This document shows, piece after piece, positions 1 through 64,000 of a stretch of DNA of 64,000 bases (positions are counted from its first letter, which is position 1; every line of letters begins with the position of its first letter). The position numbers were made by a program, and so were the translations under genes. The notes beneath the pieces were generated by a model. That model had not been told where the DNA came from, did not search any database, and was given only the letters and a program-made list of their open reading frames with translations. This stretch comes from a virus, in IMG/VR virus record IMGVR_UViG_3300044846_003474, positions 44,261 to 108,260 of that record; one strand, written 5' to 3'.

Positions 1-632
1 CCCTTTAATGCTTGATCATATATATCATAATAAATCGGGTCATAACCATTTGGTGTTGAAACCACAATTACTTTACCCCCTGTGGATAAAGACGCCATAC
101 AAGCCGCCCAAAAATCACCATCCGCTTCAATAAATGCGGCTTCATCAAATACAAGAATTGTGGGGGTAAAACCACGCAAGGCATCTTTTGATGTTGCTAC
201 CGCCTTTACCTCAGACCCATTTGTTAATTTATAGTGTTTTTGTGAATTTTTATCATTTGAGAATCCCGCACCAACCCAACTTGGCCATTGATCAACAAAC
301 GTACGTATTTTATTTGCCATTTCCATTGATGTATCCAATTTGTTGGCAATAATAAGGATTTTTTCAGGTTGTGTTTTTTTAGCAAATACCAACCTTTTTG
401 ATATCCACGCACCTGTTACCGTAGACACACCCGCCTGACGATATTTTAACGCAATATTCTCTTCATATTCCTCATAGTCATTTAATAACGATATCTGATC
501 GGGAAATAACTCCAATGGTACGTATTTTGAAACTGTATTATCGTATGTTTGTAGATATGTTTTTAATGCGTATGGAGTATCTTTCATACACTTCACATAT
601 TCCAACATTACCTGTTCTTTAGTTAAACCCAT
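1..632 (-). CDS. Terminase large subunit, N-terminal part (runs off the left edge)
   Basis: This is the ATPase half of the DNA-packaging motor that cuts and pumps phage DNA into proheads. About 210 residues are present. The Walker A-like loop RQAGVST is near residues 65-71, Walker B ILVFDEAAF near 159-167 and the coupling motif STPNG near 192-196. This order and the degenerate Walker A are typical of T4 gp17-like terminases. The nuclease domain lies outside the window. The start is the ATG at 632, just downstream of the AT-rich start-proximal motif and a terminator hairpin. The family call is firm. Confidence 0.93.
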   Translation of the reverse strand, partial: MGLTKEQVMLEYVKCMKDTPYALKTYLQTYDNTVSKYVPLELFPDQISLLNDYEEYEENIALKYRQAGVSTVTGAWISKRLVFAKKTQPEKILIIANKLDTSMEMANKIRTFVDQWPSWVGAGFSNDKNSQKHYKLTNGSEVKAVATSKDALRGFTPTILVFDEAAFIEADGDFWAACMASLSTGGKVIVVSTPNGYDPIYYDIYDQALK

Positions 633-643
633 AAGACATTTAT

Positions 644-653
644 ATATAAATAT
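644..653 (-). promoter_or_regulatory. AT-rich start-proximal motif (ATATTTATAT) of the terminase gene
   Basis: On the minus strand this reads GATATTTATAT and ends 11 nt before the terminase ATG. The same motif recurs before most cargo genes in the window. It could be a phage-specific promoter or initiator, or a translation signal. The function is inferred from recurrence only. Confidence 0.45.
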
Positions 654-655
654 CA

Positions 656-690
656 AAACCCCCAGTTATTTTAATAAAAGGGGGTTTTAA
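656..690. terminator. Bidirectional hairpin terminator
   Basis: AAAACCCCC is followed about 15 nt later by GGGGGTTTT, giving a 9-bp stem with T-runs on both strands. On the minus strand it ends no gene transcribed before the terminase, but it separates the downstream gene ending at 707 from the terminase start. Confidence 0.7.
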
Positions 691-706
691 GTATTTGTAG
701 TTTAAT

Positions 707-2077
707 TTAGAAACCTAATTTAGATAAGATATCATCATCTTCATCCTCATCTTCATAGTCTTCATCGTCCCCATCACCTTTATATTTTTTGTAATCTTCT
801 TTCGCCTTAACTAATAATTCATTGAATTTTCGTTTTGCTTTATCATTATCTCTTGGGTCTTCAGAAACAACATTAGCCATAATTTCTTTTAAGAATTCTT
901 CAGCAGGAACTGCATAAAGTAATCTTTCAAAGAATGGTAATAAATCTCTATTTTCAATATTTATCGTTAAATCGTCAGGTAAAAGGAATCTTAATTTTGT
1001 GATTAATTCTCCACCTACTCTAAATTGCATTGGTTCATTTGAAAATACATCTGTTTGTCCCATCACATCTTGAGCCTTTCCTGGTTCCATACCTCTCCAT
1101 TGTTCTCTTGTTGGTATTGCGGCAAAACCTTTAACTAACTCATGTAATAAAATAGGAAATATAACACCATTTGCAATAACTAAGTCTTTGTCTTCATCTT
1201 CACCATCTTCATCAACACCTGATGATCCAGCGGCACTACCACCCATAGCTTCAATTAAATCCTCATCGGTAAAATACATTAAGTCATTTGCCGACATAAT
1301 TTTATTATAAAGTGGGTATAAACGAGGATCAATTTCATCTAATCTATCTTTAAATGCTTGGAAAGCAAATTGACCTTTTTTACCTTTACCTTGAATAATT
1401 GCGTTAATAACATTTCTTTTTTCAACCTCAAGTTGGAATTCTTCTTGTGGAGTTAACTCATCAACATCAAACGAGAAATTTGAAGGAATTTCAAATTCAG
1501 GCTCCTCTTCCTTTTCCATTTGGAATTCGTTAGGGTTAATTCTTTTTTCGTTTAAAAATACCTCAACGTTAATAAATTCAAATTTATACTTTGTTCCAGC
1601 TCCGTTTGATGGTTCTTTTTCAATCAATCCCTCATCCATTGCATCTTCCAAAGTTTTACTATATGGTAACCAACCTTCTTCTTTAGCCGAAATTTCTAAG
1701 GCTAAATCTTTTAATTCGTCTTTTTTAGGTGATTCAATTCCCATAACTTCTCTTACCGCATTCAATTGTTCAACTTGAATCCCGTGTTTAACTCTTGGAT
1801 CAGTAATATTAATACCCTTATTTGGTCTACCTTGATCATCAACCATACCATAATAACGTTTAACGTAATCTACAATATCTTTAAATCGTTTTGATGTTAT
1901 TTTTTCAACATCAGACGTACCACCTCTAAAGGCTTTATTTTTACCATATAAGTTTTTTTCAGGATTCTCAATATTACTTTGAGTTTTTGGATCCATTCTT
2001 TCAGGATAATCTCCATAATCAACAGGAGCTTCTTTAATAACCTTATTAATTAAATGTTGTATATATTTATCTTTCAT
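707..2077 (-). CDS. Uncharacterised phage protein, possible head/structural protein
   Basis: The product has 456 residues and no family I recognise. The N-terminus is tag-like, with LINKVIKE-A at residues 9-17 matching the (I/V)-x-E rule of the class A tags. The body is charged. The C-terminus is a strongly acidic stretch rich in D and E before a final ILSKLGF. The gene lies just downstream of the next minus gene (3 nt gap to 2080) and upstream of the terminase, so a head or packaging role is plausible from context alone. Confidence 0.6.
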   Translation of the reverse strand: MKDKYIQHLINKVIKEAPVDYGDYPERMDPKTQSNIENPEKNLYGKNKAFRGGTSDVEKITSKRFKDIVDYVKRYYGMVDDQGRPNKGINITDPRVKHGIQVEQLNAVREVMGIESPKKDELKDLALEISAKEEGWLPYSKTLEDAMDEGLIEKEPSNGAGTKYKFEFINVEVFLNEKRINPNEFQMEKEEEPEFEIPSNFSFDVDELTPQEEFQLEVEKRNVINAIIQGKGKKGQFAFQAFKDRLDEIDPRLYPLYNKIMSANDLMYFTDEDLIEAMGGSAAGSSGVDEDGEDEDKDLVIANGVIFPILLHELVKGFAAIPTREQWRGMEPGKAQDVMGQTDVFSNEPMQFRVGGELITKLRFLLPDDLTINIENRDLLPFFERLLYAVPAEEFLKEIMANVVSEDPRDNDKAKRKFNELLVKAKEDYKKYKGDGDDEDYEDEDEDDDILSKLGF

Positions 2078-2079
2078 TA

Positions 2080-2961
2080 TTATTTAGTTAAAGCCTGTTT
2101 AATTAATCCAATAAAATCTTTTTTCATTTCATCCTTAGTTTTTATTTGTCCTCTTGGTTTTTCTTTTGTACCAGGGTTTGGATTCTTAAATGGATTGTCT
2201 CTTCTTTTTGGTGGAGTTTTAATTCCAGGATCTTTTACGGGAGCCTCTCTTTCTTTAGTATTCTCCTCCATTGTTCCCATAATTGGCATTCCCATTGTTG
2301 GTCTTTTCATACGTTTCATTTCAATTCCTGATTCTTTTGAAAACATAGTATTTTTTAATGGTTTTCTCAATATCATAGAATCTTGTGATTTTTCATTAAT
2401 AGTACGAATTAAATCACCTTTACTCATTCTAGGACTAATATTTTTTTCAATCAATCTAACAATACTTTCTTCTATAAATTTTTCATCAGATTCATTTTTT
2501 TCTTTTTTTTCAGGTGTTGTTTCATAGTCGGTTTTTTTAGAAGATTCTTTTGCCCATTTACACCATTTTTTTTCTGTTTTTGTTTTACCATTACCACATC
2601 TTGCGTAGAACAATCTTTGTTGTGATTTGGATTCAAATTTTTCAAAAATACCCATACCATCTTCGGTAGCATCTGGGTCGTTAACAACATCTAATGTTGC
2701 GTCTTCACCAATTTCAGTCGCTTTAACCATTCCAGTTGGGTCAACTTTTATATTAACATTACCAATATCGGCTCCTGTTGTTTTTGCGGTTTCAGGAGAA
2801 ATCTCATAAGTTGTTGCCACTTTTTTTGTGACTTGTTCTTTATTTTCCTCTTTAGAAATTTTCTCAGATAACACTCTTACCTGTGCCTCATTTAATCTTG
2901 CAACGGTGTCAAATTTAAACCCGTGAGATAATAAGTTTAAAACGTGATCTTTAGTTTTCAT
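2080..2961 (-). CDS. Uncharacterised phage protein with Cys/Lys-rich motif
   Basis: The start is set at ATG 2961 (MKTKDHVLN) because it overlaps the stop of the upstream gene by 11 nt, the usual coupling here; a longer frame from 3003 exists. It has about 293 residues. Near the middle is SKSQQRLFYARCGNGK followed by KKWCKWAKE, a short basic, cysteine-containing motif that recurs in phage virion-associated proteins of unknown role. The N-terminus contains ARLNEAQ and VLSEK, possible prohead-protease-type sites. The C-terminal half is lysine and proline rich. Function unknown. Confidence 0.6.
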   Translation of the reverse strand: MKTKDHVLNLLSHGFKFDTVARLNEAQVRVLSEKISKEENKEQVTKKVATTYEISPETAKTTGADIGNVNIKVDPTGMVKATEIGEDATLDVVNDPDATEDGMGIFEKFESKSQQRLFYARCGNGKTKTEKKWCKWAKESSKKTDYETTPEKKEKNESDEKFIEESIVRLIEKNISPRMSKGDLIRTINEKSQDSMILRKPLKNTMFSKESGIEMKRMKRPTMGMPIMGTMEENTKEREAPVKDPGIKTPPKRRDNPFKNPNPGTKEKPRGQIKTKDEMKKDFIGLIKQALTK

Positions 2962-3358
2962 ATACCACTTTTTTTTCAAATTCAAGAACGATATCTCGTT
3001 CATATAGTTTATCTTTTACGTCTTGTTCTGAATCACCAAATTTAAATACTAATCTTTTGACGATTGAGAAATCAACATTGTTATTCTCTTTTTCCCACCC
3101 TAATGCTAATACACCATCCATTGAGTCTATAACTGAAAAAACATCAGAGTCTTGTACTAACTCCAATGTTATCTCCCCGTTAGTCAAAATCCCAACTCGT
3201 TTAATATATTCAACATCAGGAGGAAGTGGGTAACCATTTGCAGGTTTTGACTCCCAATTTTCACCCCAAACTTCTAATGTGTCTGAGAATATAAATTCAT
3301 AAAGGTTGTCACCCTTATAATTAGGACCCATACCATTTATGTAAATTAATTTATTCAT
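2951..3358 (-). CDS. Conserved-type phage protein of unknown function
   Basis: The product has 135 residues beginning MNKLIYINGMGPN, with a soluble alpha/beta-like composition and no motif I can assign. It overlaps its upstream neighbour by 4 nt (ATGA) and its downstream neighbour by 11 nt. The three genes from 4806 to 2080 therefore look like one translationally coupled unit. Tight coupling with head-side genes suggests a structural or assembly role, but nothing in the sequence proves it. Confidence 0.6.
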   Translation of the reverse strand: MNKLIYINGMGPNYKGDNLYEFIFSDTLEVWGENWESKPANGYPLPPDVEYIKRVGILTNGEITLELVQDSDVFSVIDSMDGVLALGWEKENNNVDFSIVKRLVFKFGDSEQDVKDKLYERDIVLEFEKKVVYEN

Positions 3359-4806
3359 ATAACTTGTCCGTTTGGTGTTATTCTAAATTCTTTAATTCCT
3401 TCTTTAAATACCAAATTTTTCTTAACGGTAGATCCAACTAAAATTGCTTTTGGATTTTCTTCCATAAACTTTAAAGAAGATCTTTCTTGTTTAATAGATT
3501 CTGATAATTTATAAACTTCTTTTTCGTTTAATTTTTTTAAAGTTTGTTTTTGTTTTTGTTCTTTTATTAATTTTTCATTTTTGTCAACCGAAAAATAGTT
3601 TGAAATAATTTTATCTACTTTAGACTCAGTAAAAAGATCCTCAAATGTTTCTTCATCATCATATCTTCTAAATTTTTCTCTTGATCCGTGTCTTGGGTAT
3701 TCATTTTCATACTCATTATATTCTTCATCATCAAATTCATTCATTAAATTATCTGACATTTTTGATGTGTATGCCGCTCCAAGATAATCATTAAATGCTC
3801 CTCCGAAGTTATCATATTCTTCACCCATCTCAGTTTCAGGTTGTGGTTCAGTTACTTCACCTTCCATTCCTTCTCCTTCTGTGTCCATTTCTTCACCTTC
3901 CATTCCTTCTTCCTCACCATCAATTTCTTCTTCTTCACCTTCCAATCTTGAGATTATATCTTCAACATCATCTTCTTCCAATGTTGTTAAATCAAGTGCC
4001 GATAAAATTGAATTGATTACGTATTTTGTATCATTTGAACTCATTTCTTCTTGACCAGTATAAGTTCTAATTTTTTGAGCTAATTTACCTGTAAGTTTTT
4101 GAATTATTTTAAATGTAACTTCCTCTTCAGTTGCCGGTTCCTCTTCAGGTATTGGTACTTCATCAGTCATTGGTACTTCTTCAGGTGCAGGTGCCGCAGC
4201 AGGATCAGGGGCAGGTGCCGCAGCGGGATCAGGAGCAGGTGCAGGTTGTGGCGCTAATAAAGGATCTAATGCGGGGTCACCTTGTTCTTCCATTGGTTGT
4301 GGAGTTGGTGGTGCCGCAACAGGAGGTGCCGCAACAGGAGGTGCCGCAACAGGAGGTGCCGCAACAGGAGGTGCCGCAATTGTTGTTGTGGTAGTTGTTA
4401 CAGGTTGTTTAGATGTGGAAATTACGTATTTAGTGTCTTTTTTTTTTTCACCCTCTTGTTCAAAAAGAGAAGTACCACTTTCGTTACCGTGTAGTTGATT
4501 GAACTCCCTCGCCATCAAGTTCATTTTCTTCAACGCTTGAGAATAAGAAGAATAATATCTTCTATTTTTCATAGGTGCAATATAATCAGAAACTGATTCA
4601 GATATCGTTTGTTTAATAATATACCCTTGTCTTTCTTTAATTATTTCATATGTGTTACCATCAGACAAAGACAACTTATATTCAGATGATTTGTCTTCAT
4701 TTCTTGGTGTTGGTATATTTTCTTTGTATCTGGCAATTTCCATAATTCTACGGATCTTGTCCATACCGTCTAATTTCTCACTTCCAATAGGTTTTAATCC
4801 TCCCAT
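3355..4806 (-). CDS. Long acidic repeat-rich phage protein, possible scaffold-like or structural
   Basis: The product has 483 residues. After an N-terminal basic region comes a Thr run and then about four copies of the pentamer V-A-A-P-P, then D/P/A-rich PAPDPAAA repeats. An acidic E/G/M segment and a lysine-rich coiled-coil-like C-terminus with LIKEQKQKQ and KKLNEKE follow. Several (I/L)-x-E sites (TISES, SLFEQ, LIKEQ, KLNEK) could be prohead-protease targets. The low-complexity, charged design resembles core or scaffold proteins. That role is an inference, and no catalytic motif is visible. Confidence 0.6.
   Translation of the reverse strand: MGGLKPIGSEKLDGMDKIRRIMEIARYKENIPTPRNEDKSSEYKLSLSDGNTYEIIKERQGYIIKQTISESVSDYIAPMKNRRYYSSYSQALKKMNLMAREFNQLHGNESGTSLFEQEGEKKKDTKYVISTSKQPVTTTTTTIAAPPVAAPPVAAPPVAAPPVAAPPTPQPMEEQGDPALDPLLAPQPAPAPDPAAAPAPDPAAAPAPEEVPMTDEVPIPEEEPATEEEVTFKIIQKLTGKLAQKIRTYTGQEEMSSNDTKYVINSILSALDLTTLEEDDVEDIISRLEGEEEEIDGEEEGMEGEEMDTEGEGMEGEVTEPQPETEMGEEYDNFGGAFNDYLGAAYTSKMSDNLMNEFDDEEYNEYENEYPRHGSREKFRRYDDEETFEDLFTESKVDKIISNYFSVDKNEKLIKEQKQKQTLKKLNEKEVYKLSESIKQERSSLKFMEENPKAILVGSTVKKNLVFKEGIKEFRITPNGQVI
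4299..4386. repeat. Tandem 15-bp coding repeat (VAAPP units)
   Basis: Plus-strand units of ggtgccgcaacagga repeat about four to five times head to tail inside the gene at 3355-4806. They encode Val-Ala-Ala-Pro-Pro on the minus strand. The near-identity of the units suggests recent slippage expansion, and the copy number probably varies between relatives. Confidence 0.85.
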
Positions 4807-4882
4807 ATCATATTTGTTTTTAAAATATTATTTTTCTATATAAATATATCGATAAATAGGTTTATTTGTTGGTTTTATTTTA

Positions 4883-5620
4883 TTATTGTTTCATTGATAG
4901 TTTTTTATCAATAATTTTAGTTGGTAGGTCGTATAATTTTTCAATATAACCATTTCTTCTAAGGAGTTTAAATACCAAATTTTCTAAAGACATTTCACCA
5001 CCTTTTTCTAATCCACAATTTCTAAAATTTTTTAATTTTTCTTTATATTTTTTTACAATATTTTTTATTTCTTCAGGGTCTTCGTCTTCTATGTTGTCAA
5101 CAACACCATCAATAATTCTCATCCATTGTTTGGATCTTTCTTTAATTAATTCTTTGTCTATAGTTTCTTTATTAATTTTTTTAGGTTCATTAATCCACAT
5201 ATCATAAAGAATTGAATATACCCCACTACTAAATGCTTCTGTGTTTTCATCTTGAACAAAACACTCAACATCATACCCAAACATATTTATATTATGTTTT
5301 TGGTTAAAAATAATTTTTTTCAAATCAAAAAATTCTAAATACAAATCTTTGGTGTTTTCAGAAAATTGATTAAAATTTACAACAATATGTAAATCTATAT
5401 CTGAATATTTTGACCAATTATAGTTAACAAGAGACCCAATCATAATTATGTCGGTGATAATAACATCAACACCTAATGAATCAATAAAAATATTTGAGGT
5501 TTCTAAAAGTTTTTTTCTAACTTCAGATTTTATAATATAAGATTTACCATCTTTTTCCCAAACTTTTGAGTTGAGGTTATCTTGTATTTTAAAACTGTTA
5601 ATTAATTCTGCATCCATCAT
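4883..5620 (-). CDS. Predicted nucleotidyltransferase-fold protein
   Basis: Residues about 60-85 read GSLVNYNW then SKYSDIDLHIVV, matching the G-S-x(n)-D-x-D signature of the polymerase-beta-like nucleotidyltransferase superfamily. A third acidic position, probably in DVECFVQD, follows. Such enzymes transfer a nucleotide to RNA, protein or a small molecule; the substrate is unknown. The frame extends to 5632, but the AT-rich motif GTATTTATATATG overlaps that start, so I use ATG 5620 (MMDAELIN). The fold call is good; the biological role is open. Confidence 0.72.
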   Translation of the reverse strand: MMDAELINSFKIQDNLNSKVWEKDGKSYIIKSEVRKKLLETSNIFIDSLGVDVIITDIIMIGSLVNYNWSKYSDIDLHIVVNFNQFSENTKDLYLEFFDLKKIIFNQKHNINMFGYDVECFVQDENTEAFSSGVYSILYDMWINEPKKINKETIDKELIKERSKQWMRIIDGVVDNIEDEDPEEIKNIVKKYKEKLKNFRNCGLEKGGEMSLENLVFKLLRRNGYIEKLYDLPTKIIDKKLSMKQ

Positions 5621-5644
5621 ATATAAATACAACGTTATTATAAA

Positions 5645-5890
5645 TTAACTTATCTTATTGTACTTGTATTTTTTTGCAATTTGTAAATTAAAGTAATTAC
5701 CCTGAGATGGTGCGGATCTAAATTCCGTATATGATTGATGTGGTACATTATCATATTCATACTTAACCCCATTTTTAAATTCCACAATTAATTTTTTTGT
5801 TGCGGTATCATATTCACTTCTTACAACATTAGACGATTGAACCTCGTTCAATATCTTTGTACCAATATATTCTTCTTTTAAGATTGCCAT
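5645..5890 (-). CDS. KTSC-domain protein
   Basis: The 81 residues contain SSNVVRSEYD, VEFKNGVKYEYDNVP and RSAPSQGNYFN. This is the pattern of the KTSC domain (lysyl-tRNA-synthetase C-terminus-like), a small domain common in phages and bacteria. Its role is unclear; binding of nucleic acid has been suggested for the family name only. It stands alone, 25 nt before the nucleotidyltransferase gene on the same strand, and may be co-transcribed with it. Confidence 0.8.
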   Translation of the reverse strand: MAILKEEYIGTKILNEVQSSNVVRSEYDTATKKLIVEFKNGVKYEYDNVPHQSYTEFRSAPSQGNYFNLQIAKKYKYNKIS

Positions 5891-5925
5891 AATATTTTTA
5901 TTTTAAATATATTTCTATAAATTAA

Positions 5926-5952
5926 AAAATCCACCCTTTTGGGTGGATCTTA
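5926..5952 (-). terminator. Hairpin terminator after the UVR-motif gene
   Basis: On the minus strand GATCCACCC-AAAA-GGGTGGAT is followed by a T-run. It sits directly after the stop of the gene at 5954-6325. Confidence 0.75.
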
Positions 5953-5953
5953 A

Positions 5954-6325
5954 TTATTTTAACTTGTTTATCTGATCACGATACTCAATGGACTTTTCAA
6001 ATTCTTGATTCTTTATTGATTCGTCTAATTTAGATTGTAGTTCAAATATTTTTTCTTTATTCTCCTCCAATTTTTTTATCTTATCTCGTAACTCAACAGC
6101 TTCCTCAAAATTTTGATCTTCTATTGCCAAAATTAATTTATCTTTTAAATCAATCAAATCATCACCTTCAGTTTTACGAGTCATGTAGGTATAGGAAAAA
6201 GATCCATCTGAGGATTTATAGGTTTTTTTAGTCCAATTCTTATCATCTAAAAATGATGAACTTAAACTCATTCGTTCTGAGAACATTTCATTAAAAATTT
6301 TATCAAAATTTCTAAAATTAAACAT
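5954..6325 (-). CDS. Small protein with two UVR motifs, possible Clp adaptor
   Basis: The product has 123 residues. Two UVR-type helices of the pattern A-x-x-x-x-x-F-E-x-A-x-x-x-R-D lie near residues 62-83 (QNFEEAVELRDKI) and 99-121 (QEFEKSIEYRDQI). UVR motifs occur in UvrB/UvrC, in ClpC and in the ClpC adaptor McsA. The gene is divergent from a ClpC-like ATPase that carries its own UVR helix, so an adaptor role for that ATPase is an attractive inference. The zinc-finger cysteines typical of McsA are absent. Confidence 0.7.
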   Translation of the reverse strand: MFNFRNFDKIFNEMFSERMSLSSSFLDDKNWTKKTYKSSDGSFSYTYMTRKTEGDDLIDLKDKLILAIEDQNFEEAVELRDKIKKLEENKEKIFELQSKLDESIKNQEFEKSIEYRDQINKLK

Positions 6326-6391
6326 AGTATTATTTTTTATAGTTTATTATTTATACTTTTTTTTACTAAATATGTGCCAAACCATAAAATA

Positions 6392-6404
6392 TGACAAAAT
6401 GTCA
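6392..6404. promoter_or_regulatory. Operator-like palindrome TGACA-N3-TGTCA (copy 1)
   Basis: A perfect 5-bp inverted repeat with a 3-bp centre lies in the divergent region between the UVR and ClpC-like genes. Its twin lies 31 bp downstream (centre to centre), about three helical turns, as expected for a cooperatively binding dimeric repressor. No regulator has been identified. Confidence 0.6.
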
Positions 6405-6422
6405 GTTAGTATTTTTTTACCA

Positions 6423-6435
6423 TGACAATTTGTCA
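6423..6435. promoter_or_regulatory. Operator-like palindrome TGACA-N3-TGTCA (copy 2)
   Basis: This has the same arms as copy 1 with centre ATT. It overlaps an upstream in-frame ATG of the ClpC-like reading frame, which argues that translation starts further down at 6488. Confidence 0.6.
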
Positions 6436-6487
6436 AAAGGTATACTTTTTAAACTTGATTTACTATTTTTTAATAAAACAAAAAGAT

Positions 6488-8548
6488 ATGATTGAATTTA
6501 TGGATGAAAACGATAAAGGTAAAAAAAAGACCGATGGGGGAACACCAGTTTTAGATAACTTTAGTAAGGACTTAAATAAATTGGCAAGTGAAGGAAAATT
6601 AGATCCTGTAATTGGTCGTGAAAAGGAAATTTTTAGAATTGCACAAGTATTATCTCGTAGAAAGAAAAATAACCCAATAATCATTGGTGAGCCAGGTGCG
6701 GGTAAAACTGCAATTGTTGAGGGACTTGCAATGATGATACATAATGGTCAATGTCCAAAAAATTTATCAGATAAAAGAATCGTATCTTTAGATATTAACT
6801 CTATTGTTGCGGGTACAAAATATAGAGGTCAATTTGAGGAAAGAATGAAGATTATCATTGAGGAACTTCAAATGGCCCCAAATATCATCATCTTCATTGA
6901 TGAGATCCACACAATGGTTGGTGCTGGTAATAGTTCAGGTTCTTTAGACGCATCTAACATATTCAAACCTGCATTATCTCGTGGTGAACTTCAATGTATT
7001 GGGGCAACAACTTTAGATGAGTATCGTAGACATTTTGAAAAAGATGGAGCATTAGAAAGAAGATTCCAAAAAATTGTTATTGATCCATCTACCAAAGAAG
7101 AAACCTTTGAAATCCTTAAACAAAGTAAGGGTAAATATGAAGAACATCACAAAGTTAACTATACTGATGAGGCATTGTTATTATGTGTAGAATTGGCAGA
7201 TCGTTATATCACAGATCGTGAATTTCCTGATAAGGCGTTTGATATTTTGGATGAGGTTGGATCAAGAATGCAAATTGACATTAAACTTCCTGAAATTATT
7301 GAAAAATTAAAACAGGATGCTCAAGACATTAAAAAAGAAAAGGTAAATGTCATTAAAAAACAAAACTACGAACAAGCAGCAGAATTACGTGATAAAGAAC
7401 GTAAAATTTTAACTGATTTGGAAAACGAAAAGAAAAAATTTGACAATGAACTTAAAACAAGTAAACGTGGTATTCCAGAAGAGATAATTTATGAGGTAGT
7501 TTCAAATATGACTAAAATACCTGTAAGTAAGATAAATATTGATGAGAAAAATTCTTTAGTTAATTTAGAATCAACATTAAACACTAACGTTATTGGTCAA
7601 GAAGAAGCCGTTGGTAAAATATCTAAATCAATTAGAAGAAATCGTGTTGGAATTAAAGATCCAAATAGACCTATCGGTTCATTCATCTTTTTAGGGTCTA
7701 CAGGTGTTGGTAAAACATTCTTAGCAAAACAATTAGCAAAAGAAATATTCGGTAGTGAGGATAATCTTATCCGTGTGGATATGTCCGAATACCAAGAAAA
7801 ACACACAATATCAAGATTAATTGGATCTCCTCCAGGATATGTAGGACACGAAGAAGGTGGACAACTTACAGAACAAGTTAAAAACAAACCTTATTGTGTT
7901 ATTTTATTTGATGAGATTGAGAAGGCAAATAAAGATATATTTTCAACGTTATTACAGATGTTAGATGATGGACATCTAACTGATGGGTTAGGTAGAAAGA
8001 TCAATTTCAAGAATTGTTTGATTATCATGACATCTAACATTGGTGTTAGAAAATTACAAGACTTTGGTACAGGTGTTGGTTTCAAATCAAGTAACTCAAG
8101 TGAAGTTGTCCAAGAAGAACAAAAAAGAGATGTTCTTAAAAAAGAACTTAGTAAATTTTTCGCCCCTGAATTTTTAAATAGAATTGATGATGTTGTTATA
8201 TTTAACTCTCTAAATAAAGATAACATTGATAAAATTGTAAAATTAGAAATTGATATTTTAGTTAAAAGACTAAAATCTATGAAGTATAATTTCACATATG
8301 AAAATTCAATAATTGATTTAATTTCAAAAGTTGGTTTTGATGAGATATTTGGGGCAAGACCAATTAAAAGAGCAATTCAAAATAAAATAGAAGATTTAAT
8401 ATCTGAAAAAATCTTAACAGGTGAAGTTACAGAAAACAAAGATTATAGGTTATTTGTTAAAACAGAAAATGATGAACAAATAATTGATCTTGAAGAAAAA
8501 GTAATAATGGAACCTAAGAAAAAAGTTAGAAAGAAAAAGGGAGAATAA
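6488..8548 (+). CDS. ClpC/ClpA-like double AAA+ ATPase lacking the N-domain
   Basis: This Hsp100 unfoldase would use ATP to unfold and thread proteins, possibly into host ClpP. AAA1 has GEPGAGKT at about residues 67-74 and Walker B IIIFIDEIH; AAA2 has GSTGVGKT near 404 and VILFDEIEKA near 470. A UVR helix (QNYEQAAELRDK) lies in the middle region, as in ClpC. The Clp_N repeat domain is missing: only about 20 residues precede the LDNFSKDLN segment. The start is ATG 6488; the frame is open to 6422 but that region carries the operator palindrome. A clear P-loop IGF/LGF motif for ClpP docking is not evident. Confidence 0.92.
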   Translation: MIEFMDENDKGKKKTDGGTPVLDNFSKDLNKLASEGKLDPVIGREKEIFRIAQVLSRRKKNNPIIIGEPGAGKTAIVEGLAMMIHNGQCPKNLSDKRIVSLDINSIVAGTKYRGQFEERMKIIIEELQMAPNIIIFIDEIHTMVGAGNSSGSLDASNIFKPALSRGELQCIGATTLDEYRRHFEKDGALERRFQKIVIDPSTKEETFEILKQSKGKYEEHHKVNYTDEALLLCVELADRYITDREFPDKAFDILDEVGSRMQIDIKLPEIIEKLKQDAQDIKKEKVNVIKKQNYEQAAELRDKERKILTDLENEKKKFDNELKTSKRGIPEEIIYEVVSNMTKIPVSKINIDEKNSLVNLESTLNTNVIGQEEAVGKISKSIRRNRVGIKDPNRPIGSFIFLGSTGVGKTFLAKQLAKEIFGSEDNLIRVDMSEYQEKHTISRLIGSPPGYVGHEEGGQLTEQVKNKPYCVILFDEIEKANKDIFSTLLQMLDDGHLTDGLGRKINFKNCLIIMTSNIGVRKLQDFGTGVGFKSSNSSEVVQEEQKRDVLKKELSKFFAPEFLNRIDDVVIFNSLNKDNIDKIVKLEIDILVKRLKSMKYNFTYENSIIDLISKVGFDEIFGARPIKRAIQNKIEDLISEKILTGEVTENKDYRLFVKTENDEQIIDLEEKVIMEPKKKVRKKKGE

Positions 8549-8563
8549 CCTCCCTTTTTTTAT
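8536..8563 (+). terminator. Terminator of the ClpC-like gene
   Basis: GGGAG-AATAAC-CTCCC followed by seven T overlaps the stop codon. A simple rho-independent terminator. Confidence 0.75.
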
Positions 8564-9349
8564 TTAGTGTTTTTCGTAACCTAATTCCTCAATCATCATC
8601 TTACCAACTTTAATTCCATTGTAAGTGTCCTCTACGACCACATATTCGTTTCTTGTATGGTAGTTGTAGTATCCAATAGATATATTGAAACACGGGATGT
8701 TAAACATAGTTCTAATTGGGTAAATGTCTGTGTAAGGATGTTTGTGATATTTCGTATCAGATGGAAAGTGTTCTGTAATCAATCGTCCACCAACTTCAAA
8801 GAATTTACTATCACGATCAAACATACTTCTTCCCATCAAGAACTCAGAAATCATATTATTCTCAGGAGCGTCAAATTGAATCCCATAACCAACATTTGTG
8901 AAAAACTCAGGATCCGCCTTAAATGAACCTTTACAACCTGTTTCCTCAGATACAAAAAACGCAGCTTTTAAATTAGGTAGTTCATTCAACAATTCCAAAC
9001 AACCGTACACACCACATTTATCGTCACCACCAATACCTGTTGGTTCGTCATTGTCGTTATACGCTTTTAATGATAATTTTACATTGCCCTGAGCGTCAGG
9101 TAACATTTCTTCAAATACATTAATTGTATCAATGTTATGTACCGTATCGGTATGTGCCATCACACAAGGGAAATATGATACGTTTTCATCGGTTTGTTTT
9201 GTTGCATAAATGTTTGACATTTCGTCAACATAAAAGGGAATATTGTTTTTGGTCAACCAATTTGTGATAAATTGAACCATTCTTTCTTCCTGATAAGTTT
9301 TAGTGGGTACAGATAATACCTCCTTCAATAATTCATAATTTCGTTCCAT
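8564..9349 (-). CDS. M20-family zinc metallopeptidase (peptidase T-like)
   Basis: The 261 residues show the M20 dinuclear-zinc layout. HTDTVH near residue 66 gives the first zinc ligand and catalytic Asp; GIGGDDKCG near 104-112 gives the bridging Asp; SEETG near 133-137 gives the catalytic Glu and ligand; a late His is near YHTRNEY. Family members are aminopeptidases or deacylases such as PepT. It is shorter than cellular PepT (about 400 residues) because the dimerisation domain is reduced or missing. Unusual in a phage; possible roles are peptide scavenging or processing a defence signal. Confidence 0.85.
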   Translation of the reverse strand: MERNYELLKEVLSVPTKTYQEERMVQFITNWLTKNNIPFYVDEMSNIYATKQTDENVSYFPCVMAHTDTVHNIDTINVFEEMLPDAQGNVKLSLKAYNDNDEPTGIGGDDKCGVYGCLELLNELPNLKAAFFVSEETGCKGSFKADPEFFTNVGYGIQFDAPENNMISEFLMGRSMFDRDSKFFEVGGRLITEHFPSDTKYHKHPYTDIYPIRTMFNIPCFNISIGYYNYHTRNEYVVVEDTYNGIKVGKMMIEELGYEKH

Positions 9350-9353
9350 AACA

Positions 9354-9361
9354 CAAATATA
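9354..9361 (-). promoter_or_regulatory. Bacteroidetes-type -7 box of the peptidase gene
   Basis: TATATTTG on the minus strand, 4 nt before the ATG. No clear TTG at the usual spacing. The position so close to the ATG implies a nearly leaderless transcript. Confidence 0.45.
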
Positions 9362-9376
9362 GACAATTAATTTGAA

Positions 9377-10750
9377 TTATAAAAATTTTTTTCTTACTAT
9401 TCTTCTTTCATTAAATAATTCTGGTTGATTGTCCAATTGATATAAACCATCAACATCCAAAAGTCTTTGATGGTATTTACCGGTCTTATCGTTATGAACG
9501 TTAACTAAAACTTTATTAGTTTCAGGTTGGACCTTTAAAATTAAAAATTGTAGGTTTGGATCCTTTTCTGTATGTCTCCATTCATACCCATATGTTTTTT
9601 CAACATGATCTAACATTTCATTGTAATCATCAATATTAATAAAACGATCATCCTCTTGTACTTTTTCTAACATTGAGTCCAAACTTTTTGAATAATACTC
9701 TTGCATAACATTATCGTCCCAATCATCACAATTTACCTCATACATTAACTCATTCCAATAACCTCTATCTTTCTTATCATAAAGTTTAATTAATTTATTT
9801 AATAACTCACTTAACGTAAATTTATCATTTTCAACATCACTATACCAATGTAATAATACTCCAACAGTTGTTTCAAATCTATATCCTCTATGTATTTCTT
9901 TTATTCCGAATTTATCAAATGGTTTAGCAATCTCACCTAAGATTATATCTTTAACCACATCATCAATACAATCTTGCCATTTGGATGCGTACTCATAAAT
10001 TAAATCATCAACAATTCTTCCAAAGTGTTCACTTAAAATAGCCGCAATACCTCTTTTACTACTAAGTTCAGCTCTATTTCCATAAAATTTGGCAACTTGG
10101 ATAGCTTTACGTTGGTTTTCAGTGTTAAAATGGTATTCAATAAATTCACCCTCTTTCCATCTATCCTCCTCACCATATGTGTCAGTATCACGACCTGAGT
10201 AATTACCAACAAACGTTCTATAAGTATATACATCATCAATAGACTCAACATTAATGGTGTCTAAAAAAACTTCATCATCTTCAAATTTAATAATAACCTT
10301 AGAATTACTTGGGTTCCTTTCATTGAAGTTTATCCCATCAATTATTGGATCGTCACCATTATCATTCCATTTAGGGTCATAACCTTTGGAAACCTCTTTT
10401 AAAAATTCATATGTTTTACCACCTTTAATCAACGGTGATAATATCTTTAATGAAGATAAAAATGCACGTTTTAAATCGTTTACAGTAACAATTTCATTGT
10501 TTTTATTAAGGTCTCTAATAACACTACCATCCTTATCATTAAAAATAGAATATATATTTTTATCCTTTTTACTAATTATAAAATATAGATCACCATTTCT
10601 ATAGTGACTATTCCAATTATCATTACCATAAAAATCAGTTCCAAAATATTGGGCAGATTTTAAATTTAATGTTTTAACAACTTTAACGTTCTCATCATCC
10701 TGTATTATATCAACATCCTCATCGTATGGGTTATATTTTCCCTTTTCCAT
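9377..10750 (-). CDS. Large unknown phage protein
   Basis: The 457 residues include, near 30-60, an aromatic-rich stretch (GNDNWNSHYRNGDLYFII). This resembles a motif seen in large uncharacterised proteins of many T4-like phages, where a tryptophan/tyrosine-rich segment is followed by LYFI. Acidic and aromatic throughout, with no membrane segment or catalytic motif that I can name. The start follows the AT-rich motif at 10754-10763. Function unknown. Confidence 0.65.
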   Translation of the reverse strand: MEKGKYNPYDEDVDIIQDDENVKVVKTLNLKSAQYFGTDFYGNDNWNSHYRNGDLYFIISKKDKNIYSIFNDKDGSVIRDLNKNNEIVTVNDLKRAFLSSLKILSPLIKGGKTYEFLKEVSKGYDPKWNDNGDDPIIDGINFNERNPSNSKVIIKFEDDEVFLDTINVESIDDVYTYRTFVGNYSGRDTDTYGEEDRWKEGEFIEYHFNTENQRKAIQVAKFYGNRAELSSKRGIAAILSEHFGRIVDDLIYEYASKWQDCIDDVVKDIILGEIAKPFDKFGIKEIHRGYRFETTVGVLLHWYSDVENDKFTLSELLNKLIKLYDKKDRGYWNELMYEVNCDDWDDNVMQEYYSKSLDSMLEKVQEDDRFINIDDYNEMLDHVEKTYGYEWRHTEKDPNLQFLILKVQPETNKVLVNVHNDKTGKYHQRLLDVDGLYQLDNQPELFNERRIVRKKFL

Positions 10751-10753
10751 ATA

Positions 10754-10763
10754 AAATAAATAT
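10754..10763 (-). promoter_or_regulatory. AT-rich start-proximal motif
   Basis: Minus-strand GATATTTATTT ends 3 nt before the ATG of the gene at 9377-10750. Confidence 0.4.
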
Positions 10764-10772
10764 CAAAAAATT

Positions 10773-10802
10773 TTGATTATTGTAGGTTTACACTTATCTT
10801 TG
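10773..10802 (+). promoter_or_regulatory. Bacteroidetes-type promoter of the tmRNA
   Basis: TTG at 10773-10775, 19 bp, then TATCTTTG at 10795-10802. This fits the Bacteroidetes vegetative consensus and lies about 31 bp before the mature tmRNA 5' end. Confidence 0.75.
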
Positions 10803-10833
10803 TATTTATAATATAATAAGTTATTTGACATAT

Positions 10834-11243
10834 GGGGGTGTTTTTGGATTTGACAGGTATTGGCTGAAGACAAAGGGCACGTGGAGACTGAATTAATCTC
10901 CTTAAAAACTGATTCACAAAAACAATCGGCGACGTTTTATCGAAAATGGAAACTCTTGGTTTACTAAGAGAATCTGAAGTTACTGTAGCCTAAGAGGTTT
11001 ACGGAAACGGGGGGTCGGTGGACACATAACCTAGCAACAGAAGTCTTTATGGTGGAATACGATTGAACCATAAATCGAGTCGTCCATTGGTTGTTGATTT
11101 ACGATGGTGAAGAACAAATCAACTTTGTTTTTGGTCAAATTAAAACCAAATATTTTGGGGTATTAGAAAATACCAACCTAAACGTGTAGTCCTTATCTGA
11201 CAGGATATTATGGACCGGAGTTCGAGCCTCCGCACCTCCACCA
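10834..11243 (+). ncRNA. ssrA: tmRNA (transfer-messenger RNA)
   Basis: The 5' end begins GGGGGTG followed by the hallmark TTTGGATTTGACAGG. The 3' end is GGTTCGAG-like (GGAGTTCGAGCCTCC) and CACCTCC-ACCA, which pairs with the 5' GGGGGTG across the acceptor stem. Length is about 410 nt, with an encoded CCA. tmRNA rescues stalled ribosomes and tags the nascent peptide. A candidate tag frame begins GGC at 10928 (GDVLSKMET...) and stops at TAA 10991-10993, ending in VTVA rather than the usual ALAA; the resume codon is uncertain. Known in some large phages. Confidence 0.95.
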
Positions 11244-11249
11244 AATGTA

Positions 11250-11277
11250 AACCTCATCTTCGGATGGGGTTTTTTTA
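11250..11277 (+). terminator. tmRNA terminator
   Basis: ACCTCATC-TTCG-GATGGGGT followed by a T-run, 7 nt after the CCA end. Confidence 0.85.
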
Positions 11278-11303
11278 TGTGTTAATATTATATTTTAGTG
11301 CAT

Positions 11304-11327
11304 AAAAAAAGGGACTAATTGTCCCTG
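11304..11327 (-). terminator. Terminator of the large non-coding RNA
   Basis: Minus-strand GGGAC-AATTA-GTCCC followed by TTTTTTT. It faces the tmRNA terminator and closes the transcript that begins near 12265. Confidence 0.75.
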
Positions 11328-12265
11328 AATGTCTTATATATGTTTTAATAAAAAAAACCTGAGATTACAGTTTTCGTAAGTGTCTTTCGAGTCATTATTG
11401 GTTCTACTCTTATCCACAGGATTTTGTCCTGTAACACTCATTACCGATTGGTTAGACCAATCACTCCTTGACGATACAACTACTCTCTTACTACTCCTGT
11501 CTCCCCAAGATTGCGTCCTGGTTCGGTCTTCGACGACCTAGAGATTTTTCATAAAAATACGGTCAAACTTGCGGTTATCACGTTCCACTGACAGCCAGTG
11601 AATAGGTGGGTAACTTCCGTTATATCGTGACGGACACTTTTGCTTTATAGTTTATAAATGTTACTTCATTAACATTAAAGTTTTTGTGTCGTGGATTGAT
11701 CAAAGTTGTGGTCCGTCTTAAGCTTCATTATCTTTTGAATAACAAAATACCAAACAACTCCGTGAAATGTCCCCATTTCAATATTTCAAGACTACTTCAA
11801 GATTAATCTCTTGGTAGAGATTTATCAAGGACAATGTCAGCACCACCTGTTTGTTGTCATACCTTTCGGTTTTAAGTACCCTATCGTACTGGGATCCGCA
11901 ATAACAACATTGGAAATATTGATTCTTGCATTATCCCTACGAGTTATTCCTATTGGAGTTCCCTCCTCAACAAGATGACCCACATCACCTCGTCATAAAA
12001 TCACTTTCCCTACACCGTTGGCCTCGGTACTAAAGATCTTATGGTATCTCGCCTGTGTACTTGACCTCAATGATCCGAAGATCACTAAGACGCAAACCCG
12101 TTACACTTGGGGGTTCACTTTATCCTACTTTCGTAGTTTATTTTATGGACTATACACGGCCCAATATCTTTATCAGTTTCACTTTTAAACCCAAAGGTTC
12201 TTAACTTAATCCTGAACGGATAATATCTAAAATTTCAAAGAACGTTATCGGACGTTTCCGATTTG
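11328..12265 (-). ncRNA. Large structured non-coding RNA candidate (GOLLD/ROOL-like), about 0.95 kb
   Basis: This stretch has no open reading frame but has its own Bacteroidetes promoter and terminator. Many local hairpins are visible, several with stable tetraloops: TGATC-TTCG-GATCA (12071-12084), GAAATG-GGGA-CATTTC (11764-11779), AATCTCT-ACCA-AGAGATT (11805-11822), ACAGGA-N5-TCCTGT (11416-11432), GATTGG-N5-CCAATC (11446-11462) and CGGA-AACG-TCCG (12249-12260). Size, lack of coding, phage setting and closeness to tmRNA/tRNA genes match the giant ornate phage RNAs GOLLD and ROOL; the length favours GOLLD. It is not rRNA, RNase P or a group I intron that I can recognise. Family membership is an inference. 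Confidence 0.7.
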
Positions 12266-12270
12266 TTTTA

Positions 12271-12300
12271 CAAATATAGGACTTTTTTTTAATTTGTCAA
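12271..12300 (-). promoter_or_regulatory. Bacteroidetes-type promoter of the large non-coding RNA
   Basis: On the minus strand TTGAC (12300-12296), then TATATTTG (12278-12271), with 19 bp between TTG and the -7 box. It predicts a start near 12265. Confidence 0.8.
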
Positions 12301-12318
12301 ATACTTTGTGAATTTTTT

Positions 12319-12465
12319 TTAATGTTTTTCTATGTATACTGCTTCCGTACCGTAGTAATACGCTCTTGCTTCAGCAAAAGATGAGTTTGGTGTTGTATAT
12401 TTCTTACCATTATTATCATAATAGTAGAAAGTATAGTTAACCAATACTTGAGTTTCATCACTCAT
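12319..12465 (-). CDS. Small unknown protein (48 aa)
   Basis: The frame starts ATG 12465 (MSDETQVLVN) and ends IEKH. It is rich in Tyr (FYYYDNNGKKY, RAYYYG). It has its own host-type promoter and ends just before the promoter of the large non-coding RNA. No family recognised. The codon pattern and promoter spacing make it a likely real gene. Confidence 0.65.
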   Translation of the reverse strand: MSDETQVLVNYTFYYYDNNGKKYTTPNSSFAEARAYYYGTEAVYIEKH

Positions 12466-12514
12466 TTGTGGAGTTTTAAAGGTTAATAAATTAATGAACT
12501 TTTTAATTATACCA

Positions 12515-12545
12515 CAAAGATAGTATATTTATTCCGATAAGACAA
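12515..12545 (-). promoter_or_regulatory. Bacteroidetes-type promoter of the 48-aa gene
   Basis: TTG (minus strand of 12543-12545), 20 bp, TATCTTTG (12522-12515). Confidence 0.65.
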
Positions 12546-12558
12546 ATGGGTTTAGTAA

Positions 12559-13425
12559 TTATTTTAATAAATTTTTAATTCGTTGTACGTCTTCTTGTAT
12601 TTTTGACACTTCTTCTTCTTCTTTAAATATACCTCCAAAGTTTTTAAAAAAGTCAAGAAAACCACCTTTTTTGGGATTAGTTTTATCATCATCATTAGTG
12701 GAAGTATCAGTAGTTGTAGTGGTTACATTGTCTTTTTTGTCTTCTTTATCTTCTTTATCTTTTTGATCTTTTTGATCTTTTTGATCTTCTTTATCTTTTT
12801 GATCAACTGATACGTCTACGTTATCATTACCTCCGGGTAATTCGTCTTCAGGTGTGTCCCAATACTTAGTAGCGTATGTCTTACATTTTTTACCTTCAGT
12901 TGCCTGTTTATTTGTGGATACCTCTCCATGACCAAACACATTTGATAGTGAATACCCTAAACTTTTAATTAATAATAATGCCGTTTTACATTGTTTAATT
13001 GTAATATCATCATCGTTTAATCCAATAATTTCAACACCTTCTGAGCTTGAATTATTTATGTGTCCCATACCTGATTTTTGATGGGCAACATGAGCACCCT
13101 TAGATCCTTTTGGTAACGCTTGATATAATTTACCATCTCTATCTATAATCCATTGAATTCCTAAAGTAGTACATTTTGAACTACCCTTGTAATGTCTACA
13201 ATTTAAAATTTTAACAACTTGAGAAGGAGTTCCTTTACCTGCAGTATGATGTATTAAAAAATATTTAGGACTAAATTGTTTTCCTTTGAATTTTGATTCT
13301 CCAGATATATTTGTAATTTGTAAAGAAGACTCATTTAGATATTTAGGTCTATTGGGTACATCAGTGGATGAAAGTTTTTGTTGTAAAACTTTTAAATGTT
13401 CTAATAAAATAAAATCATTTTTCAT
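12559..13425 (-). CDS. N-acetylmuramoyl-L-alanine amidase (Amidase_2 type)
   Basis: This peptidoglycan amidase would cleave the MurNAc-L-Ala bond during lysis or entry. Residues about 55-62 read YFLIHHTAG, the first zinc ligand region; GVEIIGLN and FGHGEVS supply the rest of the Amidase_2 pattern. Residues after about 200 form a linker of K-D-Q-K-D / K-E-D repeats and a Thr run, then a short hydrophobic GGFLDFFKNFGGIF segment. The 288-residue product has no signal peptide. One of at least four wall-active enzymes in the window. Confidence 0.88.
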   Translation of the reverse strand: MKNDFILLEHLKVLQQKLSSTDVPNRPKYLNESSLQITNISGESKFKGKQFSPKYFLIHHTAGKGTPSQVVKILNCRHYKGSSKCTTLGIQWIIDRDGKLYQALPKGSKGAHVAHQKSGMGHINNSSSEGVEIIGLNDDDITIKQCKTALLLIKSLGYSLSNVFGHGEVSTNKQATEGKKCKTYATKYWDTPEDELPGGNDNVDVSVDQKDKEDQKDQKDQKDKEDKEDKKDNVTTTTTDTSTNDDDKTNPKKGGFLDFFKNFGGIFKEEEEVSKIQEDVQRIKNLLK

Positions 13426-13444
13426 AAGTAAGTCATTTTTTATA

Positions 13445-14059
13445 TTATTGTTCTAAGTGTGTCATAAGAACACCACCCAAAGAGGTTGCGTGAACTTGTA
13501 GGTGATTAATAGATTCCATGTCCAATTTCTTCTTACGTTTTGTATAATCCAAACCTAAAGTTCCAATAAACTTATCGTCAATTGTTTTAATTGCAAATAA
13601 ATAACCTGATTTACATCCTGTGTCTTCAGCGATATATTTTAACCCAAAAGTTGCAATAGTTTCGTCTTTATAATCTGAAATTTCAATAATGTCATTACTT
13701 AATAATTCATTTATTGATTTTGAAAATAAATTAACGGGAATATTATGAAAATTACTTTGTACCGATGGTACTCCAGGATGAACCGTTTCATACATTACTG
13801 AGAACTTTGCCATTGATTTACCCGTTGGATAGAAATTACCACCATTGTGGAATTGGGTTATCCAAACACGATCGGCATCAAATTCTTCCTTTATGTGTTC
13901 TATTTTTGTTGTTACCAACTCACTAACACGAAGAGTTTCTCTAACCATATCTGGTTTTTCTTTTTTCTTATCTAATTTACTTTTTATGTAAAGTAAAAGG
14001 ATCGGACCTAAAACACCTGTTATAAACGCAATAATAATTCCTGTCATATTTTCAAACAT
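13445..14059 (-). CDS. Membrane-anchored GAF-like domain protein
   Basis: The start is set at ATG 14059 (MFENMTGI), 5 nt after an AT-rich motif; the frame runs to 14098. A single N-terminal membrane helix (IIIAFITGVLGPILLLYI) is followed by a cytoplasmic alpha/beta domain with FDADRVWITQFHNGGNFY, which resembles GAF sensor domains. Proteins of this shape recur in large phages. Ligand and role unknown. Confidence 0.65.
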   Translation of the reverse strand: MFENMTGIIIAFITGVLGPILLLYIKSKLDKKKEKPDMVRETLRVSELVTTKIEHIKEEFDADRVWITQFHNGGNFYPTGKSMAKFSVMYETVHPGVPSVQSNFHNIPVNLFSKSINELLSNDIIEISDYKDETIATFGLKYIAEDTGCKSGYLFAIKTIDDKFIGTLGLDYTKRKKKLDMESINHLQVHATSLGGVLMTHLEQ

Positions 14060-14064
14060 ATAAT

Positions 14065-14074
14065 TAATAAATAC
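14065..14074 (-). promoter_or_regulatory. AT-rich start-proximal motif
   Basis: Minus-strand GTATTTATTA ends 5 nt before ATG 14059. A plus-strand copy at 14099-14108 precedes the divergent gene at 14111. Confidence 0.4.
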
Positions 14075-14110
14075 CCAACAATTTAAAAAAATAACCAAGT
14101 ATTTATTATT

Positions 14111-15034
14111 ATGAGAAATTTAATCCATGAATGTCTAATTGAGGAGTTTAGACCTGATCTAATAAAAGAGTGTACAATCGCTGCGGTAAGGTTAGATAAT
14201 GGTGTTGTTTTAGCGAAAAATAGAGACAGAGGATACAAATCAAACGTTGAGGTTATACACGAATTAATAGATGATGTGGAAATTCTTTATTGGAGAGACG
14301 TTGACACCGATTGGAGTGAAGGAATGAACGAATATGGTATTGGGATTGTTAATTCAAGTCTTATGGTTTCTCAGGACGAAAAAGAAGGTAAAGAAGTGGC
14401 AAAAAATAGGAAAGATAAAACCGCAAAAAAAAGACTGTCATACGATGGTAATAAAATTAGAAAAGCGTTAACATATAAAACATTACCTAAAGTAATTAAA
14501 TCAATTGTTGGTTATTCAGGTGAGGATAAGAAAGATGTCGGTTTAAAAGGAGAAACATTTGTTTCAGATTCAAACAACATATATGTTGTTGAGATGACAT
14601 CAAAACATTCACCAATAATAAAAAAATTGAAAAAAGAACAAAAAGTTCTTGTTAGAACAAATCACGGTGTTTACCATAAGGAAGCCGGTTATACAAAAGG
14701 TGAGAAAAAAAAATCATCACATTCAAGGATGAATTTAGCAAAAAAACATTTAAAAGATGTTAAAACACCACAAGAAGTTATTGATAGGTTAAAGGAAAAA
14801 TATAAAGAGGATCCGTTTTTAAATCCATATAGAACCGATAATATGTACCATATGCAAACAACAGGTCAAATTATGATGGATCTTGAAAAAAAAGAAATTG
14901 TAATTAGAATGGATAATGAAATGGGGAACTTAGTTGGGATCAAGAATAAATTACCTAAAGATTATACTCCCAAATTAAAAGTAAAAATTGAGAACGAAAA
15001 AACTCACAATAAAGGTAAAAAATTACCAACATAA
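14111..15034 (+). CDS. Ntn-hydrolase family protein with an N-terminal propeptide
   Basis: The 307 residues fit the N-terminal nucleophile hydrolase fold (acyl-CoA:6-APA acyltransferase / choloylglycine hydrolase group). The mature N-terminus would be Cys21 in CTIAAVRLDNG, followed by AKNRDRGY, YGIGIVNSSL and VRTNHGVY, the usual active-site landmarks. Residues 1-20 (MRNLIHECLIEEFRPDLIKE) form a propeptide ending L-I-K-E directly before the cysteine, which matches the (I/L)-x-E rule of T4-type prohead proteases. It likely cleaves an amide bond; substrate unknown. Confidence 0.78.
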   Translation: MRNLIHECLIEEFRPDLIKECTIAAVRLDNGVVLAKNRDRGYKSNVEVIHELIDDVEILYWRDVDTDWSEGMNEYGIGIVNSSLMVSQDEKEGKEVAKNRKDKTAKKRLSYDGNKIRKALTYKTLPKVIKSIVGYSGEDKKDVGLKGETFVSDSNNIYVVEMTSKHSPIIKKLKKEQKVLVRTNHGVYHKEAGYTKGEKKKSSHSRMNLAKKHLKDVKTPQEVIDRLKEKYKEDPFLNPYRTDNMYHMQTTGQIMMDLEKKEIVIRMDNEMGNLVGIKNKLPKDYTPKLKVKIENEKTHNKGKKLPT

Positions 15035-15062
15035 AAAAACCCACCTTGTGAGTGGGTTTAAA
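15031..15062. terminator. Bidirectional terminator
   Basis: AAACCCAC-CTTGTGA-GTGGGTTT between convergent genes, with A-run and T-run on either side. Confidence 0.75.
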
Positions 15063-15063
15063 T

Positions 15064-15741
15064 TTAAAAATTGTTTACATCTGTACTATTTTCTTCTTCA
15101 TCTTCTCTTTCTACAGATCCAAGGTTTAAGTCAATAGCTGGTATCGGAGGAGTTTTAGTGGCAAATGTTGTTTTAGCAAAAGATATTACTTGTAAAGTTG
15201 TAAGTGCTATGTTAATCCATTCTTTTACGTTCATTTGGTTTCCTTTCTTTTCTTCCGCCTTCTGTTTCAGTCCCTGCAATACTAACTGTTGTTGATTTAA
15301 AGATTTAAATTTCTCCGTCAACACTTTACATCTTTGTTTATTTGCCCTGTCGCCAAATATTTTTAATTTCTGGCATTTCTTGTCTATTTCGTCCGATGTC
15401 GTCTGTATATTTTTGACTATTGCTTCAACTTGCATTTTAGTATTTTCTATTGCCTGTTGTTGTTTAATTGCACTAATATTAGTATTTAGTTCCGATTGAA
15501 GCGATTTAATATTCTGTAGTTGTGATTCAAGTTTTGATAAAATAGTATTATTTTCAGAATTTGAAATCACTGGTGTCGAAATCTCAGGTTCAGGTTCAGG
15601 TCCAAGTCCAGGTCCAGATTTTTTAATCGGAACTGGTGTTGGGTCTGGTGTATTGTATTCAAATAAAAATTCTTTTTTTATTGCATTCCTATGCATCCCC
15701 AATATTCTTTCTTTTTCACTTTCGCTAATTATTAAATTCAT
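15064..15741 (-). CDS. Class C tagged coiled-coil protein
   Basis: The N-terminus MNLIISESEKERILGMHRN is a class C tag, followed by FLFEYN, a second possible cleavage site. After a Pro/Glu linker comes a long Gln/Lys-rich coiled coil (about residues 65-160) and a hydrophobic stretch near 170-195. The C-terminus is acidic. No enzymatic motif. It is immediately upstream of the membrane-active neighbours at 15752 and 15971 in genome order, so it may be part of the lysis/head boundary region, but its function is unknown. Confidence 0.65.
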   Translation of the reverse strand: MNLIISESEKERILGMHRNAIKKEFLFEYNTPDPTPVPIKKSGPGLGPEPEPEISTPVISNSENNTILSKLESQLQNIKSLQSELNTNISAIKQQQAIENTKMQVEAIVKNIQTTSDEIDKKCQKLKIFGDRANKQRCKVLTEKFKSLNQQQLVLQGLKQKAEEKKGNQMNVKEWINIALTTLQVISFAKTTFATKTPPIPAIDLNLGSVEREDEEENSTDVNNF

Positions 15742-15751
15742 TTTTATATTA

Positions 15752-15922
15752 TTACTTTTTTTTGTTTATAATTGACCAAATAGCTCCCGTTAAAGTTAAA
15801 ATACCACCTGTTAATTCAGTAAACAGACTTTCGTCTATAAGGCCTTTTGTAATTAAAATACCACCGATAAATGTTAATGAGTGTCTTACAATACCTAAAA
15901 GTTGTTCTTTAGAAAATTTCAT
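15752..15922 (-). CDS. Holin-like small membrane protein (Pam3-gp28 type)
   Basis: The 56-residue product starts MKFSKEQLLGIVRHSL. It has two hydrophobic segments (LTFIGGILITKGL and LTGGILTLTGAIWSII) and ends in a basic KKK tail. The pattern R-H-x-L-T-x-x-G-G-x-L-x-x-K-G-x-(D), then a short loop and a Trp-containing second helix, matches the Pam3-gp28 putative holin family. It would permeabilise the inner membrane for the wall hydrolases. It sits downstream of an AT-rich motif (TATATTTATTG). Confidence 0.75.
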   Translation of the reverse strand: MKFSKEQLLGIVRHSLTFIGGILITKGLIDESLFTELTGGILTLTGAIWSIINKKK

Positions 15923-15970
15923 AATTTTGTTTTTTATAGTTTATTTATAACAATAAATATATCAAAAACA

Positions 15971-16063
15971 TTATTTAGACCATTTATCTTTTAAAAATAA
16001 ATAAGTATATATTGATAATATAATAATTGGAGTAAGGATTGAGACAATTATTTCTGATGTCAT
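15971..16063 (-). CDS. Tiny single-pass membrane protein (30 aa)
   Basis: The frame MTSEIIVSILTPIIILSIYT continues to KDKWSK and stop. It is one hydrophobic helix with a basic end, placed just before the holin-like gene on the same strand. It could be a lysis accessory protein. It is short enough that chance cannot be ruled out. Confidence 0.45.
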   Translation of the reverse strand: MTSEIIVSILTPIIILSIYTYLFLKDKWSK

Positions 16064-16190
16064 AATTATTGTTTTTATATAAACGTAAATAAAATTTTAA
16101 AGTTTTAGTTAATTAATATTGATGTAAAAATAGTTTTTATTAACCAAGCATTAATTAATATTGTGGACCATATGAGATAAAAGCCCTAAG

Positions 16191-16280
16191 TAATCAAAAA
16201 AGGATTCGAACCAATACAACCGTTTTTAACTCGGTCTCCCCAATAAGATGGGTAGCGTCTACCAATTCCGCCATTTGATT
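16191..16280 (-). tRNA. tRNA-Leu-like gene with irregular anticodon arm
   Basis: The acceptor arms AATCAAA and TTTGATT pair fully. The D arm is GCGGAATTGGTAGACGC as in leucine tRNAs, and a long variable arm (ACCG-CGGT) and T loop TTCGAAT are present; CCA is not encoded. The anticodon stem around ACCCATCTTATTGGGG does not give a clean 5-bp/7-nt arm. If forced, the loop TCTTATT has anticodon TTA with C33 instead of U33. The T stem has only three pairs. It may be decayed, edited or an unusual functional tRNA. Confidence 0.6.
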
Positions 16281-16286
16281 ATAACA

Positions 16287-16559
16287 TTATTTTAACTCCT
16301 GAACTTGTTCCATAATGTTGGTAACTTCTTCTCGGCTCAAGTACCCAATAACATCATTTGTTACAGGAGTATCATAAGTTAAGTCACCATCTTTACCAAG
16401 AACCGCAATCTCAAACAAACCATTTTTACTACCATATGAATGTGTGTGACATACAACAGATACACCGTATCCATTTTCAAACACCATTTTACACTTCACC
16501 CCAATTTGGTATGGAGAATCTTTAATTTCTTCAAACTCTAAATCTTCAAATTTTTTCAT
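16287..16559 (-). CDS. Conserved-type small phage protein
   Basis: The 90 residues include FENGYGVSVVCHTHSYG, then AVLGKDGDLTYDTPVTND and VIGYLSREEV. This combination recurs in many large tailed phages as a small protein of unknown function. Soluble, no catalytic signature. It lies 12 nt after the gene at 16572 and is probably co-transcribed with it. Confidence 0.7.
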   Translation of the reverse strand: MKKFEDLEFEEIKDSPYQIGVKCKMVFENGYGVSVVCHTHSYGSKNGLFEIAVLGKDGDLTYDTPVTNDVIGYLSREEVTNIMEQVQELK

Positions 16560-16571
16560 AATACTTATTTT

Positions 16572-17096
16572 TTATTTTACTAAATATCTGTAGTGTGGTC
16601 TTTGGATCTCACCTGATGCGATGATCGTGAATGCTCTTACCGTTTTCTCACCGTCAGTCAATGTGGTGTTGATGTTAACACCGATGTGAGAAGTCTCAAC
16701 AACAAGTTTCTCTACGATCAAACCTTTTTTCTCAATTCGGTTTGCAAGTTTCACGATAGATCCTTCGTAGTGTAACTCAGCTTTTTTCTCTTCAGCCAAC
16801 ATGAATCCCTCAACACCCATTTGTTTAACTTTTGACGCTTTGTCTTTGAAGTTATTGTACTCACGACTTTGTTTAGAGTTGTAAAACCCTCTTGGGAATG
16901 ACTTGAACTCAGAAGGTCTTCCTTCGTTATAAACATCTTGTGTCAATCCAAAAAAGTTACACCATTGAAGGTTGTCCCAACCTGATCTCACCATAATTGC
17001 GTCGAACTGATCTTTCGCCCACTCTTTAGTTTTAGCAATGTACTGAACTTTTAATGTTTCAGTCTCTGTCTTCAAAATGTTTATCAAGTTTTCCAT
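16572..17096 (-). CDS. Unknown phage protein (174 aa)
   Basis: A lysine/glutamate-rich N-terminal helix region is followed by an alpha/beta part ending RPHYRYLVK. Residues about 40-75 are aromatic (DNLQWCNFFGL, SFPRGFYN). No family recognised. It has a good host-type promoter at 17117-17146 and probably forms a two-gene unit with 16287-16559. Confidence 0.65.
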   Translation of the reverse strand: MENLINILKTETETLKVQYIAKTKEWAKDQFDAIMVRSGWDNLQWCNFFGLTQDVYNEGRPSEFKSFPRGFYNSKQSREYNNFKDKASKVKQMGVEGFMLAEEKKAELHYEGSIVKLANRIEKKGLIVEKLVVETSHIGVNINTTLTDGEKTVRAFTIIASGEIQRPHYRYLVK

Positions 17097-17116
17097 ATCT
17101 CTCGTTGTTTGTTTAA

Positions 17117-17146
17117 CAAAGATATAACTTTTAATTCAATTAGCAA
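17117..17146 (-). promoter_or_regulatory. Bacteroidetes-type promoter
   Basis: Minus-strand TTG (17146-17144), 19 bp, TATCTTTG (17124-17117), about 20 bp before ATG 17096. Confidence 0.75.
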
Positions 17147-17167
17147 TGAAAATTATTCATTATTTTG

Positions 17168-17240
17168 CGGTCCCGACGGGATTCGAACCCGTATCTCGCA
17201 CCGTGACAGGGTGGAATTGTAACCATTCAACCACGGGACC
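17168..17240 (-). tRNA. tRNA-Asp (GTC)
   Basis: Acceptor GGTCCCG pairs with CGGGACC. The anticodon loop is CTGTCAC (anticodon GTC), the T arm ACGGG-TTCGAAT-CCCGT is perfect, and the discriminator is G. CCA is not encoded. The outer anticodon pair (C-C) is mismatched. Confidence 0.92.
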
Positions 17241-17320
17241 AAGTTTATCAGTCTTTCCTGATCGTCACCCCTAACCCACAGGTATGAACCCGTATCGTAG
17301 TAAAGCTTGGTTGGCTATAG
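17241..17320 (-). other. Structured spacer 1 in the tRNA operon
   Basis: This 80-nt spacer between tRNA-Asp and tRNA-Glu contains ATCAG-GAAAGA-CTGAT and a GGT-TCAT-ACC hairpin. It shares the GGAAAGAC core with two other spacers. It has no complete tRNA. Role unknown. Confidence 0.4.
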
Positions 17321-17392
17321 TAGTCCCACCGGGAATCGAACCCGACTTTCCAGGATGAAAACCTGACGACCTAACCGATAGTCGATGGGACC
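17321..17392 (-). tRNA. tRNA-Glu (TTC)
   Basis: Acceptor GGTCCCA pairs with TGGGACT (one G-U). The anticodon arm CAGG-TTTTCAT-CCTG has anticodon TTC. T loop TTCGATT; D stem GAC/GTC; discriminator A; CCA not encoded. Confidence 0.9.
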
Positions 17393-17399
17393 AAAAATA

Positions 17400-17462
17400 A
17401 GGGTAGACACGGGCCTAGCTAGCCATCTTTCAGGAAAGTCCCTTACGAATATTCTACCCTTT
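17400..17462 (-). other. Structured spacer 2 in the tRNA operon
   Basis: The ends AGGGTAGA and TCTACCCT form an 8-bp closing stem. Inside are CTTTC-CT-GAAAG and GGC-N6-GCC hairpins, giving a branched fold of about 60 nt with no T loop, so it is not a tRNA. It may be a processing signal or a small RNA. Confidence 0.45.
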
Positions 17463-17464
17463 TG

Positions 17465-17538
17465 TAGTTAATACTGGACTCGAACCAATGACCTATTCCG
17501 TATCAGGGAATCGCTCTAACCAACTGAGCTAATTAACT
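17465..17538 (-). tRNA. tRNA-Ile (GAT)
   Basis: Acceptor AGTTAAT pairs with ATTAACT. The anticodon arm ATTCC-CTGATAC-GGAAT has anticodon GAT. T loop TTCGAGT; discriminator A; CCA not encoded. Confidence 0.92.
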
Positions 17539-17614
17539 ATATTTTCGTCTTTCCGAAGTGTCAATACGGATATTTTGTGTACAATTCAGGACTCTCGTAT
17601 TGCTTCCTTAGTTG
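17539..17614 (-). other. Structured spacer 3 in the tRNA operon
   Basis: The minus strand holds CAATACG and CGTATTG (7-bp stem) around a 27-nt loop, followed by ACTTCGGAAAGACG, which carries the GGAAAGAC core seen in spacer 1. Confidence 0.4.
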
Positions 17615-17768
17615 TAGTCAGGACAGGAATCGAACCTGTATGAACACTTTGAATTTTACCTACGCACTGTGAGGTAGTGTTCTTCATCATTCGCATTGCC
17701 TTTTCAAAATGCACTTATTCAAGGATGCCGTGCGTGTCACTATGTGTCTACCATTCCACCACCTGACT
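17615..17768 (-). tRNA. Enlarged 154-nt tRNA-like RNA with an insertion in the anticodon region
   Basis: The ends are a clean tRNA: acceptor AGTCAGG/CCTGACT, class II-like D arm GTGGAATGGTAGACAC, T arm ACAGG-TTCGATT-CCTGT and discriminator A. Between the D and T arms lie about 105 nt instead of about 25-40. TAGTG directly after the D arm can pair with CACTA about 60 nt later, as an interrupted anticodon stem would. Alternative helices are GAACAC/GTGTTC and ACGCAC/GTGCGT. No anticodon can be read. It is far too small for a standard group I intron. Confidence 0.6.
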
Positions 17769-17778
17769 ATTTCTTTTG

Positions 17779-17852
17779 GGTGAATGGTGGGTTACGATCC
17801 CACTACCTTCGGTTCCACAAACCGACACTCTTCCGATTGAGCTACACACACC
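17779..17852 (-). tRNA. tRNA-His (GTG)
   Basis: It has the extra 5' G(-1) opposite C73, the histidine identity mark. The acceptor is GTGTGTG/CATTCAC with two weak pairs. The anticodon arm TCGGT-TTGTGGA-ACCGA has anticodon GTG, and the T arm is GTGGG-ATCGTAA-CCCAC. First tRNA of the operon. Confidence 0.88.
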
Positions 17853-17958
17853 ATTTATTTGTGATACATAGTTGACACACACTCTCGTTTCACCATCTTG
17901 TGCCAACAGGTTAATGTACTTTACGAGTTTCCCGTTTCTTACTCTCACTTGTCTCCTA

Positions 17959-17989
17959 CAAAGATATGTAATTACTTTTGATTTGCCAA
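17959..17989 (-). promoter_or_regulatory. Promoter of the tRNA operon
   Basis: Minus-strand TTG (17989-17987), 20 bp, TATCTTTG (17966-17959). About 100 nt of leader precede tRNA-His. Confidence 0.75.
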
Positions 17990-18011
17990 ACAATTTGTAA
18001 AATATTTTTTA

Positions 18012-18509
18012 TTATTTTACTTCAAACGCATGAAGTAATATACGTTTTTTCTTGGTTGAATCCTCGTGGTTACCGATCACCACACCATCTTTGATTGTGA
18101 AGGCGTGACGGCTAACTAACATAAAGAATGTCCCAACAGGGTTTTGTTTTGTAAACGTACCCACAGTCATTTTACGGTTAACTTTTTCACCCTTTACGTT
18201 AACAGTATACTCCAAAGTGTGTCTACTACGGTAATTGTTTAATTTACCAATACATTTAACTTTTTTGTAATTTACTTGATTTCTATTTTCTGCAAGTTTG
18301 GTCATTTTATCTACGGTACCATACGTCCCTTTACGATCTCTACGACCAAAATTTTCTCTAACGTATTTGTGAGCGTAATCGTAAGACACATCAAAACAAG
18401 ATGCAAATGCTCTTACAACACAGTCGTTGGTTTCACGTTTTGCAATTACGGATTCTTCATAACCTTTGATTGCTTTTTCTGTAGTACAATATGGTAGTGT
18501 GTCTTTCAT
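18012..18509 (-). CDS. Putative papain-like cysteine peptidase-type protein
   Basis: The start is at ATG 18509 (MKDTLPYC), because a promoter-like TATCTTTA lies just upstream inside the longer frame. Residues near 30 read ETNDCVVRAFASCF and near 125-140 VGTFFMLVSRHAFTIKDG. The pairing of N-D-C-x-V-R-A with a later S-R-H-A matches small papain-like phage proteins with a Cys-His pair. Enzymatic activity is inferred, and it could be a catalytically inactive relative. Confidence 0.6.
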   Translation of the reverse strand: MKDTLPYCTTEKAIKGYEESVIAKRETNDCVVRAFASCFDVSYDYAHKYVRENFGRRDRKGTYGTVDKMTKLAENRNQVNYKKVKCIGKLNNYRSRHTLEYTVNVKGEKVNRKMTVGTFTKQNPVGTFFMLVSRHAFTIKDGVVIGNHEDSTKKKRILLHAFEVK

Positions 18510-18552
18510 ACTGTAAAGATACGAAATCTTTTTCAATTGGCAAAATGGTTAA

Positions 18553-18663
18553 TCATTTTGTTATATATAATTTTTCTTCTGATTCCATCATTTCTTTAAT
18601 GTATGCTATAAATTCCTCAGAGTTGATAAACTCATTGTGGATCTCTTCAAATATATCTTCCAT
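18553..18663 (-). CDS. Tiny acidic protein (36 aa)
   Basis: MEDIFEEIHNEFINSEEF continues to EEKLYITK. It is helical and acidic, and lies between the genes at 18012 and 18710 on the same strand. Possibly a small inhibitor or antirepressor. Not recognised. Confidence 0.5.
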   Translation of the reverse strand: MEDIFEEIHNEFINSEEFIAYIKEMMESEEKLYITK

Positions 18664-18677
18664 ATAATTTTATTTAA

Positions 18678-18714
18678 TATAAAAACCCCCATTTTACAGG
18701 GGGTGTTTTTTAGT
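18678..18714 (-). terminator. Hairpin terminator
   Basis: AAAACCCCC-ATTTTACA-GGGGGTGTTTT; on the minus strand the T-run follows the stop region of the DUF2927-like gene. Confidence 0.65.
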
Positions 18715-19429
18715 TGTACAACATTTGGATCAACTCTTTGTCAATCTCTGTGTATTCAGTAGTCTCAGTCCACCCTTGAAAGAAGATACTCTCAGGGTAG
18801 TCATAAGAGTCGTTACACAAACCCAATGATTGGGTTAACTCCTCACGTAACAAGTGTTTTTGACCGTCATTAGTACTTGTTCTATTAACATCAACATACA
18901 TTGTGGCTTTTGTTAAATTTTCACCTCCGTATGCAATAAATAAACCTTGATTGTTTTCAGTATATCCAATAGACTCTTTATCGTAGTTGTTATAATCTTG
19001 TTGAGACCCAAAAAGAATGAAAAAATTAGCGTCAGACTCATTATCCACAATATTGATATTGATAGTAGAAATAAGTCCGTTCAACTCACTAACAATATCG
19101 TTTAATTCTGACATCAAATAATCACGTTTTTCACCAACAACATAGATATTAATGTCTTGATTCCACTTTTTTAATGAAGTATTTCCACCATCAAACTCAC
19201 TTCCGTAAGCCACTTTATTGAAGTACTCTTTTGCCTCAGGAGAAAATTCTTTTGTTTGGTCACCACCAGAACCAACCGAATTATCCTCGGCAAGAGATTT
19301 GTTAATTTCTTTAGAAACTTCTTCTTTAAGATCTGAAAATTCATGTCTCATACCTTTGTTGACATCACTGTTAACAAAGAAACAATAGATACTGAAGATT
19401 GCGATTGAAACGACTAATAATTTTTTCAT
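18710..19429 (-). CDS. Exported DUF2927-like protein (putative metallopeptidase fold)
   Basis: The 239 residues begin with a signal peptide (MKKLLVVSIAIFSIYCFF). Late in the sequence, HLLREELTQSLGLCND matches the core of DUF2927, a family related to zincins where this region corresponds to the active helix. Preceding strands (SDANFFILFGS) also fit. Located in the periplasm or outside. It has its own host-type promoter at 19463-19492. Function unknown; a wall- or surface-directed role is possible. Confidence 0.68.
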   Translation of the reverse strand: MKKLLVVSIAIFSIYCFFVNSDVNKGMRHEFSDLKEEVSKEINKSLAEDNSVGSGGDQTKEFSPEAKEYFNKVAYGSEFDGGNTSLKKWNQDINIYVVGEKRDYLMSELNDIVSELNGLISTININIVDNESDANFFILFGSQQDYNNYDKESIGYTENNQGLFIAYGGENLTKATMYVDVNRTSTNDGQKHLLREELTQSLGLCNDSYDYPESIFFQGWTETTEYTEIDKELIQMLYN

Positions 19430-19462
19430 AATTTTTTGGGGGGGTTTTAAATGAGTACTCTA

Positions 19463-19492
19463 CAAAGATACAAAATTAATTGGGTCTGCCAA
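19463..19492 (-). promoter_or_regulatory. Bacteroidetes-type promoter
   Basis: Minus-strand TTG (19492-19490), 19 bp, TATCTTTG (19470-19463), upstream of the DUF2927-like gene. Confidence 0.75.
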
Positions 19493-19513
19493 ACATATTT
19501 TAAAAAAAAATAG

Positions 19514-19587
19514 TACACCCGCCAGGATTCAAACCTGGGGCCTAATCATTAGAAGTGATTTGCTCTATTCGGCTGAGCTACGGGTGC
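19514..19587 (-). tRNA. tRNA-Arg (TCT)
   Basis: Acceptor GCACCCG/CGGGTGT with a terminal G-U. The anticodon arm AATCA-CTTCTAA-TGATT has anticodon TCT. T arm CCAGG-TTTGAAT-CCTGG; discriminator A; CCA not encoded. It lies apart from the main tRNA cluster, and decodes AGA, a codon common in this AT-rich genome. Confidence 0.92.
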
Positions 19588-19593
19588 ATATTG

Positions 19594-19770
19594 TTAAACT
19601 TTTTTAACTTCGTATTTGTGACCTGAATCGGTATTAGTGTTAAAAATATTAACCATATCTTGAGCCTTATCTTTATTGTCAAATTCCCACACTTCTCCTT
19701 GGGTGTCTAATAGAATTACAGGTAATTTCCTGTCATTATGTGTTTTTACGTGTTTGATTATTATATACAT
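19594..19770 (-). CDS. Small unknown protein (58 aa)
   Basis: MYIIIKHVKTHNDRKLPVIL continues to HKYEVKKV. The composition suggests a beta-rich fold (VILLDTQGEVWEF). It ends 7 nt before tRNA-Arg. Small one-domain proteins with this I-I-I-K-H and D-x-x-G-x-x-W pattern are frequent in phages. Function unknown. Confidence 0.6.
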   Translation of the reverse strand: MYIIIKHVKTHNDRKLPVILLDTQGEVWEFDNKDKAQDMVNIFNTNTDSGHKYEVKKV

Positions 19771-19806
19771 AAACCAATCATAAAATAAACAAATTATTAT
19801 GTCAAA

Positions 19807-20949
19807 TTATTTATTAATTTTTCTAAAAAAAGTCATCGTAGGATCATTACTCCTCCTATTTTTTTTACCTGGGAAATTTAACTTAACCATTTCTTTATTT
19901 GTGATAATTTTTTTATTCTCAGGAGTATTAGTCACCTGTTTTACTTTAGGTATTGGTTTTGGTATAACTTTATTATTAAGTAAGTTATTAATTTTTTCAT
20001 AATTAATAGATGAAACTTTCTTTTCTATTTTTTCAACGGGAGTTTTGACTCTATAATTTTTTTGGTTAAAAACCTTATCCAAAGATTCTTTACGTAATTC
20101 TCTAATGTACTTTTCTTGTAACTCTTCTTCACTTTCAACATAAGTTTTATCTTCTATTGGTTTGTAAGATAAAATTTGGACTAATTCAGAAATACTTAAC
20201 GTTTGTGAATTTCCGTCCCCTGGTTTGTAATATAAAATTGGGACAAATTCAGAAATACTTAACGTTTGTGGATTTCCGTCCCCTTTTTTGTTTTTACTAA
20301 TTTCCCAATATAATGACCTAAGTTTTGATCCCAAACCTGTATCCTCTCTTTTTGTTAAATTTTCAGAATGAATTCTTCGATAAAATAATATTTCATTTGT
20401 AAAATGAATTTTTAATTTTTTCTTATATAATCTACCCATAAAATCTGAATCAGCCGCGCACATCCATGGTTCAAAACCATTCATAGATAAAAACAATGAT
20501 TTTTTAATAAAAAAAACACCTTCAGCAAACATGGATTTACCTTTAACATTATTAACATTAAAATCACCAACAAAGTTTACTAACCTAAACTTAATAACAT
20601 CAAAATCATTAGATAAATTATTTAAAAATGATATGGAACCTTTTAATATAACATCATCAGAATCAAAAAATAAAATATTTTCAGAAGACGCAATATTCAA
20701 CAAACTATTTTTAATTAAGTATGGCCCTTTATTTTCTTTGAAATAAAATATTTTAATGTTCCCAGGATATAATTTATTTTTGATGTGATCGTATGTTTTT
20801 TGACATCCATCAATACCGATTAAAATTTCATATGACAAACCACTTGAACTTTCCATAAGTGAGCTTATACATTCATCAATATAGTGAGTGTTATTAAATG
20901 TTGGTACTATTATTGAAATGTCGTAATTTTGTTCTTTTTCCTCCCACAT
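19807..20949 (-). CDS. Family 2 glycosyltransferase with a repeat-containing tail
   Basis: A GT-A glycosyltransferase: IIVPTFNNTHYIDECISSL at the N-terminus, the metal-binding FFDSDD near residues 95-100, and GFEPWMCAADSDFMGR as the acceptor-side motif. After about residue 215 comes a near-duplicate of about 21 residues (GDGNPQTLSISEFVPIL, then GDGNSQTLSISELVQIL), then a lysine-rich tail. It would add sugar to phage DNA, virion protein or the host surface. First of three glycosyltransferase-type genes. Confidence 0.85.
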   Translation of the reverse strand: MWEEKEQNYDISIIVPTFNNTHYIDECISSLMESSSGLSYEILIGIDGCQKTYDHIKNKLYPGNIKIFYFKENKGPYLIKNSLLNIASSENILFFDSDDVILKGSISFLNNLSNDFDVIKFRLVNFVGDFNVNNVKGKSMFAEGVFFIKKSLFLSMNGFEPWMCAADSDFMGRLYKKKLKIHFTNEILFYRRIHSENLTKREDTGLGSKLRSLYWEISKNKKGDGNPQTLSISEFVPILYYKPGDGNSQTLSISELVQILSYKPIEDKTYVESEEELQEKYIRELRKESLDKVFNQKNYRVKTPVEKIEKKVSSINYEKINNLLNNKVIPKPIPKVKQVTNTPENKKIITNKEMVKLNFPGKKNRRSNDPTMTFFRKINK

Positions 20950-20952
20950 AGA

Positions 20953-21591
20953 TTACTTAATTAATGTATCTGTTTTAAATATTGTCGATAATTTGTTATC
21001 GTTATGTATTACTAAATGACAAGATCCCTCGTCTAACATAAATACCTTTTCTCCCATTTTTCCAATATCTTTATGGTTTGCACCTAATAACGATTCGTTA
21101 CAATGTCTTTGACATAACGACGCAAACATAGACGTTTGATTATCCCCATATCTTAAGGACATACGGTATTTTTCATTTTTTAGAAAATCGTATTTATATG
21201 GTTGTACGTGTATAACAAATGAATTGTATTTATTGATATTATCAACATAAATTTTCTGAATGTTGTCAACGTATTTATTACACATCCAGTCATCACAATC
21301 GTGTCTTGTTTGAATGTTTATGTTTTCTTTCTTTACGTATCTCACATAATCAGTTAATTTATTCTCAAAAAATATTATTGATGGTCTTTCTTTATTTAAT
21401 CCCAAACATACTTCATTAATTGTTGAACTTATTAAATCTCTATGTTCTTCATTTGCAATAACACCTAACGTGAAGTTTTTATTTGTTTGCAATAAAATAG
21501 ACGGTATAAAAGTTTTTTTTGAGACCTCAAGATATTTTTTTAATAATTCGTAGTCTGTAAATTTTATTCTCGTTGATATTAAATGTTTCAT
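20953..21591 (-). CDS. Putative glycosyltransferase (rhamnosyltransferase-like)
   Basis: The 212-residue product begins MKHLISTRIKFTDYELLKKY. In the middle, QTRHDCDDWMCNKYV supplies a D-x-D-D nucleotide-sugar/metal motif as in the putative rhamnosyltransferase family. It overlaps the gene at 21588 by 4 nt and is 3 nt from the GT2 gene, so the three are probably one operon that builds one glycan. Confidence 0.65.
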   Translation of the reverse strand: MKHLISTRIKFTDYELLKKYLEVSKKTFIPSILLQTNKNFTLGVIANEEHRDLISSTINEVCLGLNKERPSIIFFENKLTDYVRYVKKENINIQTRHDCDDWMCNKYVDNIQKIYVDNINKYNSFVIHVQPYKYDFLKNEKYRMSLRYGDNQTSMFASLCQRHCNESLLGANHKDIGKMGEKVFMLDEGSCHLVIHNDNKLSTIFKTDTLIK

Positions 21592-22466
21592 ATTATAATT
21601 TTAATTTCTTTTTTTTCATTATAAACAAAACACCCAAAAATTCTTTCCATTGCATGATTAGGAGATGGTTCAGGTACATATCCATATGGTAACACATCAA
21701 GTATTTTATCGATATTTTCATTTGTGAAATATTTTTTCATAACTATGTTGCTAACCCAAAATGTTGTACCACCAACAAAAAAAGGATTCTTTCCTGTTGG
21801 ATGTACGTTAATTAGATCATATATTTTCCCCATTTCCATATGATTAATATCATAATTATTATTTAATTTAAATCCAATCATTCCACATTTAGGATTTAAA
21901 GTAAATTCATTAATAATGTTGTTAACCTGATTTTTATTTTTTAATACACCATTCATTAAATTTTTAAACCAATCTTCACCTATTTTTTTTGCCTTATCAA
22001 TACCATATCGTTTTAAGGTGTTAGAAGGGTTTGCCGTATCACCTAAACCTTTTTTGGTATGTATTTTAAGTATTATGTCGGTATCAGCATCTACGTGTTT
22101 GTAGGTATATAGAAATCCTCCGATGTCCATACCTCTATTTGGGGATTTTATTATAACAGAATTATCTTTATACAATTTTATTTTATCTATAATATCAATT
22201 TGGGTTTGTTTGTAATTTCTTTCTTCTCTTATTCCAAATCTTAAGAAATGTTTGGTTACCTTATCCTTTGTAAGTAAATTATTTAATGATAAGTCAGGGT
22301 ATAATCTTAAATATTCTTCCCAATTAAAGTCAGATGGTAATTCATTTGGAATGTATCCACCAATATTAACATATAATTTATATGGGTGATCAATATTATT
22401 TAAATATTCTTTTATTTCATCCCACATATCATAATGATATAGATGAACGCATACGGCAATCTTCAT
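21588..22466 (-). CDS. RgpF-like (rhamnan synthesis protein F family) glycosyltransferase
   Basis: The start is taken at ATG 22466 (MKIAVCVHLYHYD). The pattern VHLYHYDMWDEI, then SPNRGMDIGGFLYTY and LKIHTKKG, then VGGTTFWV is that of RgpF-type proteins, which act in polysaccharide rhamnose side-chain assembly. The 292 residues cover one domain. First gene of the glycan operon; its transcript begins after the hairpin at 22497-22523. Confidence 0.8.
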   Translation of the reverse strand: MKIAVCVHLYHYDMWDEIKEYLNNIDHPYKLYVNIGGYIPNELPSDFNWEEYLRLYPDLSLNNLLTKDKVTKHFLRFGIREERNYKQTQIDIIDKIKLYKDNSVIIKSPNRGMDIGGFLYTYKHVDADTDIILKIHTKKGLGDTANPSNTLKRYGIDKAKKIGEDWFKNLMNGVLKNKNQVNNIINEFTLNPKCGMIGFKLNNNYDINHMEMGKIYDLINVHPTGKNPFFVGGTTFWVSNIVMKKYFTNENIDKILDVLPYGYVPEPSPNHAMERIFGCFVYNEKKEIKIII

Positions 22467-22496
22467 AAATTCATTTACAATAAATACACATAAAAA

Positions 22497-22523
22497 CAAA
22501 ATAGGAACCGAAGTTCCTATTTT
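22497..22523. terminator. Bidirectional terminator
   Basis: CAAAATAGGAAC-CGAA-GTTCCTATTTTG, a perfect 12-bp stem with flanking A/T runs, ahead of the glycan operon and behind the gene at 22604. Confidence 0.8.
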
Positions 22524-22603
22524 GATAGATAATTGAACGCCCCCCCTTTCTTTAGATGGTTTATCCTTATTCGGTATCTACACCAAACAAGTGTTTTCAA
22601 GTA

Positions 22604-24031
22604 TTACCTAATGTATCTACGTAAATTCTTTTTGATAATTGAATCTAAGTTTTTGTTGTTGTTTTTATTAATTGTTTCACTAATAACACTTTTAATTGAG
22701 TTGTTTAATGACTCTTCTAATGATCTTGGTGTTTGTGTTACCGGTTCTCTTATACCATAAGGACTTGTTGATCCTTGTAATTGAGATAATTGAGCTTCAA
22801 GGTTTTTTGAGAACATACCTAAACCAACTTTGTTTCGAACACAGGTTCTTACTAATTGTTTAGTTTGTTCCAATTTTTGTGCATATGACGCATCAACTCC
22901 AGCCAAATCTAACGCTTCCGCACAATCTTCATCCGTACCATATTTTTCACAATTTGATAATTGTTGTATTGCCGCTTGACAAGCCGGTTTATTTGCCTTT
23001 TGTTTGTCAAGATCTTTCAATCCTTGTTTTGCTCCACCTCTTCCTAATTCTTTTTGTTGTGCAACTATATCTTTATATGAAACATTTTTAGCCGCCTTTG
23101 CTTGTTCTGGACTCATTTTCCAAATACGTCTTCCTCCATCAGTTTTAATATATTCCATAACTGCCGAATCACAATATGCTTTTCCTTGTCCATCACATAA
23201 TGCTTTTAATGTTGTTTCGCTTCTAATTTCCGCAGTACCTGGTAATGGTCTTGTTCTTGTGAAACCAAGAGTTGATAAGAATGACTCAACCTCTACTGGA
23301 ATATCATAAAGTTTTTCTTGTGTTCCAACATCTGACCATATAAAGAATTTATTTGGTTGTGATTTAAACGGTCCTATTCTTGTCGACAAATTAAATTTAT
23401 CAATGTAATTAACACCATCATCACCAGTACCTGTTGCCAAATCTATTTTCACATAGTTTCTTCCATCTTCAGGTTTTGTTTTGAAAAAACTATATCCAGT
23501 GTCTTGAGTACCTAAATCACTTAACAAAGTGTCAATTTGTTGTTGTTGATCAGCAGTTAAATTATTTCGTTGTGATGCTAAATTTTGAGTTACCTCAAAT
23601 TCATCGCAATACCAACCATGTGCCGCTAAATAATTTAAATTTGGATCGGGACTTGCTTTAACTGCAGTTCTATTAATCGCTAAATAAGCCTTAGGGTTTT
23701 TTGCAAGTGCTACGGGATCCGTAGACGGTCTTTCAAACATATAAAGGTCTCTTCCGTCGGGAGTTAATATTTTCATAAAACTATCTCCAGCTTGAACGCT
23801 AGGGGCAACTTTACTAAAGGCGTAAAGATAATCTTTACCTAACTGGTATATTTTGGGGTCACTAACAGTATATCCTTTCTTTGTCCAACAACCAACATTA
23901 ACAGCTCTTTTTAATGGACTATCAGATACTTCAATAGGTAGTTCACCTTGTTCAGTTATTAAAGGTTTTACGTTACCCAACTCAGACTCAAGTAGGGACA
24001 TCATTCTTTTTATTTCGTTATTAATACTCAT
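22604..24031 (-). CDS. Tagged cargo-like protein (475 aa), unknown function
   Basis: The N-terminus MSINNEIKRMMSLLESELG leads to KPLITEQGE, a long tag ending L-I-T-E-Q. The body carries paired cysteines (GWYCDEF, ALCDGQGKAYCDS, CQAAIQQLSNCEKYGTDEDC) and alternating beta/alpha segments. A second site SVISETINK lies near the C-terminus, which ends basic (LRRYIR). Internal cysteine pairs suggest disulfides in an exported or virion protein. No family recognised. Confidence 0.68.
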   Translation of the reverse strand: MSINNEIKRMMSLLESELGNVKPLITEQGELPIEVSDSPLKRAVNVGCWTKKGYTVSDPKIYQLGKDYLYAFSKVAPSVQAGDSFMKILTPDGRDLYMFERPSTDPVALAKNPKAYLAINRTAVKASPDPNLNYLAAHGWYCDEFEVTQNLASQRNNLTADQQQQIDTLLSDLGTQDTGYSFFKTKPEDGRNYVKIDLATGTGDDGVNYIDKFNLSTRIGPFKSQPNKFFIWSDVGTQEKLYDIPVEVESFLSTLGFTRTRPLPGTAEIRSETTLKALCDGQGKAYCDSAVMEYIKTDGGRRIWKMSPEQAKAAKNVSYKDIVAQQKELGRGGAKQGLKDLDKQKANKPACQAAIQQLSNCEKYGTDEDCAEALDLAGVDASYAQKLEQTKQLVRTCVRNKVGLGMFSKNLEAQLSQLQGSTSPYGIREPVTQTPRSLEESLNNSIKSVISETINKNNNKNLDSIIKKNLRRYIR

Positions 24032-24054
24032 ATTGCTTTGTTTTATTTTTAATT

Positions 24055-24945
24055 TTAATATAATGCGATTTCGCCAGGTATTTCATTTTTACACAACGTC
24101 CAAACTTCTCTTTCGTCAATAGATGTATTACCAGTTTTTTCTTTTAATGATGATTCAGTGTTAGGACCAAATTTACCTGTTTGTTTAATACCTAAACAAC
24201 CTTGTAGTTGCCACACCACATTATTATCTACGTCTTTACAACCAAGTTTATAAGTACCTGAACAACTTTTATATTCAATAGTGTCACCATCTGAAGTTTT
24301 TGTTCCTTCTTCATCACCCTTATTACCACCATCACCCTCATTACCACCACCACCTTCTGTAGACCCATCATCATTAGCCTTTTCAGTTGCTTTAATTGCA
24401 TTTGTTAAGGGTTGTCTAATATATGTGTCCCATTTTGTTGTGGAAAATTTAGAAAAATCACCCACAAACCCGTCATATAAATCTTCACCATATATTGACT
24501 CATATTCTGAGGCAACTTTACAATAATCAGGTATTGATTTAATTTTTAATAATGAACTTTTAATCCCTTCATTATCTGTATCACCAAAAATAAGTAATGT
24601 TTTTCTTCTAAGAGCATCCCCAAGTTCTTTTGCAATTTTTTCATGTTCGCCATTAGGTTGAACTGGGTTACCCAATTTAGACGTATCACAAGAATTATGT
24701 AATAATTTAACTGATTGTTGAGCGTCTCCACCTTCCCATTTGTAAGCCTGAACACCACCAGCAATAACTGCCGCTCCTACCACAACCAATCCAGCCTTTT
24801 TTAAAAGACTCATTGGTTTTTTATCGTCTTCTTCAATTTCACTTTCGTTAATTAAATTAAGGTATTGTCTACCTGTAGATTTTTGGTGCATTTCCAAGAT
24901 TCGATTCTTTTCTTCTCCTGAACTATCAAATGATATTTTTTTCAT
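24055..24945 (-). CDS. Class C tagged membrane protein with peptidoglycan-binding-like C-terminus
   Basis: Class C tag (EEKNRILEMHQKS) running to LNLINESE, then one hydrophobic helix (LVVVGAAVIAGGVQAY). A mid-domain has IPDYCKVASEYESIYGEDL, and after a Gly/Glu linker a C-terminal VWQLQGCLGIKQTGKFGPNT segment resembles PG_binding_1. The same plan appears in the gene at 44789-45877, so the two are paralogues. A virion-carried wall-binding protein is a reasonable inference. Confidence 0.7.
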   Translation of the reverse strand: MKKISFDSSGEEKNRILEMHQKSTGRQYLNLINESEIEEDDKKPMSLLKKAGLVVVGAAVIAGGVQAYKWEGGDAQQSVKLLHNSCDTSKLGNPVQPNGEHEKIAKELGDALRRKTLLIFGDTDNEGIKSSLLKIKSIPDYCKVASEYESIYGEDLYDGFVGDFSKFSTTKWDTYIRQPLTNAIKATEKANDDGSTEGGGGNEGDGGNKGDEEGTKTSDGDTIEYKSCSGTYKLGCKDVDNNVVWQLQGCLGIKQTGKFGPNTESSLKEKTGNTSIDEREVWTLCKNEIPGEIALY

Positions 24946-24957
24946 ATTTTTTTACTT

Positions 24958-25188
24958 TTAAATTAAGGTATTACCTTTACCTCTTGTTATTTTATATAAT
25001 GATGACCAAGTAACTTTAGCGTCAAGAGTATTCGCAACACTTCTTGATAACCCTGTTTCCCATTTTGTTACGGTTGGGTATGTTGATCCACCACCCGCAG
25101 GTGCCGCATCTTGTTCTCCTAATTCACCATTCCTATCACTATAAGTAAATTTTTTCATTAACATTATAAGATCATCAAGACGTTCCAA
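24958..25188 (-). CDS. Small tagged protein (76 aa)
   Basis: The longest frame starts with TTG at 25188 (MERLDDLIMLMKKFTYSD); ATG 25164 or 25158 are alternatives. NGELGEQDAAPAG looks like a tag end (L-G-E-Q) followed by a Gly/Pro linker. The rest is short, with no recognised domain. It lies 12 nt upstream of the class C gene at 24055-24945 and is probably co-transcribed. Confidence 0.5.
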   Translation of the reverse strand: MERLDDLIMLMKKFTYSDRNGELGEQDAAPAGGGSTYPTVTKWETGLSRSVANTLDAKVTWSSLYKITRGKGNTLI

Positions 25189-25273
25189 AGTAATAAGTTT
25201 TATAATAAATATTCAAATAAGCAAAAAAAGTAAAATATAATCATTAATGTTATCGTACTTTAAAAAATATTTG

Positions 25274-25281
25274 TATATTTG
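25274..25281 (+). promoter_or_regulatory. Bacteroidetes-type -7 box of the lipoprotein gene
   Basis: TATATTTG, 13 nt before ATG 25295. No clear -33 TTG. Confidence 0.5.
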
Positions 25282-25294
25282 TAAAAAAAGATAT

Positions 25295-25792
25295 ATGAAA
25301 AGATTAGTTTTTATTTTAGCGATTATACCATTTATTACTTCTTGTTTGAAGTATTCTGAACCTAAATCTTTAAGTTTGAGTGGTGAGTATGTGATTGATA
25401 AAATCACTTACCAAGAAACTGATGGTGAACCATCTCCACAAGATAGTACTTACTTGACAGGATCAGTATATAACGATAATACAGAAATACCCGTATTAAG
25501 TACAATTATTGTTGGTGAGACTAAATTACATATGGATTATAGTATGATTCGTTTTGACCCTGTTCAAAATCAATTTGGGGGTACTAATTGGCAAACAGAG
25601 TATTACTATTTTGTACAAGGACAACGTACCGCATATGATTTGGGTAATATTGTGTTTGATTGTGAGAGCACAAGACGTATTTGGAAGATCCTTGATGACT
25701 CTAACGAATCATTAACTGTAAGAACATCAGGTCAGTGGGTTAATGGTACCAGAAAATCAGTGGTATATTCATTAACAAGAATAGGTCCTTAA
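25295..25792 (+). CDS. Exported lipoprotein (165 aa)
   Basis: A signal peptide with lipobox (MKRLVFILAIIPFITSC) predicts lipidation at Cys17. The mature part is beta-rich (SLSLSGEYVIDKITYQ, TRRIWKILDDSNESLTVR), resembling lipocalin-like lipoproteins of Bacteroidetes. It stands alone between minus-strand genes with its own host-type promoter. It could alter the host envelope during infection, for example to exclude other phages. Function not shown. Confidence 0.72.
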   Translation: MKRLVFILAIIPFITSCLKYSEPKSLSLSGEYVIDKITYQETDGEPSPQDSTYLTGSVYNDNTEIPVLSTIIVGETKLHMDYSMIRFDPVQNQFGGTNWQTEYYYFVQGQRTAYDLGNIVFDCESTRRIWKILDDSNESLTVRTSGQWVNGTRKSVVYSLTRIGP

Positions 25793-25812
25793 TGGGACCT
25801 ATTTTCTTTTAT
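25779..25812. terminator. Bidirectional terminator between convergent genes
   Basis: AATAGGTCC-TTAAT-GGGACCTATT followed by TTCTTTT. It overlaps the stop of the lipoprotein gene. Confidence 0.7.
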
Positions 25813-26108
25813 AATATTTCTGTTTTTGGTAATTTAGTTGGATTTACAATATAATACTCATTTAAGAAATTTATTAATAAATCTTCATCCATATCAATAA
25901 AATCGTCAAAATCTTCTTCTTCTTCATCATCAAATTGGAAGAAATCATTATTATCATTTATTAGTTTATATCCGAATTCCTCGGCTTCTTCTAAATTAAT
26001 AATATCATTTCTGACTTCATCTTCAGAATCAAGTGTTAATCTAAACGTCACCTCAATTCTTTTTGTGTCTTCATAAACATAATATGACACCAATTCCCTA
26101 ATTTCCAT
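25809..26108 (-). CDS. Small acidic protein (99 aa)
   Basis: The product starts MEIRELVSYYVYEDTKRIEV, a beta-hairpin-like N-terminus. The second half is a strong acidic run (DDEEEEDFDDF). It overlaps the upstream tagged gene by one base (TAATG type), so it is translationally coupled to it. Not recognised; a DNA-mimic type charge profile is noted without further support. Confidence 0.6.
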   Translation of the reverse strand: MEIRELVSYYVYEDTKRIEVTFRLTLDSEDEVRNDIINLEEAEEFGYKLINDNNDFFQFDDEEEEDFDDFIDMDEDLLINFLNEYYIVNPTKLPKTEIL

Positions 26109-26728
26109 TAGTTATATTTTTTAAATCTCCTAAACATATCTAAAGATTCGTTTAACTTATTCAAGAAACCATCTTTTTCTTCTTCATCAACCTCATCAAA
26201 ATTGTCATTATAAATATCATTAACAATACCTTCTTCTTCATCAGACCATTCAGGTTTAAGATCTAAGATTGTATCATCAACCTCATCTAATTCAATATCA
26301 AAAGATTCTTCATCATCAAAATCAAAGTTTTTATCACCATCATATGGGTTATACATACTTAAATCTCTATGATCGTATTCATCTTCATCATCATCGTTAG
26401 TCATACCTAATGATATATAACTATCATCTTCATCATTGTCAATACTTGAGAAATCAACGGTACCATTTCTTAGATCGTCATCCCCATCTCCAATCATATC
26501 CAATCTACCATCTATAGATTCATTGATTCCCACATTTGTATAAGGTTTAACCTCACCTTTGTTGTTCACCGTGATCCCACCTTTATCATTTGCGAAATCC
26601 TGAACATATAAAGGTTGTTTGTTTTCACCTTGTGCATATTCTGTGACATACCCATCATAAATTGTTTTATGTTGGTCAAGGATATTAGTTCTTTCCTCAT
26701 TTGTCATCTTAAAAAAATATTGTGCCAT
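26108..26728 (-). CDS. Class C-like tagged acidic protein (206 aa)
   Basis: MTNEERTNILDQHKTIYDG is a class C-like tag, followed by VTEYAQGE as the possible cleavage region. The rest is very acidic, with many D/E runs and few basic residues until FRRFKKYN at the end. Upstream motif CTATTTATAATA. Likely natively disordered. The role is unknown; acidic internal head proteins are one possibility. Confidence 0.6.
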   Translation of the reverse strand: MAQYFFKMTNEERTNILDQHKTIYDGYVTEYAQGENKQPLYVQDFANDKGGITVNNKGEVKPYTNVGINESIDGRLDMIGDGDDDLRNGTVDFSSIDNDEDDSYISLGMTNDDDEDEYDHRDLSMYNPYDGDKNFDFDDEESFDIELDEVDDTILDLKPEWSDEEEGIVNDIYNDNFDEVDEEEKDGFLNKLNESLDMFRRFKKYN

Positions 26729-26756
26729 AATTTTGTTTTTATTATAAATAGTTTAA

Positions 26757-27437
26757 TTATCTCAATCTTGCCGAATTACCCTTTAATTGCATCCAAAGAG
26801 TTAAAAGATCTTGAGAGTCTCTTCTCATTTTAGTTTCCACACTACCTAAATATCTACGATCAAGTTCGTCTTCGTCATCATTATCATTACCTTGATTTAT
26901 ATTATCAATAGAACTAAATGCCCCTCGTATCATTTCATCTCTAACCTCTTCTGCCATATCTAAGACTTCATCAAATGCTTCCTGAGTATCATCACTAAAT
27001 TCATTATATTTGTGTTCGTGTTCAATTCTTTCTTTACCTAAATAAAGATACTGGCCCGCTTGGAACATATTAGTAACACTTGAGAGTCTTAAAGCGTCAA
27101 GGAATTTTTTAATCAATCGTATGTCGTAATACTCAGATAAATCATTAAACTTTTCAGATGCTTTTTTTGATTCTTTTATTAGACCTTTTTTAGTCATAAA
27201 AAAACTTTCTTCTATTGTGTCATCTTGGACAACTCTCATCCATTTATCAACACCTTCAATTAAAGCCAATTTAGAACCATTGTCCCATTCAACATAATAT
27301 TGCATATCTCCCATTACATTTGCAACAGATTTAACAACCCCCGGTACTCCACCAGGAACACCATATTCATCTTGCATTTTAATACAGACAACCGTGTCTC
27401 CTTTTTCTAATGGTGCGTTTTTTACGTATTTTTCCAT
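26757..27437 (-). CDS. Unknown protein with SH3-like N-terminal domain
   Basis: Residues about 9-65 (LEKGDTVVCIKMQDEYGVPG, then GVVKSV and YYVEWDNGSKLALI) look like an SH3/KOW-type beta barrel, a form common in phage proteins. The remaining part is helical and acidic. Contains SFFMTKKGLIKES, a possible (L)-I-K-E site. 226 residues. It is divergent from the gene at 27472, with an AT-rich motif for each. Confidence 0.6.
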   Translation of the reverse strand: MEKYVKNAPLEKGDTVVCIKMQDEYGVPGGVPGVVKSVANVMGDMQYYVEWDNGSKLALIEGVDKWMRVVQDDTIEESFFMTKKGLIKESKKASEKFNDLSEYYDIRLIKKFLDALRLSSVTNMFQAGQYLYLGKERIEHEHKYNEFSDDTQEAFDEVLDMAEEVRDEMIRGAFSSIDNINQGNDNDDEDELDRRYLGSVETKMRRDSQDLLTLWMQLKGNSARLR

Positions 27438-27439
27438 AA

Positions 27440-27449
27440 TAATAAATAT
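27440..27449 (-). promoter_or_regulatory. AT-rich start-proximal motif, minus-strand partner
   Basis: Minus-strand ATATTTATTA, 2 nt before ATG 27437. Together with 27456-27465 it forms a back-to-back pair, which shows that the motif is directional. Confidence 0.5.
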
Positions 27450-27455
27450 ATCGTA

Positions 27456-27465
27456 ATATTTATTA
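27456..27465 (+). promoter_or_regulatory. AT-rich start-proximal motif, plus-strand partner
   Basis: ATATTTATTA ends 6 nt before ATG 27472 on the plus strand. Confidence 0.5.
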
Positions 27466-27471
27466 TTCAGT

Positions 27472-28089
27472 ATGAAGATTGTAATAACTGAACATCAATA
27501 TGAAAAATTATTATTAGAGAGTAGTAAATCTATAATCGGTGATGAAATTAAACGTTCTAAAGAGTTTATTAAGAAGATAGTTAGATCTGTAAAAGAAGAT
27601 ACTAAATTGGATTTTAGTTTCTTATTTACATGGGGGGCAGCAATTGGAGGATTCTCAAGACCTGTTTTTAATTATTTTGAAGGTAAGAACCCTGAACTGA
27701 CTAATCAAGATTTGGCTTTATTGTCAATTGCTTGTGCGGTTACTTACTACACATCTAATAAAGAAAAATTAAGTAAATTATTAGGTATCATTAAAGAACG
27801 TGGTTTAGTTACTTCTTTTAACGAAATGTTAGAAAAAACAGATGAATTAAAAAATACTTTCTTATCGTTTGTTGATAGTTTAAAAGTTACAGGTCATAAA
27901 ATATCTAGTATGTTAGCATACACATTTATTATTCCTTTTTTATCAAAATTATTGGATATGAGTGGTGGAGCAACAAGTTCCGATATAACGGTCTTATCTA
28001 AAATAATATTAGGTTACTTGGCGGTTAAAATATCTTCTACGACTTTAACAGAATTAATTACAAAGATTATTGAAAGGTTCAGATCTTAA
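27472..28089 (+). CDS. Class B tagged membrane protein (205 aa)
   Basis: The tag MKIVITEHQYEKLLLESSK has two candidate sites (V-I-T-E and L-L-L-E). The body holds about four hydrophobic segments (FLFTWGAAIGGF, LALLSIACAVTYYT, MLAYTFIIPFLSKLL, IILGYLAVKI), suggesting a membrane-inserting protein. One of the few plus-strand cargo genes. Function unknown; injection-pore or holin-like action is conceivable. Confidence 0.65.
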   Translation: MKIVITEHQYEKLLLESSKSIIGDEIKRSKEFIKKIVRSVKEDTKLDFSFLFTWGAAIGGFSRPVFNYFEGKNPELTNQDLALLSIACAVTYYTSNKEKLSKLLGIIKERGLVTSFNEMLEKTDELKNTFLSFVDSLKVTGHKISSMLAYTFIIPFLSKLLDMSGGATSSDITVLSKIILGYLAVKISSTTLTELITKIIERFRS

Positions 28090-28712
28090 AGTCCTTTTTC
28101 TTTTTTAAAATCCATAATTTTTTTAATCACATATTTTACATCTTTATCATCCATTTGATGTAAATTATGGTGAGTATTAAACCATCTTTTTACAACAACA
28201 TCAAATGGAGTTTTAGTTAATTTAGATATTCTTTTAAATCCAAATATTTGAGCGTCTAACTCATGTGGTTTTGTGTAATATTTTCTTTCTGTTTTTAGTA
28301 ATTTACTAACTTTTGTATTATATGACCCTGTTGTATCTTGATCAATGTGCCTAATTTCGTGTGCGATAATTTCATTTAATTCACCAATTAAATCATATAA
28401 TAATCTTTTTTTATTTTCAGAATTATATTCTATTTTAAGTTCTATAACATCATCTTTTGAAATCCAATCCGCATCAACCTCAAAAGTATCAATTTCATCA
28501 TTAATAGTAATTTTTAATTCAATTGTTAAAAGTGCATCAATTTTATCAAAATCATAAAAGTGTTCATCAGTTATCTCTTCAGGTAAATAAAAATCACCCT
28601 CATCGTTTTTTTTAAAGATTGAAATAATGTCTCTAACGATTTTTCTAATTTCTTCTCTCTTGTTATTATTCTCATTTAATAACGACTTTATTTTTAAATC
28701 TAAAAAACTCAT
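28086..28712 (-). CDS. Zincin-type metallopeptidase with tag-like N-terminus
   Basis: Near residue 118, EIIAHEIRHIDQD gives the zinc-binding H-E-x-x-H motif, and about 30 residues later KPHELDAQIFGF supplies a likely third ligand (Glu). This is the gluzincin-like pattern seen in phage SprT/IrrE-like peptidases. The N-terminus MSFLDLKIKSLLNENN ends L-L-N-E-N, a cleavable-tag pattern. It probably cuts host proteins after delivery. It overlaps the stop of the convergent gene at 27472 by 4 nt. Confidence 0.75.
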   Translation of the reverse strand: MSFLDLKIKSLLNENNNKREEIRKIVRDIISIFKKNDEGDFYLPEEITDEHFYDFDKIDALLTIELKITINDEIDTFEVDADWISKDDVIELKIEYNSENKKRLLYDLIGELNEIIAHEIRHIDQDTTGSYNTKVSKLLKTERKYYTKPHELDAQIFGFKRISKLTKTPFDVVVKRWFNTHHNLHQMDDKDVKYVIKKIMDFKKEKGL

Positions 28713-28811
28713 ATCAATAAATATTATATAATGTTGATTATACTAATCAATTTAAGTGTCTTTTACAAAAAAGTATATGGAATTATTATATACTTGTTTT
28801 TGTGGTGAAAA

Positions 28812-29426
28812 TTAAAACCTTTTTGGTGGTAACGGGGGATCAAGTAAGAATTTATCGTTAAGCCAATGTCTTAATTCATTTTCAACAAAGTATTCAGGTA
28901 CTTCTTGATCGTCAGGCATTTCTGAAGCTAATTCAGCAACGTATCTTGCAAATTTAACTTTAACTTTATCGTCCATTAATGTTAATAGACCATCTGAGAT
29001 AAAGAATATTTGTGTTAATGGATCTGTAACCCCTAATTCCCCTTCAGCTAAATCAAAAGATCTCATAATAGTCTTACCCCACCAAGTTCTATAGCTTGTA
29101 GTTTCTTCTAAAGTTGGTCTTAATATTTTATTTGCAGCTCTAATAATTGATCCTGTAAAACCAGCGATAGATAATTGAGGTAAAAACCAAGGCAATAATC
29201 TTAACACTGCCTTATAACCCCCTTCTCCAATATGTTTATATAATCGTTTCTTAGTTGCAGATTCAACTAATAATCTTAATTGACCAAACGTTATTTTACC
29301 TTGAGCACTACAAAACTTTTCAGCATCACAAATATTCTTAACTGCCGACTCAGAAGGTTTGATTTCAGTTTCGTTAATATATTGTATAAGATTTTTCCTT
29401 ACGATTCTTTCAATTATCACTGACAT
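28812..29426 (-). CDS. Tagged membrane-associated protein (204 aa)
   Basis: The start is ATG 29426 (MSVIIERIVRKNLIQYINE), 4 nt after the previous stop; the longer frame reaches into the upstream gene. The tag ends Y-I-N-E-T. A pair of cysteines (ICDAEKFCS) and hydrophobic stretches (LLPWFLPQLSIAGFTG, IFFISDGLL) follow. No family recognised. Probably co-transcribed with 29431-29841. Confidence 0.6.
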   Translation of the reverse strand: MSVIIERIVRKNLIQYINETEIKPSESAVKNICDAEKFCSAQGKITFGQLRLLVESATKKRLYKHIGEGGYKAVLRLLPWFLPQLSIAGFTGSIIRAANKILRPTLEETTSYRTWWGKTIMRSFDLAEGELGVTDPLTQIFFISDGLLTLMDDKVKVKFARYVAELASEMPDDQEVPEYFVENELRHWLNDKFLLDPPLPPKRF

Positions 29427-29430
29427 ATCA

Positions 29431-29841
29431 TTACCAAGTTCTACACGCCCAATATCTTGGTTTCCATCTTGGGCCGGGATTATCACAATTGTGTCTTGCT
29501 CTAAATGATCTTCTTCTTTCAGGATTATTCTTCTTAATCCTCATTATTTTACCTTTGGCTGATTTTCCACCAAAACCAAAGTTTACCTTAACAACCTTAC
29601 CTTTATCATTTTTAACATATACTTTGGACTTTTTAATGTCACCTTGCATTATCTTACCCAACTGAACTTTTCTTCCCTGATATTCCGCTTCGGTTATTAA
29701 ATCGCCAATAATAAAGTTGGTTTCTTCTACTGAACCATATTCATCTTCATATAAAAAATTTGATTCATTAGTTTCTTTTAATATACTTAAAACAATTCTT
29801 TGTATGTCTGACTCGGTTAAAACAACAATATTTTTTGACAT
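29431..29841 (-). CDS. Class A tagged basic protein with Cys/Trp C-terminus
   Basis: The tag VVLTESDIQRIVLSILKETN ends I-L-K-E; a second site DLITEAEYQG follows. The mature part is basic (GRKVQLGKIMQGDIKKSKV) and closes with RARHNCDNPGPRWKPRYWAC. This C-terminal pattern recurs at the end of many phage proteins of the same kind. It could be a zinc- or disulfide-stabilised DNA-binding internal head protein. Function unknown. Confidence 0.7.
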   Translation of the reverse strand: MSKNIVVLTESDIQRIVLSILKETNESNFLYEDEYGSVEETNFIIGDLITEAEYQGRKVQLGKIMQGDIKKSKVYVKNDKGKVVKVNFGFGGKSAKGKIMRIKKNNPERRRSFRARHNCDNPGPRWKPRYWACRTW

Positions 29842-29921
29842 TAGTATAAATTTATATATTTATTTATATAAATACCTGTAAACTTTACAATTGAAATATA
29901 TTTATAGAAAAACTTTTCACT

Positions 29922-30449
29922 ATGAAAAAAATTAATTTAAACGAGAATACCATTAAAAGGTTAATAAGAAGTATTCTATTGGAGAACGACTCTGAAATAA
30001 AAGATAAGAAAAAAGCTAGACCCACTTGTTTACCTGAAAACACAATTTCATTAGATGAGATGGTTGGTCAGTCAGATGAATTTACCAGATACTCACCTGG
30101 AGTAAGTAAAAGAAGAAATGGGGTTAATTCAATGGTAGATACTTTAGGTATATTAAATAACATTAGATTATTTAAAGATGTAAAAGATGGTGGTAGTCAT
30201 TTAGCATATGAAATGATGAATAATTTGAATAAATTCAGAAATAAAAACTATTTTGATGAAACAAATCAAAAATGTAATAAAGCAATGGATAAAGTAATTG
30301 AGTTATATAAAGAAAATGAACACGGAACAGAATTAGTTAAGGACATTGAACGAGTTTTAAACCTCCAAACAAGGGACGATGAGTATACACCATCACCAAG
30401 AACTAAAGAATACCTTAAACAATGTATTAACTTAGCTAAAGGAGAGTAA
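29922..30449 (+). CDS. Class A tagged protein (175 aa)
   Basis: Tag MKKINLNENTIKRLIRSILLEND ends L-L-E-N. The body is helical, with two cysteines (NQKCNKAMDK, LKQCINLAK) and no catalytic motif. Preceded by ATATATTTATAG and followed by a terminator. One of the rare plus-strand tagged genes, showing that the tag goes with the gene and not with one operon. Confidence 0.63.
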   Translation: MKKINLNENTIKRLIRSILLENDSEIKDKKKARPTCLPENTISLDEMVGQSDEFTRYSPGVSKRRNGVNSMVDTLGILNNIRLFKDVKDGGSHLAYEMMNNLNKFRNKNYFDETNQKCNKAMDKVIELYKENEHGTELVKDIERVLNLQTRDDEYTPSPRTKEYLKQCINLAKGE

Positions 30450-30489
30450 GATTTTGCTTAGGATCGTTACCGTTAAGGTAACAAACTAA

Positions 30490-30519
30490 AGGGACAATTC
30501 GCTACTGTCCCTTTTTTAT
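30490..30519 (+). terminator. Rho-independent terminator
   Basis: AAGGGACA-ATTCGCTAC-TGTCCCTTTTTT after the gene at 29922. Confidence 0.8.
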
Positions 30520-30528
30520 TGCATTAAG

Positions 30529-30538
30529 ATATTTATAA
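30529..30538 (+). promoter_or_regulatory. AT-rich start-proximal motif
   Basis: GATATTTATAA ends 2 nt before ATG 30541. Confidence 0.45.
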
Positions 30539-30540
30539 GT

Positions 30541-30858
30541 ATGAAAAACAAAAAATATTTCTTTGGATGGACAAATATTAAGAGATTTATCATGGAGATC
30601 CTTAAATTATACTCAACCACACCTTCTTTTTTTGCCAAAAAACGTGTTGAATCAGGTATTGCGTTCATTATTGCTGAATGGGGTATGGTTTTTTTCCTAT
30701 TAAAGAAGTATCCTGACCTCACAATGACCGATATTATAATGTGGGCATCAATACAATTCACTATTTCAGGTTATATTCTTCACCAAATACAAAAAGAGAA
30801 GAAAAATGGGGAGTCCAAAACGGTAAATGAAGAAGATCCAACGGAAAATAAAGAATAA
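30541..30858 (+). CDS. Small two-helix membrane protein (105 aa)
   Basis: After a basic N-terminal part there are hydrophobic helices at about residues 39-55 (SGIAFIIAEWGMVFFLL) and 62-82 (IIMWASIQFTISGYIL), followed by a charged tail (QIQKEKKNGES). It resembles small phage membrane proteins with holin-like size. No specific family assigned. Confidence 0.6.
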   Translation: MKNKKYFFGWTNIKRFIMEILKLYSTTPSFFAKKRVESGIAFIIAEWGMVFFLLKKYPDLTMTDIIMWASIQFTISGYILHQIQKEKKNGESKTVNEEDPTENKE

Positions 30859-30860
30859 AT

Positions 30861-30890
30861 TTGCCAATTTAAATAATTTTTGTATATTTG
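30861..30890 (+). promoter_or_regulatory. Bacteroidetes-type promoter
   Basis: TTG (30861-30863), 19 bp, TATATTTG (30883-30890). It would drive the genes at 30894 and 31047. Confidence 0.75.
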
Positions 30891-30893
30891 TAT

Positions 30894-31028
30894 ATGCCAG
30901 AAAAGAAAACCCCCATAGAAACTAAGAAATACGAAAGAATTTACGAAACTGAAGACTCAATTAGTATTTGGAAATATGATACTAGTAAGTCAACCACAGG
31001 TCCTTATGAGGTTGAGATAAAACCTAAG
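30894..31028 (+). CDS. Small unknown protein (44 aa)
   Basis: MPEKKTPIETKKYERIYETE continues to GPYEVEIKT. The start ATG lies only 4 nt after the -7 box, so the mRNA would be leaderless or the true start is different. Charged, beta-like. It may form a unit with the ADP-ribosyltransferase-like gene 19 nt downstream. Confidence 0.45.
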
Positions 31029-31046
31029 AAGAAACAGTCATAAAAT

Positions 31047-31472
31047 ATGAATATTTTACCTATTTTAAGTGAGATAATACACAAAAAAGTCCTATTAAAC
31101 GACCTAAAAACGATGGATTTTAGTGAAAAAGACGCTGAAAATGAGTTAGAATACCACATAAATAGGGTAAAAAACCTACCAGAAACGATAAAAGCGTACC
31201 GAATTGTGTCTGTAAATGATAAAAAAGACATAAATATGACCAAAATTGGGTCACATTTTGCTCTAAATAGGTCAAATTTGGTCAAAAACCACTCATTTTC
31301 AACAGGATCGGGTGAAAAATACTACATAATTACCGCAAATATACCTAAAAAAGAGGTAAATCAACAAGAAACCATACATAATAACATACTTTATCCCCAA
31401 GAAAACGAGATCACGGTCAAAAATAAGGGTAAAAACGTAGAAATAATATATATTAAAGAAATAAAACCCTAA
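31047..31472 (+). CDS. ADP-ribosyltransferase-like protein
   Basis: The 141 residues show the order expected for an R-S-E type ART: an early Arg in TIKAYRIVSV, a Ser/His segment (IGSHFALNRSN) and a late E-x-E in LYPQENEITVK. Such enzymes attach ADP-ribose from NAD to host proteins; T4 injects ART enzymes. Here the gene is driven by a host-type promoter and has no tag, so it would be expressed in the cell and not packaged. The assignment is based on motif order only. Confidence 0.5.
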   Translation: MNILPILSEIIHKKVLLNDLKTMDFSEKDAENELEYHINRVKNLPETIKAYRIVSVNDKKDINMTKIGSHFALNRSNLVKNHSFSTGSGEKYYIITANIPKKEVNQQETIHNNILYPQENEITVKNKGKNVEIIYIKEIKP

Positions 31473-31489
31473 TTAATAGGGTTTTATTG
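31463..31489. terminator. Bidirectional terminator
   Basis: ATAAAACCCTA-ATTAA-TAGGGTTTTAT between convergent genes 31047 and 31484. Confidence 0.75.
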
Positions 31490-31714
31490 TTTTTTCTTAA
31501 AGAAATCTTGGATTATTTTCATTTGTTGAGTAATATCTCCCATATTACTCATATTACCCATATTTTTAGGGTTAAGCATGGTTTTATTCATATTAGTTAG
31601 GTTTTTGGCCATCTCAAAGAACGATTTACCAAATTTTTTCCACCAAATGTACAAACCAACACCAAAAACTATTAAAACTAGTGTAAAAACACATAAAACT
31701 ACTGTAAAAAACAT
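31484..31714 (-). CDS. Small membrane protein with Met/Asn-rich tail (76 aa)
   Basis: One N-terminal membrane helix (VVLCVFTLVLIVFGVGLYIWW) is followed by a basic patch and a Met/Asn-rich segment (NMNKTMLNPKNMGNMSNM). No family. It lies 50 nt before the endolysin gene on the same strand, so a lysis-related role such as a spanin-like or antiholin protein is possible but unsupported. Confidence 0.55.
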   Translation of the reverse strand: MFFTVVLCVFTLVLIVFGVGLYIWWKKFGKSFFEMAKNLTNMNKTMLNPKNMGNMSNMGDITQQMKIIQDFFKKKQ

Positions 31715-31764
31715 ATTATTAAGATTTATACTTAATTTTAATCTATTTTATGGTGTATGTCAAG

Positions 31765-32589
31765 TTATTTAAGTAAATTATAGTACTCTTTGAAGTGTTT
31801 AATACGATCAGGTAGTCCAATTGTGCCTCCATTCACTCTTTTTGTTACTGCAGTTACCGTTGCATCGTCAGATCCCTTGTCACAGATAGACCATAACTTG
31901 TTTGAGTCAAAAAAGAACGCCGCAGAAGCCAATGGATACTTAGTTGCAACCAAATCGGGGTTAGAAATACAATCTTCACCAATAAATTTGGTAAAATTTG
32001 TGTAATTTGACTTACCTGTCAACTGAATATACCCTCTACCTCTGAATTTGAACCCTTCTTTAGTGGTTTCATCCCCATTTCCCATTCTACTAGCGTAAAC
32101 ACGAGCTGCAATCTTTTCAGGTTGACGAGCATATGATTCATTTAGGTTACCAGGGAAGTATTTTCCGAATATTTTCTTCAAACCATCCGCAGAATAGTTT
32201 AAATTCTCAGAAACCGCCTTAAAACCTCCTGATTCGTGACCACATTGAGCCAAAAAGTGAGCCAAACGTAGATTATTTGTAATATTGAACTTTTTTGCAG
32301 TCTCAGGTATCTGTGCAATCACTGCATCAGGTATATGTCCCTTTAATTTTTCAATATTTAATGATCCACCTGAAGGAATTACCACATCTTCTTTGATAAT
32401 TTTAGTAGATCCGAACATTTTTGACCATGTTCCATCACCAACAATACCATCTGCGGTTAATCCATTGGTAGATTGCCATTGTTTTACTGCTTTTTCTGTT
32501 CCAGGTCCAAATGCACCGTCAGCAGTAAGTCCTAATTTTGTTTGGAGTGTTTTTACATCCTCTCCTTTAGATCCATTTTTTAATAACAT
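31765..32589 (-). CDS. Endolysin: peptidoglycan-binding domain plus GH19-type glycoside hydrolase
   Basis: Residues about 1-58 are a PG_binding_1 domain (NGSKGEDVKTLQTKLGL then TWSKMFG). Residues about 85-270 are a GH19 chitinase-like lysozyme: LAHFLAQCGHESGGF with the catalytic Glu, FRGRGYIQLTGKSNY, and a C-terminal VTKRVNGG. It would cut glycan strands of the host wall at lysis. Cytoplasmic, no signal peptide, so it depends on a holin. Confidence 0.92.
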   Translation of the reverse strand: MLLKNGSKGEDVKTLQTKLGLTADGAFGPGTEKAVKQWQSTNGLTADGIVGDGTWSKMFGSTKIIKEDVVIPSGGSLNIEKLKGHIPDAVIAQIPETAKKFNITNNLRLAHFLAQCGHESGGFKAVSENLNYSADGLKKIFGKYFPGNLNESYARQPEKIAARVYASRMGNGDETTKEGFKFRGRGYIQLTGKSNYTNFTKFIGEDCISNPDLVATKYPLASAAFFFDSNKLWSICDKGSDDATVTAVTKRVNGGTIGLPDRIKHFKEYYNLLK

Positions 32590-32694
32590 AATATATAATT
32601 TTATTATAAATATAAAATTAAATTGAAAGTAAACACTTTAACAAAAAAAAATGAAATTTTTAAAGTAAAATGATACTTATTATATAAAAGAGTT

Positions 32695-33291
32695 ATGGGA
32701 CACGATAAAGAACAGGTTGAGGCTGCCGTAAAAGCCAAAGGTTACGTTTGGTTTGAAGACGTAAACAACAAAGGATACGATGTTAACATCGTTGGTATTA
32801 GGAACTCGTCTACGGGTGATAAAGTTACAAATTTGTTTGATGATTTATTAACTATTTCGTACAAAGAAAATGGTGAATGGAAATTTCATTCTTGGCCGGC
32901 AACTACAGATCCAGGAACAAAGGGGGTTAAACAATTTGGTAATAAATCTGGAGTTGCTAGACTTGTTGAAGGTCAATACAGAGGTTCTCACATTATTAGA
33001 TTACATGGAGGAAAATACGAAGCTTTAGGACAAAACAAACCAGTTAAAGTTTATAGAGATGCAAACCGTGATATGGTATATGACGAAAAACTAATTCAAG
33101 AAGGTGTTTTTGGAATAAATATTCACAAAGCAGGTGCCGATTCTACATATGTGGAAAATTGGTCTGAAGGATGTCAAGTATTTAAAAAATCTGCCGACTT
33201 TGAGGAATTTATGAAAATTTGTAGAAAGTCAAAAGATATTCACGGTAATTCTTTCACTTATACATTAATAGAATCTTCGGATATAAAATAA
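32695..33291 (+). CDS. YkuD-like (L,D-transpeptidase-fold) phage protein
   Basis: The 198 residues contain VFGINIHKAG and ENWSEGCQVFK, that is His and then S-x-G-C about 18 residues apart, the catalytic arrangement of L,D-transpeptidases. The N-terminal part is beta-rich. No signal peptide. It might modify or cut peptidoglycan cross-links. First gene of the plus-strand run that leads into the secreted/surface operon, although its own function may be lysis-related. Confidence 0.65.
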   Translation: MGHDKEQVEAAVKAKGYVWFEDVNNKGYDVNIVGIRNSSTGDKVTNLFDDLLTISYKENGEWKFHSWPATTDPGTKGVKQFGNKSGVARLVEGQYRGSHIIRLHGGKYEALGQNKPVKVYRDANRDMVYDEKLIQEGVFGINIHKAGADSTYVENWSEGCQVFKKSADFEEFMKICRKSKDIHGNSFTYTLIESSDIK

Positions 33292-33311
33292 CTAAACAAA
33301 AACAACACATA

Positions 33312-35222
33312 ATGAAAAATTTATTTAGATTTATTCTAACTTTACTTTTATTTATCCCATTTATTGGGTTTTCACAAGTACCTGCAGCACCATCTAATGG
33401 TTTATGGGGTATTATCGCATCACAATACCAAGTAGGGACTACTGCTCAGGGTACAACTACCGCTAAAATTACGTTACAAAACACTACACTAACAAAATTT
33501 GCGGGAGTTCAATTCAGAGTATTCTATGATAAGGTAGCTTTTACAAATGCAACTGTATCATTGATAGGATCAACAACAAACTTAGACCTTCAATATATAA
33601 CTAACACAACAAATGGTTATATTACTGTTACTTTAAGTTATACAGGACCAAGTGCGACGTACACAATACCAAATGGTGAGAATTTTTTAATCACATTTAC
33701 TCACGCACCGGCATCCACATTCAATAACTTAGCTTCTATAAGTAATTTAACTTGGACAGGGGTTCAAACTTTCACACCATATGCCGCAAAACAAGATGGT
33801 ATGGATACTACTTTAAGTGTTCATAACTACGGTGGTGTATTTACACCTGTAAACTTTGCATATCACGGAACATTTACAAACGTAACGGGTACGGGAGCAA
33901 AAACCTTAACCTTATCTTTAGAAAAGAAACCATTAGGTGGTAATACTTGGACACAACACTCTATATACACAACAGATAATGATGGTGATTTTGCCATTTC
34001 AGTTCCATTGGATACAACTTTTTGGGATGTTCGTTTATCCGTTCAAGGTGATACTATGGGTGTAGGTAACGTTATCTCATCAACAGATGCTCAATTAATT
34101 AATCAGTGGGTATTGGGTAACGGTACTATGACAGGATTTAACTACTACACTGCAGATGTTAATGGATCGTATAGTACTACAATATCTGATGTATGGGGTG
34201 TGTTTGGTAGAGTTTCGGGTAGATTTACTCAATGGCCTAACAACACTAAAGATGTTAAATTCTTTACATCATCAGAATACACAACAATTAACGGATCACC
34301 AACTAACTACACATCAACAATTGGTGGTGTTACTAACTTTACATTTGATATATTACCGGGTCAACCTGATTCAGTTGTTTATTATGTAATGGTATCGGGT
34401 GATGCAAATGGCACAGGTTATCATATGGCTCGTGTTACTCCTATTGAAGTAGTTGTTGGACCGGCTCCTGGTTTAGAGAACCAAATCTATAATGTTATTG
34501 ACACTAAAGTTGAATACGATTTCCCTACACAATCTATTGAGGTAAACGTACCACACATTTCAGTACAAGCTGGAAATTTGGTTGAACTTCCTGTTAAAGT
34601 TAATACTAACGGGGTGGAGTTAAGTTCATTACAGTTTGGTTTTAAATATGACGACACATTATTAGAATTTAAAGGTATTATTTCTTCGGCAGGTGCTATG
34701 AAATGGATTTCATATGTTAATGCTAACGATAGTGAAATTGATTGGGGTGGATTTGACCCAACAAATAATACAAATACATTAAAAGATGGTGACCAAGTAG
34801 TTACATTACAATTCTTGGCTTTACAACCACAAAATTTATGGGAGGCAAGTCCATTATATACTACAAGAAAATTTGCAGGTAATACTTTATCAAAAGACTT
34901 AACCTTAACTCCCACAAATGGTATTCTTCAAGTGTTAAAAATGGAAGGTGGTGAAATTCTAAATGGTAATAACATGGAAGTTTATCCTAACCCATATCAA
35001 GATGAGGTAACAATTACATTCAAAGTTGAAGAAACTACAAACGCTACGTTATCAATTTATGATATTGTAGGTAGAAAATTAGTTACAATTTTGGATACGC
35101 AAATCCCTAATGGGGTTTATAACTACACTAAAGATTTAGGGCAATTAGTTCCTGGTGTATATGTAGTTAAACTTACTGTAGAAAATGGTGTTTCATCATT
35201 TGAAAGAATAGTAAAACAATAA
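33312..35222 (+). CDS. Secreted cohesin/dockerin-like protein with a T9SS C-terminal sorting domain
   Basis: The 636 residues start with a signal peptide ending FIGFSQ (about residue 22). A cohesin-like beta domain (about 30-150), a dockerin-like segment (VISSTDAQLINQWVLGN, then ADVNGSYSTTISD) and a second cohesin-like domain (about 410-545) follow. The last about 80 residues, from VYPNPYQDEVTITF via YDIVGRK to LVPGVYVVKL, are a type A T9SS (Por) sorting domain. The protein should be exported by Sec and then moved through the host T9SS to the cell surface. Very unusual in a phage genome; points to gliding/T9SS-bearing flavobacterial hosts. Confidence 0.88.
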   Translation: MKNLFRFILTLLLFIPFIGFSQVPAAPSNGLWGIIASQYQVGTTAQGTTTAKITLQNTTLTKFAGVQFRVFYDKVAFTNATVSLIGSTTNLDLQYITNTTNGYITVTLSYTGPSATYTIPNGENFLITFTHAPASTFNNLASISNLTWTGVQTFTPYAAKQDGMDTTLSVHNYGGVFTPVNFAYHGTFTNVTGTGAKTLTLSLEKKPLGGNTWTQHSIYTTDNDGDFAISVPLDTTFWDVRLSVQGDTMGVGNVISSTDAQLINQWVLGNGTMTGFNYYTADVNGSYSTTISDVWGVFGRVSGRFTQWPNNTKDVKFFTSSEYTTINGSPTNYTSTIGGVTNFTFDILPGQPDSVVYYVMVSGDANGTGYHMARVTPIEVVVGPAPGLENQIYNVIDTKVEYDFPTQSIEVNVPHISVQAGNLVELPVKVNTNGVELSSLQFGFKYDDTLLEFKGIISSAGAMKWISYVNANDSEIDWGGFDPTNNTNTLKDGDQVVTLQFLALQPQNLWEASPLYTTRKFAGNTLSKDLTLTPTNGILQVLKMEGGEILNGNNMEVYPNPYQDEVTITFKVEETTNATLSIYDIVGRKLVTILDTQIPNGVYNYTKDLGQLVPGVYVVKLTVENGVSSFERIVKQ

Positions 35223-35247
35223 ACAAATAAATAAAAACAAAAAAACA

Positions 35248-35583
35248 ATGAGTGAAGAAACACAAGAGGCAAATGACGGAACTTGGTCAGGTCTAAAAAA
35301 AACAATCATCGGAACACTTACTACTGTTATTGCAGGTGGTGGAGTGTGGGTTAGTACGATAATATTTGGTGGTCATGAAGAACCAAAAGAAGAAACTAAA
35401 ACAGAACAAAATGGAGGTCAAGCACCAATCACTATTAATGTACAACAAAACCAAGAAAATAAACAAAAAACTGAAAACAATGGTGGTGGTACCGTAATTC
35501 GTGAAAGAATTATTGAGAAACCTACATCCAATCCTCAACCAACTCAACCTCAACCTAAAAAAGAGGAAGAAGAATCTTGGTAA
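35248..35583 (+). CDS. Single-pass membrane protein with Gln/Asn-rich exposed region (111 aa)
   Basis: A membrane helix (TIIGTLTTVIAGGGVWVSTII) is followed by a charged, Q/N- and P-rich tail (TINVQQNQENKQKTE, NPQPTQPQPKK). It lies in the plus-strand operon 25 nt after the T9SS-sorted gene. No family recognised. It could be an anchor or spanin-like link for the surface complex; this is context only. Confidence 0.6.
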   Translation: MSEETQEANDGTWSGLKKTIIGTLTTVIAGGGVWVSTIIFGGHEEPKEETKTEQNGGQAPITINVQQNQENKQKTENNGGGTVIRERIIEKPTSNPQPTQPQPKKEEEESW

Positions 35584-35618
35584 TAAACAATTAAAATAAA
35601 CAAATAAAAAAAAACAAA

Positions 35619-35906
35619 ATGTCAGAAAAGAAAACAAAAAAGAAATCATTCTTAGTAAGAATGTTTATGGATCAAAATGATATAAACGAAAAATCAATAG
35701 TAGGTTTTGGTTCATTTTTAATGATGGTGGTGTGTCTTGGTGTTGATATTTGGACAGGATTTCACGGACAAAAAATGCCAATTAACCAATTCATTTATGA
35801 TGGGTTTTTATGGATCACTTTAGGTTGTTTTGGTATTGCATCTGTTGACAAATACTTTGCCGGTAAAAACAAATCTAAATACGAAGAAGAAGAAGTAGAA
35901 GGATAA
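35619..35906 (+). CDS. Two-helix membrane protein, holin-like (95 aa)
   Basis: Basic N-terminus (KKTKKKSFLVRMF), then two hydrophobic helices (FGSFLMMVVCLGVDIW and GFLWITLGCFGIASV) and an acidic tail (KYEEEEVEG). The plan fits small phage holin-like proteins. Its last base overlaps the start of the CsgG-like gene, so the two are coupled. Function inferred from shape only. Confidence 0.6.
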   Translation: MSEKKTKKKSFLVRMFMDQNDINEKSIVGFGSFLMMVVCLGVDIWTGFHGQKMPINQFIYDGFLWITLGCFGIASVDKYFAGKNKSKYEEEEVEG

Positions 35907-36646
35907 TGAAAAAAATATTTTACATATTACCATTGTTATTAATTGGGTGTAAAACTTTACAGGCCCAGCCCCCTCAAAATGGAGGGGGTATTGGTTCTGT
36001 TAAGACTGAACAATATCAAGCTGAATTTGAGAAAAAACAATCAATTAATGATGTTGCAAATTATACTGATACAATACAAGTTCCTATCCAATTATTAAAG
36101 ATTGGTATTAACGAAGAATTGTATGAATTATATCCTGAACTTAAAGATAAAAGAGTAGGTTTAGGTGTGACAAACATTGTAATTGAGTATTTGGAGTACA
36201 CAGGTAGATTTGTATTTACCGAAGAAAAGGAAGACATCAAACAACGAATGATTGCTCAGGACAAAGCGTCTGATAAAGGAATTTCAGTTAATAAAATTGA
36301 TGTAAAAGGAAATGTAATCTTGGCTAAGTATTTTGTATACATAGAAGTTTATGACTTTAGTGTATCGGAGGATGAGGTAGTTAAGGTTAATGGTCAACAA
36401 ACAACAACACAAACAACACGTTTAGGATTACAAATTAAATTTGTAGATGCTGAAACAAGTCAAGTGATCGTAGGTTCAGGATTAGGTGAAGCAAGTACAG
36501 TAAAAACCTCAAATATTTTGGGGGACATCTCTGATGATGTTAAATTCAACCAATCAACTATTGGTATAACAACAAAGAAAGCGTTAGAAACCGCATCTTC
36601 AAGAGTGGTGAGTCGCCTTATCACGAAAGGAGTATTTAAAAATTGA
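35906..36646 (+). CDS. CsgG-family outer-membrane lipoprotein
   Basis: A signal peptide with lipobox LLIGC gives a lipoprotein. VGLGVTNIVIEYLEYTGRF then VFTEEKEDIKQRM and, later, RLGLQIKFVDAETSQVI and a C-terminal TKKALETASSRVVSRLI follow the CsgG family order (curli export pore component). Phages rarely carry CsgG. In an operon with surface proteins it may form an outer-membrane pore or be a decoy that changes the host envelope. Family call fairly good, role open. Confidence 0.75.
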   Translation: MKKIFYILPLLLIGCKTLQAQPPQNGGGIGSVKTEQYQAEFEKKQSINDVANYTDTIQVPIQLLKIGINEELYELYPELKDKRVGLGVTNIVIEYLEYTGRFVFTEEKEDIKQRMIAQDKASDKGISVNKIDVKGNVILAKYFVYIEVYDFSVSEDEVVKVNGQQTTTQTTRLGLQIKFVDAETSQVIVGSGLGEASTVKTSNILGDISDDVKFNQSTIGITTKKALETASSRVVSRLITKGVFKN

Positions 36647-38208
36647 GACTAAATGTTATCATATTTATATTGTTCTGTTTGTTTAATTTTTTTAAGTTAA
36701 ACGCACAAACATATAATTATAGTTACTCTGATCCCTGTACGGGAAATATTAAAACCATAGTGGTACCAATAAATGGTAATGTTACAGTAGGATACTATGG
36801 CGAAATTGGGTCATTTAGTCAAAACGATTTTACAAACGGGACTTTTGATGCTTGGACTAATAACATATTTTCACAATATGGGACAAATAGTCCTTGTTCT
36901 GAAATAGTAGGTTTAGGTACGGCAATAAATGTTACTCAAGGAACTGCGTTAAATGTTATCGGAATTCTAAACTCATTATCATCAATATCTGATTTAGCTT
37001 CAGGATCCACTAATATATTAGGAGGATCTGTTAGTTCTTTAAGTAATGGGGGATCTGGTAATAACAACAAAAAAGGGAATAATTCTCAAAATGGAAGTGG
37101 GAATGTCACAACCAATAATACTCAAAATCAAACGAATGGAACAAGTAACTCTACTCAAGGAGGTTCAACCACTTCTGGATCAAATGAAGGAACTACAAAC
37201 GGAGGAAATGGAACCACTAATCAAAATGTTGGAACTCAAAATTCAACACAAGCAGGAGGAACTACAACTGAAGGTGGATCAAATGAAACAGGAACTCAGT
37301 CGTCTGAATCGTCTGTAAATGGTGGTACAGGAGAAACTAATGGAAACGGGGAAACACCAATAAACAATCAAACAACAACTGAAAATGGAAATAATAGTAG
37401 TGGGGGTGGGAATGTCTCTAATAGTGGGGGTGGGAGTGGTGAATCTACTTCAGGAAATAACCAAACGCAAGAAACTCAAACAACGGAAGAAGGGGGAGGA
37501 CAAACAAATATAACAGGGGGAGCAACCACAACAATAAAATCAACACCATCAAGTAAAGAAGGTGGGAAACCAACAATTGTTGCGAATGGTGATTTTGTTG
37601 GTTTTAACTTTAGAAACTCTGATGTTAGAACAGGTTTAAAGTTAACAGGTGGATATACTGCAATGAGATGGGACGGTAAAAGAAGTTCAGGGTGTTTAGT
37701 TGATTATACATCAGCACTTAGAGGACCTAACATAACAGGATTTTACGCATTCATTAAACCTAAATCAATTATAATAGGTTCAGGTACATTGACCGTAGGA
37801 TTTGAGGGTAATAAATCATTATATGGAACAATAGCGGTAGGTCAAATGTTCACATTTAAAAAACCTAAATCACTTAAACTTATATATATGGGTACAGTAT
37901 CTTATGGTCAAGTATATAGAGAATCTTTTTTAGGTACTGCGTTAATTGTGGGAGCAACTTATGATATGAATATAGGAAAACGATTAGATATTAAATTAAT
38001 GAACTTAATGGTTTATGCGCCTTATGTTAGTTATTATAATGATGTTGTATTAAAATCTCCTTATGTAATGTTACCAAGTATTGGTACAAATATTAAAATT
38101 ACAAAAAAGTTTAAATTTAACATAAACGCAGGTGGCGCTTGGGATTTAAAAACAAGTGCTTTAAATTATACAGTAACGTGTGGAGCAAGAATGTTAGTAG
38201 GACAATAA
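36643..38208 (+). CDS. Secreted Asn/Gly/Thr-repeat protein with outer-membrane barrel-like C-terminus
   Basis: The start is TTG 36643, overlapping the previous TGA by 4 nt; no ATG fits. A signal peptide ends KLNAQ. Residues about 130-300 are a low-complexity region of N, G, T, S and Q. The last about 210 residues alternate amphipathic strands (TGFYAFIKPKSIIIGSGTL, LIYMGTVSYGQVY, CGARMLVGQ), as in outer-membrane beta barrels. A surface-exposed disordered arm on a membrane anchor is the simplest reading. Confidence 0.7.
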   Translation: MRLNVIIFILFCLFNFFKLNAQTYNYSYSDPCTGNIKTIVVPINGNVTVGYYGEIGSFSQNDFTNGTFDAWTNNIFSQYGTNSPCSEIVGLGTAINVTQGTALNVIGILNSLSSISDLASGSTNILGGSVSSLSNGGSGNNNKKGNNSQNGSGNVTTNNTQNQTNGTSNSTQGGSTTSGSNEGTTNGGNGTTNQNVGTQNSTQAGGTTTEGGSNETGTQSSESSVNGGTGETNGNGETPINNQTTTENGNNSSGGGNVSNSGGGSGESTSGNNQTQETQTTEEGGGQTNITGGATTTIKSTPSSKEGGKPTIVANGDFVGFNFRNSDVRTGLKLTGGYTAMRWDGKRSSGCLVDYTSALRGPNITGFYAFIKPKSIIIGSGTLTVGFEGNKSLYGTIAVGQMFTFKKPKSLKLIYMGTVSYGQVYRESFLGTALIVGATYDMNIGKRLDIKLMNLMVYAPYVSYYNDVVLKSPYVMLPSIGTNIKITKKFKFNINAGGAWDLKTSALNYTVTCGARMLVGQ

Positions 38209-39185
38209 TAACTTTAATGTTATTTGTATTTCCGTTTATGGGGTTTACTCAAAACTTTACATATTCGGGATACATTTATAATGCAGATGGAACAGGCGCA
38301 ATTAATGTACCTGTTAAATTATATAAAAGAACTACACCCGTAATGAATGGGTTTACATCACAAAATAATTTTAATGGGCATTCATACTATAGATCAACAG
38401 GGTCAATGACTTGGACTGCAGCTAAACAAGCCTGTATTAATATGGGGGGACATCTTGTTACCTCAACTACATTGGCTGAAAATAATTTTTTATTCGGATT
38501 ATGGCCAAGTGGGTGGATTGGATTAACCGATGAAGTTACCGAAGGTGTTTGGCAATGGGTAACAGGAGAACCATATTCATGGTCTTATTGGAATGGGGGT
38601 GAGCCAAACAACGCTGGTAACGAAGACTACGTCCAATTTGTTGGTGCAGGTAGATGGAATGACTTACCTAATTCATCATTACCATACGTGTTAGAGTTTG
38701 AATATGTGGTTACATATACCGAATGGGTTTTATTTCAAACCGTATATACTAACTCATCAGGATATTATTCAATATCTCAACCTACAAGCCCTGCGGTTGA
38801 GTGGTACTTACAATACGATGCTACAACACCTGTAACCGCATTACAAATAACAGATATGGTAGAGGTTTCTAAAATAGTATTAGGTACAACCCCAATTAAA
38901 AGTATTCATTACCACAGATATGATGTTAACTACGATGGTAAGATAAACATTGCGGATCAAAATTTTATTAACTTAAGGAGGTATAACATATTAACAAATT
39001 GGATTACAATGACTCCATCTAAATTATATACTTCAGCACAATATACGACATTAACGACAAATACATCTGACATGAGATCAACAATTCCTGGTGTATCATC
39101 TATAACAATAAACTCACCTGTAAGTGGTGGATCACAAAACTATTATTTGATTGCTCCTGGGTATAAAACAACCGTAAATTATTAA
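38178..39185 (+). CDS. Secreted C-type lectin-like protein with dockerin-like repeat
   Basis: I choose GTG 38178 because it gives a full signal peptide (WSKNVSRTIITLMLFVFPFM then GFTQ) and overlaps the previous gene by 31 nt; ATG 38217 gives only a stub. A C-type lectin domain spans about residues 65-190 (SMTWTAAKQACINMGGHLV, WIGLTDEVTEGVWQWVTGE, WNGGEPNNAGNEDYV, GRWNDLPN). A later RYDVNYDGKINIADQNFIN is a dockerin-type calcium loop. It probably binds glycans at the host surface and may pair with the cohesin-like protein at 33312. Confidence 0.82.
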   Translation: MWSKNVSRTIITLMLFVFPFMGFTQNFTYSGYIYNADGTGAINVPVKLYKRTTPVMNGFTSQNNFNGHSYYRSTGSMTWTAAKQACINMGGHLVTSTTLAENNFLFGLWPSGWIGLTDEVTEGVWQWVTGEPYSWSYWNGGEPNNAGNEDYVQFVGAGRWNDLPNSSLPYVLEFEYVVTYTEWVLFQTVYTNSSGYYSISQPTSPAVEWYLQYDATTPVTALQITDMVEVSKIVLGTTPIKSIHYHRYDVNYDGKINIADQNFINLRRYNILTNWITMTPSKLYTSAQYTTLTTNTSDMRSTIPGVSSITINSPVSGGSQNYYLIAPGYKTTVNY

Positions 39186-39186
39186 A

Positions 39187-39780
39187 ATGAAAAAATTATT
39201 ACTAACACTATTATTAACATTACCATTATTTGTTTTTAGTCAGAAAACATTAAGAGATTCAATCTACATTAAAACAAATATGTTTGAGATTGTTTACTCC
39301 GAAAAATTACAACAACCAAAGTTTATTCGTTATACGGTACAATGTCCTAATGGATCCGCACCAAGAAAAGGTATGGATTTCTATACTTGTGATTCAATCC
39401 TTACCTCTGATGATAAAGATTATTTTAATAATCCATACGATAAAGGTCATATGGCACCTGCTGCCGACTTTAATTGTACAAAAGATTTGTTATTTAAAAC
39501 GTTCACATATCTAAATTGTTCATTACAACAAGAAAACCTTAACAGAACTACTTGGAGATTGTTAGAGGTTAGGGAAAGAGAATTGGCAAAAACAAATAAA
39601 ACCGTAATCGTTGAGATCCGTTGTATATATAGTACTAAATCAATTGTATTACCAACAGGTGCAACAGTGCCTGATGGATATATTAAAACAATAAAATATA
39701 GTAATAAAATTGAAAAATATTACTTCAAAAATGAAAAACCTTTATTCACTGACTTTACTAAATACATTATTAAAGGTTAG
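39187..39780 (+). CDS. Secreted DNA/RNA non-specific endonuclease (NUC1 family)
   Basis: A signal peptide ends LPLFVFSQ (residue 19). YDKGHMAPAADFN is the D-x-G-H active-site motif of the beta-beta-alpha metal nucleases, and TYLNCSLQQENLNRTTWRLL supplies the Asn/Gln metal-binding helix. The nuclease would act in the periplasm or outside. It could destroy DNA of competing phages at entry, or scavenge nucleotides. It is 1 nt after the lectin gene, so co-expressed. Confidence 0.88.
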   Translation: MKKLLLTLLLTLPLFVFSQKTLRDSIYIKTNMFEIVYSEKLQQPKFIRYTVQCPNGSAPRKGMDFYTCDSILTSDDKDYFNNPYDKGHMAPAADFNCTKDLLFKTFTYLNCSLQQENLNRTTWRLLEVRERELAKTNKTVIVEIRCIYSTKSIVLPTGATVPDGYIKTIKYSNKIEKYYFKNEKPLFTDFTKYIIKG

Positions 39781-39806
39781 TGAGTATTTATATATAAACA
39801 AATATC

Positions 39807-40091
39807 ATGGCAGAGAATACAAACCCAATTTCAGGATTCGCAGATACGTTCTTATCTAAACTTAAAGAACAATCTTTTACCATTATTATTATGGTGGGAA
39901 TCATTTGGTATCAAGGTAGAATGATGGAAGAAAGAGTTGTTTATTGGCAAAAGCTATATGAAGAAAGTAAGGATTATATCCAACAAACAACGAAGGATGA
40001 TAGGGAAGAATTGTTAGAAAGAATAAACTATCTTCAAGATCAAAGAGACAAATATGTTGAGGATGCAATAAATGAATTAAAAGATAAATAA
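39807..40091 (+). CDS. Single-pass membrane protein with coiled coil (94 aa)
   Basis: A membrane helix (FTIIIMVGIIWYQGRMM) is followed by a long charged coiled coil (ESKDYIQQTTKDDREELLER). It resembles the membrane-anchored coiled coil of i-spanin type lysis proteins in form, though sequence does not prove this. Preceded by GTATTTATATATAAAC. Confidence 0.6.
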   Translation: MAENTNPISGFADTFLSKLKEQSFTIIIMVGIIWYQGRMMEERVVYWQKLYEESKDYIQQTTKDDREELLERINYLQDQRDKYVEDAINELKDK

Positions 40092-40094
40092 ATT

Positions 40095-40244
40095 ATGGAA
40101 ACAAACACAAATTTTGAAAACAATCAATCAGCAGAGGTACATTCAGATGAAATTAATAGACAGGCAAGAGAGACACAAGACGCATTAGATAGAGCGGCAA
40201 GAGACGCAGAAAAATCAAAATGGAATCCTAAAAATTGGTTTTAA
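40095..40244 (+). CDS. Small unknown protein (49 aa)
   Basis: METNTNFENNQSAEVHSDEI continues with RAARDAEKSKWNPKNWF. It lies 3 nt after the coiled-coil membrane gene and 2 nt before the next signal-peptide gene, so it is very likely translated in the operon. Helical, charged; ends in a Trp/Phe patch. Confidence 0.6.
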   Translation: METNTNFENNQSAEVHSDEINRQARETQDALDRAARDAEKSKWNPKNWF

Positions 40245-40246
40245 TA

Positions 40247-40702
40247 ATGAAAAAACTAATATTACTTTTTAGTATTATTTTGTTTAGTATGATCACATAT
40301 TCACAAGAATGTGTTCATGTTGATTCGGTATATTCTACGGCAAAACTAAAAGAACTTGGAAAAAGAGATATAAGATTTGGTATTAAACAAATTGTTGAGG
40401 ATGAACTATCTGAGAAATATTGTTTATCGGATCAAGGAAGTGATATTGGTGTTGAAGTTTATTATTTTGGATTACCTAAAACAACCGTGAGAGTTGTTGG
40501 TGTTGAGAAAACAAATACAACAACTCAGATCGGAGTTAAACTTCATTACAAAGGTAATTGTTATCAAGGTATCGGTGAATCAGATACTGAGATAAGGGCA
40601 ATTATGATTGAGGTACAAGAAGGATCAATTCCATTTGAAAAGATGACTGTTTCATCGGCACTTAAAAAGGCAATTCACGACGCAGTTATTAAATTACCAT
40701 GA
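40247..40702 (+). CDS. Secreted protein of unknown function (151 aa)
   Basis: The start is ATG 40247; the longer frame from 40235 overlaps the previous gene. A signal peptide (MKKLILLFSIILFSMITYSQ) precedes a mixed alpha/beta domain with three cysteines. Its middle (TRVVGVEKTNTTTQIGVKL) faintly recalls the beta strands of the CsgG-like protein in this operon, so it may be a partner. No firm family. Confidence 0.6.
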   Translation: MKKLILLFSIILFSMITYSQECVHVDSVYSTAKLKELGKRDIRFGIKQIVEDELSEKYCLSDQGSDIGVEVYYFGLPKTTVRVVGVEKTNTTTQIGVKLHYKGNCYQGIGESDTEIRAIMIEVQEGSIPFEKMTVSSALKKAIHDAVIKLP

Positions 40703-41154
40703 AAATATGTACACTTTTATTGTGTATGTTCACTTTTACCTCACTATTTGGTCAAATAAAAATAACTGATGTTGGTGATGGATGGAAAGGTAAAGTAGAA
40801 CAAGCTTTAGATACAATAAAAAAATACGATACCGAAAAGTATAATTTAGTTATTGGATCTTGTATGTTAGTTGGTTATTGGAACGAATCATTCTCCACAA
40901 CTGAAGGGGACACAACTATTCTGATATCAACAAAAGATATGGACTTCAATAACATCTATAATATCGCATCAATACTTGTTCATGAATCAATACATCTTTA
41001 CATCAAACAATTATATATTAAAGTTCCACCAAACAAAGAGGAAGTCCTTGCGTATCAATACGAGTTGGACTTCCTTAAAAAAATTCCTAATGTGGATCAA
41101 TGGTTAATTGATAATTCAATTAAAAAAATCATTTATTATTCAGGTGAAAATTAA
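40699..41154 (+). CDS. Secreted zincin-like metallopeptidase
   Basis: A signal peptide (MKICTLLLCMFTFTSLFGQ) precedes a small domain with ILVHESIHLYIK, an H-E-x-x-H zinc motif. About 20 residues later EEVLAYQYELDFLKK offers a Glu as third ligand. It overlaps its upstream neighbour by 4 nt. It may process surface proteins of the same operon or of the host. Last gene of the secreted operon. Confidence 0.72.
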   Translation: MKICTLLLCMFTFTSLFGQIKITDVGDGWKGKVEQALDTIKKYDTEKYNLVIGSCMLVGYWNESFSTTEGDTTILISTKDMDFNNIYNIASILVHESIHLYIKQLYIKVPPNKEEVLAYQYELDFLKKIPNVDQWLIDNSIKKIIYYSGEN

Positions 41155-41259
41155 TTATCGTATTAAATTTACGTTTTTAAATTTTATTGGTTGTCTTTAA
41201 CTATATTAAATGAACATCTAATCTATTTCTTTTAACAATCGTTAGATTATTTTTATCTT
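41155..41259 (+). other. Non-coding gap after the secreted operon
   Basis: An AT-rich region with an imperfect hairpin AATCTA-N17-TAGATT upstream of the gene at 41260. No promoter of either type is clear. Confidence 0.35.
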
Positions 41260-41538
41260 ATGAAGAAAAATGAATTACTTGAGGACATAATTAACTCATC
41301 ATTATGTGGTCAACTTGACCTGATGTTTGGTGATGGCAGTTATGTTAAAGTTACCCATTTAAGTTATGTTCAAGGTCAAAAGAAATATATGGCTCACGTC
41401 AATTTATATATTTCAAATATTGAGGACGGTATGACATTTTATCCTGACGGTCTTGAGACTATAGTAAGATTGGGATGGAAAGTTATCGGTAGAAAACAAC
41501 CACTTATGATCTTACCATCCGTAGACATTAAAGATTAA
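41260..41538 (+). CDS. Unknown phage protein (92 aa)
   Basis: A soluble alpha/beta protein starting MKKNELLEDIINSSLCGQLD. Segment DGSYVKVTHLSYVQGQKKY is beta-like, and the end reads PLMILPSVDIKD. No family recognised. It converges with 41535-42125 with a 4-nt overlap of stops. Confidence 0.6.
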   Translation: MKKNELLEDIINSSLCGQLDLMFGDGSYVKVTHLSYVQGQKKYMAHVNLYISNIEDGMTFYPDGLETIVRLGWKVIGRKQPLMILPSVDIKD

Positions 41539-42125
41539 TCCCACCACCCTCTCATTCTTTCTTTCAATACTTTATGTAGAAGATCGTGAGCCTTTTCTTC
41601 ATTATGTTGTGCAACCCAAAAACATAAATCTTTTTTGTTAAGGTCAGGTTTTTCCTTTAATACTTTACGAACACTTGACGGATATTTTTTTATATATTCA
41701 TCGTAATTTTCTGAAATAACATCTTGTTCCAATGAGTAATGTTCGTTATCTCCTTCAATTGGTTCAAATCTAAATTTTGATTTAGAGTAATCAAGATATT
41801 CAATCCCATAATAATCTTCCTTAACTCTCTCAATTAAATTAAGAACAATTGTCATATCACGATTATCAAGGTCAACTTGTGTATGTCTATTAGAGTAGAT
41901 TATTTCTTGTCTTTGGAACTGAATTTTTTTTTGTAAGATGTTATAGATATGCCAGTGATCCCAATCTCTATCTTTAAAAATAGTTGGTGACCATTTAATA
42001 ACATTTTTACAACCTGTAAGGAACGATCTAATTCTCCAATGTAAGATTCTCCATATTCTTGCCGATAATGTTTTTCTACCCCAAGCGGAGTCTTTAGGTA
42101 TAATTAAGGGTTTAAAATTTCTCAT
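41535..42125 (-). CDS. Conserved-type phage protein with Trp-rich motif (196 aa)
   Basis: Basic N-terminal half: ARIWRILHWRIRSFLTG, then IKWSPTIFKDRDWDHWHIY. Proteins with I-(K/R)-x-S-x-x-I-x-x-D-R-D-W-D are widely spread in large phages, without known function. The C-terminal half is helical and charged. A host-type TATCTTTG box lies 5 nt before the start. Confidence 0.65.
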   Translation of the reverse strand: MRNFKPLIIPKDSAWGRKTLSARIWRILHWRIRSFLTGCKNVIKWSPTIFKDRDWDHWHIYNILQKKIQFQRQEIIYSNRHTQVDLDNRDMTIVLNLIERVKEDYYGIEYLDYSKSKFRFEPIEGDNEHYSLEQDVISENYDEYIKKYPSSVRKVLKEKPDLNKKDLCFWVAQHNEEKAHDLLHKVLKERMRGWWD

Positions 42126-42183
42126 ACTACAAAGATATATAAAAAATAATAGAATAATAGTTTTTTAATGTCAAATAAAATTG

Positions 42184-42191
42184 TATATTTG
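42184..42191 (+). promoter_or_regulatory. Bacteroidetes-type -7 box
   Basis: TATATTTG ahead of ATG 42224; it places the transcript start after the GTG at 42197, which decides for the later start codon. A divergent TATCTTTG lies near 42131-42138 on the other strand. Confidence 0.55.
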
Positions 42192-42223
42192 TTATAGTGA
42201 GTAATCAAACAAAATATACTACG

Positions 42224-42559
42224 ATGTCAAAAATTAGAAAAGAGGCTGAGTCATATAAAAACTCTTCATATAAAGAATTAAAAAAAGCAATTAGACAATA
42301 TAAGTTTTTATCTATTGCTAATACAGAAATTTTTAATTTTTTGTTTTACATAGTAACATTTGGTATACCTTTCTTATGTCTTTTTGGAATCACGGTTAAT
42401 ACCTTATTTTTTATGTTATTAATTCACTTTTCATTTTTTTGGGTATTTCTTTTTAAATACAAAAATTTTAAATTGGTTAGTGATGAAGATAGATATGAGA
42501 TTGATGAAATTGTAAAAATTTTAGAAGAATATCTAAAAGAAAATAAAAAAACCCCTTGA
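42224..42559 (+). CDS. Two-helix membrane protein (111 aa)
   Basis: The product begins MSKIRKEAESYKNSSYKELK, then has two hydrophobic segments (IFNFLFYIVTFGIPFLCLF and TLFFMLLIHFSFFWVFL) and a charged helical tail. No family recognised. The frame is open to GTG 42197, but the promoter position argues against that start. Confidence 0.6.
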   Translation: MSKIRKEAESYKNSSYKELKKAIRQYKFLSIANTEIFNFLFYIVTFGIPFLCLFGITVNTLFFMLLIHFSFFWVFLFKYKNFKLVSDEDRYEIDEIVKILEEYLKENKKTP

Positions 42560-42576
42560 GTTAAGGGGTTTTTTCT
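42549..42576. terminator. Bidirectional terminator
   Basis: AAAAACCCCTT-GAGTT-AAGGGGTTTTTT between convergent genes. Confidence 0.85.
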
Positions 42577-42610
42577 GTCTATTTATAATCTAATATATTT
42601 CCGATATAAA

Positions 42611-43192
42611 TCAATACGAGTTGAATCCATCCCCACGTTTACCTTTTGTATATGGAGTATCTAATCTGTTTGCTCTATCTGAATAACCTTTTAACGCCAC
42701 TACTAATCCTGCCGCAATCATTGCAACAGTTAGTGGACCCGTATATTCAGCGTATCCAAAAGATTGAAAAAACTCGTGAAGTTTAGTCATAAGTTCACTT
42801 TGAGACCATCCTGAAATTTGACTAACAAATCCAACCATTCCCGTAACTGCCGCTGAAATTCCCCCACCAATCATAGTTTTTTCTTTAAAATTTTTAAATC
42901 TACTTTTTAAATCTTCGTTAAGATAGTGTTCATTAATTTCAGGACCTACTTCTCTTGCCATGTGTCTCAATTCAGATTTGTCTTCTGAACTTATGTTAGG
43001 CAATAATTCAGTTTTAAAGAAATCAGCAATAAGGTCAACCGCCTCAGGTTTAGACAATTCTTCTTGTTCCTCACCATATTCCATATCATCTTCTTCATTA
43101 TATTCCATGCTCATGTCTTCTTGAGCTTGTTCTACCATTCTTTTAATTAAGGTAGTTAATTCACTTTCGGTTAATCTTATTTTTCTTTTCAT
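42611..43192 (-). CDS. Class A tagged membrane protein (193 aa)
   Basis: The tag MKRKIRLTESELTTLIKRMV ends M-V-E-Q. An acidic linker follows, then a helical region with LNEDLKSRF and two hydrophobic segments (GGGISAAVTGMVGFVSQI and LTVAMIAAGLVVALKGY). It could insert into membranes after injection. No enzymatic motif. Confidence 0.68.
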   Translation of the reverse strand: MKRKIRLTESELTTLIKRMVEQAQEDMSMEYNEEDDMEYGEEQEELSKPEAVDLIADFFKTELLPNISSEDKSELRHMAREVGPEINEHYLNEDLKSRFKNFKEKTMIGGGISAAVTGMVGFVSQISGWSQSELMTKLHEFFQSFGYAEYTGPLTVAMIAAGLVVALKGYSDRANRLDTPYTKGKRGDGFNSY

Positions 43193-43241
43193 TTTTTTTG
43201 TTTTATTATAAATATTATGTTTTTATAAAAAAATTTATTTT

Positions 43242-44198
43242 TTATTGTTTAGGGGGAACATTTCCTTTAACTCCTTGTTGATATCCTTGAACAGCTCCTC
43301 GTACTCCTTGACCTAATCTTCCAAATGAGGTGTCAGCGGCCATTCCTAATGCGGTTCTAATATCTTTTTTAAGGTTTCTTGTTGTTTGATCACCACTTCT
43401 TTTTTCCAAATTATCTAAACCAGCTTCTCTTTGTTCAGCCGGTAGAGCTAAAATATATTTACCTGCCGGTGATTGAGACCAAGTTGCAACTTGAGATTGT
43501 TTTTGAAAATCTAAGTTTTTAATGTTTGGCATTAGTTTTTGTGCTTCACCAATTGCACCTAAGGCAAGTTGAGGAGGAGCTCCTCCACCACCTATTGTTG
43601 TTCCAGTAGGTGTTGTTCCAGTAGGTGTTGTTGATCCATTTGCGGTTACCGGGGTTATTGGTCCCGGTTTTAAAATTGGTGCCGGAGCCATAAGTTTAGT
43701 AAAACTACCATCACATAAAGCACTAACCAATTCTGTGTTAAATTGAGCTGATCCTTGTTGACAGTTTTTACTTCCATTACAATTCATTTGTTTCCATTGT
43801 TTTTGTGCGTTAACCAATGTCATTTTAGCCTTTGGGAGTAATTGGAATGGTGGAGTTGCCTTACACGCTTTAATGTCCGCAAATCCCATTGATTTAAAAT
43901 CAATCGCAGGTGCCGCAGGTGTGGGAGCTACAGTTGTTGTTGTAGTTGTGGATTTATCTTGTGGATTTTGTGCTTGTAAATAATCAGGAGTACCATTACC
44001 ATCTGAATCAGCATTAAATCCAGACAAACCTGGACCTGCGGGTGTTGTTGCAGTTGCCACGACAGGTTGATTTGGAGGAGGAGTTTGTTCTGATATAATG
44101 ACACCTTTTTTATAAGAAACAAGGTATTTCATCATATTTAATTCTTCACTTAATATTCTTTCTCTTTCATTTTTGCTAATCACTAAATTTTTTTTCAT
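43242..44198 (-). CDS. Class D tagged Pro/Thr-rich protein (318 aa)
   Basis: The N-terminus LVISKNERERILSEELNMMK leads into YLVSYKKGVIISEQT, a class D tag shared almost exactly with the gene at 46804. A Pro/Thr/Ala linker and a cysteine pair region (ACKATPPF, NCNGSKNCQQG-like) follow; the C-terminal half is helical with GTTPTGTT repeats. Function unknown. Confidence 0.65.
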   Translation of the reverse strand: MKKNLVISKNERERILSEELNMMKYLVSYKKGVIISEQTPPPNQPVVATATTPAGPGLSGFNADSDGNGTPDYLQAQNPQDKSTTTTTTVAPTPAAPAIDFKSMGFADIKACKATPPFQLLPKAKMTLVNAQKQWKQMNCNGSKNCQQGSAQFNTELVSALCDGSFTKLMAPAPILKPGPITPVTANGSTTPTGTTPTGTTIGGGGAPPQLALGAIGEAQKLMPNIKNLDFQKQSQVATWSQSPAGKYILALPAEQREAGLDNLEKRSGDQTTRNLKKDIRTALGMAADTSFGRLGQGVRGAVQGYQQGVKGNVPPKQ

Positions 44199-44250
44199 TT
44201 TTTTCTAATTTTTATTGTTATATATAAATATATTAATCTTTAAAAAATTT

Positions 44251-44787
44251 TTAGTTTTTTAAAGATGGAATAACATCATCTTCAAAAAACATTTTTACTT
44301 CATGTTTCATACCTTCAATCTCATCTTGGAACCTTCCAACATTATCGTGAATACTTTTAGGGTCTTCATTTATATCGTAGAAATCAAAATCAATTAAGTA
44401 TCCCATTTTGTTTAAAAATAAACCACCAATGTATTCCTTATTTTTAAAATATATTGTACCATACAATGCCGTTTCATCTTCATTTTGTTCTTCGTAATCA
44501 AAAACAAATTCTATTTTTGGGATATGATTAAAAGAGGATGTGAATTTTTCACCTTCTCTATCATTATAACTTTTAAAAGGAGATCCTTCTTTATCATCAT
44601 AACTTTCAGAAGGATCAACAAACTCATCAGGTCTTCCTTTATGTTTAGAAAATGCATCTAAGTATCTTTTTTCATCAACACTTAAAGATTCGTACCCACC
44701 ATCACCAATTTTATCTAATATCCTATCAACCTCTTCTTGATTTTCAAGAAGAATACGATATTGACTCTCTGTGAGTATTATATTCAT
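44251..44787 (-). CDS. Class B tagged protein with DUF6576-like helix motif
   Basis: Start ATG 44787 (MNIILTESQYRILLENQ), 1 nt after the previous stop, with two possible sites (I-L-T-E-S, L-L-E-N). Residues 20-45 (DRILDKIGDGGYESLSVDEK then RYLDAFS) match the short helical module found at the C-terminus of rhomboid-type proteins (DUF6576 pattern). The rest is acidic beta structure. Role unknown. Confidence 0.65.
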   Translation of the reverse strand: MNIILTESQYRILLENQEEVDRILDKIGDGGYESLSVDEKRYLDAFSKHKGRPDEFVDPSESYDDKEGSPFKSYNDREGEKFTSSFNHIPKIEFVFDYEEQNEDETALYGTIYFKNKEYIGGLFLNKMGYLIDFDFYDINEDPKSIHDNVGRFQDEIEGMKHEVKMFFEDDVIPSLKN

Positions 44788-44788
44788 T

Positions 44789-45877
44789 TTATTTACAAAG
44801 TTCTCCGTCTTGTGCTGATTCCAATGCGTCCGCAATAGCATTTAATGTTTCAGGACCAACTTTACCATCTTCTCCAATTTTTTTAGAATAACAACTATTA
44901 ATTTTCTTTTGAAGTTCTAAAACAGATCCTGATTTAAATGAACTTGAATTATTGTCAACAATATAATCAATAATTGCACCTGCGGTTTCTTTTCCTATCT
45001 GACCATCCGCTGATATATCATATCCTTCGTCAGTTAAAAATTTTTGTATATCTTTTATTTTAGCATTTACAGGTTTTATATTACCGTTTCTATTTTCTTT
45101 ATCTGCAAAATCAACATTAGCAAACTCTTTGTCTTCACATGAATAATCTACTTCAACACCTTTACGTAATTTTTTACCATTACCCATATAGTAATCAGTT
45201 CCAATTCTAAAACGAGTTCTTTTACCGTCGGCAAATTTTTCACCCATTGCTTTTGGATGTTCAATAACACACATATACATATTCCAATTATCCTCAGTAC
45301 CACCCCCACCAGGAGTAACTTTTATAGGGTCTACTTTAACATCAGATTTTTTTTCAATTAATTTAGTACTATATCTAATAACATCAACAACAGGTGATAC
45401 TAAATATCGTCTATATTCCTCGTTTTTAAAAAAATCTGCATCCATTGATTCGAAGAAGTCCTCATATTTAGCACTATAACTAGAAATCATATAACAGAAA
45501 TCAGGAAAACTTTTAGTATTACGTATACCATTTGCTACTTTTTTCTCATTAGTTCCAGCACCAAAAGAAATAAACGAATCCCATTCTTCTATTGCATTAT
45601 ATATATTTTCAGCAATACCATCTAAAGCACTTTCACTTTGAGTTATTGGTCCTAACCCTTCTTTACCTGACGTACATACATTACAAATAGATTCAAATCT
45701 GTCTTCAGGATCTGTTTCATTTTCTGTGTATTTTAATTGATCGGCAACGTCTTGTGTGATAGCACCAGGAGATAAACTATTAGTTACTTTATCTTCTTCA
45801 TTAAGTCGTCTTTCATTAAGGACTTTAGTTACGATTCTTTTAAGATCGTTTTCGTTTAATTTAATTATTTTTGCCAT
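44789..45877 (-). CDS. Class A tagged protein with tandem peptidoglycan-binding-like repeats
   Basis: The tag MAKIIKLNENDLKRIVTKVL ends V-L-N-E-R. The middle domain (KSFPDFCYMISSYSAKYEDF) corresponds to that of the gene at 24055-24945. Two C-terminal PG_binding_1-like repeats, each about 45 residues, carry DGQIGKETAGAI and DGKVGPETLNAI. It probably binds host wall from inside or after injection. Six or more cysteines suggest disulfides. Confidence 0.72.
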   Translation of the reverse strand: MAKIIKLNENDLKRIVTKVLNERRLNEEDKVTNSLSPGAITQDVADQLKYTENETDPEDRFESICNVCTSGKEGLGPITQSESALDGIAENIYNAIEEWDSFISFGAGTNEKKVANGIRNTKSFPDFCYMISSYSAKYEDFFESMDADFFKNEEYRRYLVSPVVDVIRYSTKLIEKKSDVKVDPIKVTPGGGGTEDNWNMYMCVIEHPKAMGEKFADGKRTRFRIGTDYYMGNGKKLRKGVEVDYSCEDKEFANVDFADKENRNGNIKPVNAKIKDIQKFLTDEGYDISADGQIGKETAGAIIDYIVDNNSSSFKSGSVLELQKKINSCYSKKIGEDGKVGPETLNAIADALESAQDGELCK

Positions 45878-45883
45878 GTTTTT

Positions 45884-46267
45884 TTATTTTTTAGTTAGAT
45901 ATAATTGACCATATGTTTGTTTAGTTGTTGGTTCAATTGATTTCCATAGTTTACCCAACGCATTATTACAAAATTTTGTTGGTGGATTTTTCCATCTTGG
46001 ATCAGATAATTTAATACCACTAACCGCATTATTGGCGTATGTGGTTTTTACCCATGTTCTAAATTTACCTTCATCTTCTAATGTTTTAAGTTCGGGCGCC
46101 GCAACACAAGTACTAACTTGTTGTGTTCCATCCACTGGCGCAATTGTTTCAGGGGGGATTTGCACCAAATCAAAAAATCCTTCATCTTCTTTTAGTAATG
46201 AAAATTTTTCATTGATATGCATTGATCGTATTCTTAATTTTTCTTCTTCAGTTATTAAACTTTTCAT
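45884..46267 (-). CDS. Class C tagged protein (127 aa)
   Basis: MKSLITEEEKLRIRSMHINE is a class C tag with further sites H-I-N-E and L-L-K-E. The mature part is small, with two cysteines (STCVAAPE, FCNNALGK) and a WVKTTYANNAVSG segment. It is 7 nt upstream of the gene at 44789 in transcript order and probably in its operon. Function unknown. Confidence 0.63.
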   Translation of the reverse strand: MKSLITEEEKLRIRSMHINEKFSLLKEDEGFFDLVQIPPETIAPVDGTQQVSTCVAAPELKTLEDEGKFRTWVKTTYANNAVSGIKLSDPRWKNPPTKFCNNALGKLWKSIEPTTKQTYGQLYLTKK

Positions 46268-46352
46268 AATTTATAGTTTTATAATAAATATATCGTTATT
46301 TTGCTTTTACATTATTAAATATATAATATATACTTAAAAAAAAGAATATATT

Positions 46353-46778
46353 ATGAAAAAAGTTTTAAATGACAGTACCGTTACGGTACATTACACTGGA
46401 AAATTAGAAGATGGGACAATTTTTGACACATCTTTGGCTGAAGGTAGAGAACCATTAACAACAAATTTAGGTCAAGGACAACTTATTAAAGGGTTTGAGT
46501 CAGGTCTTATTGATATGTTAGAGGGTGATAAAAAAACAATTGAGATTGAACCTATTGACGCTTATGGTGAGCATGTTGAAGATATGATCATTGAAGTTAC
46601 TAAGGATAAAGTTCCTGAAGGAGTTGGGGTTGGTCAAGTTTTACAAACGGTAGGACCTATGGGGCCTAGTTTTGTAAAAGTTATGGAAATTAAAGATGAG
46701 GTTGTGGTAATTGATGCCAATCACCCATTGGCCGGTAAAAAATTAATTTTTGAACTTGAGGTTGTTGGTATTTCTTAA
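46353..46778 (+). CDS. FKBP-type peptidyl-prolyl isomerase (SlyD-like)
   Basis: The 141 residues show VTVHYTGKLEDGTIFDTS, LGQGQLIKGFESGL, EGDKKTIEIEP and a C-terminal LIFELEVVGIS, with the IF-type insert (AYGEHVEDM) of SlyD-like proteins. It lacks the His/Cys-rich nickel tail. It would help folding of phage or host proteins in the cytoplasm. Uncommon in phages. Plus-strand gene isolated among minus-strand cargo genes. Confidence 0.9.
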   Translation: MKKVLNDSTVTVHYTGKLEDGTIFDTSLAEGREPLTTNLGQGQLIKGFESGLIDMLEGDKKTIEIEPIDAYGEHVEDMIIEVTKDKVPEGVGVGQVLQTVGPMGPSFVKVMEIKDEVVVIDANHPLAGKKLIFELEVVGIS

Positions 46779-46804
46779 TACCAACAACTTTTAAGTTGTT
46801 TAAT
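46774..46804. terminator. Weak bidirectional hairpin
   Basis: ACAACTTTTAAGTTGT with flanking A/T, between the convergent SlyD-like gene and the gene at 46804. Confidence 0.5.
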
Positions 46805-47397
46805 TACACTTCTCCCCATTTAAGGTTTTTTCTACATCCACTTCCGTTACCGCTATCTTTCATTACAATAATAGCAATGATAGTTATAAGTATAATTGCA
46901 CCAATCGCAATTAATGATGACCAACCTACCATAACGGTACCAATCATAATTCCACCTGTCACAATTTGCTCATCAAGTTCTTCAGGTTCTGATGTGTCTC
47001 CAGATTTATTTTTTACAATAGCCATTTTGATACCTTTCTTAACATTCTTAAGAACTTCCCATAATGAGTTCGCCCCCTTTTCTTTTTTTAATCTAAGTAA
47101 CTCAGACTTAACTTTTGACATGATATTATCATTTTCTTGGTTACCAGTAACAATATCACAAACCTGATCATTAGAAACAACATCATCAACACTTGGTACA
47201 TTACTTGCAACCTCACCCAATGAAGAATCATTAACAACTTCTTTTTCAAATATGGATTGGATCTTTTCTTTTGACATAGAACCCATTCCCGACTCTTCTG
47301 AGTCTATATCCGTCTGTTCTGATATAATGACTCCTCTTTTATAAGAAACGAGGTATTTCATCATATTTAATTCTTCATTTAATATTCGTCTTTCCAT
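46804..47397 (-). CDS. Class D tagged membrane protein (197 aa)
   Basis: The tag RRILNEELNMMKYLVSYKRG then VIISEQ is nearly identical to that at 43242. The mature protein is helical with DSEESGMG and ends with a strong double hydrophobic region (TGGIMIGTVMVGWSSLIAIG and ILITIIAIIVMK). The start overlaps the stop of the upstream gene by 19 nt. A membrane-inserting cargo protein is inferred. Confidence 0.68.
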   Translation of the reverse strand: MERRILNEELNMMKYLVSYKRGVIISEQTDIDSEESGMGSMSKEKIQSIFEKEVVNDSSLGEVASNVPSVDDVVSNDQVCDIVTGNQENDNIMSKVKSELLRLKKEKGANSLWEVLKNVKKGIKMAIVKNKSGDTSEPEELDEQIVTGGIMIGTVMVGWSSLIAIGAIILITIIAIIVMKDSGNGSGCRKNLKWGEV

Positions 47398-47699
47398 AAT
47401 TTCATATTTTTAACATAAGCCTTTTCAGCATACTCAATAAAGTTATCACCATATATTCTTGCAAGTCTATCCATCATCAACTGAGGATTTTTTCTCATAT
47501 ATCTCAATACATCATTTGGAATCTGATCCTCGTATTTACCAAACATATTTTGTATTTGTTTTTCTCTTGGGATCATCCTAACGTTTGGTTCCACAGTAAA
47601 TGAATTATCTCTTGGTTCATCCAAAAATTCATTTTCATTTAAAATGTTTTTGATAATCTTAGTTAAATTAGATTCTGTTAAGCGTACAACCTTATTCAT
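47379..47699 (-). CDS. Class A tagged helical protein (106 aa)
   Basis: The tag MNKVVRLTESNLTKIIKNIL ends I-L-N-E-N. The remainder is helical and charged (DVLRYMRKNPQLMMDRLARI) and ends AYVKNMKLWKDEY. No enzyme motif. It overlaps the next gene and lies after an AT-rich motif (TATATTTATATAG). Confidence 0.65.
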   Translation of the reverse strand: MNKVVRLTESNLTKIIKNILNENEFLDEPRDNSFTVEPNVRMIPREKQIQNMFGKYEDQIPNDVLRYMRKNPQLMMDRLARIYGDNFIEYAEKAYVKNMKLWKDEY

Positions 47700-47742
47700 A
47701 TAATTGATTTACTATATAAATATAAGTGATTTTGGAAAATAT

Positions 47743-47922
47743 TTACAATTTAGAAGCTGACTCCATAATGAATCTCATTTTCTTTTCCAATTCATGGATA
47801 CGTTGTCTTTGACTATCGTTAAGTTCAAAATTTTCACCTTTAATTGAAGATACTTGATTACTTAGTTGGTCGTACTCGTACATAAATCTGTCGTACTGTT
47901 GCGCTTTTTGATTTTCGTTCAT
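47743..47922 (-). CDS. Small coiled-coil protein (59 aa)
   Basis: MNENQKAQQYDRFMYEYDQL continues as a coiled coil to MESASKL. Heptad spacing is regular. No tag. It lies between two tagged genes and may be a small structural or regulatory protein. Spacing and codon pattern support a real gene. Confidence 0.6.
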   Translation of the reverse strand: MNENQKAQQYDRFMYEYDQLSNQVSSIKGENFELNDSQRQRIHELEKKMRFIMESASKL

Positions 47923-47957
47923 AATTAAATTATAGTTTTTGTTGTTAAAAAGGAAAT

Positions 47958-47984
47958 AAAAAATCCCTCTTGTGGAGGGATTAT
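47958..47984 (-). terminator. Hairpin terminator
   Basis: Minus-strand AATCCCTC-CACAA-GAGGGATTTTTT after the gene at 47986. Confidence 0.75.
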
Positions 47985-47985
47985 G

Positions 47986-48564
47986 TTATTTTTTAACGGT
48001 TTTAAGTACATCCCAAATTGCTTTCATTGTCATTGGTCCGATTTTACCATCAGCACCCATTGGCCCAATTTCTTTACCTAATTCTACTAATTTATTCTGT
48101 ATATTTACTGAGGTAGAAGAAATTACATCATTTCGACCCTTTATATTGCATTTCCACCCTGAAGCCTCATATCCTTTCACATCAATTCCCCATCCACATT
48201 TCTTAGCATTAATCAATAAACGTTCTTTTGAGTCAGGTTTACCAAATTTAAGGGTTCCATCCGCAGCGCAAAAATAATCAACCATTTTTATATTAATTGT
48301 ATCCGTGTTACCAGGGACACCAGGTTGAAGTTGTGCTCTATTGTTATTAAAGTACAAATTACCTTGCTTGTCTGTAATAGAAGATCCTCCACCATCACCA
48401 GTACCAACATCCCCTAAATTTTGTACACAAAGAGGATATTCTTCTTTAGTTTTACCATCGGACTCAGTTATTAATGAACCATTTTGTTCTGAAATTACTT
48501 TACCTTTTTTATAATCAAAAAGATATTTGATTAAATTTAATTCTTCGTTTATTTGATTTTTCAT
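47986..48564 (-). CDS. Class D tagged protein with peptidoglycan-binding-like C-terminus
   Basis: The tag QINEELNLIKYLFDYKKG then KVISEQNGSLITES has two sites. The middle has four cysteines (PLCVQNLG, DYFCAADG, KKCGWGID, WKCNIKG). The C-terminal IGPMGADGKIGPMTMKAIWD resembles PG_binding_1. Third tagged protein of this kind in the window. It may anchor to wall material. Confidence 0.68.
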   Translation of the reverse strand: MKNQINEELNLIKYLFDYKKGKVISEQNGSLITESDGKTKEEYPLCVQNLGDVGTGDGGGSSITDKQGNLYFNNNRAQLQPGVPGNTDTINIKMVDYFCAADGTLKFGKPDSKERLLINAKKCGWGIDVKGYEASGWKCNIKGRNDVISSTSVNIQNKLVELGKEIGPMGADGKIGPMTMKAIWDVLKTVKK

Positions 48565-48680
48565 TATTTTTTATTTTTTAGTCTTTTTATTACTTCTTCG
48601 GTTTTATTAATCCTTTTTAAATTTTTTGCAAGATTTCTACGATTTCTTTTACCTTTACCTTCTTCTTTCGCTTTTGACAT
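48564..48680 (-). CDS. Tiny basic protein (38 aa)
   Basis: MSKAKEEGKGKRNRRNLAKN continues as IKRLKNKK, extremely rich in Lys and Arg. Its stop overlaps the ATG of the next gene (TAATG), so the two are coupled. It may bind nucleic acid or be a head-internal polycation. Confidence 0.6.
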   Translation of the reverse strand: MSKAKEEGKGKRNRRNLAKNLKRINKTEEVIKRLKNKK

Positions 48681-48701
48681 AGTTTTTTTATTATAAATAT
48701 A

Positions 48702-49613
48702 TCAATGTATCCAATTACCATCCTCATCTATACAAAAATGTTTACTATCCTCATAGAATTCATGGATTCTATCTACAAAGTTTTCAGAAATCAAATCATA
48801 TATATCTTGATAATATTCATTATGATTGTCGTCCCATTCTAATTTAAATAAGGATTCATATAAATTATCAGCGGTGTAATCCAACACACGATCCACAAAA
48901 TCAATTACATCAGTATATAAACAAACATCATAACGTGAAAGAGCTCTATCAATAAACTCACTAATGTATTGGTATCGTCTTTGTAACATTCTTTTATCAT
49001 AAGATTCATTGATGTTTTTACTGTCAGCCCAATAATGATTTCTATCCCAAAACTCTTTTAATTCCTCGTAGAAATTATTTTTAATGAAACGTATTAATTG
49101 ATTTCTATACATAACATAATCATCTTCAGGTATATTCATTTTACTAACAACATCTTGAGCAACATCCCAACAAATTTCAGTTAAAAAACCATCAAAGGTG
49201 TCCATAACATTTAATTTATGGGTTAGTATAAAATCCTGAATACCATCCTCAATTTCTTCATATCTTCGTTTGAATTTTAATTCATGTGTGGATTCATTAA
49301 TTTTTTTATCCATACGAGAATAAAGATATTCTCTAATCATATCAATATATTCGGTCTCTATAAACCGTTGTATTTGTTTTTTTAATGCCTCTTTTTTATC
49401 GGGATCAAAAATTGATTCATTATTAATAATTTGATTTGAAATCTTAGTGGATATAACGTGAATAAATGTATCATATTCACCCATATTTAAAGGGGTTGGA
49501 TTACCAAATTGTAAATACTCATAAACATTATCCATTACAGGTCTAATTGAATTCTCCACTTGAGAAACTCTACGCATTAAACTGTACTGATTTTCTGTTA
49601 TTATTATTTTCAT
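48702..49613 (-). CDS. Class B tagged protein built of three repeats of the MKIIITE family
   Basis: The 303 residues divide into three units of about 100. Unit 1 begins MKIIITENQYSLMRRV. Units 2 and 3 begin near residues 104 and 201 with KINESTHELKFKRRY and NINESYDKRMLQRRY, each copying the tag pattern (I-x-E-S/N) and the R-R-Y motif. Each unit then has a D-x-F-x-x-F/V helix and an acidic, aromatic end. If a prohead protease cuts after each I-N-E, it would release three mature modules. Family otherwise unknown. Confidence 0.7.
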   Translation of the reverse strand: MKIIITENQYSLMRRVSQVENSIRPVMDNVYEYLQFGNPTPLNMGEYDTFIHVISTKISNQIINNESIFDPDKKEALKKQIQRFIETEYIDMIREYLYSRMDKKINESTHELKFKRRYEEIEDGIQDFILTHKLNVMDTFDGFLTEICWDVAQDVVSKMNIPEDDYVMYRNQLIRFIKNNFYEELKEFWDRNHYWADSKNINESYDKRMLQRRYQYISEFIDRALSRYDVCLYTDVIDFVDRVLDYTADNLYESLFKLEWDDNHNEYYQDIYDLISENFVDRIHEFYEDSKHFCIDEDGNWIH

Positions 49614-49614
49614 C

Positions 49615-50244
49615 TTAACAATGTTTTTTTGCCCAAGATTTAAAAGTTTTTTTTATCTGTTTACCAACCATATCGTTTAATGAAAAATATAAATCATCCC
49701 AATCCCAGTTATTTATATTATGTGTAAACATCATAACATCTGATACTTGTATAAGAATATGGTCTTTAAATTCATCAACGTCATCTGGATATTTATCACA
49801 ATCAAGATTATTTGTCATTAAATGATCCATTTCTTGCATAATAATATTATGTCTTCTAAGAAGTGCATTCCTCAAACTTGTATCATATTCTTTATCCCCA
49901 TATGATTCCTGTAGGTTATATTCTTCGTCATCCACATCATCAAATCTTTCATTACAATTAGAGTCGTACATTATTATCTCAAATTTTTCTAATATGTAAG
50001 TATCAAAATTATCCTTAACCCACTTGTGAACGTTTTCAATCATTCCAACAGTATTGGTAGGTAAATTTAAATGTTCCATTTTATCACTTACTTGCCAACA
50101 AATTTCATTTAAAAACCCAAAAAAATCATAATCACATATATCTGTTTCTTGACTTAACACATCAATCCCTTCATCAACAAGATCTTTGATTTTTTTATAC
50201 CTACGTATAAACTCAATTTGGTTTTCAGTTAATATTATTTTCAT
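49615..50244 (-). CDS. Class B tagged protein with two MKIIITE-family repeats
   Basis: MKIILTENQIEFIRRYKKI starts unit 1. Unit 2 follows NLQESYGDKEYDTS and NALLRRHNIIMQEMD near residue 110. Both units carry D-F-x-G-F-L/D-E-F segments and acidic helices. It ends with a basic KSWAKKHC. It is 1 nt from its upstream and downstream relatives, so the array is one operon. No biochemical function known. Confidence 0.68.
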   Translation of the reverse strand: MKIILTENQIEFIRRYKKIKDLVDEGIDVLSQETDICDYDFFGFLNEICWQVSDKMEHLNLPTNTVGMIENVHKWVKDNFDTYILEKFEIIMYDSNCNERFDDVDDEEYNLQESYGDKEYDTSLRNALLRRHNIIMQEMDHLMTNNLDCDKYPDDVDEFKDHILIQVSDVMMFTHNINNWDWDDLYFSLNDMVGKQIKKTFKSWAKKHC

Positions 50245-50245
50245 C

Positions 50246-50566
50246 TTAACAATTTCCTTCTTCTTCCCACAATTTTACTAAATAATCATAGTACTCTTCG
50301 TTCATTAATTTTTCTATCTGTTCTCTACCGCTATCTTCATTCTCATCCTCATCGGCAAAGGTATCATCCTCTCTCTCATAGTTTTCATCACCATAAAAGA
50401 AACTAATCCCTTCTCCAATACAAAAATCAGCATACTCCTCACCATCCTCAAAATTACAAGGGTCTTGGATTTCAGTTTGGAAATCAATCGTGTCTCTAAC
50501 TTCCTGTATCCTTCTTAATCTTTTAAGGAGAGTTTTGTTCTGTGTTTCTGTTATTATTATTTTCAT
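50246..50566 (-). CDS. MKIIITE-family paralogue (106 aa)
   Basis: Class B tag MKIIITETQNKTLLKRLRRI. The middle is very acidic (DPCNFEDGEEYADFC and REDDTFADEDENED) and the end is EYYDYLVKLWEEEGNC. Shares the tag, the R-R motif at about residue 17 and the D-P-C-x-F/Y element with other members of the array. Confidence 0.66.
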   Translation of the reverse strand: MKIIITETQNKTLLKRLRRIQEVRDTIDFQTEIQDPCNFEDGEEYADFCIGEGISFFYGDENYEREDDTFADEDENEDSGREQIEKLMNEEYYDYLVKLWEEEGNC

Positions 50567-50567
50567 A

Positions 50568-50819
50568 TTAACTAATTAAATCTTCAAAATTATTCTCAAT
50601 GAATCGTCTTAACATATTTAAATTTTTATCTGTCCACTCAAGTTGTGTGTCAGGGTCATCCAAGTACGTCATTGCAGAATGATCTATTGTAATCTCTCTT
50701 GCATCATATGGTGATTTACCCTGATCCAATAAATAGTTATAGTCAGACCTAACCCAATCTTTGAGTTCTTGGTATCTTCTAATAAATTTATGTTGAGATT
50801 CTGTTATAACAATCTTCAT
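50568..50819 (-). CDS. MKIIITE-family paralogue (83 aa)
   Basis: Start ATG 50819 (MKIVITESQHKFIRRYQEL); the upstream extension in the same frame is not tag-like. Short version of the family with DYNYLLDQGKSPYDAREITI and a C-terminal RRFIENNFEDLIS. It is 1 nt before the next member. Confidence 0.64.
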   Translation of the reverse strand: MKIVITESQHKFIRRYQELKDWVRSDYNYLLDQGKSPYDAREITIDHSAMTYLDDPDTQLEWTDKNLNMLRRFIENNFEDLIS

Positions 50820-50891
50820 ATAAGATAAATATAACATAAGGGCAAAAATTACCCCCGTCTTTTGAACGAGGACAATCATTACTCCTGTATT

Positions 50892-51203
50892 TTACCTGTT
50901 TTCTTCATAATATCTTTTAGTCTCATCAAAAAAGATTAAATCAAACTCTTTTGATAGTTTTTTACTGATTTCAACCTCATTTTCCTCATCAAGATCATAA
51001 AAATTTGGGATATCGTACATAATAAATTCTACAACCGAATCTTTTACGGTGTCGTAATAACGTTCAAATCCTTCGTTTTTTCCATATTTATTGTTATAGA
51101 ATGCCGGAACCTGATCTTTAAGTTCTCGTTCAAAGATTGGAAGTATATGTAGATACCTCCTTTTTATGTAATTATACTGTGATTCTGTTAGAATTATTAC
51201 CAT
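50892..51203 (-). CDS. MKIIITE-family paralogue (103 aa)
   Basis: Start ATG 51203 (MVIILTESQYNYIKRRYLHI). The body has FYNNKYGKNEGFERYYDTV and VEFIMYDIPNFYD; it ends KRYYEENR. The R-R-Y motif and the acid/aromatic end are as in the relatives. Confidence 0.65.
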   Translation of the reverse strand: MVIILTESQYNYIKRRYLHILPIFERELKDQVPAFYNNKYGKNEGFERYYDTVKDSVVEFIMYDIPNFYDLDEENEVEISKKLSKEFDLIFFDETKRYYEENR

Positions 51204-51205
51204 AT

Positions 51206-51514
51206 TTACTCTCCAAAATATTTTGGACACCTTTTGTTAATCTCTTTATCATAAAACACCTTTATTTCATCATTTAACATATAAGAAAGTTCATTTCTAA
51301 AATTTGTCCACGATCTTGGGTCAATTTCCAACCTTTCTTCCTCCGTAACCTCATCAATTGCGGCTTTTAACACATCTCTTTTGTACTTATCAAAATCATG
51401 GTAATCCCTATAATAACAAGGATTGGACCCATCCATACGATTATGAACCTCATTTTTTATTTGGAAGTACCGTCTTGTTAATTTATTTTGATTTTCTGTT
51501 AGTATAATTTTCAT
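51206..51514 (-). CDS. MKIIITE-family paralogue (102 aa)
   Basis: MKIILTENQNKLTRRYFQIK starts the protein; NPCYYRDYHDFDKYKRDVLK gives the D-F/Y element; it ends with CPKYFGE. First gene of a tight run of six family members (51514 down to 48702), behind the motif GTATTTATAA. Confidence 0.66.
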   Translation of the reverse strand: MKIILTENQNKLTRRYFQIKNEVHNRMDGSNPCYYRDYHDFDKYKRDVLKAAIDEVTEEERLEIDPRSWTNFRNELSYMLNDEIKVFYDKEINKRCPKYFGE

Positions 51515-51536
51515 ATATTATAAATACCATATAAAA

Positions 51537-51567
51537 CAAAAAACCCCACTGATGAGGTGGGGTCGTA
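51537..51567 (-). terminator. Hairpin terminator
   Basis: Minus-strand ACCCCACCTC-ATC-A-GTGGGGTTTTTT, part of the terminator-motif-tag module before the gene at 51206. Confidence 0.75.
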
Positions 51568-51587
51568 TTATTATTTTTAAATATTAA

Positions 51588-52016
51588 TTAGTTTTTTTTA
51601 AAGTTTTTTATCACCTCATCTTTAGTGATATATCCTTTATTTGGTTTTTTACTTCTAAATACATCATTTTTGGCATAATGTAACAGTTCTTCCAAAACTT
51701 CAACAAGATCGGAAGGTTTAATTTCAGAATAATGTTTATGATTAATTATGTCATTAAAATCACTTTTAAGATCCATTTTTTTATCTGAAAGGTTTTCATT
51801 GACCCTTCTGTTGGGCAATCTACGATACCTTCTTTCTGTTAGGTTTTGTTCAGGGTTATTTTTGTTTTCAACACCTACACTATCGGCATAGATATCGGTT
51901 CTTCCTTCATATTCTGGGAAATCATCTTTTTCGCCATCACCAGGATCTGATTCTCTGATTATTTTTTTAACTAACATATTAATGTCTTTTTCTGTAAGTC
52001 TTACTATTTTTTTCAT
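51588..52016 (-). CDS. Class A tagged protein (142 aa)
   Basis: Tag MKKIVRLTEKDINMLVKKII ends I-I-R-E-S. The mature part contains a basic RRYRRLPNRRVNENL and a helical C-terminal domain (SDLVEVLEELLHYAKNDV). A second site V-N-E-N is present. No family. It lies 2 nt after the Tae4-like gene and should be co-transcribed with it, which makes it a candidate partner or immunity-type protein; that is context only. Confidence 0.66.
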   Translation of the reverse strand: MKKIVRLTEKDINMLVKKIIRESDPGDGEKDDFPEYEGRTDIYADSVGVENKNNPEQNLTERRYRRLPNRRVNENLSDKKMDLKSDFNDIINHKHYSEIKPSDLVEVLEELLHYAKNDVFRSKKPNKGYITKDEVIKNFKKN

Positions 52017-52018
52017 TT

Positions 52019-52702
52019 TTAATTTGTTTTACATTTATAATTTGATTTTTTATATTCTTCCCAAGAATTATACCCACACTTTGTTGCTACTTCCTCATTT
52101 GTTCCACCAACTCCCCAAAAATATATTGTACCTCCATTTTCTTCAGGATAAGTAGTACCATCTAATGGACCACCTTTTAGACCATTCTTCCACCAACTCC
52201 ATATTGTTGCGTGACCAGTAGCTCCCTCCCCAAAACCACATGGGGTACATATAAAAACACCACTTCTTCCTGGTCCAATTTTCTGTTGTACTTCTTCTAA
52301 ACTTGTAACCTTATCAATTTTAACGTCAGGGTTACCCCATAATTTTATTAATTTATCTTTAAGACGTTTTGCTGAAGTTACAATACCTTTACCTTTAAAT
52401 TGCCCATTGGTAACTCTAAAACTTGCAGGTAGAGTTCCACCAGCGGCGGTTATCGCTAACGATACTTTAGTTGCACACCCATTGGTAAATTCAACAAATG
52501 GCATTTTTCCTTGTTCTCTTTCATTTTTAAATACTTCATCAAAAGTTCCATCTGAACCCAAATCATTATATGTAGTATAAGTTGATTCTAATTGACCTCT
52601 ATTTAATGAATCGGCAGATGACTCAAGTAGTAAACTTTCAGTTATAATTTTCTTAAGAACTTTTTTTAGTTCATATTCCGTAAGTTTTACTATTTTTTTC
52701 AT
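52019..52702 (-). CDS. Class A tagged Tae4-like peptidoglycan amidase
   Basis: The tag IVKLTEYELKKVLKKIITES has two sites (I-I-T-E-S and L-L-L-E-S). The mature domain reads FVEFTNGCATKVSLAITAAG, then SAKRLKDKLIKLWGNPDV, then GVFICTPCGFGEGATGHATI. This is the order of Tae4-type (T6SS effector) DL-endopeptidases, with catalytic Cys in N-G-C-A and His in G-H-A-T. T6SS-type effectors are delivered toxins; here the same fold would be carried in the virion. Active-site residues look intact. Confidence 0.8.
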   Translation of the reverse strand: MKKIVKLTEYELKKVLKKIITESLLLESSADSLNRGQLESTYTTYNDLGSDGTFDEVFKNEREQGKMPFVEFTNGCATKVSLAITAAGGTLPASFRVTNGQFKGKGIVTSAKRLKDKLIKLWGNPDVKIDKVTSLEEVQQKIGPGRSGVFICTPCGFGEGATGHATIWSWWKNGLKGGPLDGTTYPEENGGTIYFWGVGGTNEEVATKCGYNSWEEYKKSNYKCKTN

Positions 52703-52765
52703 ATGTTATAAATATTAGTTAGACCCAGAATGTTTTCGTTTAATCTTCTCATGTTAATAAATATA

Positions 52766-53095
52766 TTACCAACGATATTTATTACACTTACGAACAAAAA
52801 GATTTCTAATATAATTCCCGTAGTTCTCCTCAACAATTTTATTTAACATACTGATGTCCATATCCGAACCACCTTTTTCGGAAGTATCGTGGAAGAAACT
52901 CCAATTATCCCTAATGAATTCTTGAATAGAATGGTCCATTATATTTTCAAAAAAAGTATCCGCATTATAATTACGACACCACCATGAACCATCTTCATTT
53001 AGTTCATACCCTTCAATATGATCCTCAACAATATCAATAAATTGTTGTACTCGTCTAATGAGATAGTTTTGGTTTTCGGTGATAATGATTTTCAT
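52766..53095 (-). CDS. MKIIITE-family paralogue (109 aa)
   Basis: Tag MKIIITENQNYLIRRVQQFI. GSWWCRNYNADTFFENIMDH holds an aromatic/cysteine element; the end VRKCNKYRW is basic. Second cluster of the family (53749 down to 52766). Confidence 0.65.
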   Translation of the reverse strand: MKIIITENQNYLIRRVQQFIDIVEDHIEGYELNEDGSWWCRNYNADTFFENIMDHSIQEFIRDNWSFFHDTSEKGGSDMDISMLNKIVEENYGNYIRNLFVRKCNKYRW

Positions 53096-53108
53096 ATCTT
53101 ATAAATAG

Positions 53109-53453
53109 TTAATAATCCGAACAATCTTCATCTTCATCACATTCGCAATCCCTATATTCTTCTTTAATTCGGGAACGATATTTACTAACAATTACGTCAG
53201 ATACAAAAGCCACAAGTTCGTCAGAAAATAATTGTTCTTTACCAATAAGGTAATCATATGAATTAATAAATGTTACTGCGGAATCATTTACGAGATTAAT
53301 TTCATAACTATCATAATCTCCGTAGTTACAAGGATCGGTATAATCAAATCCTTCAATAACAATATCCTTTAAGTGATTCATTAATTCACGGTCATTCAAT
53401 CTCCTACGTAACCATAGAATTTTACTTTGAGATTCAGTTATGATTATTCGCAT
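53109..53453 (-). CDS. MKIIITE-family paralogue (114 aa)
   Basis: Tag MRIIITESQSKILWLRRRLN, then DPCNYGDYDSYEINLVND and an acidic, cysteine-rich end (DCECDEDEDCSDY). The start overlaps the stop of the upstream member by 10 nt. Confidence 0.65.
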   Translation of the reverse strand: MRIIITESQSKILWLRRRLNDRELMNHLKDIVIEGFDYTDPCNYGDYDSYEINLVNDSAVTFINSYDYLIGKEQLFSDELVAFVSDVIVSKYRSRIKEEYRDCECDEDEDCSDY

Positions 53454-53749
53454 AATTCAAATGATTTATAAAAAAATTCTTTTAGTTTATCGTAATAACC
53501 ATAATCCTCAAAAAATCTATACAGATCTTTATTTTTATATGAATCTTTAATCCCAAGTGTTAGATTAATTTCCCACACAATTCCCAGCATAACGTCATCG
53601 GCAAAATATAATGCGTCTTTTTCTGTGTTTGACCATATTCTACAAATGTCTTTAGGGTCCAACTCGGAAATAATTTTATCCGCAATACTAAGTCTTCGTA
53701 CAAATGAACGAATTTGTTTATCTTGGTCTTCTGTTATTATTATTTTCAT
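53444..53749 (-). CDS. MKIIITE-family paralogue (101 aa)
   Basis: Start ATG 53749 (MKIIITEDQDKQIRSFVRRL), 1 nt after the upstream gene. LDPKDICRIWSNTEKDALYF and a C-terminal FFYKSFELCE. A divergent member with the tag and R-R motif conserved. Confidence 0.63.
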   Translation of the reverse strand: MKIIITEDQDKQIRSFVRRLSIADKIISELDPKDICRIWSNTEKDALYFADDVMLGIVWEINLTLGIKDSYKNKDLYRFFEDYGYYDKLKEFFYKSFELCE

Positions 53750-53750
53750 T

Positions 53751-54158
53751 TTACCAATCATATTCTTTTTCTATATCAATAAAAATTCCATATTCAATGG
53801 TTATTGTATCTAGAGCAAAATTAACTTCACTAACTGTAATACCCCTAAGTGAACCACTACCTTTTACTATATTTAAATTTTGGTCAAAAGTTATTTTACT
53901 AATAGAATTATAAATACTTTTTTGGTACTTATGTATTTCCTCTAATATCCCATCGGGTTCAAAATGACACTCATTACAATCTTGGTCAATAACTTTAAGG
54001 TATAAAGTAATCTCATAGATTTTACCGTTGATTCTATCAGATTCAATTTCTAATTCCCATTTGATGTCATCTCTAATGTTTCTCAATATTGATCTTGATA
54101 CTATAATTTCTTTTATAAGTTCAATTTTATCAATAATTTCGTTTGAATAGTTTCTCAT
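53751..54158 (-). CDS. Unknown protein (135 aa) in the cargo array
   Basis: It begins MRNYSNEIIDKIELIKEIIV; L-I-K-E is present near residue 16 but the N-terminus matches no tag class clearly. The body alternates strands and contains DQDCNECHFEPDG, a C-x-x-C-x-(H) element. Between two tagged genes with 1-nt spacing, so co-expressed with them. Confidence 0.6.
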   Translation of the reverse strand: MRNYSNEIIDKIELIKEIIVSRSILRNIRDDIKWELEIESDRINGKIYEITLYLKVIDQDCNECHFEPDGILEEIHKYQKSIYNSISKITFDQNLNIVKGSGSLRGITVSEVNFALDTITIEYGIFIDIEKEYDW

Positions 54159-54159
54159 A

Positions 54160-54390
54160 TTATTTTCTTTTTTTTCTTCCCTGACAATGTGCCCTTTGAG
54201 AAAAACCTTTAGGGTTACTACAATCTATAGATTTTTTATATTTTTGAGTCCATTTTTCAGAAATCTCAACCCAATCCTCAACATTTATTTCTGAATCAAA
54301 CCGTGATACATTATCATCAGATTGTTCATTAACAATTTTATTTATAAGATTAGTTAATTGTGTTTCAGTAAGTTTTATTACTTTTTTCAT
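54160..54390 (-). CDS. Class A tagged small protein with basic Cys motif (76 aa)
   Basis: Start ATG 54390 (MKKVIKLTETQLTNLINKIV), tag ending I-V-N-E-Q. The C-terminus reads YKKSIDCSNPKGFSQRAHC then QGRKKRK. This cysteine/histidine-containing basic ending recurs in phage proteins and may bind zinc or nucleic acid. First gene of an operon after a terminator-motif module. Confidence 0.7.
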   Translation of the reverse strand: MKKVIKLTETQLTNLINKIVNEQSDDNVSRFDSEINVEDWVEISEKWTQKYKKSIDCSNPKGFSQRAHCQGRKKRK

Positions 54391-54392
54391 AT

Positions 54393-54402
54393 CAATAAAT
54401 AT
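54393..54402 (-). promoter_or_regulatory. AT-rich start-proximal motif
   Basis: Minus-strand GATATTTATTG, ending 2 nt before ATG 54390, just after a T-rich terminator. Confidence 0.45.
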
Positions 54403-54410
54403 CCCATAAA

Positions 54411-54438
54411 ACAAAAAATCCCCTTATTAAAAGGGGAT
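54411..54438 (-). terminator. Hairpin terminator
   Basis: Minus-strand GATCCCCTTTTAATAAGGGGAT followed by TTTTT, after the gene at 54427. Confidence 0.75.
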
Positions 54439-54894
54439 CATTTTATCAAGACCTTCAATGACTATTCCACATTGTTCGTATAATTCGTAATTGAGGTCGG
54501 TTGTGTTCTTTGCTCTTGTGGTTACCACCTGATGTTCTTCCTTCGTGATTGCAACTGTGGATCCGTATTCCACCAAGAAAACAACAAACTCATCCAAAGT
54601 CATGTCTTTGTTTTGGGACAACTTCTCAAACAATATTTTCATTGCGTGTTTACGTTGAATAAAGTGGTCGTGTACAGGTTTACCACCTGCAATCACACTA
54701 CTTGATTCCAAACCTGTTCTAAAATAAGAAATATTTGTTAAATCAAATAGGGGGTTTCTATTCAGGGAGAAAAATGCATCCAATTTATTTGGGTCATTCT
54801 TGATTGAATCGTACAATCCAATCTGACATTTAAATATATCCAAAGTTAAATTAATCTTTGTTATCTGTGATTCACTAAGTATAACCTTCATCAT
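54427..54894 (-). CDS. Class B-like tagged protein (155 aa)
   Basis: The tag MMKVILSESQITKINLTLDI ends I-L-S-E-S. The body carries GGKPVHDHFIQRKHAMKILF, a His/Lys-rich helix that could be catalytic or nucleic-acid-binding, and LDEFVVFLVEYGSTVAITKE. Not recognised. It overlaps the next gene by 20 nt. Confidence 0.63.
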   Translation of the reverse strand: MMKVILSESQITKINLTLDIFKCQIGLYDSIKNDPNKLDAFFSLNRNPLFDLTNISYFRTGLESSSVIAGGKPVHDHFIQRKHAMKILFEKLSQNKDMTLDEFVVFLVEYGSTVAITKEEHQVVTTRAKNTTDLNYELYEQCGIVIEGLDKMIPF

Positions 54895-55042
54895 CTTCCT
54901 TCTTAATTAATTTTTCCATAATTTTTCCAATCCAAGACCCAATCTGCCAACAACCAATAAGATACATAAAAAAATTGGGTATAAAATTTATTGCTAACAG
55001 ACAGGTAACAATTCCTGCAAAAAATATTCCAAGTTTATTCAT
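54875..55042 (-). CDS. Small membrane protein (55 aa)
   Basis: Start ATG 55042 (MNKLGIFFAGIVTCLLAINF). One or two hydrophobic helices (FFAGIVTCLLAINFIPNFFM) and a basic/acidic tail (LIKKEDDEGYT). It overlaps both neighbours by a few codons, typical of translational coupling. Function unknown. Confidence 0.58.
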   Translation of the reverse strand: MNKLGIFFAGIVTCLLAINFIPNFFMYLIGCWQIGSWIGKIMEKLIKKEDDEGYT

Positions 55043-55556
55043 CCGTTTCTTCAGTATTATTAATATAAGATTTAGGTTCAACAAAATTCATATCAAAGTT
55101 TTCCAACTTTAATTTTTGAGCATCAATATCCTCACGAGTATAGAACGGAGCGAAACTCGGTCTTTGTCTGAATGGAACATTTTCACGTTCTTCCCACACT
55201 TTAAGTTCTACCTCATGTCGGGGAATAGAATTCTTAAGATACATATATTCCTTCCATTTGTTATGGTCCTCCACGGATGGAATAAACTTAAGAGCCCCAT
55301 AGTTATCAATACCAGACAAGTCGGGGTTATTGGAATATACATCAACAATACCGTCGTCACCACCATATTGGTAACATAACTCCTGAAGAGTGTGAGTGTT
55401 ATAAATGTCCCACACTTTCCAATTACGTCCATAAGAACGTGCCTCACAGATATAGAAATATCCATCTTTGAAGTCGTGGATTATACCTGAAGCTTTAGAT
55501 TGTACTTCAAGTAGTTCTTCAATAGTAAGGTTTTTTAAAAAGTTATCAATTCTCAT
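55035..55556 (-). CDS. Unknown phage protein (173 aa)
   Basis: MRIDNFLKNLTIEELLEVQS, then a beta-rich region (GYFYICEARSYGRNWKVWDI) and a proline/arginine segment (RENVPFRQRPSFAPFYTRED). No tag. It has a host-type -7 box directly upstream (55561-55568) and may head the operon that includes 54875 and 54427. Confidence 0.62.
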   Translation of the reverse strand: MRIDNFLKNLTIEELLEVQSKASGIIHDFKDGYFYICEARSYGRNWKVWDIYNTHTLQELCYQYGGDDGIVDVYSNNPDLSGIDNYGALKFIPSVEDHNKWKEYMYLKNSIPRHEVELKVWEERENVPFRQRPSFAPFYTREDIDAQKLKLENFDMNFVEPKSYINNTEETDE

Positions 55557-55560
55557 ACGA

Positions 55561-55585
55561 CAAAGATAGGAATAAAAATCTGATT
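55561..55585 (-). promoter_or_regulatory. Bacteroidetes-type promoter
   Basis: Minus-strand TATCTTTG (55568-55561), preceded by TTGG about 21 bp upstream. ATG 55556 is only 4 nt from the box. Confidence 0.55.
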
Positions 55586-55636
55586 AATCCAAAAAAATTT
55601 TTATTTTATTTTCTTTTTTTATTCTATTTTTTTTTC

Positions 55637-55644
55637 TATATTTG
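55637..55644 (+). promoter_or_regulatory. Bacteroidetes-type -7 box of the DUF4846 lipoprotein gene
   Basis: TATATTTG, 13 nt before ATG 55658; upstream DNA is a T-rich tract without a clear TTG. Confidence 0.55.
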
Positions 55645-55657
55645 TAAAAAAAACAAC

Positions 55658-56470
55658 ATGAAAAAAATTATTTTATCTCTTATTATTTTATTTACCACAA
55701 TATCTTGCGGTGATACATCATCACAAAAAAATAATATAACAACTGAAGTTGTTAGTAATACCATTGTGAAAAATAAACCAATCGTTAATGAAAGTGGAAC
55801 AAACGTTAAGGATCGTTTTAACACACCAGATGGATTTACTCGTGTTAAATCTGAAGGTGGATCTTGGGGATCTTATTTACAAAATCTACCACTAAAACCT
55901 CATGGTTCTCAAGTTTATCACTTTGATGGTACTTTAAAATACAACACATCCGCATATTGTGCAGTAGTTGATCTTCCACTTCGTGGGAATGCAAATCACC
56001 AATGTGCAGATGCGGTTATGAGATTACGAGCTGAATATTTATTTTCCCAAAAACGTTATAGTGAAATAGAGTTTTCATATGTAAGTGGTAAAAAAGCCAA
56101 TTACTTATCTTACTTAGGTGGAAAAACTCCAACCAATGAAAACCTTTGGTCTTATATGTGTGGTGTTTTCTGTTACGCAAATACTTACTCTTTAAACAAA
56201 CAACTAACCTCAAAGAGTACTATTGATTTACAAATTGGAGATGTTTTTATAATTGGTGGATTCCCTGGTCACGCAGTTATCGTTGTAGATAAATGTGTAA
56301 ATGAAAAGAATGAAGTAAAATTTATGTTGGCACAAAGTTATATGCCAGCACAAGACATTCAAATCCTTGTAGGTGATGATGAGAAAAGTCCTTGGTATGA
56401 CCTTAACTTTGGTGAGTACTTGTACAGTGCGGAATATACGTTTTCTAAAAACGATTTAAAAACTTTTTAA
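55658..56470 (+). CDS. DUF4846-family lipoprotein
   Basis: The signal peptide has a lipobox (LIILFTTISC, Cys about 17). The 270 residues contain NHQCADAVMRLRAEYLF, WSYMCGVFCYANTYSL, IGDVFIIGGFPGHAVIVVD and LAQSYMPAQDIQILVGDD, the conserved blocks of DUF4846, a Bacteroidetes-type secreted family with a likely papain-like (Cys/His) fold. Expressed from a host-type promoter, so probably an early or middle envelope-modifying protein, not cargo. Confidence 0.85.
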   Translation: MKKIILSLIILFTTISCGDTSSQKNNITTEVVSNTIVKNKPIVNESGTNVKDRFNTPDGFTRVKSEGGSWGSYLQNLPLKPHGSQVYHFDGTLKYNTSAYCAVVDLPLRGNANHQCADAVMRLRAEYLFSQKRYSEIEFSYVSGKKANYLSYLGGKTPTNENLWSYMCGVFCYANTYSLNKQLTSKSTIDLQIGDVFIIGGFPGHAVIVVDKCVNEKNEVKFMLAQSYMPAQDIQILVGDDEKSPWYDLNFGEYLYSAEYTFSKNDLKTF

Positions 56471-56475
56471 AATAA

Positions 56476-56508
56476 AAAAACCCCATCTTTTCAGGTGGGG
56501 TTTTTAAT
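56476..56508. terminator. Bidirectional terminator
   Basis: AAAAACCCCATC-TTTTCAG-GTGGGGTTTTT between convergent genes 55658 and 56522. Confidence 0.85.
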
Positions 56509-56521
56509 TATATTATATTGT

Positions 56522-56968
56522 TTATTCTGGATTGTAGATTTTAAAAAATGACACAATATCATTTTTTAATTTATCCGCATCTTTAAAGTTTATTGAAATG
56601 TCAGACCCATCCATCTTATAACCTTTGTTTGTCCACCAATTGATCATATCTGTTTGATTTTCTCTATCTTCAGTGTTAAATAAATGCATTCTTTCTTTAG
56701 GTAAGTCTGGAGATGTTGACGAAATTGCAAAACCGTATTTACCTTTAGCCGATTTAGCGGTTCCCCAATTCAAACTTTGAGATGGAATATCATCATAGTC
56801 CGTAAATGTTAATACTCTTGGTGAATAAGAAAGGGTTTTTAATTTAGAAACCAAAGTAATCCAATCAGGATTATTTCTACCAATTTTCACCTGTTCAATC
56901 AATAACCTTCTTTCCAAAATCTGATTGGATTCTTGTATGTGTCTAATTTTACTGTAACTTCTATTCAT
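56522..56968 (-). CDS. Class E tagged protein (148 aa)
   Basis: MNRSYSKIRHIQESNQILER then RLLIEQ is a class E tag ending L-I-E-Q, shared with the gene at 61803. The mature domain (SPRVLTFTDYDDIPSQSLNW, KGKYGFAISSTSPDLPKERM) is alpha/beta. No family recognised. It could be an enzyme; nothing proves it. Confidence 0.66.
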   Translation of the reverse strand: MNRSYSKIRHIQESNQILERRLLIEQVKIGRNNPDWITLVSKLKTLSYSPRVLTFTDYDDIPSQSLNWGTAKSAKGKYGFAISSTSPDLPKERMHLFNTEDRENQTDMINWWTNKGYKMDGSDISINFKDADKLKNDIVSFFKIYNPE

Positions 56969-57007
56969 GTTGTTTTTTATTATAAATAGTTAGATTTTTA
57001 AAAAAAA

Positions 57008-57346
57008 TTACTCATCACAATCTTCATCCTCTAAAACCTTATCATAATATTCTTTAACTTTATCAAAGAATATTTCATACATCCATTCATTCATAGTTTC
57101 AGATAATTCATCAATATTAACCGTATTTTCTTCTGACCAAGGTAAATTTATATCTTTTACAATCATATCGTATATGACTGCGTTACGAACATCACCATAG
57201 TAATCATAAAAAGCGTAGTACGGATCATATGTATAATCACAAGGGGGGTAGTAACGCATCTTTTCATCAACAAGTTGATCAATACGACCAAACCTACGTT
57301 TAAAGAAAAGATCAACAAATTGTGATTCAGTTATAATGATTTTCAA
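57008..57346 (-). CDS. MKIIITE-family paralogue (112 aa)
   Basis: Tag MKIIITESQFVDLFFKRRFG. YYPPCDYTYDPYYAFYDYYG is a tyrosine-rich element; the end is EDEDCDE. Third cluster of the family, overlapping its upstream partner by 20 nt. Confidence 0.65.
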   Translation of the reverse strand: MKIIITESQFVDLFFKRRFGRIDQLVDEKMRYYPPCDYTYDPYYAFYDYYGDVRNAVIYDMIVKDINLPWSEENTVNIDELSETMNEWMYEIFFDKVKEYYDKVLEDEDCDE

Positions 57347-57650
57347 AATATTCTTTCAGTTTTGCCTCATATCTTGAGGATATAAATCGTTTAATTGGTG
57401 CGGAGAATTCATCCCAATATTGATCTCCCCAACATTTTTCCACACCATAATCTTCATCAACTCGGTCATATGTGTAATTAATTACCATATCCATAAAACC
57501 TCCAATAGTATCACGAAGTGAAACAAATTCTTCCATGGCCTCATCAACAATATCGTCAATCCCATCAAGATCTATCCTTCTCTTAATACAGTTAGATAAT
57601 TGATAATAATCCAATGATTCTTTTTGACTTTCAGTTATAATGATTTTCAT
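57327..57650 (-). CDS. MKIIITE-family paralogue (107 aa)
   Basis: Tag MKIIITESQKESLDYYQLSN, then KRRIDLDGIDDIVDEAMEEF and an aromatic C-terminus (EYFENHYN). It is 2 nt after the gene at 57653 in transcript order. Confidence 0.65.
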   Translation of the reverse strand: MKIIITESQKESLDYYQLSNCIKRRIDLDGIDDIVDEAMEEFVSLRDTIGGFMDMVINYTYDRVDEDYGVEKCWGDQYWDEFSAPIKRFISSRYEAKLKEYFENHYN

Positions 57651-57652
57651 AA

Positions 57653-58579
57653 TTAAGAAAATGTAACCTTACTTTTAATTGATTCAAGACCTTTACCATT
57701 TGCTTCAACCCATTTATTCTGACCTTTAAGTGAATAATAATATTTATCACCACTTAATTTATAATCATAAGTACTATCATTGGTGGTATTTATTTTTTCT
57801 TGTGGTAAACCCTGTGAGTATCTATCCAAACCAGATTTAACGGATTGTAAAACTTCCGTTGACGGTAAGTAATTGGGGTCTCCCACCTTTACCGAGACTT
57901 TTTCTTGTGGTAAACCCTTCCAAAATCTTACCAACTGAGGCCCCATGGTTTCTAAAAGTTTAATAAAATCATTTAACCATAACTTTTGTTCTTCATTCAT
58001 AACACCTTTAGCTCCAATTTGACCATTATAATATAATTTTAATTGATTTAATACCTTATCAAAACCTCCATTGTCTCCTGCGTGTTGTAATGTAGCTTCT
58101 TTTAACGGACCCATTAGTGTGTTTTTACCAATATCCATCATAGTTTGTCCTGAGGAAACATTAATATTAGAAGCCTCTTCCGATGTTACCCCATACATTT
58201 TTGCAAAATCACTTAAAAAAGTTGCCGATTTGTCTTCCCCTTGGAGGTTCATTGATTGTTTAAGTTTATCCATTTCTTTTGTTGTTACCTCACCCTCATC
58301 ACCATCGGCGCAATATCCATCACCTTTTTTACAAATCCACACAGGTATACCCTTTTCCTCCATAAACTTCTTTAAAGAATCGTTAAAATCTTTATCGGTC
58401 CAACTACCTGTAGTCGCAGATGAAAGATTTGTTCCATAATAATAATTTAAAAATGTTGCTTGGTCTTTCGTACCTTGAGCTTTAGGGGATTGTAATGACT
58501 GAGGACTTAATTTATCACCAACCATTTCGTATAAACCACGAATTCTATTTTTCTCTTCTTCTGTTATAATAAATTTCAT
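57653..58579 (-). CDS. Class C tagged protein (308 aa)
   Basis: Start ATG 58579 (MKFIITEEEKNRIRGLYEMV). A beta/alpha region with TDKDFNDSLKKFMEEKGIPV and a cysteine pair (VWICKKGDGYCADGDEG) follows; then a helical part and a C-terminal beta region with YKLSGDKYYYSLKGQNKWVE. An internal near-repeat G-L-P-Q-E-K occurs twice. First gene of an operon with two MKIIITE paralogues. Function unknown. Confidence 0.65.
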   Translation of the reverse strand: MKFIITEEEKNRIRGLYEMVGDKLSPQSLQSPKAQGTKDQATFLNYYYGTNLSSATTGSWTDKDFNDSLKKFMEEKGIPVWICKKGDGYCADGDEGEVTTKEMDKLKQSMNLQGEDKSATFLSDFAKMYGVTSEEASNINVSSGQTMMDIGKNTLMGPLKEATLQHAGDNGGFDKVLNQLKLYYNGQIGAKGVMNEEQKLWLNDFIKLLETMGPQLVRFWKGLPQEKVSVKVGDPNYLPSTEVLQSVKSGLDRYSQGLPQEKINTTNDSTYDYKLSGDKYYYSLKGQNKWVEANGKGLESIKSKVTFS

Positions 58580-58581
58580 AT

Positions 58582-58591
58582 TAATAAATAT
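58582..58591 (-). promoter_or_regulatory. AT-rich start-proximal motif
   Basis: Minus-strand GATATTTATTA ending 2 nt before ATG 58579. Confidence 0.45.
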
Positions 58592-58599
58592 CTGAGAAA

Positions 58600-58630
58600 C
58601 AAAAAAACCCCTCAACTAATTAAGGGGTCT
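58600..58630 (-). terminator. Hairpin terminator
   Basis: Minus-strand ACCCCTTAATTAGTTGAGGGGT followed by TTTTTTT, after the gene at 58651. Confidence 0.8.
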
Positions 58631-58650
58631 AAATACCATTCATTATTTTT

Positions 58651-58959
58651 TTATGATCCCCACGCAGGATTTGCAATAATCAATTTACCGTCCTCAACTC
58701 TTGGAATTTTTCCCATATCATTGTGATCAGCAATTTCAAAATCATCTTCATAGAATTTCTCACCGTCAAATACAATGTAGAATTCACCTTCATCGTCTTT
58801 ACCTCTATGACTATAACTTTTAGACTTTAAAGATGAATGTGCGGCATCTCCCATAGAATCAAATCCACTTGCGGTATAATCATCTTCGTATTGTTCTCTA
58901 ACAATACGTTTAACCAATTTAGTTAAATCTCTTTCTGTTAATCTTACAATTCTTGACAT
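58651..58959 (-). CDS. Class A tagged small protein (102 aa)
   Basis: Tag MSRIVRLTERDLTKLVKRIV ends I-V-R-E-Q. The mature part is an acidic beta domain (GEFYIVFDGEKFYEDDFEIA) ending ANPAWGS. Not recognised. One gene, flanked by terminators on both sides: a stand-alone cargo cassette. Confidence 0.68.
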   Translation of the reverse strand: MSRIVRLTERDLTKLVKRIVREQYEDDYTASGFDSMGDAAHSSLKSKSYSHRGKDDEGEFYIVFDGEKFYEDDFEIADHNDMGKIPRVEDGKLIIANPAWGS

Positions 58960-58998
58960 AATATTTTTTGTTTATTAATAAATACTTCTATATCCAAA

Positions 58999-59028
58999 AA
59001 AAACCCCACCGATGAGGTAGGGTTTAAT
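58999..59028 (-). terminator. Hairpin terminator
   Basis: Minus-strand AACCCTACC-TCATC-GGTGGGGTTTTTTT after the gene at 59055. Confidence 0.8.
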
Positions 59029-59054
59029 ACTTTAATTATTTTTATAAGTATGAT

Positions 59055-59492
59055 TTAAAAAATACCGTTGTATACACAATTTTTTAAATTTGATAATTCT
59101 CCTGATATTTTAGAGTAATTAGATTTATATAATTGATCTAACCCACCAGAAGTTGATTTTTTTCCATTGTTAAATGTTTTTAATGTATTCTTTTCTAAAT
59201 TATCGTATTTAAACTCATCTTCATTGTAAACTACACCATAAACAGTTTGAATAATACCAGAATTTATACCCATAGACATTAAAAGAAGTCCGTACACAGT
59301 ATCCCCATATCCATTAGTTATTTTATATAATTCTGGATATTTTGATTTATTAAAACATTTACCAATAGAAGATTTACCCATTTTAAGTTGTTGTTGACTC
59401 ATTTGTTCCTCACTAATTAATCTACTTTCACTAATAACTCGTTTAACCAATCTAGTTAAATCTCTTTCTGTTAATCTTACAATTCTTCCCAT
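59055..59492 (-). CDS. Class A tagged protein (145 aa)
   Basis: Tag MGRIVRLTERDLTRLVKRVI ends V-I-S-E-S, with a second site L-I-S-E-E. The mature part has GNGYGDTVYGLLLMSM-like sequence near the middle (TNGYGDTVYGLLLMSMGINS) and two cysteines far apart (GKCFNKS, KNCVYNG). Function unknown. Stand-alone cassette. Confidence 0.68.
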   Translation of the reverse strand: MGRIVRLTERDLTRLVKRVISESRLISEEQMSQQQLKMGKSSIGKCFNKSKYPELYKITNGYGDTVYGLLLMSMGINSGIIQTVYGVVYNEDEFKYDNLEKNTLKTFNNGKKSTSGGLDQLYKSNYSKISGELSNLKNCVYNGIF

Positions 59493-59529
59493 AGTATTTT
59501 AATTTATTAATAAATAGTACGATAATCAA

Positions 59530-59563
59530 AAAAAAACCCACTCTTATTAAAAAGTGGGGAGTT
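59530..59563 (-). terminator. Hairpin terminator
   Basis: Minus-strand CCCCACTTTTTAATAAGAGTGGG followed by a T-run. Confidence 0.7.
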
Positions 59564-59600
59564 TTATATTAATTTTTTTATTATTAAGTAATAACAATTT

Positions 59601-60041
59601 TTACATATCATATATACTTTCATAATAAATATCAATTAAATCATCAATTTTTAAACTCATAACATTAAGTCCGAGCAATTTCATTAAATAATTTTCACTC
59701 CAAAAGTTACCATCTTTGTCCATTAAATCACTTCCACTTTGATACAGATATTTCTTGTTTATAACGTTGTCTTTATAAACGTCTATTGAATACATCGGAC
59801 CAAATTGAATTTTATCTTTAAAAGATTTTGGCGTACTAAGTGATAAATATTGTTCTGTAAACGATTTAGGGATTTCGGAATATCTATTAATTTCTTTAAT
59901 TTTTCCATTAAAGTCAATTTCAAAATTATTTTTAATAATTTCTTTTAATTTTCTACTTTTTGGAGTCAAACTATCTTCTCTAATCACTTGTCTAACGATA
60001 CGACCCAAATCCCTCTCCGTTAATCGTATAATTTTTTTCAT
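59601..60041 (-). CDS. Class A tagged protein (146 aa)
   Basis: Start ATG 60041 (MKKIIRLTERDLGRIVRQVI), tag ending V-I-R-E-D. The mature domain is mixed alpha/beta (NNFEIDFNGKIKEINRY, GPMYSIDVYKDNVINKKY) and ends DDLIDIYYESIYDM. No family. The cassette has the motif 2 nt before its ATG. Confidence 0.66.
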   Translation of the reverse strand: MKKIIRLTERDLGRIVRQVIREDSLTPKSRKLKEIIKNNFEIDFNGKIKEINRYSEIPKSFTEQYLSLSTPKSFKDKIQFGPMYSIDVYKDNVINKKYLYQSGSDLMDKDGNFWSENYLMKLLGLNVMSLKIDDLIDIYYESIYDM

Positions 60042-60043
60042 AT

Positions 60044-60053
60044 TAATAAATAT
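60044..60053 (-). promoter_or_regulatory. AT-rich start-proximal motif
   Basis: Minus-strand ATATTTATTA between a terminator hairpin and ATG 60041. Confidence 0.45.
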
Positions 60054-60063
60054 TACATAAAAC

Positions 60064-60094
60064 AAAAAACCCCACCGATGAGGTAGGGTTTAAA
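60064..60094 (-). terminator. Hairpin terminator
   Basis: Minus-strand AACCCTACC-TCATC-GGTGGGGTTTTTTG, nearly identical to that at 58999, after the lipoprotein gene at 60109. Confidence 0.8.
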
Positions 60095-60108
60095 GTTTTA
60101 ATTTTTAA

Positions 60109-60804
60109 TTAGTGTTTTTTCTTTTTCTGAAGTTCCTTACTGTATTCAGAAACGGGGATCGGAGTTCCAACAGGATAAGGAAATCCTACTTTAGCTGCCG
60201 TTACTGATGTCTGCCCATTCTTAACGGGAACTGCTTTACGTAATGGAATTGCCGCCTCATTAAGTGGACCATAAACTTTAGCCAAAACAATACCTGAAGA
60301 TGTTGTATCAAAGATAATACCTGGCATTGCAAACATATTACTTTCACTTGTAGATGGTGAATCCAAGTTAATAACAAACGATCTGTTATATGGTGTCATA
60401 TATTCCCACTCCTTAGTTGAAGGATTAAATTGGGGGATAGTAGTCGTTATATCGTAGTACCAAAATAAAGACCATACAGTATTACTTGTTCCGTCAGGAG
60501 TTTGGAAGTTTTTCTCAACATTGAACTTACCATAAGTTCCACTAACACCTTCCATTGCCAAACTTGAAAGAGATGGTCCGTTCAATACAGGACAGATTGC
60601 ACAACCCTCGTCATACTTAACACCTTGAACAATAATCTTTTTTCCCGTAGGTAACGCTGCCGATGCCCCACAAAAAGCAAAAGACCCATCATGTATCTTA
60701 ACAATTTTATCAGATTTAATATCTTCTAACGTTTCGGTTTTTGTTCCCGTATTACAACTAAATAACATAGTAGCCGTAACAATAAATAATAATAATTTTT
60801 TCAT
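60109..60804 (-). CDS. Exported lipoprotein (231 aa)
   Basis: A signal peptide with lipobox (MKKLLLFIVTATMLFSC, Cys17). The mature part has a cysteine trio (SFAFCGASAA, DEGCAICPVLNGP) and beta-rich stretches (NTVWSLFWYYDITTTIPQF). The C-terminus is basic (ELQKKKKH). It is the only untagged exported protein inside the cassette array. It may alter the host envelope. No family recognised. Confidence 0.7.
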   Translation of the reverse strand: MKKLLLFIVTATMLFSCNTGTKTETLEDIKSDKIVKIHDGSFAFCGASAALPTGKKIIVQGVKYDEGCAICPVLNGPSLSSLAMEGVSGTYGKFNVEKNFQTPDGTSNTVWSLFWYYDITTTIPQFNPSTKEWEYMTPYNRSFVINLDSPSTSESNMFAMPGIIFDTTSSGIVLAKVYGPLNEAAIPLRKAVPVKNGQTSVTAAKVGFPYPVGTPIPVSEYSKELQKKKKH

Positions 60805-60842
60805 AAGTTTTTTATTATAAATATAAGCATATATAGGAAAAA

Positions 60843-60876
60843 GAAAACCCCTCCGATTAAGGAAGGGTTAATTTTT
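60843..60876 (-). terminator. Hairpin terminator
   Basis: Minus-strand AACCCTTCC-TTAATC-GGAGGGGTTTTC after the gene at 60879. Confidence 0.7.
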
Positions 60877-60878
60877 TT

Positions 60879-61406
60879 TTATTTTGAATGTTGATGATCA
60901 TATGTATTATCTCCCATACGCATTACTTTATCTGCTTTGAATTGTCCAAATCTTTTTTCATAATCATCGCTCATTCTAGCCTGATCCGAATAATCGTGAG
61001 CAACTTCTAATTTTAAAATTCTTTCAATTCTTTTAGGGTCGTCTCCTTTGAATAATAAAACTTTTCTGTCTCTAAAACCTTGATCTCTTGTATCGTCCGT
61101 AACATCAATACCCCAATATGTTTCATCAGTATCATTATCACGATACTCTTTCATGGTAAAGAAGTTACCTTCTTGGTCACCACCAGTTGATTTTCTAACA
61201 TTACCTGTTGGGGTCATTTTATTTATTAGTGAACGGTTACTTAGATAATCATATGCCCTTTTTATAATTGCACCACCTAACGCAATTCCACCTAAAGTTA
61301 ATAAAACACTTTCGTTAATATTTTTTTTACTTTTCTTTTCTTCTATGATAACTCTTTTAACCAATCTTGTTAAATCTGATTCAGTTAATCTTATAATTCT
61401 TGCCAT
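60879..61406 (-). CDS. Class A tagged protein with a membrane segment (175 aa)
   Basis: Tag MARIIRLTESDLTRLVKRVI ends I-I-E-E; a second site I-N-E-S follows. Then a hydrophobic helix (VLLTLGGIALGGAIIKRAY) and an alpha/beta domain (EGNFFTMKEYRDNDTDETYW, RDRKVLLFKGDDPKRIERI). It is followed 8 nt upstream by the tagged gene at 61415, so they form a pair. Function unknown. Confidence 0.66.
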   Translation of the reverse strand: MARIIRLTESDLTRLVKRVIIEEKKSKKNINESVLLTLGGIALGGAIIKRAYDYLSNRSLINKMTPTGNVRKSTGGDQEGNFFTMKEYRDNDTDETYWGIDVTDDTRDQGFRDRKVLLFKGDDPKRIERILKLEVAHDYSDQARMSDDYEKRFGQFKADKVMRMGDNTYDHQHSK

Positions 61407-61414
61407 AATATTAT

Positions 61415-61714
61415 TTATTTTGTTTCTCTTATTTCATCAGTTATAGCTCTCATTTCATCAACTAACGATTTTAATGATTTCAAATCCAGTATGATGTTTC
61501 CGATAACAAATGCGGTTTCTTCTCCGTTGCCACTTTCTGCAGTTTGTTGTGCTTGGTGAAGACCTCTCATAATTTTTTTAAATTTCATATCGAATATTTC
61601 AGAACTATTTTCATATATACGATCTCTATACTCTACACTCGTATTGTTCTCATTAATAACTCGTTTAACAAGTCTTGTTAAATCTCTTTCTGTTAACCTT
61701 ACTGTTCTTCTCAT
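61415..61714 (-). CDS. Class A tagged helical protein (99 aa)
   Basis: Tag MRRTVRLTERDLTRLVKRVI ends V-I-N-E-N. The mature part is a helical hairpin or bundle (KFKKIMRGLHQAQQTAESGN, LDLKSLKSLVDEMRAITDE). No cysteines, no enzyme motif. It lies behind a module nearly identical to that of 62531. Confidence 0.67.
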   Translation of the reverse strand: MRRTVRLTERDLTRLVKRVINENNTSVEYRDRIYENSSEIFDMKFKKIMRGLHQAQQTAESGNGEETAFVIGNIILDLKSLKSLVDEMRAITDEIRETK

Positions 61715-61730
61715 AATTTATATATTTTAT

Positions 61731-61740
61731 TAATAAATAT
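61731..61740 (-). promoter_or_regulatory. AT-rich start-proximal motif
   Basis: Minus-strand GATATTTATTA, 16 nt before ATG 61714. The whole stretch from the terminator to the tag matches that at 63042-63051. Confidence 0.5.
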
Positions 61741-61749
61741 CACATAAAA

Positions 61750-61781
61750 CAAAAAACTCCACCTGATAAAGATGGGGTTAT
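61750..61781 (-). terminator. Hairpin terminator
   Basis: Minus-strand ACCCCATCTTTATCAGGTGGAGT followed by TTTTT after the gene at 61803. Confidence 0.75.
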
Positions 61782-61802
61782 ATTCATATAAAATAATGTG
61801 TC

Positions 61803-62444
61803 TTAGTTTTTACTATTACACCCATAAATTCTATTACTACTTCCAATATTTTTAAAATCCAGAAGAAAAATAAAAGTAAAAGTTGCCAATGCTGAAGTCT
61901 TCCAGTCCAATGGACAGTCAAAAAGTTTACTTTCAAGTTTATAAATATAACATTTAAACAATCTTAGTATAACCCAAACAAGTATAAGAGACCAAGCCCA
62001 AATTGGAATTTTTGATCCTGATTTAATCATAATATTTAATATATCTTTTAAAGTTTTTAACACGGGGTCATTAACTTCTTCATTTAGTTTAACGTCTTCA
62101 GACCTGTATTGTTGAGGATTATTTTTTACTTCTTTAATTTTTTTAATTAATTCAATAATCGAATCCGCGGACATTGATCCCAATACTCCATCCAGATATA
62201 TGTTAATATTTTCTTTAATATCATCGTATTTACCTTCAATACTTTTAATATTATTGAGTTCTTGTTTAATATTAATACCTAATGATGTTATATTATTGTC
62301 AATTAACTTAATTTTTTCAAGTCCCGCTCCTGATTCATAATTAATACACATTTGACTATTAGATTCTACTTTATTTAATAAACGTTGTTCCAACATTAAA
62401 TTAGATGATTGTATGTGCCTGATTTTACTGTAACTTCTATTCAT
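61803..62444 (-). CDS. Class E tagged membrane protein (213 aa)
   Basis: Start ATG 62444 (MNRSYSKIRHIQSSNLMLEQ). The class E tag is shared at DNA level with the gene at 56522. A coiled-coil-like middle precedes KLNEEVNDP. The C-terminal part has hydrophobic segments (IPIWAWSLILVWVILRLFKC and TSALATFTFIFLLDF). It could insert into the host membrane after injection. Confidence 0.66.
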   Translation of the reverse strand: MNRSYSKIRHIQSSNLMLEQRLLNKVESNSQMCINYESGAGLEKIKLIDNNITSLGINIKQELNNIKSIEGKYDDIKENINIYLDGVLGSMSADSIIELIKKIKEVKNNPQQYRSEDVKLNEEVNDPVLKTLKDILNIMIKSGSKIPIWAWSLILVWVILRLFKCYIYKLESKLFDCPLDWKTSALATFTFIFLLDFKNIGSSNRIYGCNSKN

Positions 62445-62459
62445 GTTATATTCCTTTTC

Positions 62460-62469
62460 TAATAAATAC
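62460..62469 (-). promoter_or_regulatory. AT-rich start-proximal motif
   Basis: Minus-strand GTATTTATTA, 15 nt before ATG 62444. Confidence 0.4.
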
Positions 62470-62477
62470 TTCATAAA

Positions 62478-62510
62478 ACAAAAAACCCCACCTGATAAAG
62501 ATGGGGTTCA
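62478..62510 (-). terminator. Hairpin terminator
   Basis: Minus-strand AACCCCATCTTTATCAGGTGGGG followed by TTTTTT, nearly identical to the hairpin at 61750. Confidence 0.8.
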
Positions 62511-62530
62511 TATATTAATTCCTTTATTAT

Positions 62531-63025
62531 TTATAATCCAGAGTCATCATATGATATTGATCTTGGATCGTATTCACTTACACTAAAACCATTATCTTCA
62601 AAAAACCTTAAAACTTTTTTTGCGTCTTTCCTTGTCGCTGGTAAAGATGGATGATTTCCCATCAGAAGAAATTCCATATTATCGAAATATTTACCTATTT
62701 CAAAATCTCTTTTAATACCATTATCAAGGTCTTCTGTTTCCAAAGTATAAGTGTTAGATGTGTTAGATTCTTTTTTGAGACTAATCATTCTTAACTCTAT
62801 TTCTTTTTCTTGCCCCAAATGTTTTACAACCATTGTGATATTATTTTTTTCTTGACCCAAACCAAATTCTTTTCCGTGTTCACGAAATCTATCAGACAAT
62901 TTATTAAATCCTTTTTCACCCGCAACATCAGCAGCTTTTTCATACGTTGATCTATCAAGTTCCGTAATGGTTCTTTTAACAAGTCTTGTTAAATCTCTTT
63001 CTGTTAATCTTACAATTCTTCCCAT
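62531..63025 (-). CDS. Class A tagged protein (164 aa)
   Basis: Tag MGRIVRLTERDLTRLVKRTI ends T-I-T-E-L. The mature part is charged (FRKHGKEFG-like: SDRFREHGKEFGLGQEKNN) with a beta sheet (TMVVKHLGQEKEIELRMISL) and a C-terminal RKDAKKVLRFFEDNGFSVSE helix/strand. No family recognised. Confidence 0.66.
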   Translation of the reverse strand: MGRIVRLTERDLTRLVKRTITELDRSTYEKAADVAGEKGFNKLSDRFREHGKEFGLGQEKNNITMVVKHLGQEKEIELRMISLKKESNTSNTYTLETEDLDNGIKRDFEIGKYFDNMEFLLMGNHPSLPATRKDAKKVLRFFEDNGFSVSEYDPRSISYDDSGL

Positions 63026-63041
63026 AATTTATATATTTTAT

Positions 63042-63051
63042 TAATAAATAT
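63042..63051 (-). promoter_or_regulatory. AT-rich start-proximal motif
   Basis: Minus-strand GATATTTATTA, 16 nt before ATG 63025. Confidence 0.5.
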
Positions 63052-63113
63052 CACATAAAACAAAAACGAACATTTTTTCTGAAAGATTCACTTAAGTAGA
63101 CAACAAATAAATT

Positions 63114-63178
63114 AAAAAAACCCGAAGGGTTCGGTCGGACAGAAAATCCGACGAAGTCGGGACGGGGTTCCGGCGCCC
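63114..63178 (-). other. GC-rich structured island ending in a terminator
   Basis: On the minus strand it begins GGGCGCCGGAACCCCGTCCC, continues with overlapping hairpins CCGAC-TTC-GTCGG and GTCGGA-TTTTCTG-TCCGAC, which exclude each other, and ends AACCC-TTC-GGGTT plus a T-run. Its GC content is about twice that of the surroundings. It may be a terminator with an attenuator-like switch, a small RNA or an acquired segment. Confidence 0.5.
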
Positions 63179-63195
63179 ATTAAAAAGGAAGAATT

Positions 63196-63324
63196 TTAAT
63201 TATCTTCTTCGTTCTCATCTGAATCCTCTTCAGAACCTTGAACTTTTATAAAATGGGGGTTTCTAAATTTATTAATTTTTAATGACCAGATACTCCATAT
63301 CCTATGTCGTAAAGATGTCGTGGA
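63196..63324 (-). other. Open frame without a start codon, overlapping the end of the gene at 63279
   Basis: In a different frame from the gene at 63279 the minus strand reads ...IWSIWSLKINKFRNPHFIKV then QGSEEDSDENEEDN and stop. There is no ATG after the preceding TGA. It could be the product of a frameshift at the end of the tagged gene, a gene with an unusual start or a remnant. Confidence 0.35.
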
Positions 63325-63779
63325 TCATTACTTGTAATTTCATTATCATCTTCTATCACCTTGTATACGAATTTAAGACGATAAGAATCGTTTCTAAAAT
63401 CATCTGATTCATAACTATGTTGGGCGTGTTTAGCACGCTCATAAGCGACCACATTATGAGAGTTAAACTTAAATTCAATTCCATTTTCTTCACCTATTTC
63501 TTCTATAACCCTATCTACTATATCTTTCAATATATACCCAACTTCTACACTATCCTTCATAAAATTTTCATAACGTATTTCAATATCTACATTTTTACCA
63601 TTAAACCGTACTGACGCTTGAGGAGAATTTGTAAATGGTTTATCTCTATTGATTTCAATTGATCTGTTTAATCTTCTTTCTAACGAATCAACCCATTCAG
63701 GTTCTGAGTTCTCCGTTATAACTCGTCTAATAATACGTTTTAATTGTTTGGACTGTTGTTCTGTTATAATGATTTTCAT
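63279..63779 (-). CDS. Protein with combined class B and class A tags (166 aa)
   Basis: MKIIITEQQSKQLKRIIRRV then ITENSE joins a class B start (I-I-I-T-E) to a class A-like helix ending V-I-T-E-N, giving two cleavage sites in one leader. The mature domain has FNGKNVDIEIRYENFMKDSV and HNVVAYERAKHAQHSYESDD. It supports the view that A and B are versions of one signal. Function unknown. Confidence 0.68.
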   Translation of the reverse strand: MKIIITEQQSKQLKRIIRRVITENSEPEWVDSLERRLNRSIEINRDKPFTNSPQASVRFNGKNVDIEIRYENFMKDSVEVGYILKDIVDRVIEEIGEENGIEFKFNSHNVVAYERAKHAQHSYESDDFRNDSYRLKFVYKVIEDDNEITSNDPRHLYDIGYGVSGH

Positions 63780-63793
63780 ATATGGTTATTTAT

Positions 63794-63803
63794 TAATAAA
63801 TAT
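63794..63803 (-). promoter_or_regulatory. AT-rich start-proximal motif
   Basis: Minus-strand GATATTTATTA, 14 nt before ATG 63779. Confidence 0.45.
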
Positions 63804-63815
63804 CACATAAAACAA

Positions 63816-63846
63816 AAAACCCCACTCTTATTAGGAATGGGGTTTA
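63816..63846 (-). terminator. Hairpin terminator
   Basis: Minus-strand AACCCCATTCCTAATAAGAGTGGGG followed by TTTTTT. Confidence 0.75.
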
Positions 63847-63872
63847 TAAATATATTATTTATTCGTCGGAAC

Positions 63873-64000
63873 TCATATCTTCCTCTGGATTACCCGTTTA
63901 ACAATACGGGTTAAATCTGATTCTTTCAGAGATTCATTATTATCACTTTCTGTAATATCTTTATAAACATCATTAATAAACTCCCAAATAGGTGAATAAT
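63873..64000 (-). CDS. C-terminal end of a further gene (runs off the right edge), with a tag-like helix at its C-terminus
   Basis: The visible part reads SPIWEFINDVYKDITESDNN, then ESLKESDLTRIVKRVIQRKI and TGA. The class A helix (SDLTRIVKRVI) is therefore at the C-terminus. One frame over, the same DNA gives EEDMSSDE and TAA at 63862-63864, the type of ending expected after R-V-I-x. A one-base deletion or insertion after the helix may have truncated it. Confidence 0.5.
   Translation of the reverse strand, partial: YSPIWEFINDVYKDITESDNNESLKESDLTRIVKRVIQRKI

Follow-up and report, generated by a model that had tools for sequence, protein, structure and literature searches.

Why should so many unrelated proteins encoded in one stretch of viral DNA begin with one of a few short segments? 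We addressed this question in a window of 64,000 nucleotides (the whole stretch analysed) from a record of 108,260 b, G000, and in its relatives G001, G002 and G003. The source is a giant virus of lake bacteria, which most likely packs the tagged proteins into its head for delivery into the next cell.

Tagged genes of the window

The longest non-overlapping ORFs of at least 50 aa were taken as genes between positions 14111 and 64000, giving 84 calls. A recurrent N-terminal tag of one of four classes (A–D) was detected on 34 of them with tag HMMs (E ≤ 0.05), 2 further genes gave weak matches (E 0.9–0.99) and 7 were recognised by eye (14111, 22604, 26108, 28086, 28812, 56522 and 61803), about 43 tagged genes in total. 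Outside this interval, tags were found on the window gene at 707–2077 and, by HMM, on G000 genes 32965 and 33921, both located to its left in the record. The tagged genes of the window are listed here; a slash marks the expected cut, and tags were identified by HMM unless stated otherwise.

707–2077, minus: 456-aa protein, tag MKDKYIQHLINKVIKE/APVDY; orthologues with other N-termini keep [IL]xE/AP (by eye and orthologues; outside 14111–64000)
14111–15034, plus: AAT/C45-type Ntn hydrolase, 20-aa tag ending LIKE/, then predicted nucleophile Cys21 (PF03417, E 6.7e-6; 80 relatives)
15064–15741, minus: class D tag, end FLFE/
22604–24031, minus: class C-like tag, PLITE/Q (by eye)
24055–24945, minus: class D tag, LINE/S; hydrophobic segment
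26108–26728, minus: class D-like tag; motif upstream (by eye)
27472–28089, plus: class A tag, LLLE/S
28086–28712, minus: HEIRH protein, short tag SLLNE/; motif upstream (by eye and orthologues)
28812–29426, minus: tag ...LIQYINE/ (by eye)
29431–29841, minus: class B tag, ILKE/
29922–30449, plus: class B tag, weak (E 0.9), ILLE/; orthologues tagged; motif upstream
42611–43192, minus: class B tag
43242–44198, minus: D and C tags in tandem, VIISE/Q
44251–44787, minus: class A tag, LLE/N; DUF6576
44789–45877, minus: class B tag, VLNE/; peptidoglycan-binding domain
45884–46267, minus: class D tag
46804–47397, minus: class C tag, VIISE/Q; two hydrophobic segments
47379–47699, minus: class B tag, ILNE/
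47986–48564, minus: class C tag, VISE/Q
48702–49613, minus: class A tag, without second site
49615–50244, minus: class A tag
50246–50566, minus: class A tag
50568–50819, minus: class A tag, without second site
50892–51203, minus: class A tag
51206–51514, minus: class A tag, without second site
51588–52016, minus: class B tag, IIRE/
52019–52702, minus: class B tag, IITE/; Tae4-type amidase domain (PF14113, E 1.7e-8)
52766–53095, minus: class A tag
53109–53453, minus: class A tag, without second site
53444–53749, minus: class A tag, without second site
54160–54390, minus: class B tag, IVNE/
54427–54891, minus: class A-like tag, weak (E 0.99)
56522–56968, minus: class E tag MNRSYSKIRHIQ...LLIE/; motif upstream (by eye)
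57008–57346, minus: class A tag, without second site
57327–57650, minus: class A tag, without second site
57653–58579, minus: class D tag; helix-end site not found
58651–58959, minus: class B tag, IVRE/
59055–59492, minus: class B tag, VISE/
59601–60041, minus: class B tag, VIRE/; a relative's homologue has an A+B chimaera
60879–61406, minus: class B tag, VIIE/
61415–61714, minus: class B tag, VINE/
61803–62444, minus: class E tag (by eye)
62531–63025, minus: class B tag, TITE/
63279–63779, minus: A start fused to B end, VITE/

A preliminary description had counted about 40 unrelated proteins that share N-terminal tags and then diverge completely, and both statements were borne out. Local alignment of the 128 G000 proteins of at least 90 aa gave 148 pairs (43 proteins) scoring ≥40 over residues 1–30, against 1 pair over residues 31–60, 1 over 61–90 and 4 over the C-terminal 30-mers. 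The contrast was smaller in G003, where true homologues were left in (68 N-terminal pairs versus 12, 12 and 19, respectively). In five phages, 1316 N-terminal segments gave 50, 41, 16 and 9 HMM matches for classes B, A, D and C, respectively (E ≤ 0.01), whereas control segments from the middle (n = 952) and the C-terminus (n = 827) of the proteins and shuffled ones (n = 1316) gave 0–1; this count is partly circular because the HMM seeds were taken from the same genomes, which does not apply to the pairwise alignment or the class-B DNA-pattern search. The class-B profile occurred in 6–14 copies in each of 8 tag-clade records used as positives and in none of 33 viral contigs taken at random (80 were listed, of which these have a length of at least 30 kb). 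Among the 84,980 species of the genome_contigs collection, the class-B pattern had one match, which is not an N-terminal tag, and tblastn of the tags against phage records returned either nothing or only the query phage's own records. Microcystis phage Mel-JY01, whose capsid protein is similar, has none of the four tag classes.

Prohead protease and a predicted proenzyme

The preliminary description made its reading depend on a prohead protease, and this genome has one of the gp21-type S77 family (E 4.8e-23), its gene lying about 5 kb to the left of where the window starts. It has the ELNHP and GxSSRG blocks in common with T4 gp21 and belongs to a head cassette in T4 order (portal, core, protease, scaffold, MCP). 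Twelve of 13 large relatives encode it, the missing one being a contig that ends ~1.3 kb upstream of the MCP gene. The major capsid protein carries the site LINE/A in 80 of 80 close relatives, in the alignment column that holds FLTE/A in T4 and the site of two cultured relatives. Among 30 tag contigs searched, S77 was found in 15, including all 13 with gp23 over the cut-off; the co-occurrence proposed as a check does not discriminate, since 4 of 6 random contigs of at least 90 kb also have S77, and we dropped it as proof. A bS21 gene lies on the opposite strand to the head cassette in this genome.

We consider it likely that the tags are exchangeable, protease-cleaved capsid-targeting sequences as in T4, many more in number and of several classes. 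The features read from the sequence are the tags, the protease, the capsid site, a fixed junction, tag differences between orthologues, a promoter-like motif and the placement of a cysteine. Each tag, a short N-terminal segment that probably folds into an amphipathic helix behind an N-cap (T/S-E), would attach to the scaffold core in a T4-type prohead while the late genes are expressed. The S77 protease would then cut after [I/L/V]-x-E and leave the cargo free inside the head beside the DNA, to be injected along with the genome at infection. The several unrelated tag families would do the same job and be swapped between cargoes. Literature searches found no virion or N-terminal data on any of these phages and no virion proteomics for the immuto or MA9V phages.

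The gene at 14111 matches the AAT profile PF03417 over its cut-off, and 16 of 29 aligned AAT members, the window's included, match at E ≤ 0.01. Since the Pfam match stops short of the N-terminus, the prediction of Cys21 as the N-terminal nucleophile rests on family knowledge and conservation. In 80 viral relatives, with 48 distinct N-termini as judged by their last 12 residues, this Cys comes directly after Glu in 74, of which 72 have [IL]xE, and directly after the start Met in the other 6. It keeps a fixed spacing from KNRD in all 80, the Cys having been required by the search motif and one member (A6) having been trimmed to begin at it. No convincing homologue of the AAT cargo was found in the PDB. 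Because the predicted nucleophile directly follows Glu, the putative cut would create the active site, and AAT-type cargo would be a silent precursor switched on by head maturation. S77 is absent from 6 of 18 AAT-bearing records, one of the six being 274 kb long; the copies starting with Met-Cys lie on contigs of 8–58 kb with no gp23 or S77 match, too short to judge protease absence.

Cargo, junction and alternative readings

The amidase and the zincin named in the preliminary description correspond to the Tae4 domain in 52019–52702 and the HEIRH motif in 28086–28712. Together with the Ntn hydrolase these are the domains in the window that suggest effectors, and relatives add lysozyme, GDSL, SET and a weak DHH. 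The capsid-targeting part of that description is supported, but the term "effector arsenal" rests on these few domains; of 33 scanned among the 43 tagged proteins, 4 have a Pfam match over cut-off. PADLOC and NCBIfam gave no match on 10 proteins each, and PHROGs on 10 gave endolysin matches for one; the predicted structure of the Tae4 cargo (pLDDT 35, from two sequences) was of no use. Acidity is a little higher in the cargo, with a median net charge of −0.032 per residue versus −0.019 in other proteins, and some tagged proteins, those at G000 32965 and 33921, are conserved and adjoin head genes. Both points would suit tags that anchor in the prohead core and are cut, with most cargo working inside the head (core or inner body, DNA condensation) rather than being injected. 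We regard this as fairly unlikely, as Tae4, lysozyme, GDSL, SET, the weak DHH and the Ntn hydrolase look like enzymes for a cell, not for a head.

The junction was described as ending nearly always in (I/L/V)-x-E. By script, this holds for class B (42/49, two of the misses being script artefacts by eye) and class C (9/11), less so for D (9/13) and A (30/44); the background is 10, 16, 12 and 24% for B, C, D and A in same-length downstream windows of the same proteins. A short N-terminal peptide ending [L/I]-x-E thus precedes unrelated mature parts, less clearly in A and D. A second site is absent from 14 of the 44 class-A proteins; all seven G000 cases fall in the class-A row at 48.7–57.7 kb, where only the tag-internal ITE fits. 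The class-B DNA search pattern stopped four residues short of the Glu, and each of the 90 tags that it found (some from the same or near-identical contigs) is N-terminal and has the Glu four residues past the pattern, after which conservation collapses. P3 is I in 79, L in 8 and V in 3, and P2 is free, with N commonest. In the family of G000 32965, [ILVM]xE is kept before the body in 33 distinct N-termini (71 ORFs; P3 is M in one), and E22 is the sole invariant residue besides Met1 in 25 aligned orthologues; its weak predicted structure (mean pLDDT 54.5), set aside as evidence, has a helix at 9–23 and a dip at 22–24, at the expected cut. A genome-wide junction test regardless of tags showed no enrichment (23/125 versus 20.5%), and a tag-restricted test was only suggestive (12/14 versus 46/76, with the site deep inside the partner, not N-terminal, in 5 of the 12).

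A late-like motif precedes 15/36, 20/33, 15/29 and 10/17 tagged genes in the four genomes, versus 17/113, 54/346, 47/301 and 37/218 other genes. It also precedes the scaffold (4/4) and protease (4/4) genes, 17 of 39 structural genes and none of 23 replication or metabolic genes, and is absent before the capsid and terminase genes in all four genomes. Judged by sequence, the tagged, scaffold and protease genes have this promoter-like motif in common, which argues against peptides that dock proteins at, or localise them to, some other compartment (membrane, replication site) and end in [ILV]xE by coincidence. Such peptides might explain why window class A often lacks a second site, but with P1 and P3 fixed in all 90 class-B tags and [IL]xE placed directly before the Ntn Cys, we find them improbable.

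Tags differ between orthologues in several families while the [ILV]xE junction stays: one family has IINE/API, VIKE/APV and LME/API, with LYE/API in a fourth, weaker homologue, and a second orthologue pair has MKIIITESQYRQIIKE/SGIR versus ...KLLNE/SGIR. These differences, the single G000 pair alike at residues 31–60 and the unrelated domains led us to reject one old paralogous family recognisable only by its N-terminus, a very improbable reading despite the many window class A proteins of like size in a row. Where tag residues are identical in G000, codon sharing was 0.537 for A (0.548 expected) and 0.588 for B (0.511 expected), a codon choice that points to selection on the tag peptide. Shared DNA or RNA elements, either cassettes for recombination or leaders for translation that the bS21 of the phage might read, are hardly credible and were rejected because codons diverge in G000, where A matches expectation and B exceeds it only moderately, and because frame and Glu are conserved at the protein level, despite some excess in G001 and G002 (B, 0.660 versus 0.517 and 0.698 versus 0.548; A, 0.615 versus 0.560 and 0.655 versus 0.624).

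Relation to known packaged proteins

Protease-cleaved targeting tags have their closest described counterpart in T4 IPI–III and Alt, whose capsid-targeting sequences are cut by gp21: both have the S77 protease, the order of the head genes, the capsid cleavage site, a short peptide at the N-terminus ahead of [L/I]-x-E, and unrelated cargo behind like tags (PMC9026906, PMC12373910). T4 itself has three IPs, and the number reported for related phages taken together is at least 10 (PMC12373910). Unlike T4, the tag-clade records carry 17–36 HMM-tagged genes each, with tags that belong to several unrelated classes and include tandem and chimaeric ones. A further difference is the probable proenzyme, in which the predicted cut would expose the nucleophile. 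In phiKZ, 201phi2-1 and SPN3US, distant gp21 homologues likewise cut many head and inner-body proteins after Glu (19 in 201phi2-1), but the motif is S/A-X-E, whereas P3 here is I/L/V, and the accessible text mentions no shared address-tag families (PMC9026906). In P1, a reporter is packed into the head when it carries just the N-terminal 30 residues of DarB; that study found no consensus among Dar N-termini, which, unlike here, are no family of shared tags (PMC9024508). The bS21-encoding phages of Chen et al. 2022, with predicted lake Bacteroidetes hosts, have a similar head cassette with an opposite-strand bS21, but in the parts accessible no tags or packaged proteins are described (PMC9723584).

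On balance, we think it probable that Bacteroidota jumbo phages use a cargo-loading code of at least five interchangeable, protease-removed tags that packs 17 to 43 proteins per head, the protease also activating a packed Ntn proenzyme that is active only inside the maturing virion. If so, the rule [tag]...[ILV]xE/ would identify the packed proteins of a large, mostly uncultivated phage group and make dozens of "hypothetical proteins" candidates for injected effectors. It would also supply peptides for head loading that are natural and interchangeable, and an example of an enzyme activated as the capsid matures.

Recurrent tags at protein N-termini

The tags in this phage (IMG/VR virus record G000, 108,260 b, of which the window is bases 44261-108260) are real. 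When its 128 proteins with a length of 90 aa or more were compared, residues 1-30 gave 148 similar pairs involving 43 proteins, versus one pair each for residues 31-60 and 61-90 and four for the C-terminal 30-mers. The contrast was smaller in G003, with 68 N-terminal pairs versus 12, 12 and 19 in the other segments, true homologues being left in. Four tag classes were modelled as HMMs: A (consensus MKIIITExQ), B (MKKIVRLTExDLTRLVKRVIxE), C (ILxEELxxxKYL..IISEQ) and D (ITEEEKxRILxMH). These profiles, with seeds drawn from the same genomes as those searched, matched 50 (B), 41 (A), 16 (D) and 9 (C) times among 1316 N-terminal segments at E ≤ 0.01, versus 0-1 matches in middle, C-terminal and shuffled control segments. 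At E ≤ 0.05, tag-bearing genes numbered 36 in G000, 33, 29 and 17 in three long relatives taken whole (G001, 296 kb; G002, 273 kb; G003, 229 kb), and 2, both of class C, in the cultured Flavobacterium phage vB_FspM_immuto (immuto). The preliminary description counted about 40 tagged proteins. At window 14111-64000, 34 of 84 called genes were tagged by HMM; two weak cases and seven recognized by eye bring the number to about 43.

Each of eight tag-clade records had 6-14 matches to the class-B profile, and 33 random viral contigs of at least 30 kb had none. None of the four classes was found in Microcystis phage Mel-JY01. A single class-B pattern match in the genome_contigs collection was rejected, as it was not an N-terminal tag.

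The window's cargo includes a predicted amidase, as previously described, with a Tae4 domain (PF14113, E 1.7e-8; a PDB Tae4 chain was matched at E 6.4e-4), as well as proteins with a peptidoglycan-binding domain, DUF6576, or a HEIRH motif. Tagged cargo in the relatives carries lysozyme, GDSL and SET domains; DHH matches were weak. A Pfam scan of 33 of the 43 tagged proteins placed 4 over the cut-off, and PADLOC and NCBIfam, each run on ten tagged proteins, gave no matches.

The tag-cargo junction

T4 gp21 is described in PMC9026906 as cleaving after L/I-X-E. We scanned IMG/VR with a class-B DNA pattern covering RLTExDLxR.VKR only, which yielded at least 80 loci, some on the same contig or near-identical. 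Among the matches listed, 90/90 were N-terminal, with an ATG five codons upstream in 84 and within ten in all, and the residue four positions past the pattern was E in 90/90. In these matches, P3 was I (79), L (8) or V (3), P2 was free (N 28, K 26, S 15, R 8, others), and conservation fell away past the Glu. The earlier claim that nearly all tags end in (I/L/V)-x-E held for the helix ends of classes B (42/49) and C (9/11), and less well for classes D (9/13) and A (30/44), versus 10%, 16%, 12% and 24%, respectively, in downstream windows of the same length. Class A is the weak spot of the signature, and its misses in G000 (7/7) all lie within a row of class-A proteins at 48.7-57.7 kb.

Cleavage of the T4 capsid protein is established. 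A capsid-protein scan of IMG/VR found at least 600 relatives, and the major capsid protein (MCP) reads LINE/A (the slash marking the expected cut) in 80/80 of those retained, the closest ones (77-96% identical). This site shares an alignment column with T4 SFLTE/A, immuto QIVSE/A and Mel-JY01 QLISE/A.

The first gene of the tagged interval encodes an Ntn hydrolase family member:
Window 14111-15034: AAT-type protein (PF03417, E 6.7e-6, over the cut-off)

Ntn hydrolases of this kind act via an N-terminal Cys that needs to be freed. The protein begins MRNLIHECLIEEFRPDLIKE/CTIAAVRLDNG, so that the expected cut falls between Glu20 and Cys21. The Pfam AAT match, found at E ≤ 0.01 in 16 of 29 aligned family members including this one, begins downstream of the N-terminus. 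In the best 80 of 158 viral relatives, the predicted nucleophile Cys was preceded by E in 74, as part of [IL]xE in 72, MNE in one and FNE in one; in the remaining 6 it came directly after the start Met. The site motif demanded a Cys, which was found at 80/80 loci, and one of the six scan patterns spanned the window gene's own tag. These best 80 comprised 48 N-termini distinct by their last 12 residues. Some belong to class A (ILLTESQVNILDEQRLIQE/C), others resemble class C (MKNINEEINRIQNIMGVTPKNSINE/C) or are short helices (MKNLIRSILNEELHREVIHE/C), and in some the junction falls inside a longer reading frame. In the cultured Chryseobacterium phage MA9V-2 the junction is MTSADNNAFINE/C, and that phage also has a match to S77, the gp21-type prohead protease (E 3.0e-8, within a 1213-aa frame). 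S77 was detected in 12 of 18 AAT-bearing records searched and not in the other 6, one of them 274 kb long. No convincing solved-structure homologue of the AAT cargo was found. It would be difficult to account for unrelated tags that stop at the residue needed for catalysis without cleavage at that point, and the window's AAT protein is probably an Ntn proenzyme.

Different tags on orthologous cargo proteins

One orthologous cargo carries three tags with a kept junction (G001 IINE/APIDY, G000 VIKE/APVDY, G002 RLME/APIDY), and a more distant homologue in G003 reads LYE/API. Another reads MKIIITESQYRQIIKE/SGIR in G003 versus MKNLIRRIIKEETTKLLNE/SGIR in G002 (57% identity over 491 aa). The RYMFFSNLEQ-family cargo is preceded by VLNE/, VLME/ or VIKE/, with E22 the sole invariant tag residue apart from Met1 in 25 aligned members. 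These clear cases serve as examples rather than statistics, because junction sites were not enriched across the full set of 125 pairs whose N-termini did not align (23/125 vs 20.5%), and because in pairs with dissimilar tags, where a site near the mapped junction was kept in 12/14 versus 46/76 for internal sites, 5 of those 12 had the site deep within the partner protein.

Identical tag residues in G000 used the same codon in 53.7% (class A) and 58.8% (class B) of cases, versus 54.8% and 51.1% expected from codon usage, which points to selection on the tag as a peptide. The excess was larger in G001 (B 66.0 vs 51.7, A 61.5 vs 56.0) and G002 (B 69.8 vs 54.8, A 65.5 vs 62.4), which would fit recent tag copies.

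Head genes and relation to the T4 system

Left of the window, G000 carries a T4-type head cassette of terminase, portal, core-type gene, S77 protease, scaffold-type gene and MCP, in the gene order of the T4 record's portal-67-68-21-22-23. The gp21-like protease sought elsewhere in the genome is present there (S77, E 4.8e-23), with the T4 gp21 blocks ELNHP and GxSSRG retained. The search for S77 took in 30 tag contigs, the longest ones apart from G001, and found it in 15 of them and in 13/13 with gp23 over the cut-off; one with a gp23 fragment below the cut-off had no S77. This co-occurrence is compatible with the proposal of prohead protease cleavage and not probative, because 4/6 random contigs of at least 90 kb also carry S77. 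One 269-kb contig, G024, has two S77 and two gp23 genes (31291, 233494), pointing either to a second head cassette or to a chimaeric assembly.

A ribosomal protein S21 gene (G000 40168-40326, +; PF01165, E 2.0e-8) lies on the opposite strand within the cassette, a layout that PMC9723584 describes for lake bS21 phages, with Bacteroidetes as predicted hosts. A full-length GOLLD RNA (window 11356-11762, -; RF02032, 292 bits, model 1-416), located in 1.8 kb of DNA that has no long ORFs, adjoins a tmRNA called by Rfam (10834-11243, +; RF00023, 105.8 bits) and not by ARAGORN. ARAGORN assigned a four-base anticodon (ctta) to a tRNA-like gene (16190-16280, -), for which the Rfam tRNA match was weak.

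The promoter-like motif [AC]TATTTAT[AT], first spotted by eye and afterwards tested, marks many structural and tagged genes in G000 and its relatives. It occurred within 60 nt upstream of 15/36 tagged versus 17/113 other genes in G000 (p 0.0012), 20/33 versus 54/346 in G001 (p 4.8e-8), 15/29 versus 47/301 in G002 (p 2.5e-5), and 10/17 versus 37/218 in G003 (p 2.8e-4). Among orthologues of labelled immuto genes, with labels assigned by us, a 70-nt upstream span contained it in 17/39 structural versus 0/23 replication/metabolic genes; scaffold and protease had it in 4/4 each, capsid and terminase in 0/4 each. In reverse complement, the motif is close to the T4 late promoter. Its placement agrees with the view that the tagged proteins may be made together with the head.

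Published work states that T4 capsid-targeting sequences may be a mechanism for incorporating various proteins (PMC9026906) and report at least ten Ips in T-even relatives (PMC12373910). No description of such a multi-class tag system was found in the open-licence PMC literature. The tags appear to be of the same kind as the T4 sequences. Relative to the T4 system, the new features would be how many tags each genome carries, their division into several unrelated classes that are exchanged, the host group, and a cargo that is probably an Ntn proenzyme.

Follow-up and report, generated by a model that had tools for sequence, protein, structure and literature searches.

A tightly packed block of phage genes for exported proteins, conserved as a unit, probably serves to remodel the exterior of the infected Bacteroidota cell by way of the host's own T9SS, a surface-display reading to which we assign a probability of roughly 60%. 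The block (Table 1) encodes a scaffold with a cohesin and a T9SS sorting tail, a C-type lectin, two CsgG-like proteins, a predicted outer-membrane barrel, small membrane proteins and exported enzymes. It lies in a window of 64,000 nt, the whole stretch analysed here, which is part of a 108,260-base IMG/VR virus record.

Genome setting and gene layout

The capsid, portal, protease and terminase proteins of this genome have relatives in the T4-like Flavobacterium phage vB_FspM_immuto (NC_055915; hereafter immuto), an isolated phage whose host is Flavobacterium sp. LMO8. Judged by sequence, the module carriers with a traceable capsid gene are T4-like phages, immuto among them. Two further relatives were found in MAGs labelled Bacteroidetes and Flavobacterium, and the indirect evidence points to a Bacteroidota host for this virus.

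An initial annotation had described positions 33312–41154 as a phage operon of secreted and surface proteins. All the ORFs it named were confirmed on the + strand within these limits, with small gaps or overlaps between them, and their domains, signal peptides and conservation as a unit bear the description out. The layout resembles that of one transcription unit. The Bacteroidetes-type promoter motif TANNTTTG occurs 108 times against an expected 108 and so shows no enrichment, and a scan for sigma-70-type promoters gave matches at chance level.

Table 1. Coordinates in the window of the module genes and of the linked endolysin gene.
Product	Position	Strand	Features and basis
Endolysin (PG_binding_1 + glycoside hydrolase 19)	31765..32589	-	Linked lysis gene
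Scaffold, 636 aa	33312..35222	+	Signal peptide, N-terminal domain, dockerin-bearing module, cohesin, T9SS type A sorting tail
tm1, 111 aa	35248..35583	+	One predicted membrane helix near N-terminus
tm2, 95 aa	35619..35906	+	Two likely membrane helices, holin-like shape; accessory part
CsgG-fold exported protein, 246 aa	35906..36646	+	Predicted fold (Foldseek); lipobox LLIG/C in this member
Predicted outer-membrane barrel protein, 521 aa	36643..38208	+	AlphaFold2, Foldseek, alignments
C-type lectin, C-terminal dockerin-like module	38178..39185	+	PF00059; EPN and WND motifs; ORF readable from TTG 38139
Secreted DNA/RNA non-specific endonuclease	39187..39780	+	PF01223 E=2e-20; optional part
Small membrane protein, weakly holin-like	39807..40091	+	PHROG holin E=0.034 only
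Short exported CsgG-like protein	40247..40702	+	hhalign vs CsgG-like family; alternative start TTG 40235
Exported HExxH protein (SprT-like or zincin-like)	40699..41154	+	Weak PF10263 match

The scaffold and its T9SS tail

The scaffold begins with a domain lacking a family match (residues ~24–180), followed by a dockerin-bearing module (~180–385), a cohesin (409–505, extending to ~542) and the T9SS type A sorting tail (557–636). The tail scores above the curated cut-offs of both PF18962 (E=6e-12, 46 bits, cut-off 27) and TIGR04183 (E=1e-13, 51 bits, cut-off 23), which upholds the earlier identification of a signal-peptide protein with a C-terminal T9SS sorting domain. All 32 aligned scaffold relatives give a sorting-domain match at E<=0.01, and across them PNP, F570, G587, G601, Y605, G615 and Y617 are invariant; this constancy of PNP and of several Gly, Phe and Tyr residues holds down to ~50% overall identity. 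Each of 20 module-bearing records encodes exactly one sorting-domain protein, above cut-off in 19, and a Sec signal peptide was recognised in 95 of 101 unique scaffold relatives (heuristic scan, not SignalP). The family profile weakly retrieves a solved T9SS sorting-domain chain (8glj, E=0.07) at the expected position; the tail alone, as a tblastn query against the phage collection, gave no match. By its tail and signal peptide, the scaffold is a predicted T9SS type A substrate that a host with a working T9SS might sort.

In immuto two genes encode the scaffold; the one for the cohesin and tail comes with a signal peptide of its own, which suggests that the two halves are exported independently there. 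A divergent locus, L090, encodes a scaffold relative without the T9SS tail, which weighs against the surface-display reading. A lipoprotein at that locus was considered as the tail carrier and rejected, the resemblance being unconvincing at 5.9 bits.

Cohesin, dockerin-like modules and the lectin

The cohesin and dockerin-like parts proposed initially fared unequally. The scaffold cohesin lies above the PF00963 cut-off (E=1e-8, 35.7 bits, cut-off 24.1) and is matched at E<=0.01 in 29 of 32 relatives, whereas dockerin matches in the window's own proteins fall below the Pfam cut-off, which, together with a degenerate first calcium loop in the scaffold, counts against surface display. A dockerin match at E<=0.01 was obtained in 13 of the 32 scaffold relatives (best 2e-4). 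In searches with the scaffold family profile, the solved ScaB dockerin (4uyp) is retrieved at E=1.4e-4 and solved cohesins weakly at E=0.03–0.05, each at the expected position. The N-terminal domain as a second cohesin is unsupported (hhalign E=0.2), though one Pfam run gave a second cohesin stretch.

The lectin, which probably starts at GTG 38178 rather than TTG 38139, matches PF00059 above cut-off (E=6e-14, 53 bits, cut-off 22.6). It has the EPN and WND motifs characteristic of mannose-type C-type lectins, and 59 of 73 unique relatives carry both. The dockerin loop also ascribed to it is less secure, the match being weak at 19 bits, under the cut-off of 22.9; its C-terminal module is nonetheless homologous to the dockerin module in the middle of the scaffold, and from sequence a cohesin–dockerin contact between scaffold and lectin can be envisaged.

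Within the lectin family the ends are conserved while the middle is swapped, consisting of the C-type lectin alone or together with LamG-like or Ig-like (Ig_7) domains. Both lectin and barrel diverge faster than the CsgG-like protein, with median identities of 0.34 and 0.29, respectively, at a csgG-like identity of 0.7–0.8. Variation of the lectin driven by a DGR was considered and rejected, since no reverse transcriptase (PF00078) was found in any of 17 records.

CsgG-like proteins and the predicted outer-membrane barrel

The protein encoded just before the barrel had been proposed as a CsgG-like lipoprotein. Its fold assignment is favoured by structure prediction: the first 17 PDB matches of the model are CsgG structures (E. 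coli CsgG; best E=3e-8, probability 1.0, Foldseek), and its first viral structure match is a phage protein annotated as CsgG. The fold match is only moderate because the model has a pLDDT of 59, a low confidence that weighs against the surface-display reading, and TM-scores are below 0.5. By contrast, the curated model PF03783 is not matched above cut-off in any of 20 records; two divergent relatives match it below cut-off (E=2e-5 and 1e-3). As the curated model misses the protein while the fold search retrieves CsgG, we describe it as CsgG-like in predicted fold and do not file it as CsgG. Lipoprotein character is not universal either, a lipobox-like Cys being present in 53 of 83 unique relatives (regular expression).

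By profile comparison, the short exported protein near the end of the block is a distant homologue of this CsgG-like protein (hhalign E=1e-10 over 116 columns, with two CsgG-like sequences left out of the query alignment); controls match the CsgG-like family only near the signal peptide.

The barrel protein consists of a signal peptide, a 100-residue N-terminal domain with two invariant Cys, a disordered linker of ~185 residues rich in G/N/S/T, and a C-terminal part predicted as 12 strands. AlphaFold2 modelling thus agrees with the barrel protein with a disordered arm described initially, and Foldseek matches of the model include porins, autotransporter barrels and FapF. The low-complexity arm joined to the barrel varies freely in sequence and length among relatives.

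Conservation of the module

A search for the operon in other Bacteroidetes phages, as the initial annotation had suggested, recovered the module in dozens of related viruses. Searches gave 152 confirmed viral stretches for the scaffold and 433 for the CsgG-like family, of which the best 80 were kept in each case. Presence was counted over 50 loci with enough flanking DNA, one per distinct csgG-like sequence. Among the matches listed, six core genes (scaffold, tm1, CsgG-like, barrel, lectin and short CsgG-like) each occur in 50 of 50 loci, a set that holds the closest matches only and so under-samples more divergent arrangements. Gene order is nearly fixed across loci. Immuto carries the scaffold (split), tm1, CsgG-like, barrel, lectin, nuclease and short CsgG-like genes, with the lectin and nuclease genes upstream; the names deposited for them are generic (cohesin, lectin, hypothetical).

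One scan of bacterial and archaeal genome contigs returned only two relatives, L089 and L090, both on MAG contigs. When a host-gene origin was checked, the former proved by gene content to be clearly a phage contig and the latter a divergent variant.

Proposed surface display and competing readings

Signal-peptide-like starts, scored with a simple heuristic, occur in 88–100% of relatives of the scaffold, CsgG-like, barrel, lectin, nuclease, short CsgG-like and zincin proteins; in this genome the same heuristic marks 11 of 140 long ORFs, seven of them in the module. The capsid, portal and terminase genes lie ~33 kb or more from the module on the other strand, and in immuto the block sits among replication and nucleotide genes, far from annotated virion genes. 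What stands of the surface-rebuilding program proposed initially is thus a secreted and surface-directed set with a T9SS tail, forming one conserved module separate from the virion genes.

On the surface-display reading, module products would be exported by Sec, and the scaffold, its tail acting as a host T9SS substrate, would be carried across the outer membrane and anchored at the surface. Once there, its cohesin could bind the phage lectin through the dockerin-like module of the latter, and other scaffold copies may be bound in the same way; an exchangeable sugar-binding domain would thereby be displayed in a layer on the cell surface. Parts lacking a T9SS tail may be exported or anchored by an outer-membrane assembly, with a channel role, built from the CsgG-like proteins and the 12-stranded barrel, and the small inner-membrane protein tm1 could be the inner end of this assembly. 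The most likely benefit would be control of binding to the infected cell, either superinfection exclusion, with receptors masked from other phages, or the capture of neighbouring cells.

A more ambitious form of the proposal, which we put forward only tentatively, is a dedicated, envelope-spanning phage surface organelle on infected Bacteroidota cells, conserved across large T4-like phages. Its parts, equally tentative, would be an inner-membrane tether, an outer-membrane complex of CsgG-type and barrel proteins, a T9SS-anchored cohesin scaffold and an interchangeable lectin.

The main rival, owing to the linkage of the module to an endolysin gene, is a role in lysis and release, which we regard as unlikely. 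The CsgG-like, barrel and small membrane proteins would act late in infection together with the endolysin, opening the outer membrane or bridging it, while lectin and scaffold would localise this action or prevent progeny phages from adsorbing again to cell debris. For the unrelated phage Melnitz, CsgG pores have been proposed as lysis regulators (PMC9004378). Among the matches listed, an endolysin relative lies <=10 kb from the module in 35 of 50 loci; in L090 the endolysin gene sits between the csgG-like gene and the start of a barrel gene, and holin-like small proteins are found inside the block. Against this, the immuto block is ~6 kb and ~28 kb from the two endolysins annotated there and adjoins replication and nucleotide genes, and we know of no system that needs a lectin and a sorted cohesin scaffold for lysis.

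A curli-like (type VIII) system is improbable. In such a system the CsgG-like pore would secrete the G/N/Q/S-rich arm, or another subunit, as a cell-gluing fibre, in line with the "sibling capture" proposed for pelagimyophage curli genes (PMC7029224), and the predicted CsgG fold and the presence of FapF, a functional-amyloid exporter, among the structural matches of the barrel model are consistent with it. However, no match to the CsgA, CsgB, CsgE or CsgF families was found among the module proteins scanned, and the low-complexity arm, which varies freely, is joined to the barrel.

That the products are virion components, such as tail fibres or capsid decorations, is very improbable because signal peptides are found on the main products and the block stands apart from the virion genes both in immuto and in this genome; lectin and Ig-like domains are common on phage particles, and Ig_7 and LamG domains occur in the lectin family, but signal-peptide-like starts run throughout the module families and a T9SS tail is encoded in every one of the 20 records.

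Relation to known systems

Phage use of the T9SS, taken in the initial annotation to be undescribed, had in fact been reported for Cryophage (Bellas et al. 2020, PMC7468147), where use of the host system by T9SS-tailed cargo was proposed and superinfection exclusion suggested. T9SS domains near crAss-BACON genes had also been noted (de Jonge et al. 2019, PMC6949934). The present module resembles Cryophage in having phage genes with T9SS type A sorting domains; the Cryophage cargo consists of three variable genes (endoglucanase, GH39, PA14), whereas each phage here has a single tailed scaffold set in a fixed module, and the accessible Cryophage text mentions no CsgG-like, barrel or cohesin module.

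Phage CsgG pores were described between 2020 and 2022 in pelagimyophages (PMC7029224) and Melnitz (PMC9004378), likewise T4-like phages that carry CsgG-fold genes but in which curli subunits are not recognised. There CsgG is paired with CsgF and the hosts are SAR11 or OM43, while the CsgG-like proteins here are paired with a predicted 12-strand barrel, a T9SS scaffold and a lectin. Cellulosome scaffolds (PF00963, PF00404; PDB 4uyp, 4ums) similarly combine cohesin and dockerin-like modules in one scaffold, with a dockerin-like module on the partner; the phage module differs in lacking a cellulase, in its anchoring by a T9SS tail and in its weak dockerin matches. FapF and autotransporter barrels (PDB 5o68, 1uyn) share a 12-stranded outer-membrane barrel with an N-terminal extension, a likeness at the level of predicted fold, with no sequence similarity detected.

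No paper describing the combined module was found in a literature search that reached few subscription papers and preprints. A conserved module uniting T9SS cargo and a CsgG-like pore with cohesin/dockerin parts, a barrel and an exchangeable lectin thus appears to be undescribed. If the surface-display reading is true, a complete kit for remodelling the cell surface through host secretion, beyond scattered cargo genes, is common to many large phages of aquatic Bacteroidota. For phage CsgG-type pores, too, the module points to a role that would be new. The idea can be tested now, since the isolated phage immuto carries the kit.

Small membrane proteins and exported enzymes

In tm1, whose topology was judged by eye, the tail is charged and of low complexity, contains a conserved acidic stretch and ends in W. 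Among the matches listed, tm2 is found in 21 of 50 loci, the nuclease in 14 and the zincin in 40; the immuto relative of tm2 adjoins endolysin and holin genes. The secreted nuclease reported initially is confirmed by a PF01223 match above cut-off. The secreted zincin retains HExxH in 59 of 59 relatives, while its family matches are weak. Two parts present in all 50 loci, tm1 and the short CsgG-like protein, had been absent from the initial annotation.

Flanking genes and a shared N-terminal motif

Eight proteins encoded in the window begin with a common motif, [IV]-x-L-[TN]-E-[SN]-x-[LI]-x-x-[IL]-[IV], which was matched by none of 583 internal windows taken from ORFs of the same genome, and has no match in Flavobacterium phage immuto. 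This motif may represent a packaging or targeting tag.

The 198-aa protein encoded beside the module, the block of secreted and surface protein genes, contains an SEGC motif, and is related to an endolysin family more weakly than to PHROG 3000. Its relatives are frequently found close to the module, on either strand.

Window features outside the module
Feature	Window position	Strand	Remark
Phage-encoded ATP-dependent protease	6422-8548	+	PHROG 4871, E=3e-235
tRNA, four-base anticodon (ctta)	16190-16280		Called by ARAGORN
N-terminal-motif protein	29431-29841	-	
N-terminal-motif protein	29922-30449	+	
198-aa protein	32695-33291		Just upstream of module; related to PHROG 3000
N-terminal-motif protein	42611-43192	-	
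N-terminal-motif protein	44251-44841	-	
N-terminal-motif protein	44789-45877	-	
N-terminal-motif protein	47379-47699	-	
N-terminal-motif protein	51588-52016	-	
N-terminal-motif protein	60879-61406	-	

The four-base-anticodon tRNA call sits among five ordinary phage tRNAs (ARAGORN).

Variation among related loci

A TGA with an ATG immediately after it breaks the scaffold in two related loci, L077 (639-2531) and L079 (7968-9860), at one and the same position; the second half has no signal peptide of its own. Phage immuto (L082, 11598-13422) encodes the scaffold in two genes, and that for the cohesin and T9SS tail has its own signal peptide.

A divergent variant of the module lies in a Flavobacterium MAG (L090, 5921-12112), where the scaffold relative, lacking the T9SS tail, is followed by a small lipoprotein gene. 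This locus also encodes a short barrel-like protein, and its endolysin gene is flanked by the csgG-like and barrel genes. On the 254-kb, phage-like contig of another relative (L089; G025 contig C291), a second T9SS-tailed ORF of 288 aa is found at 133097-133330.
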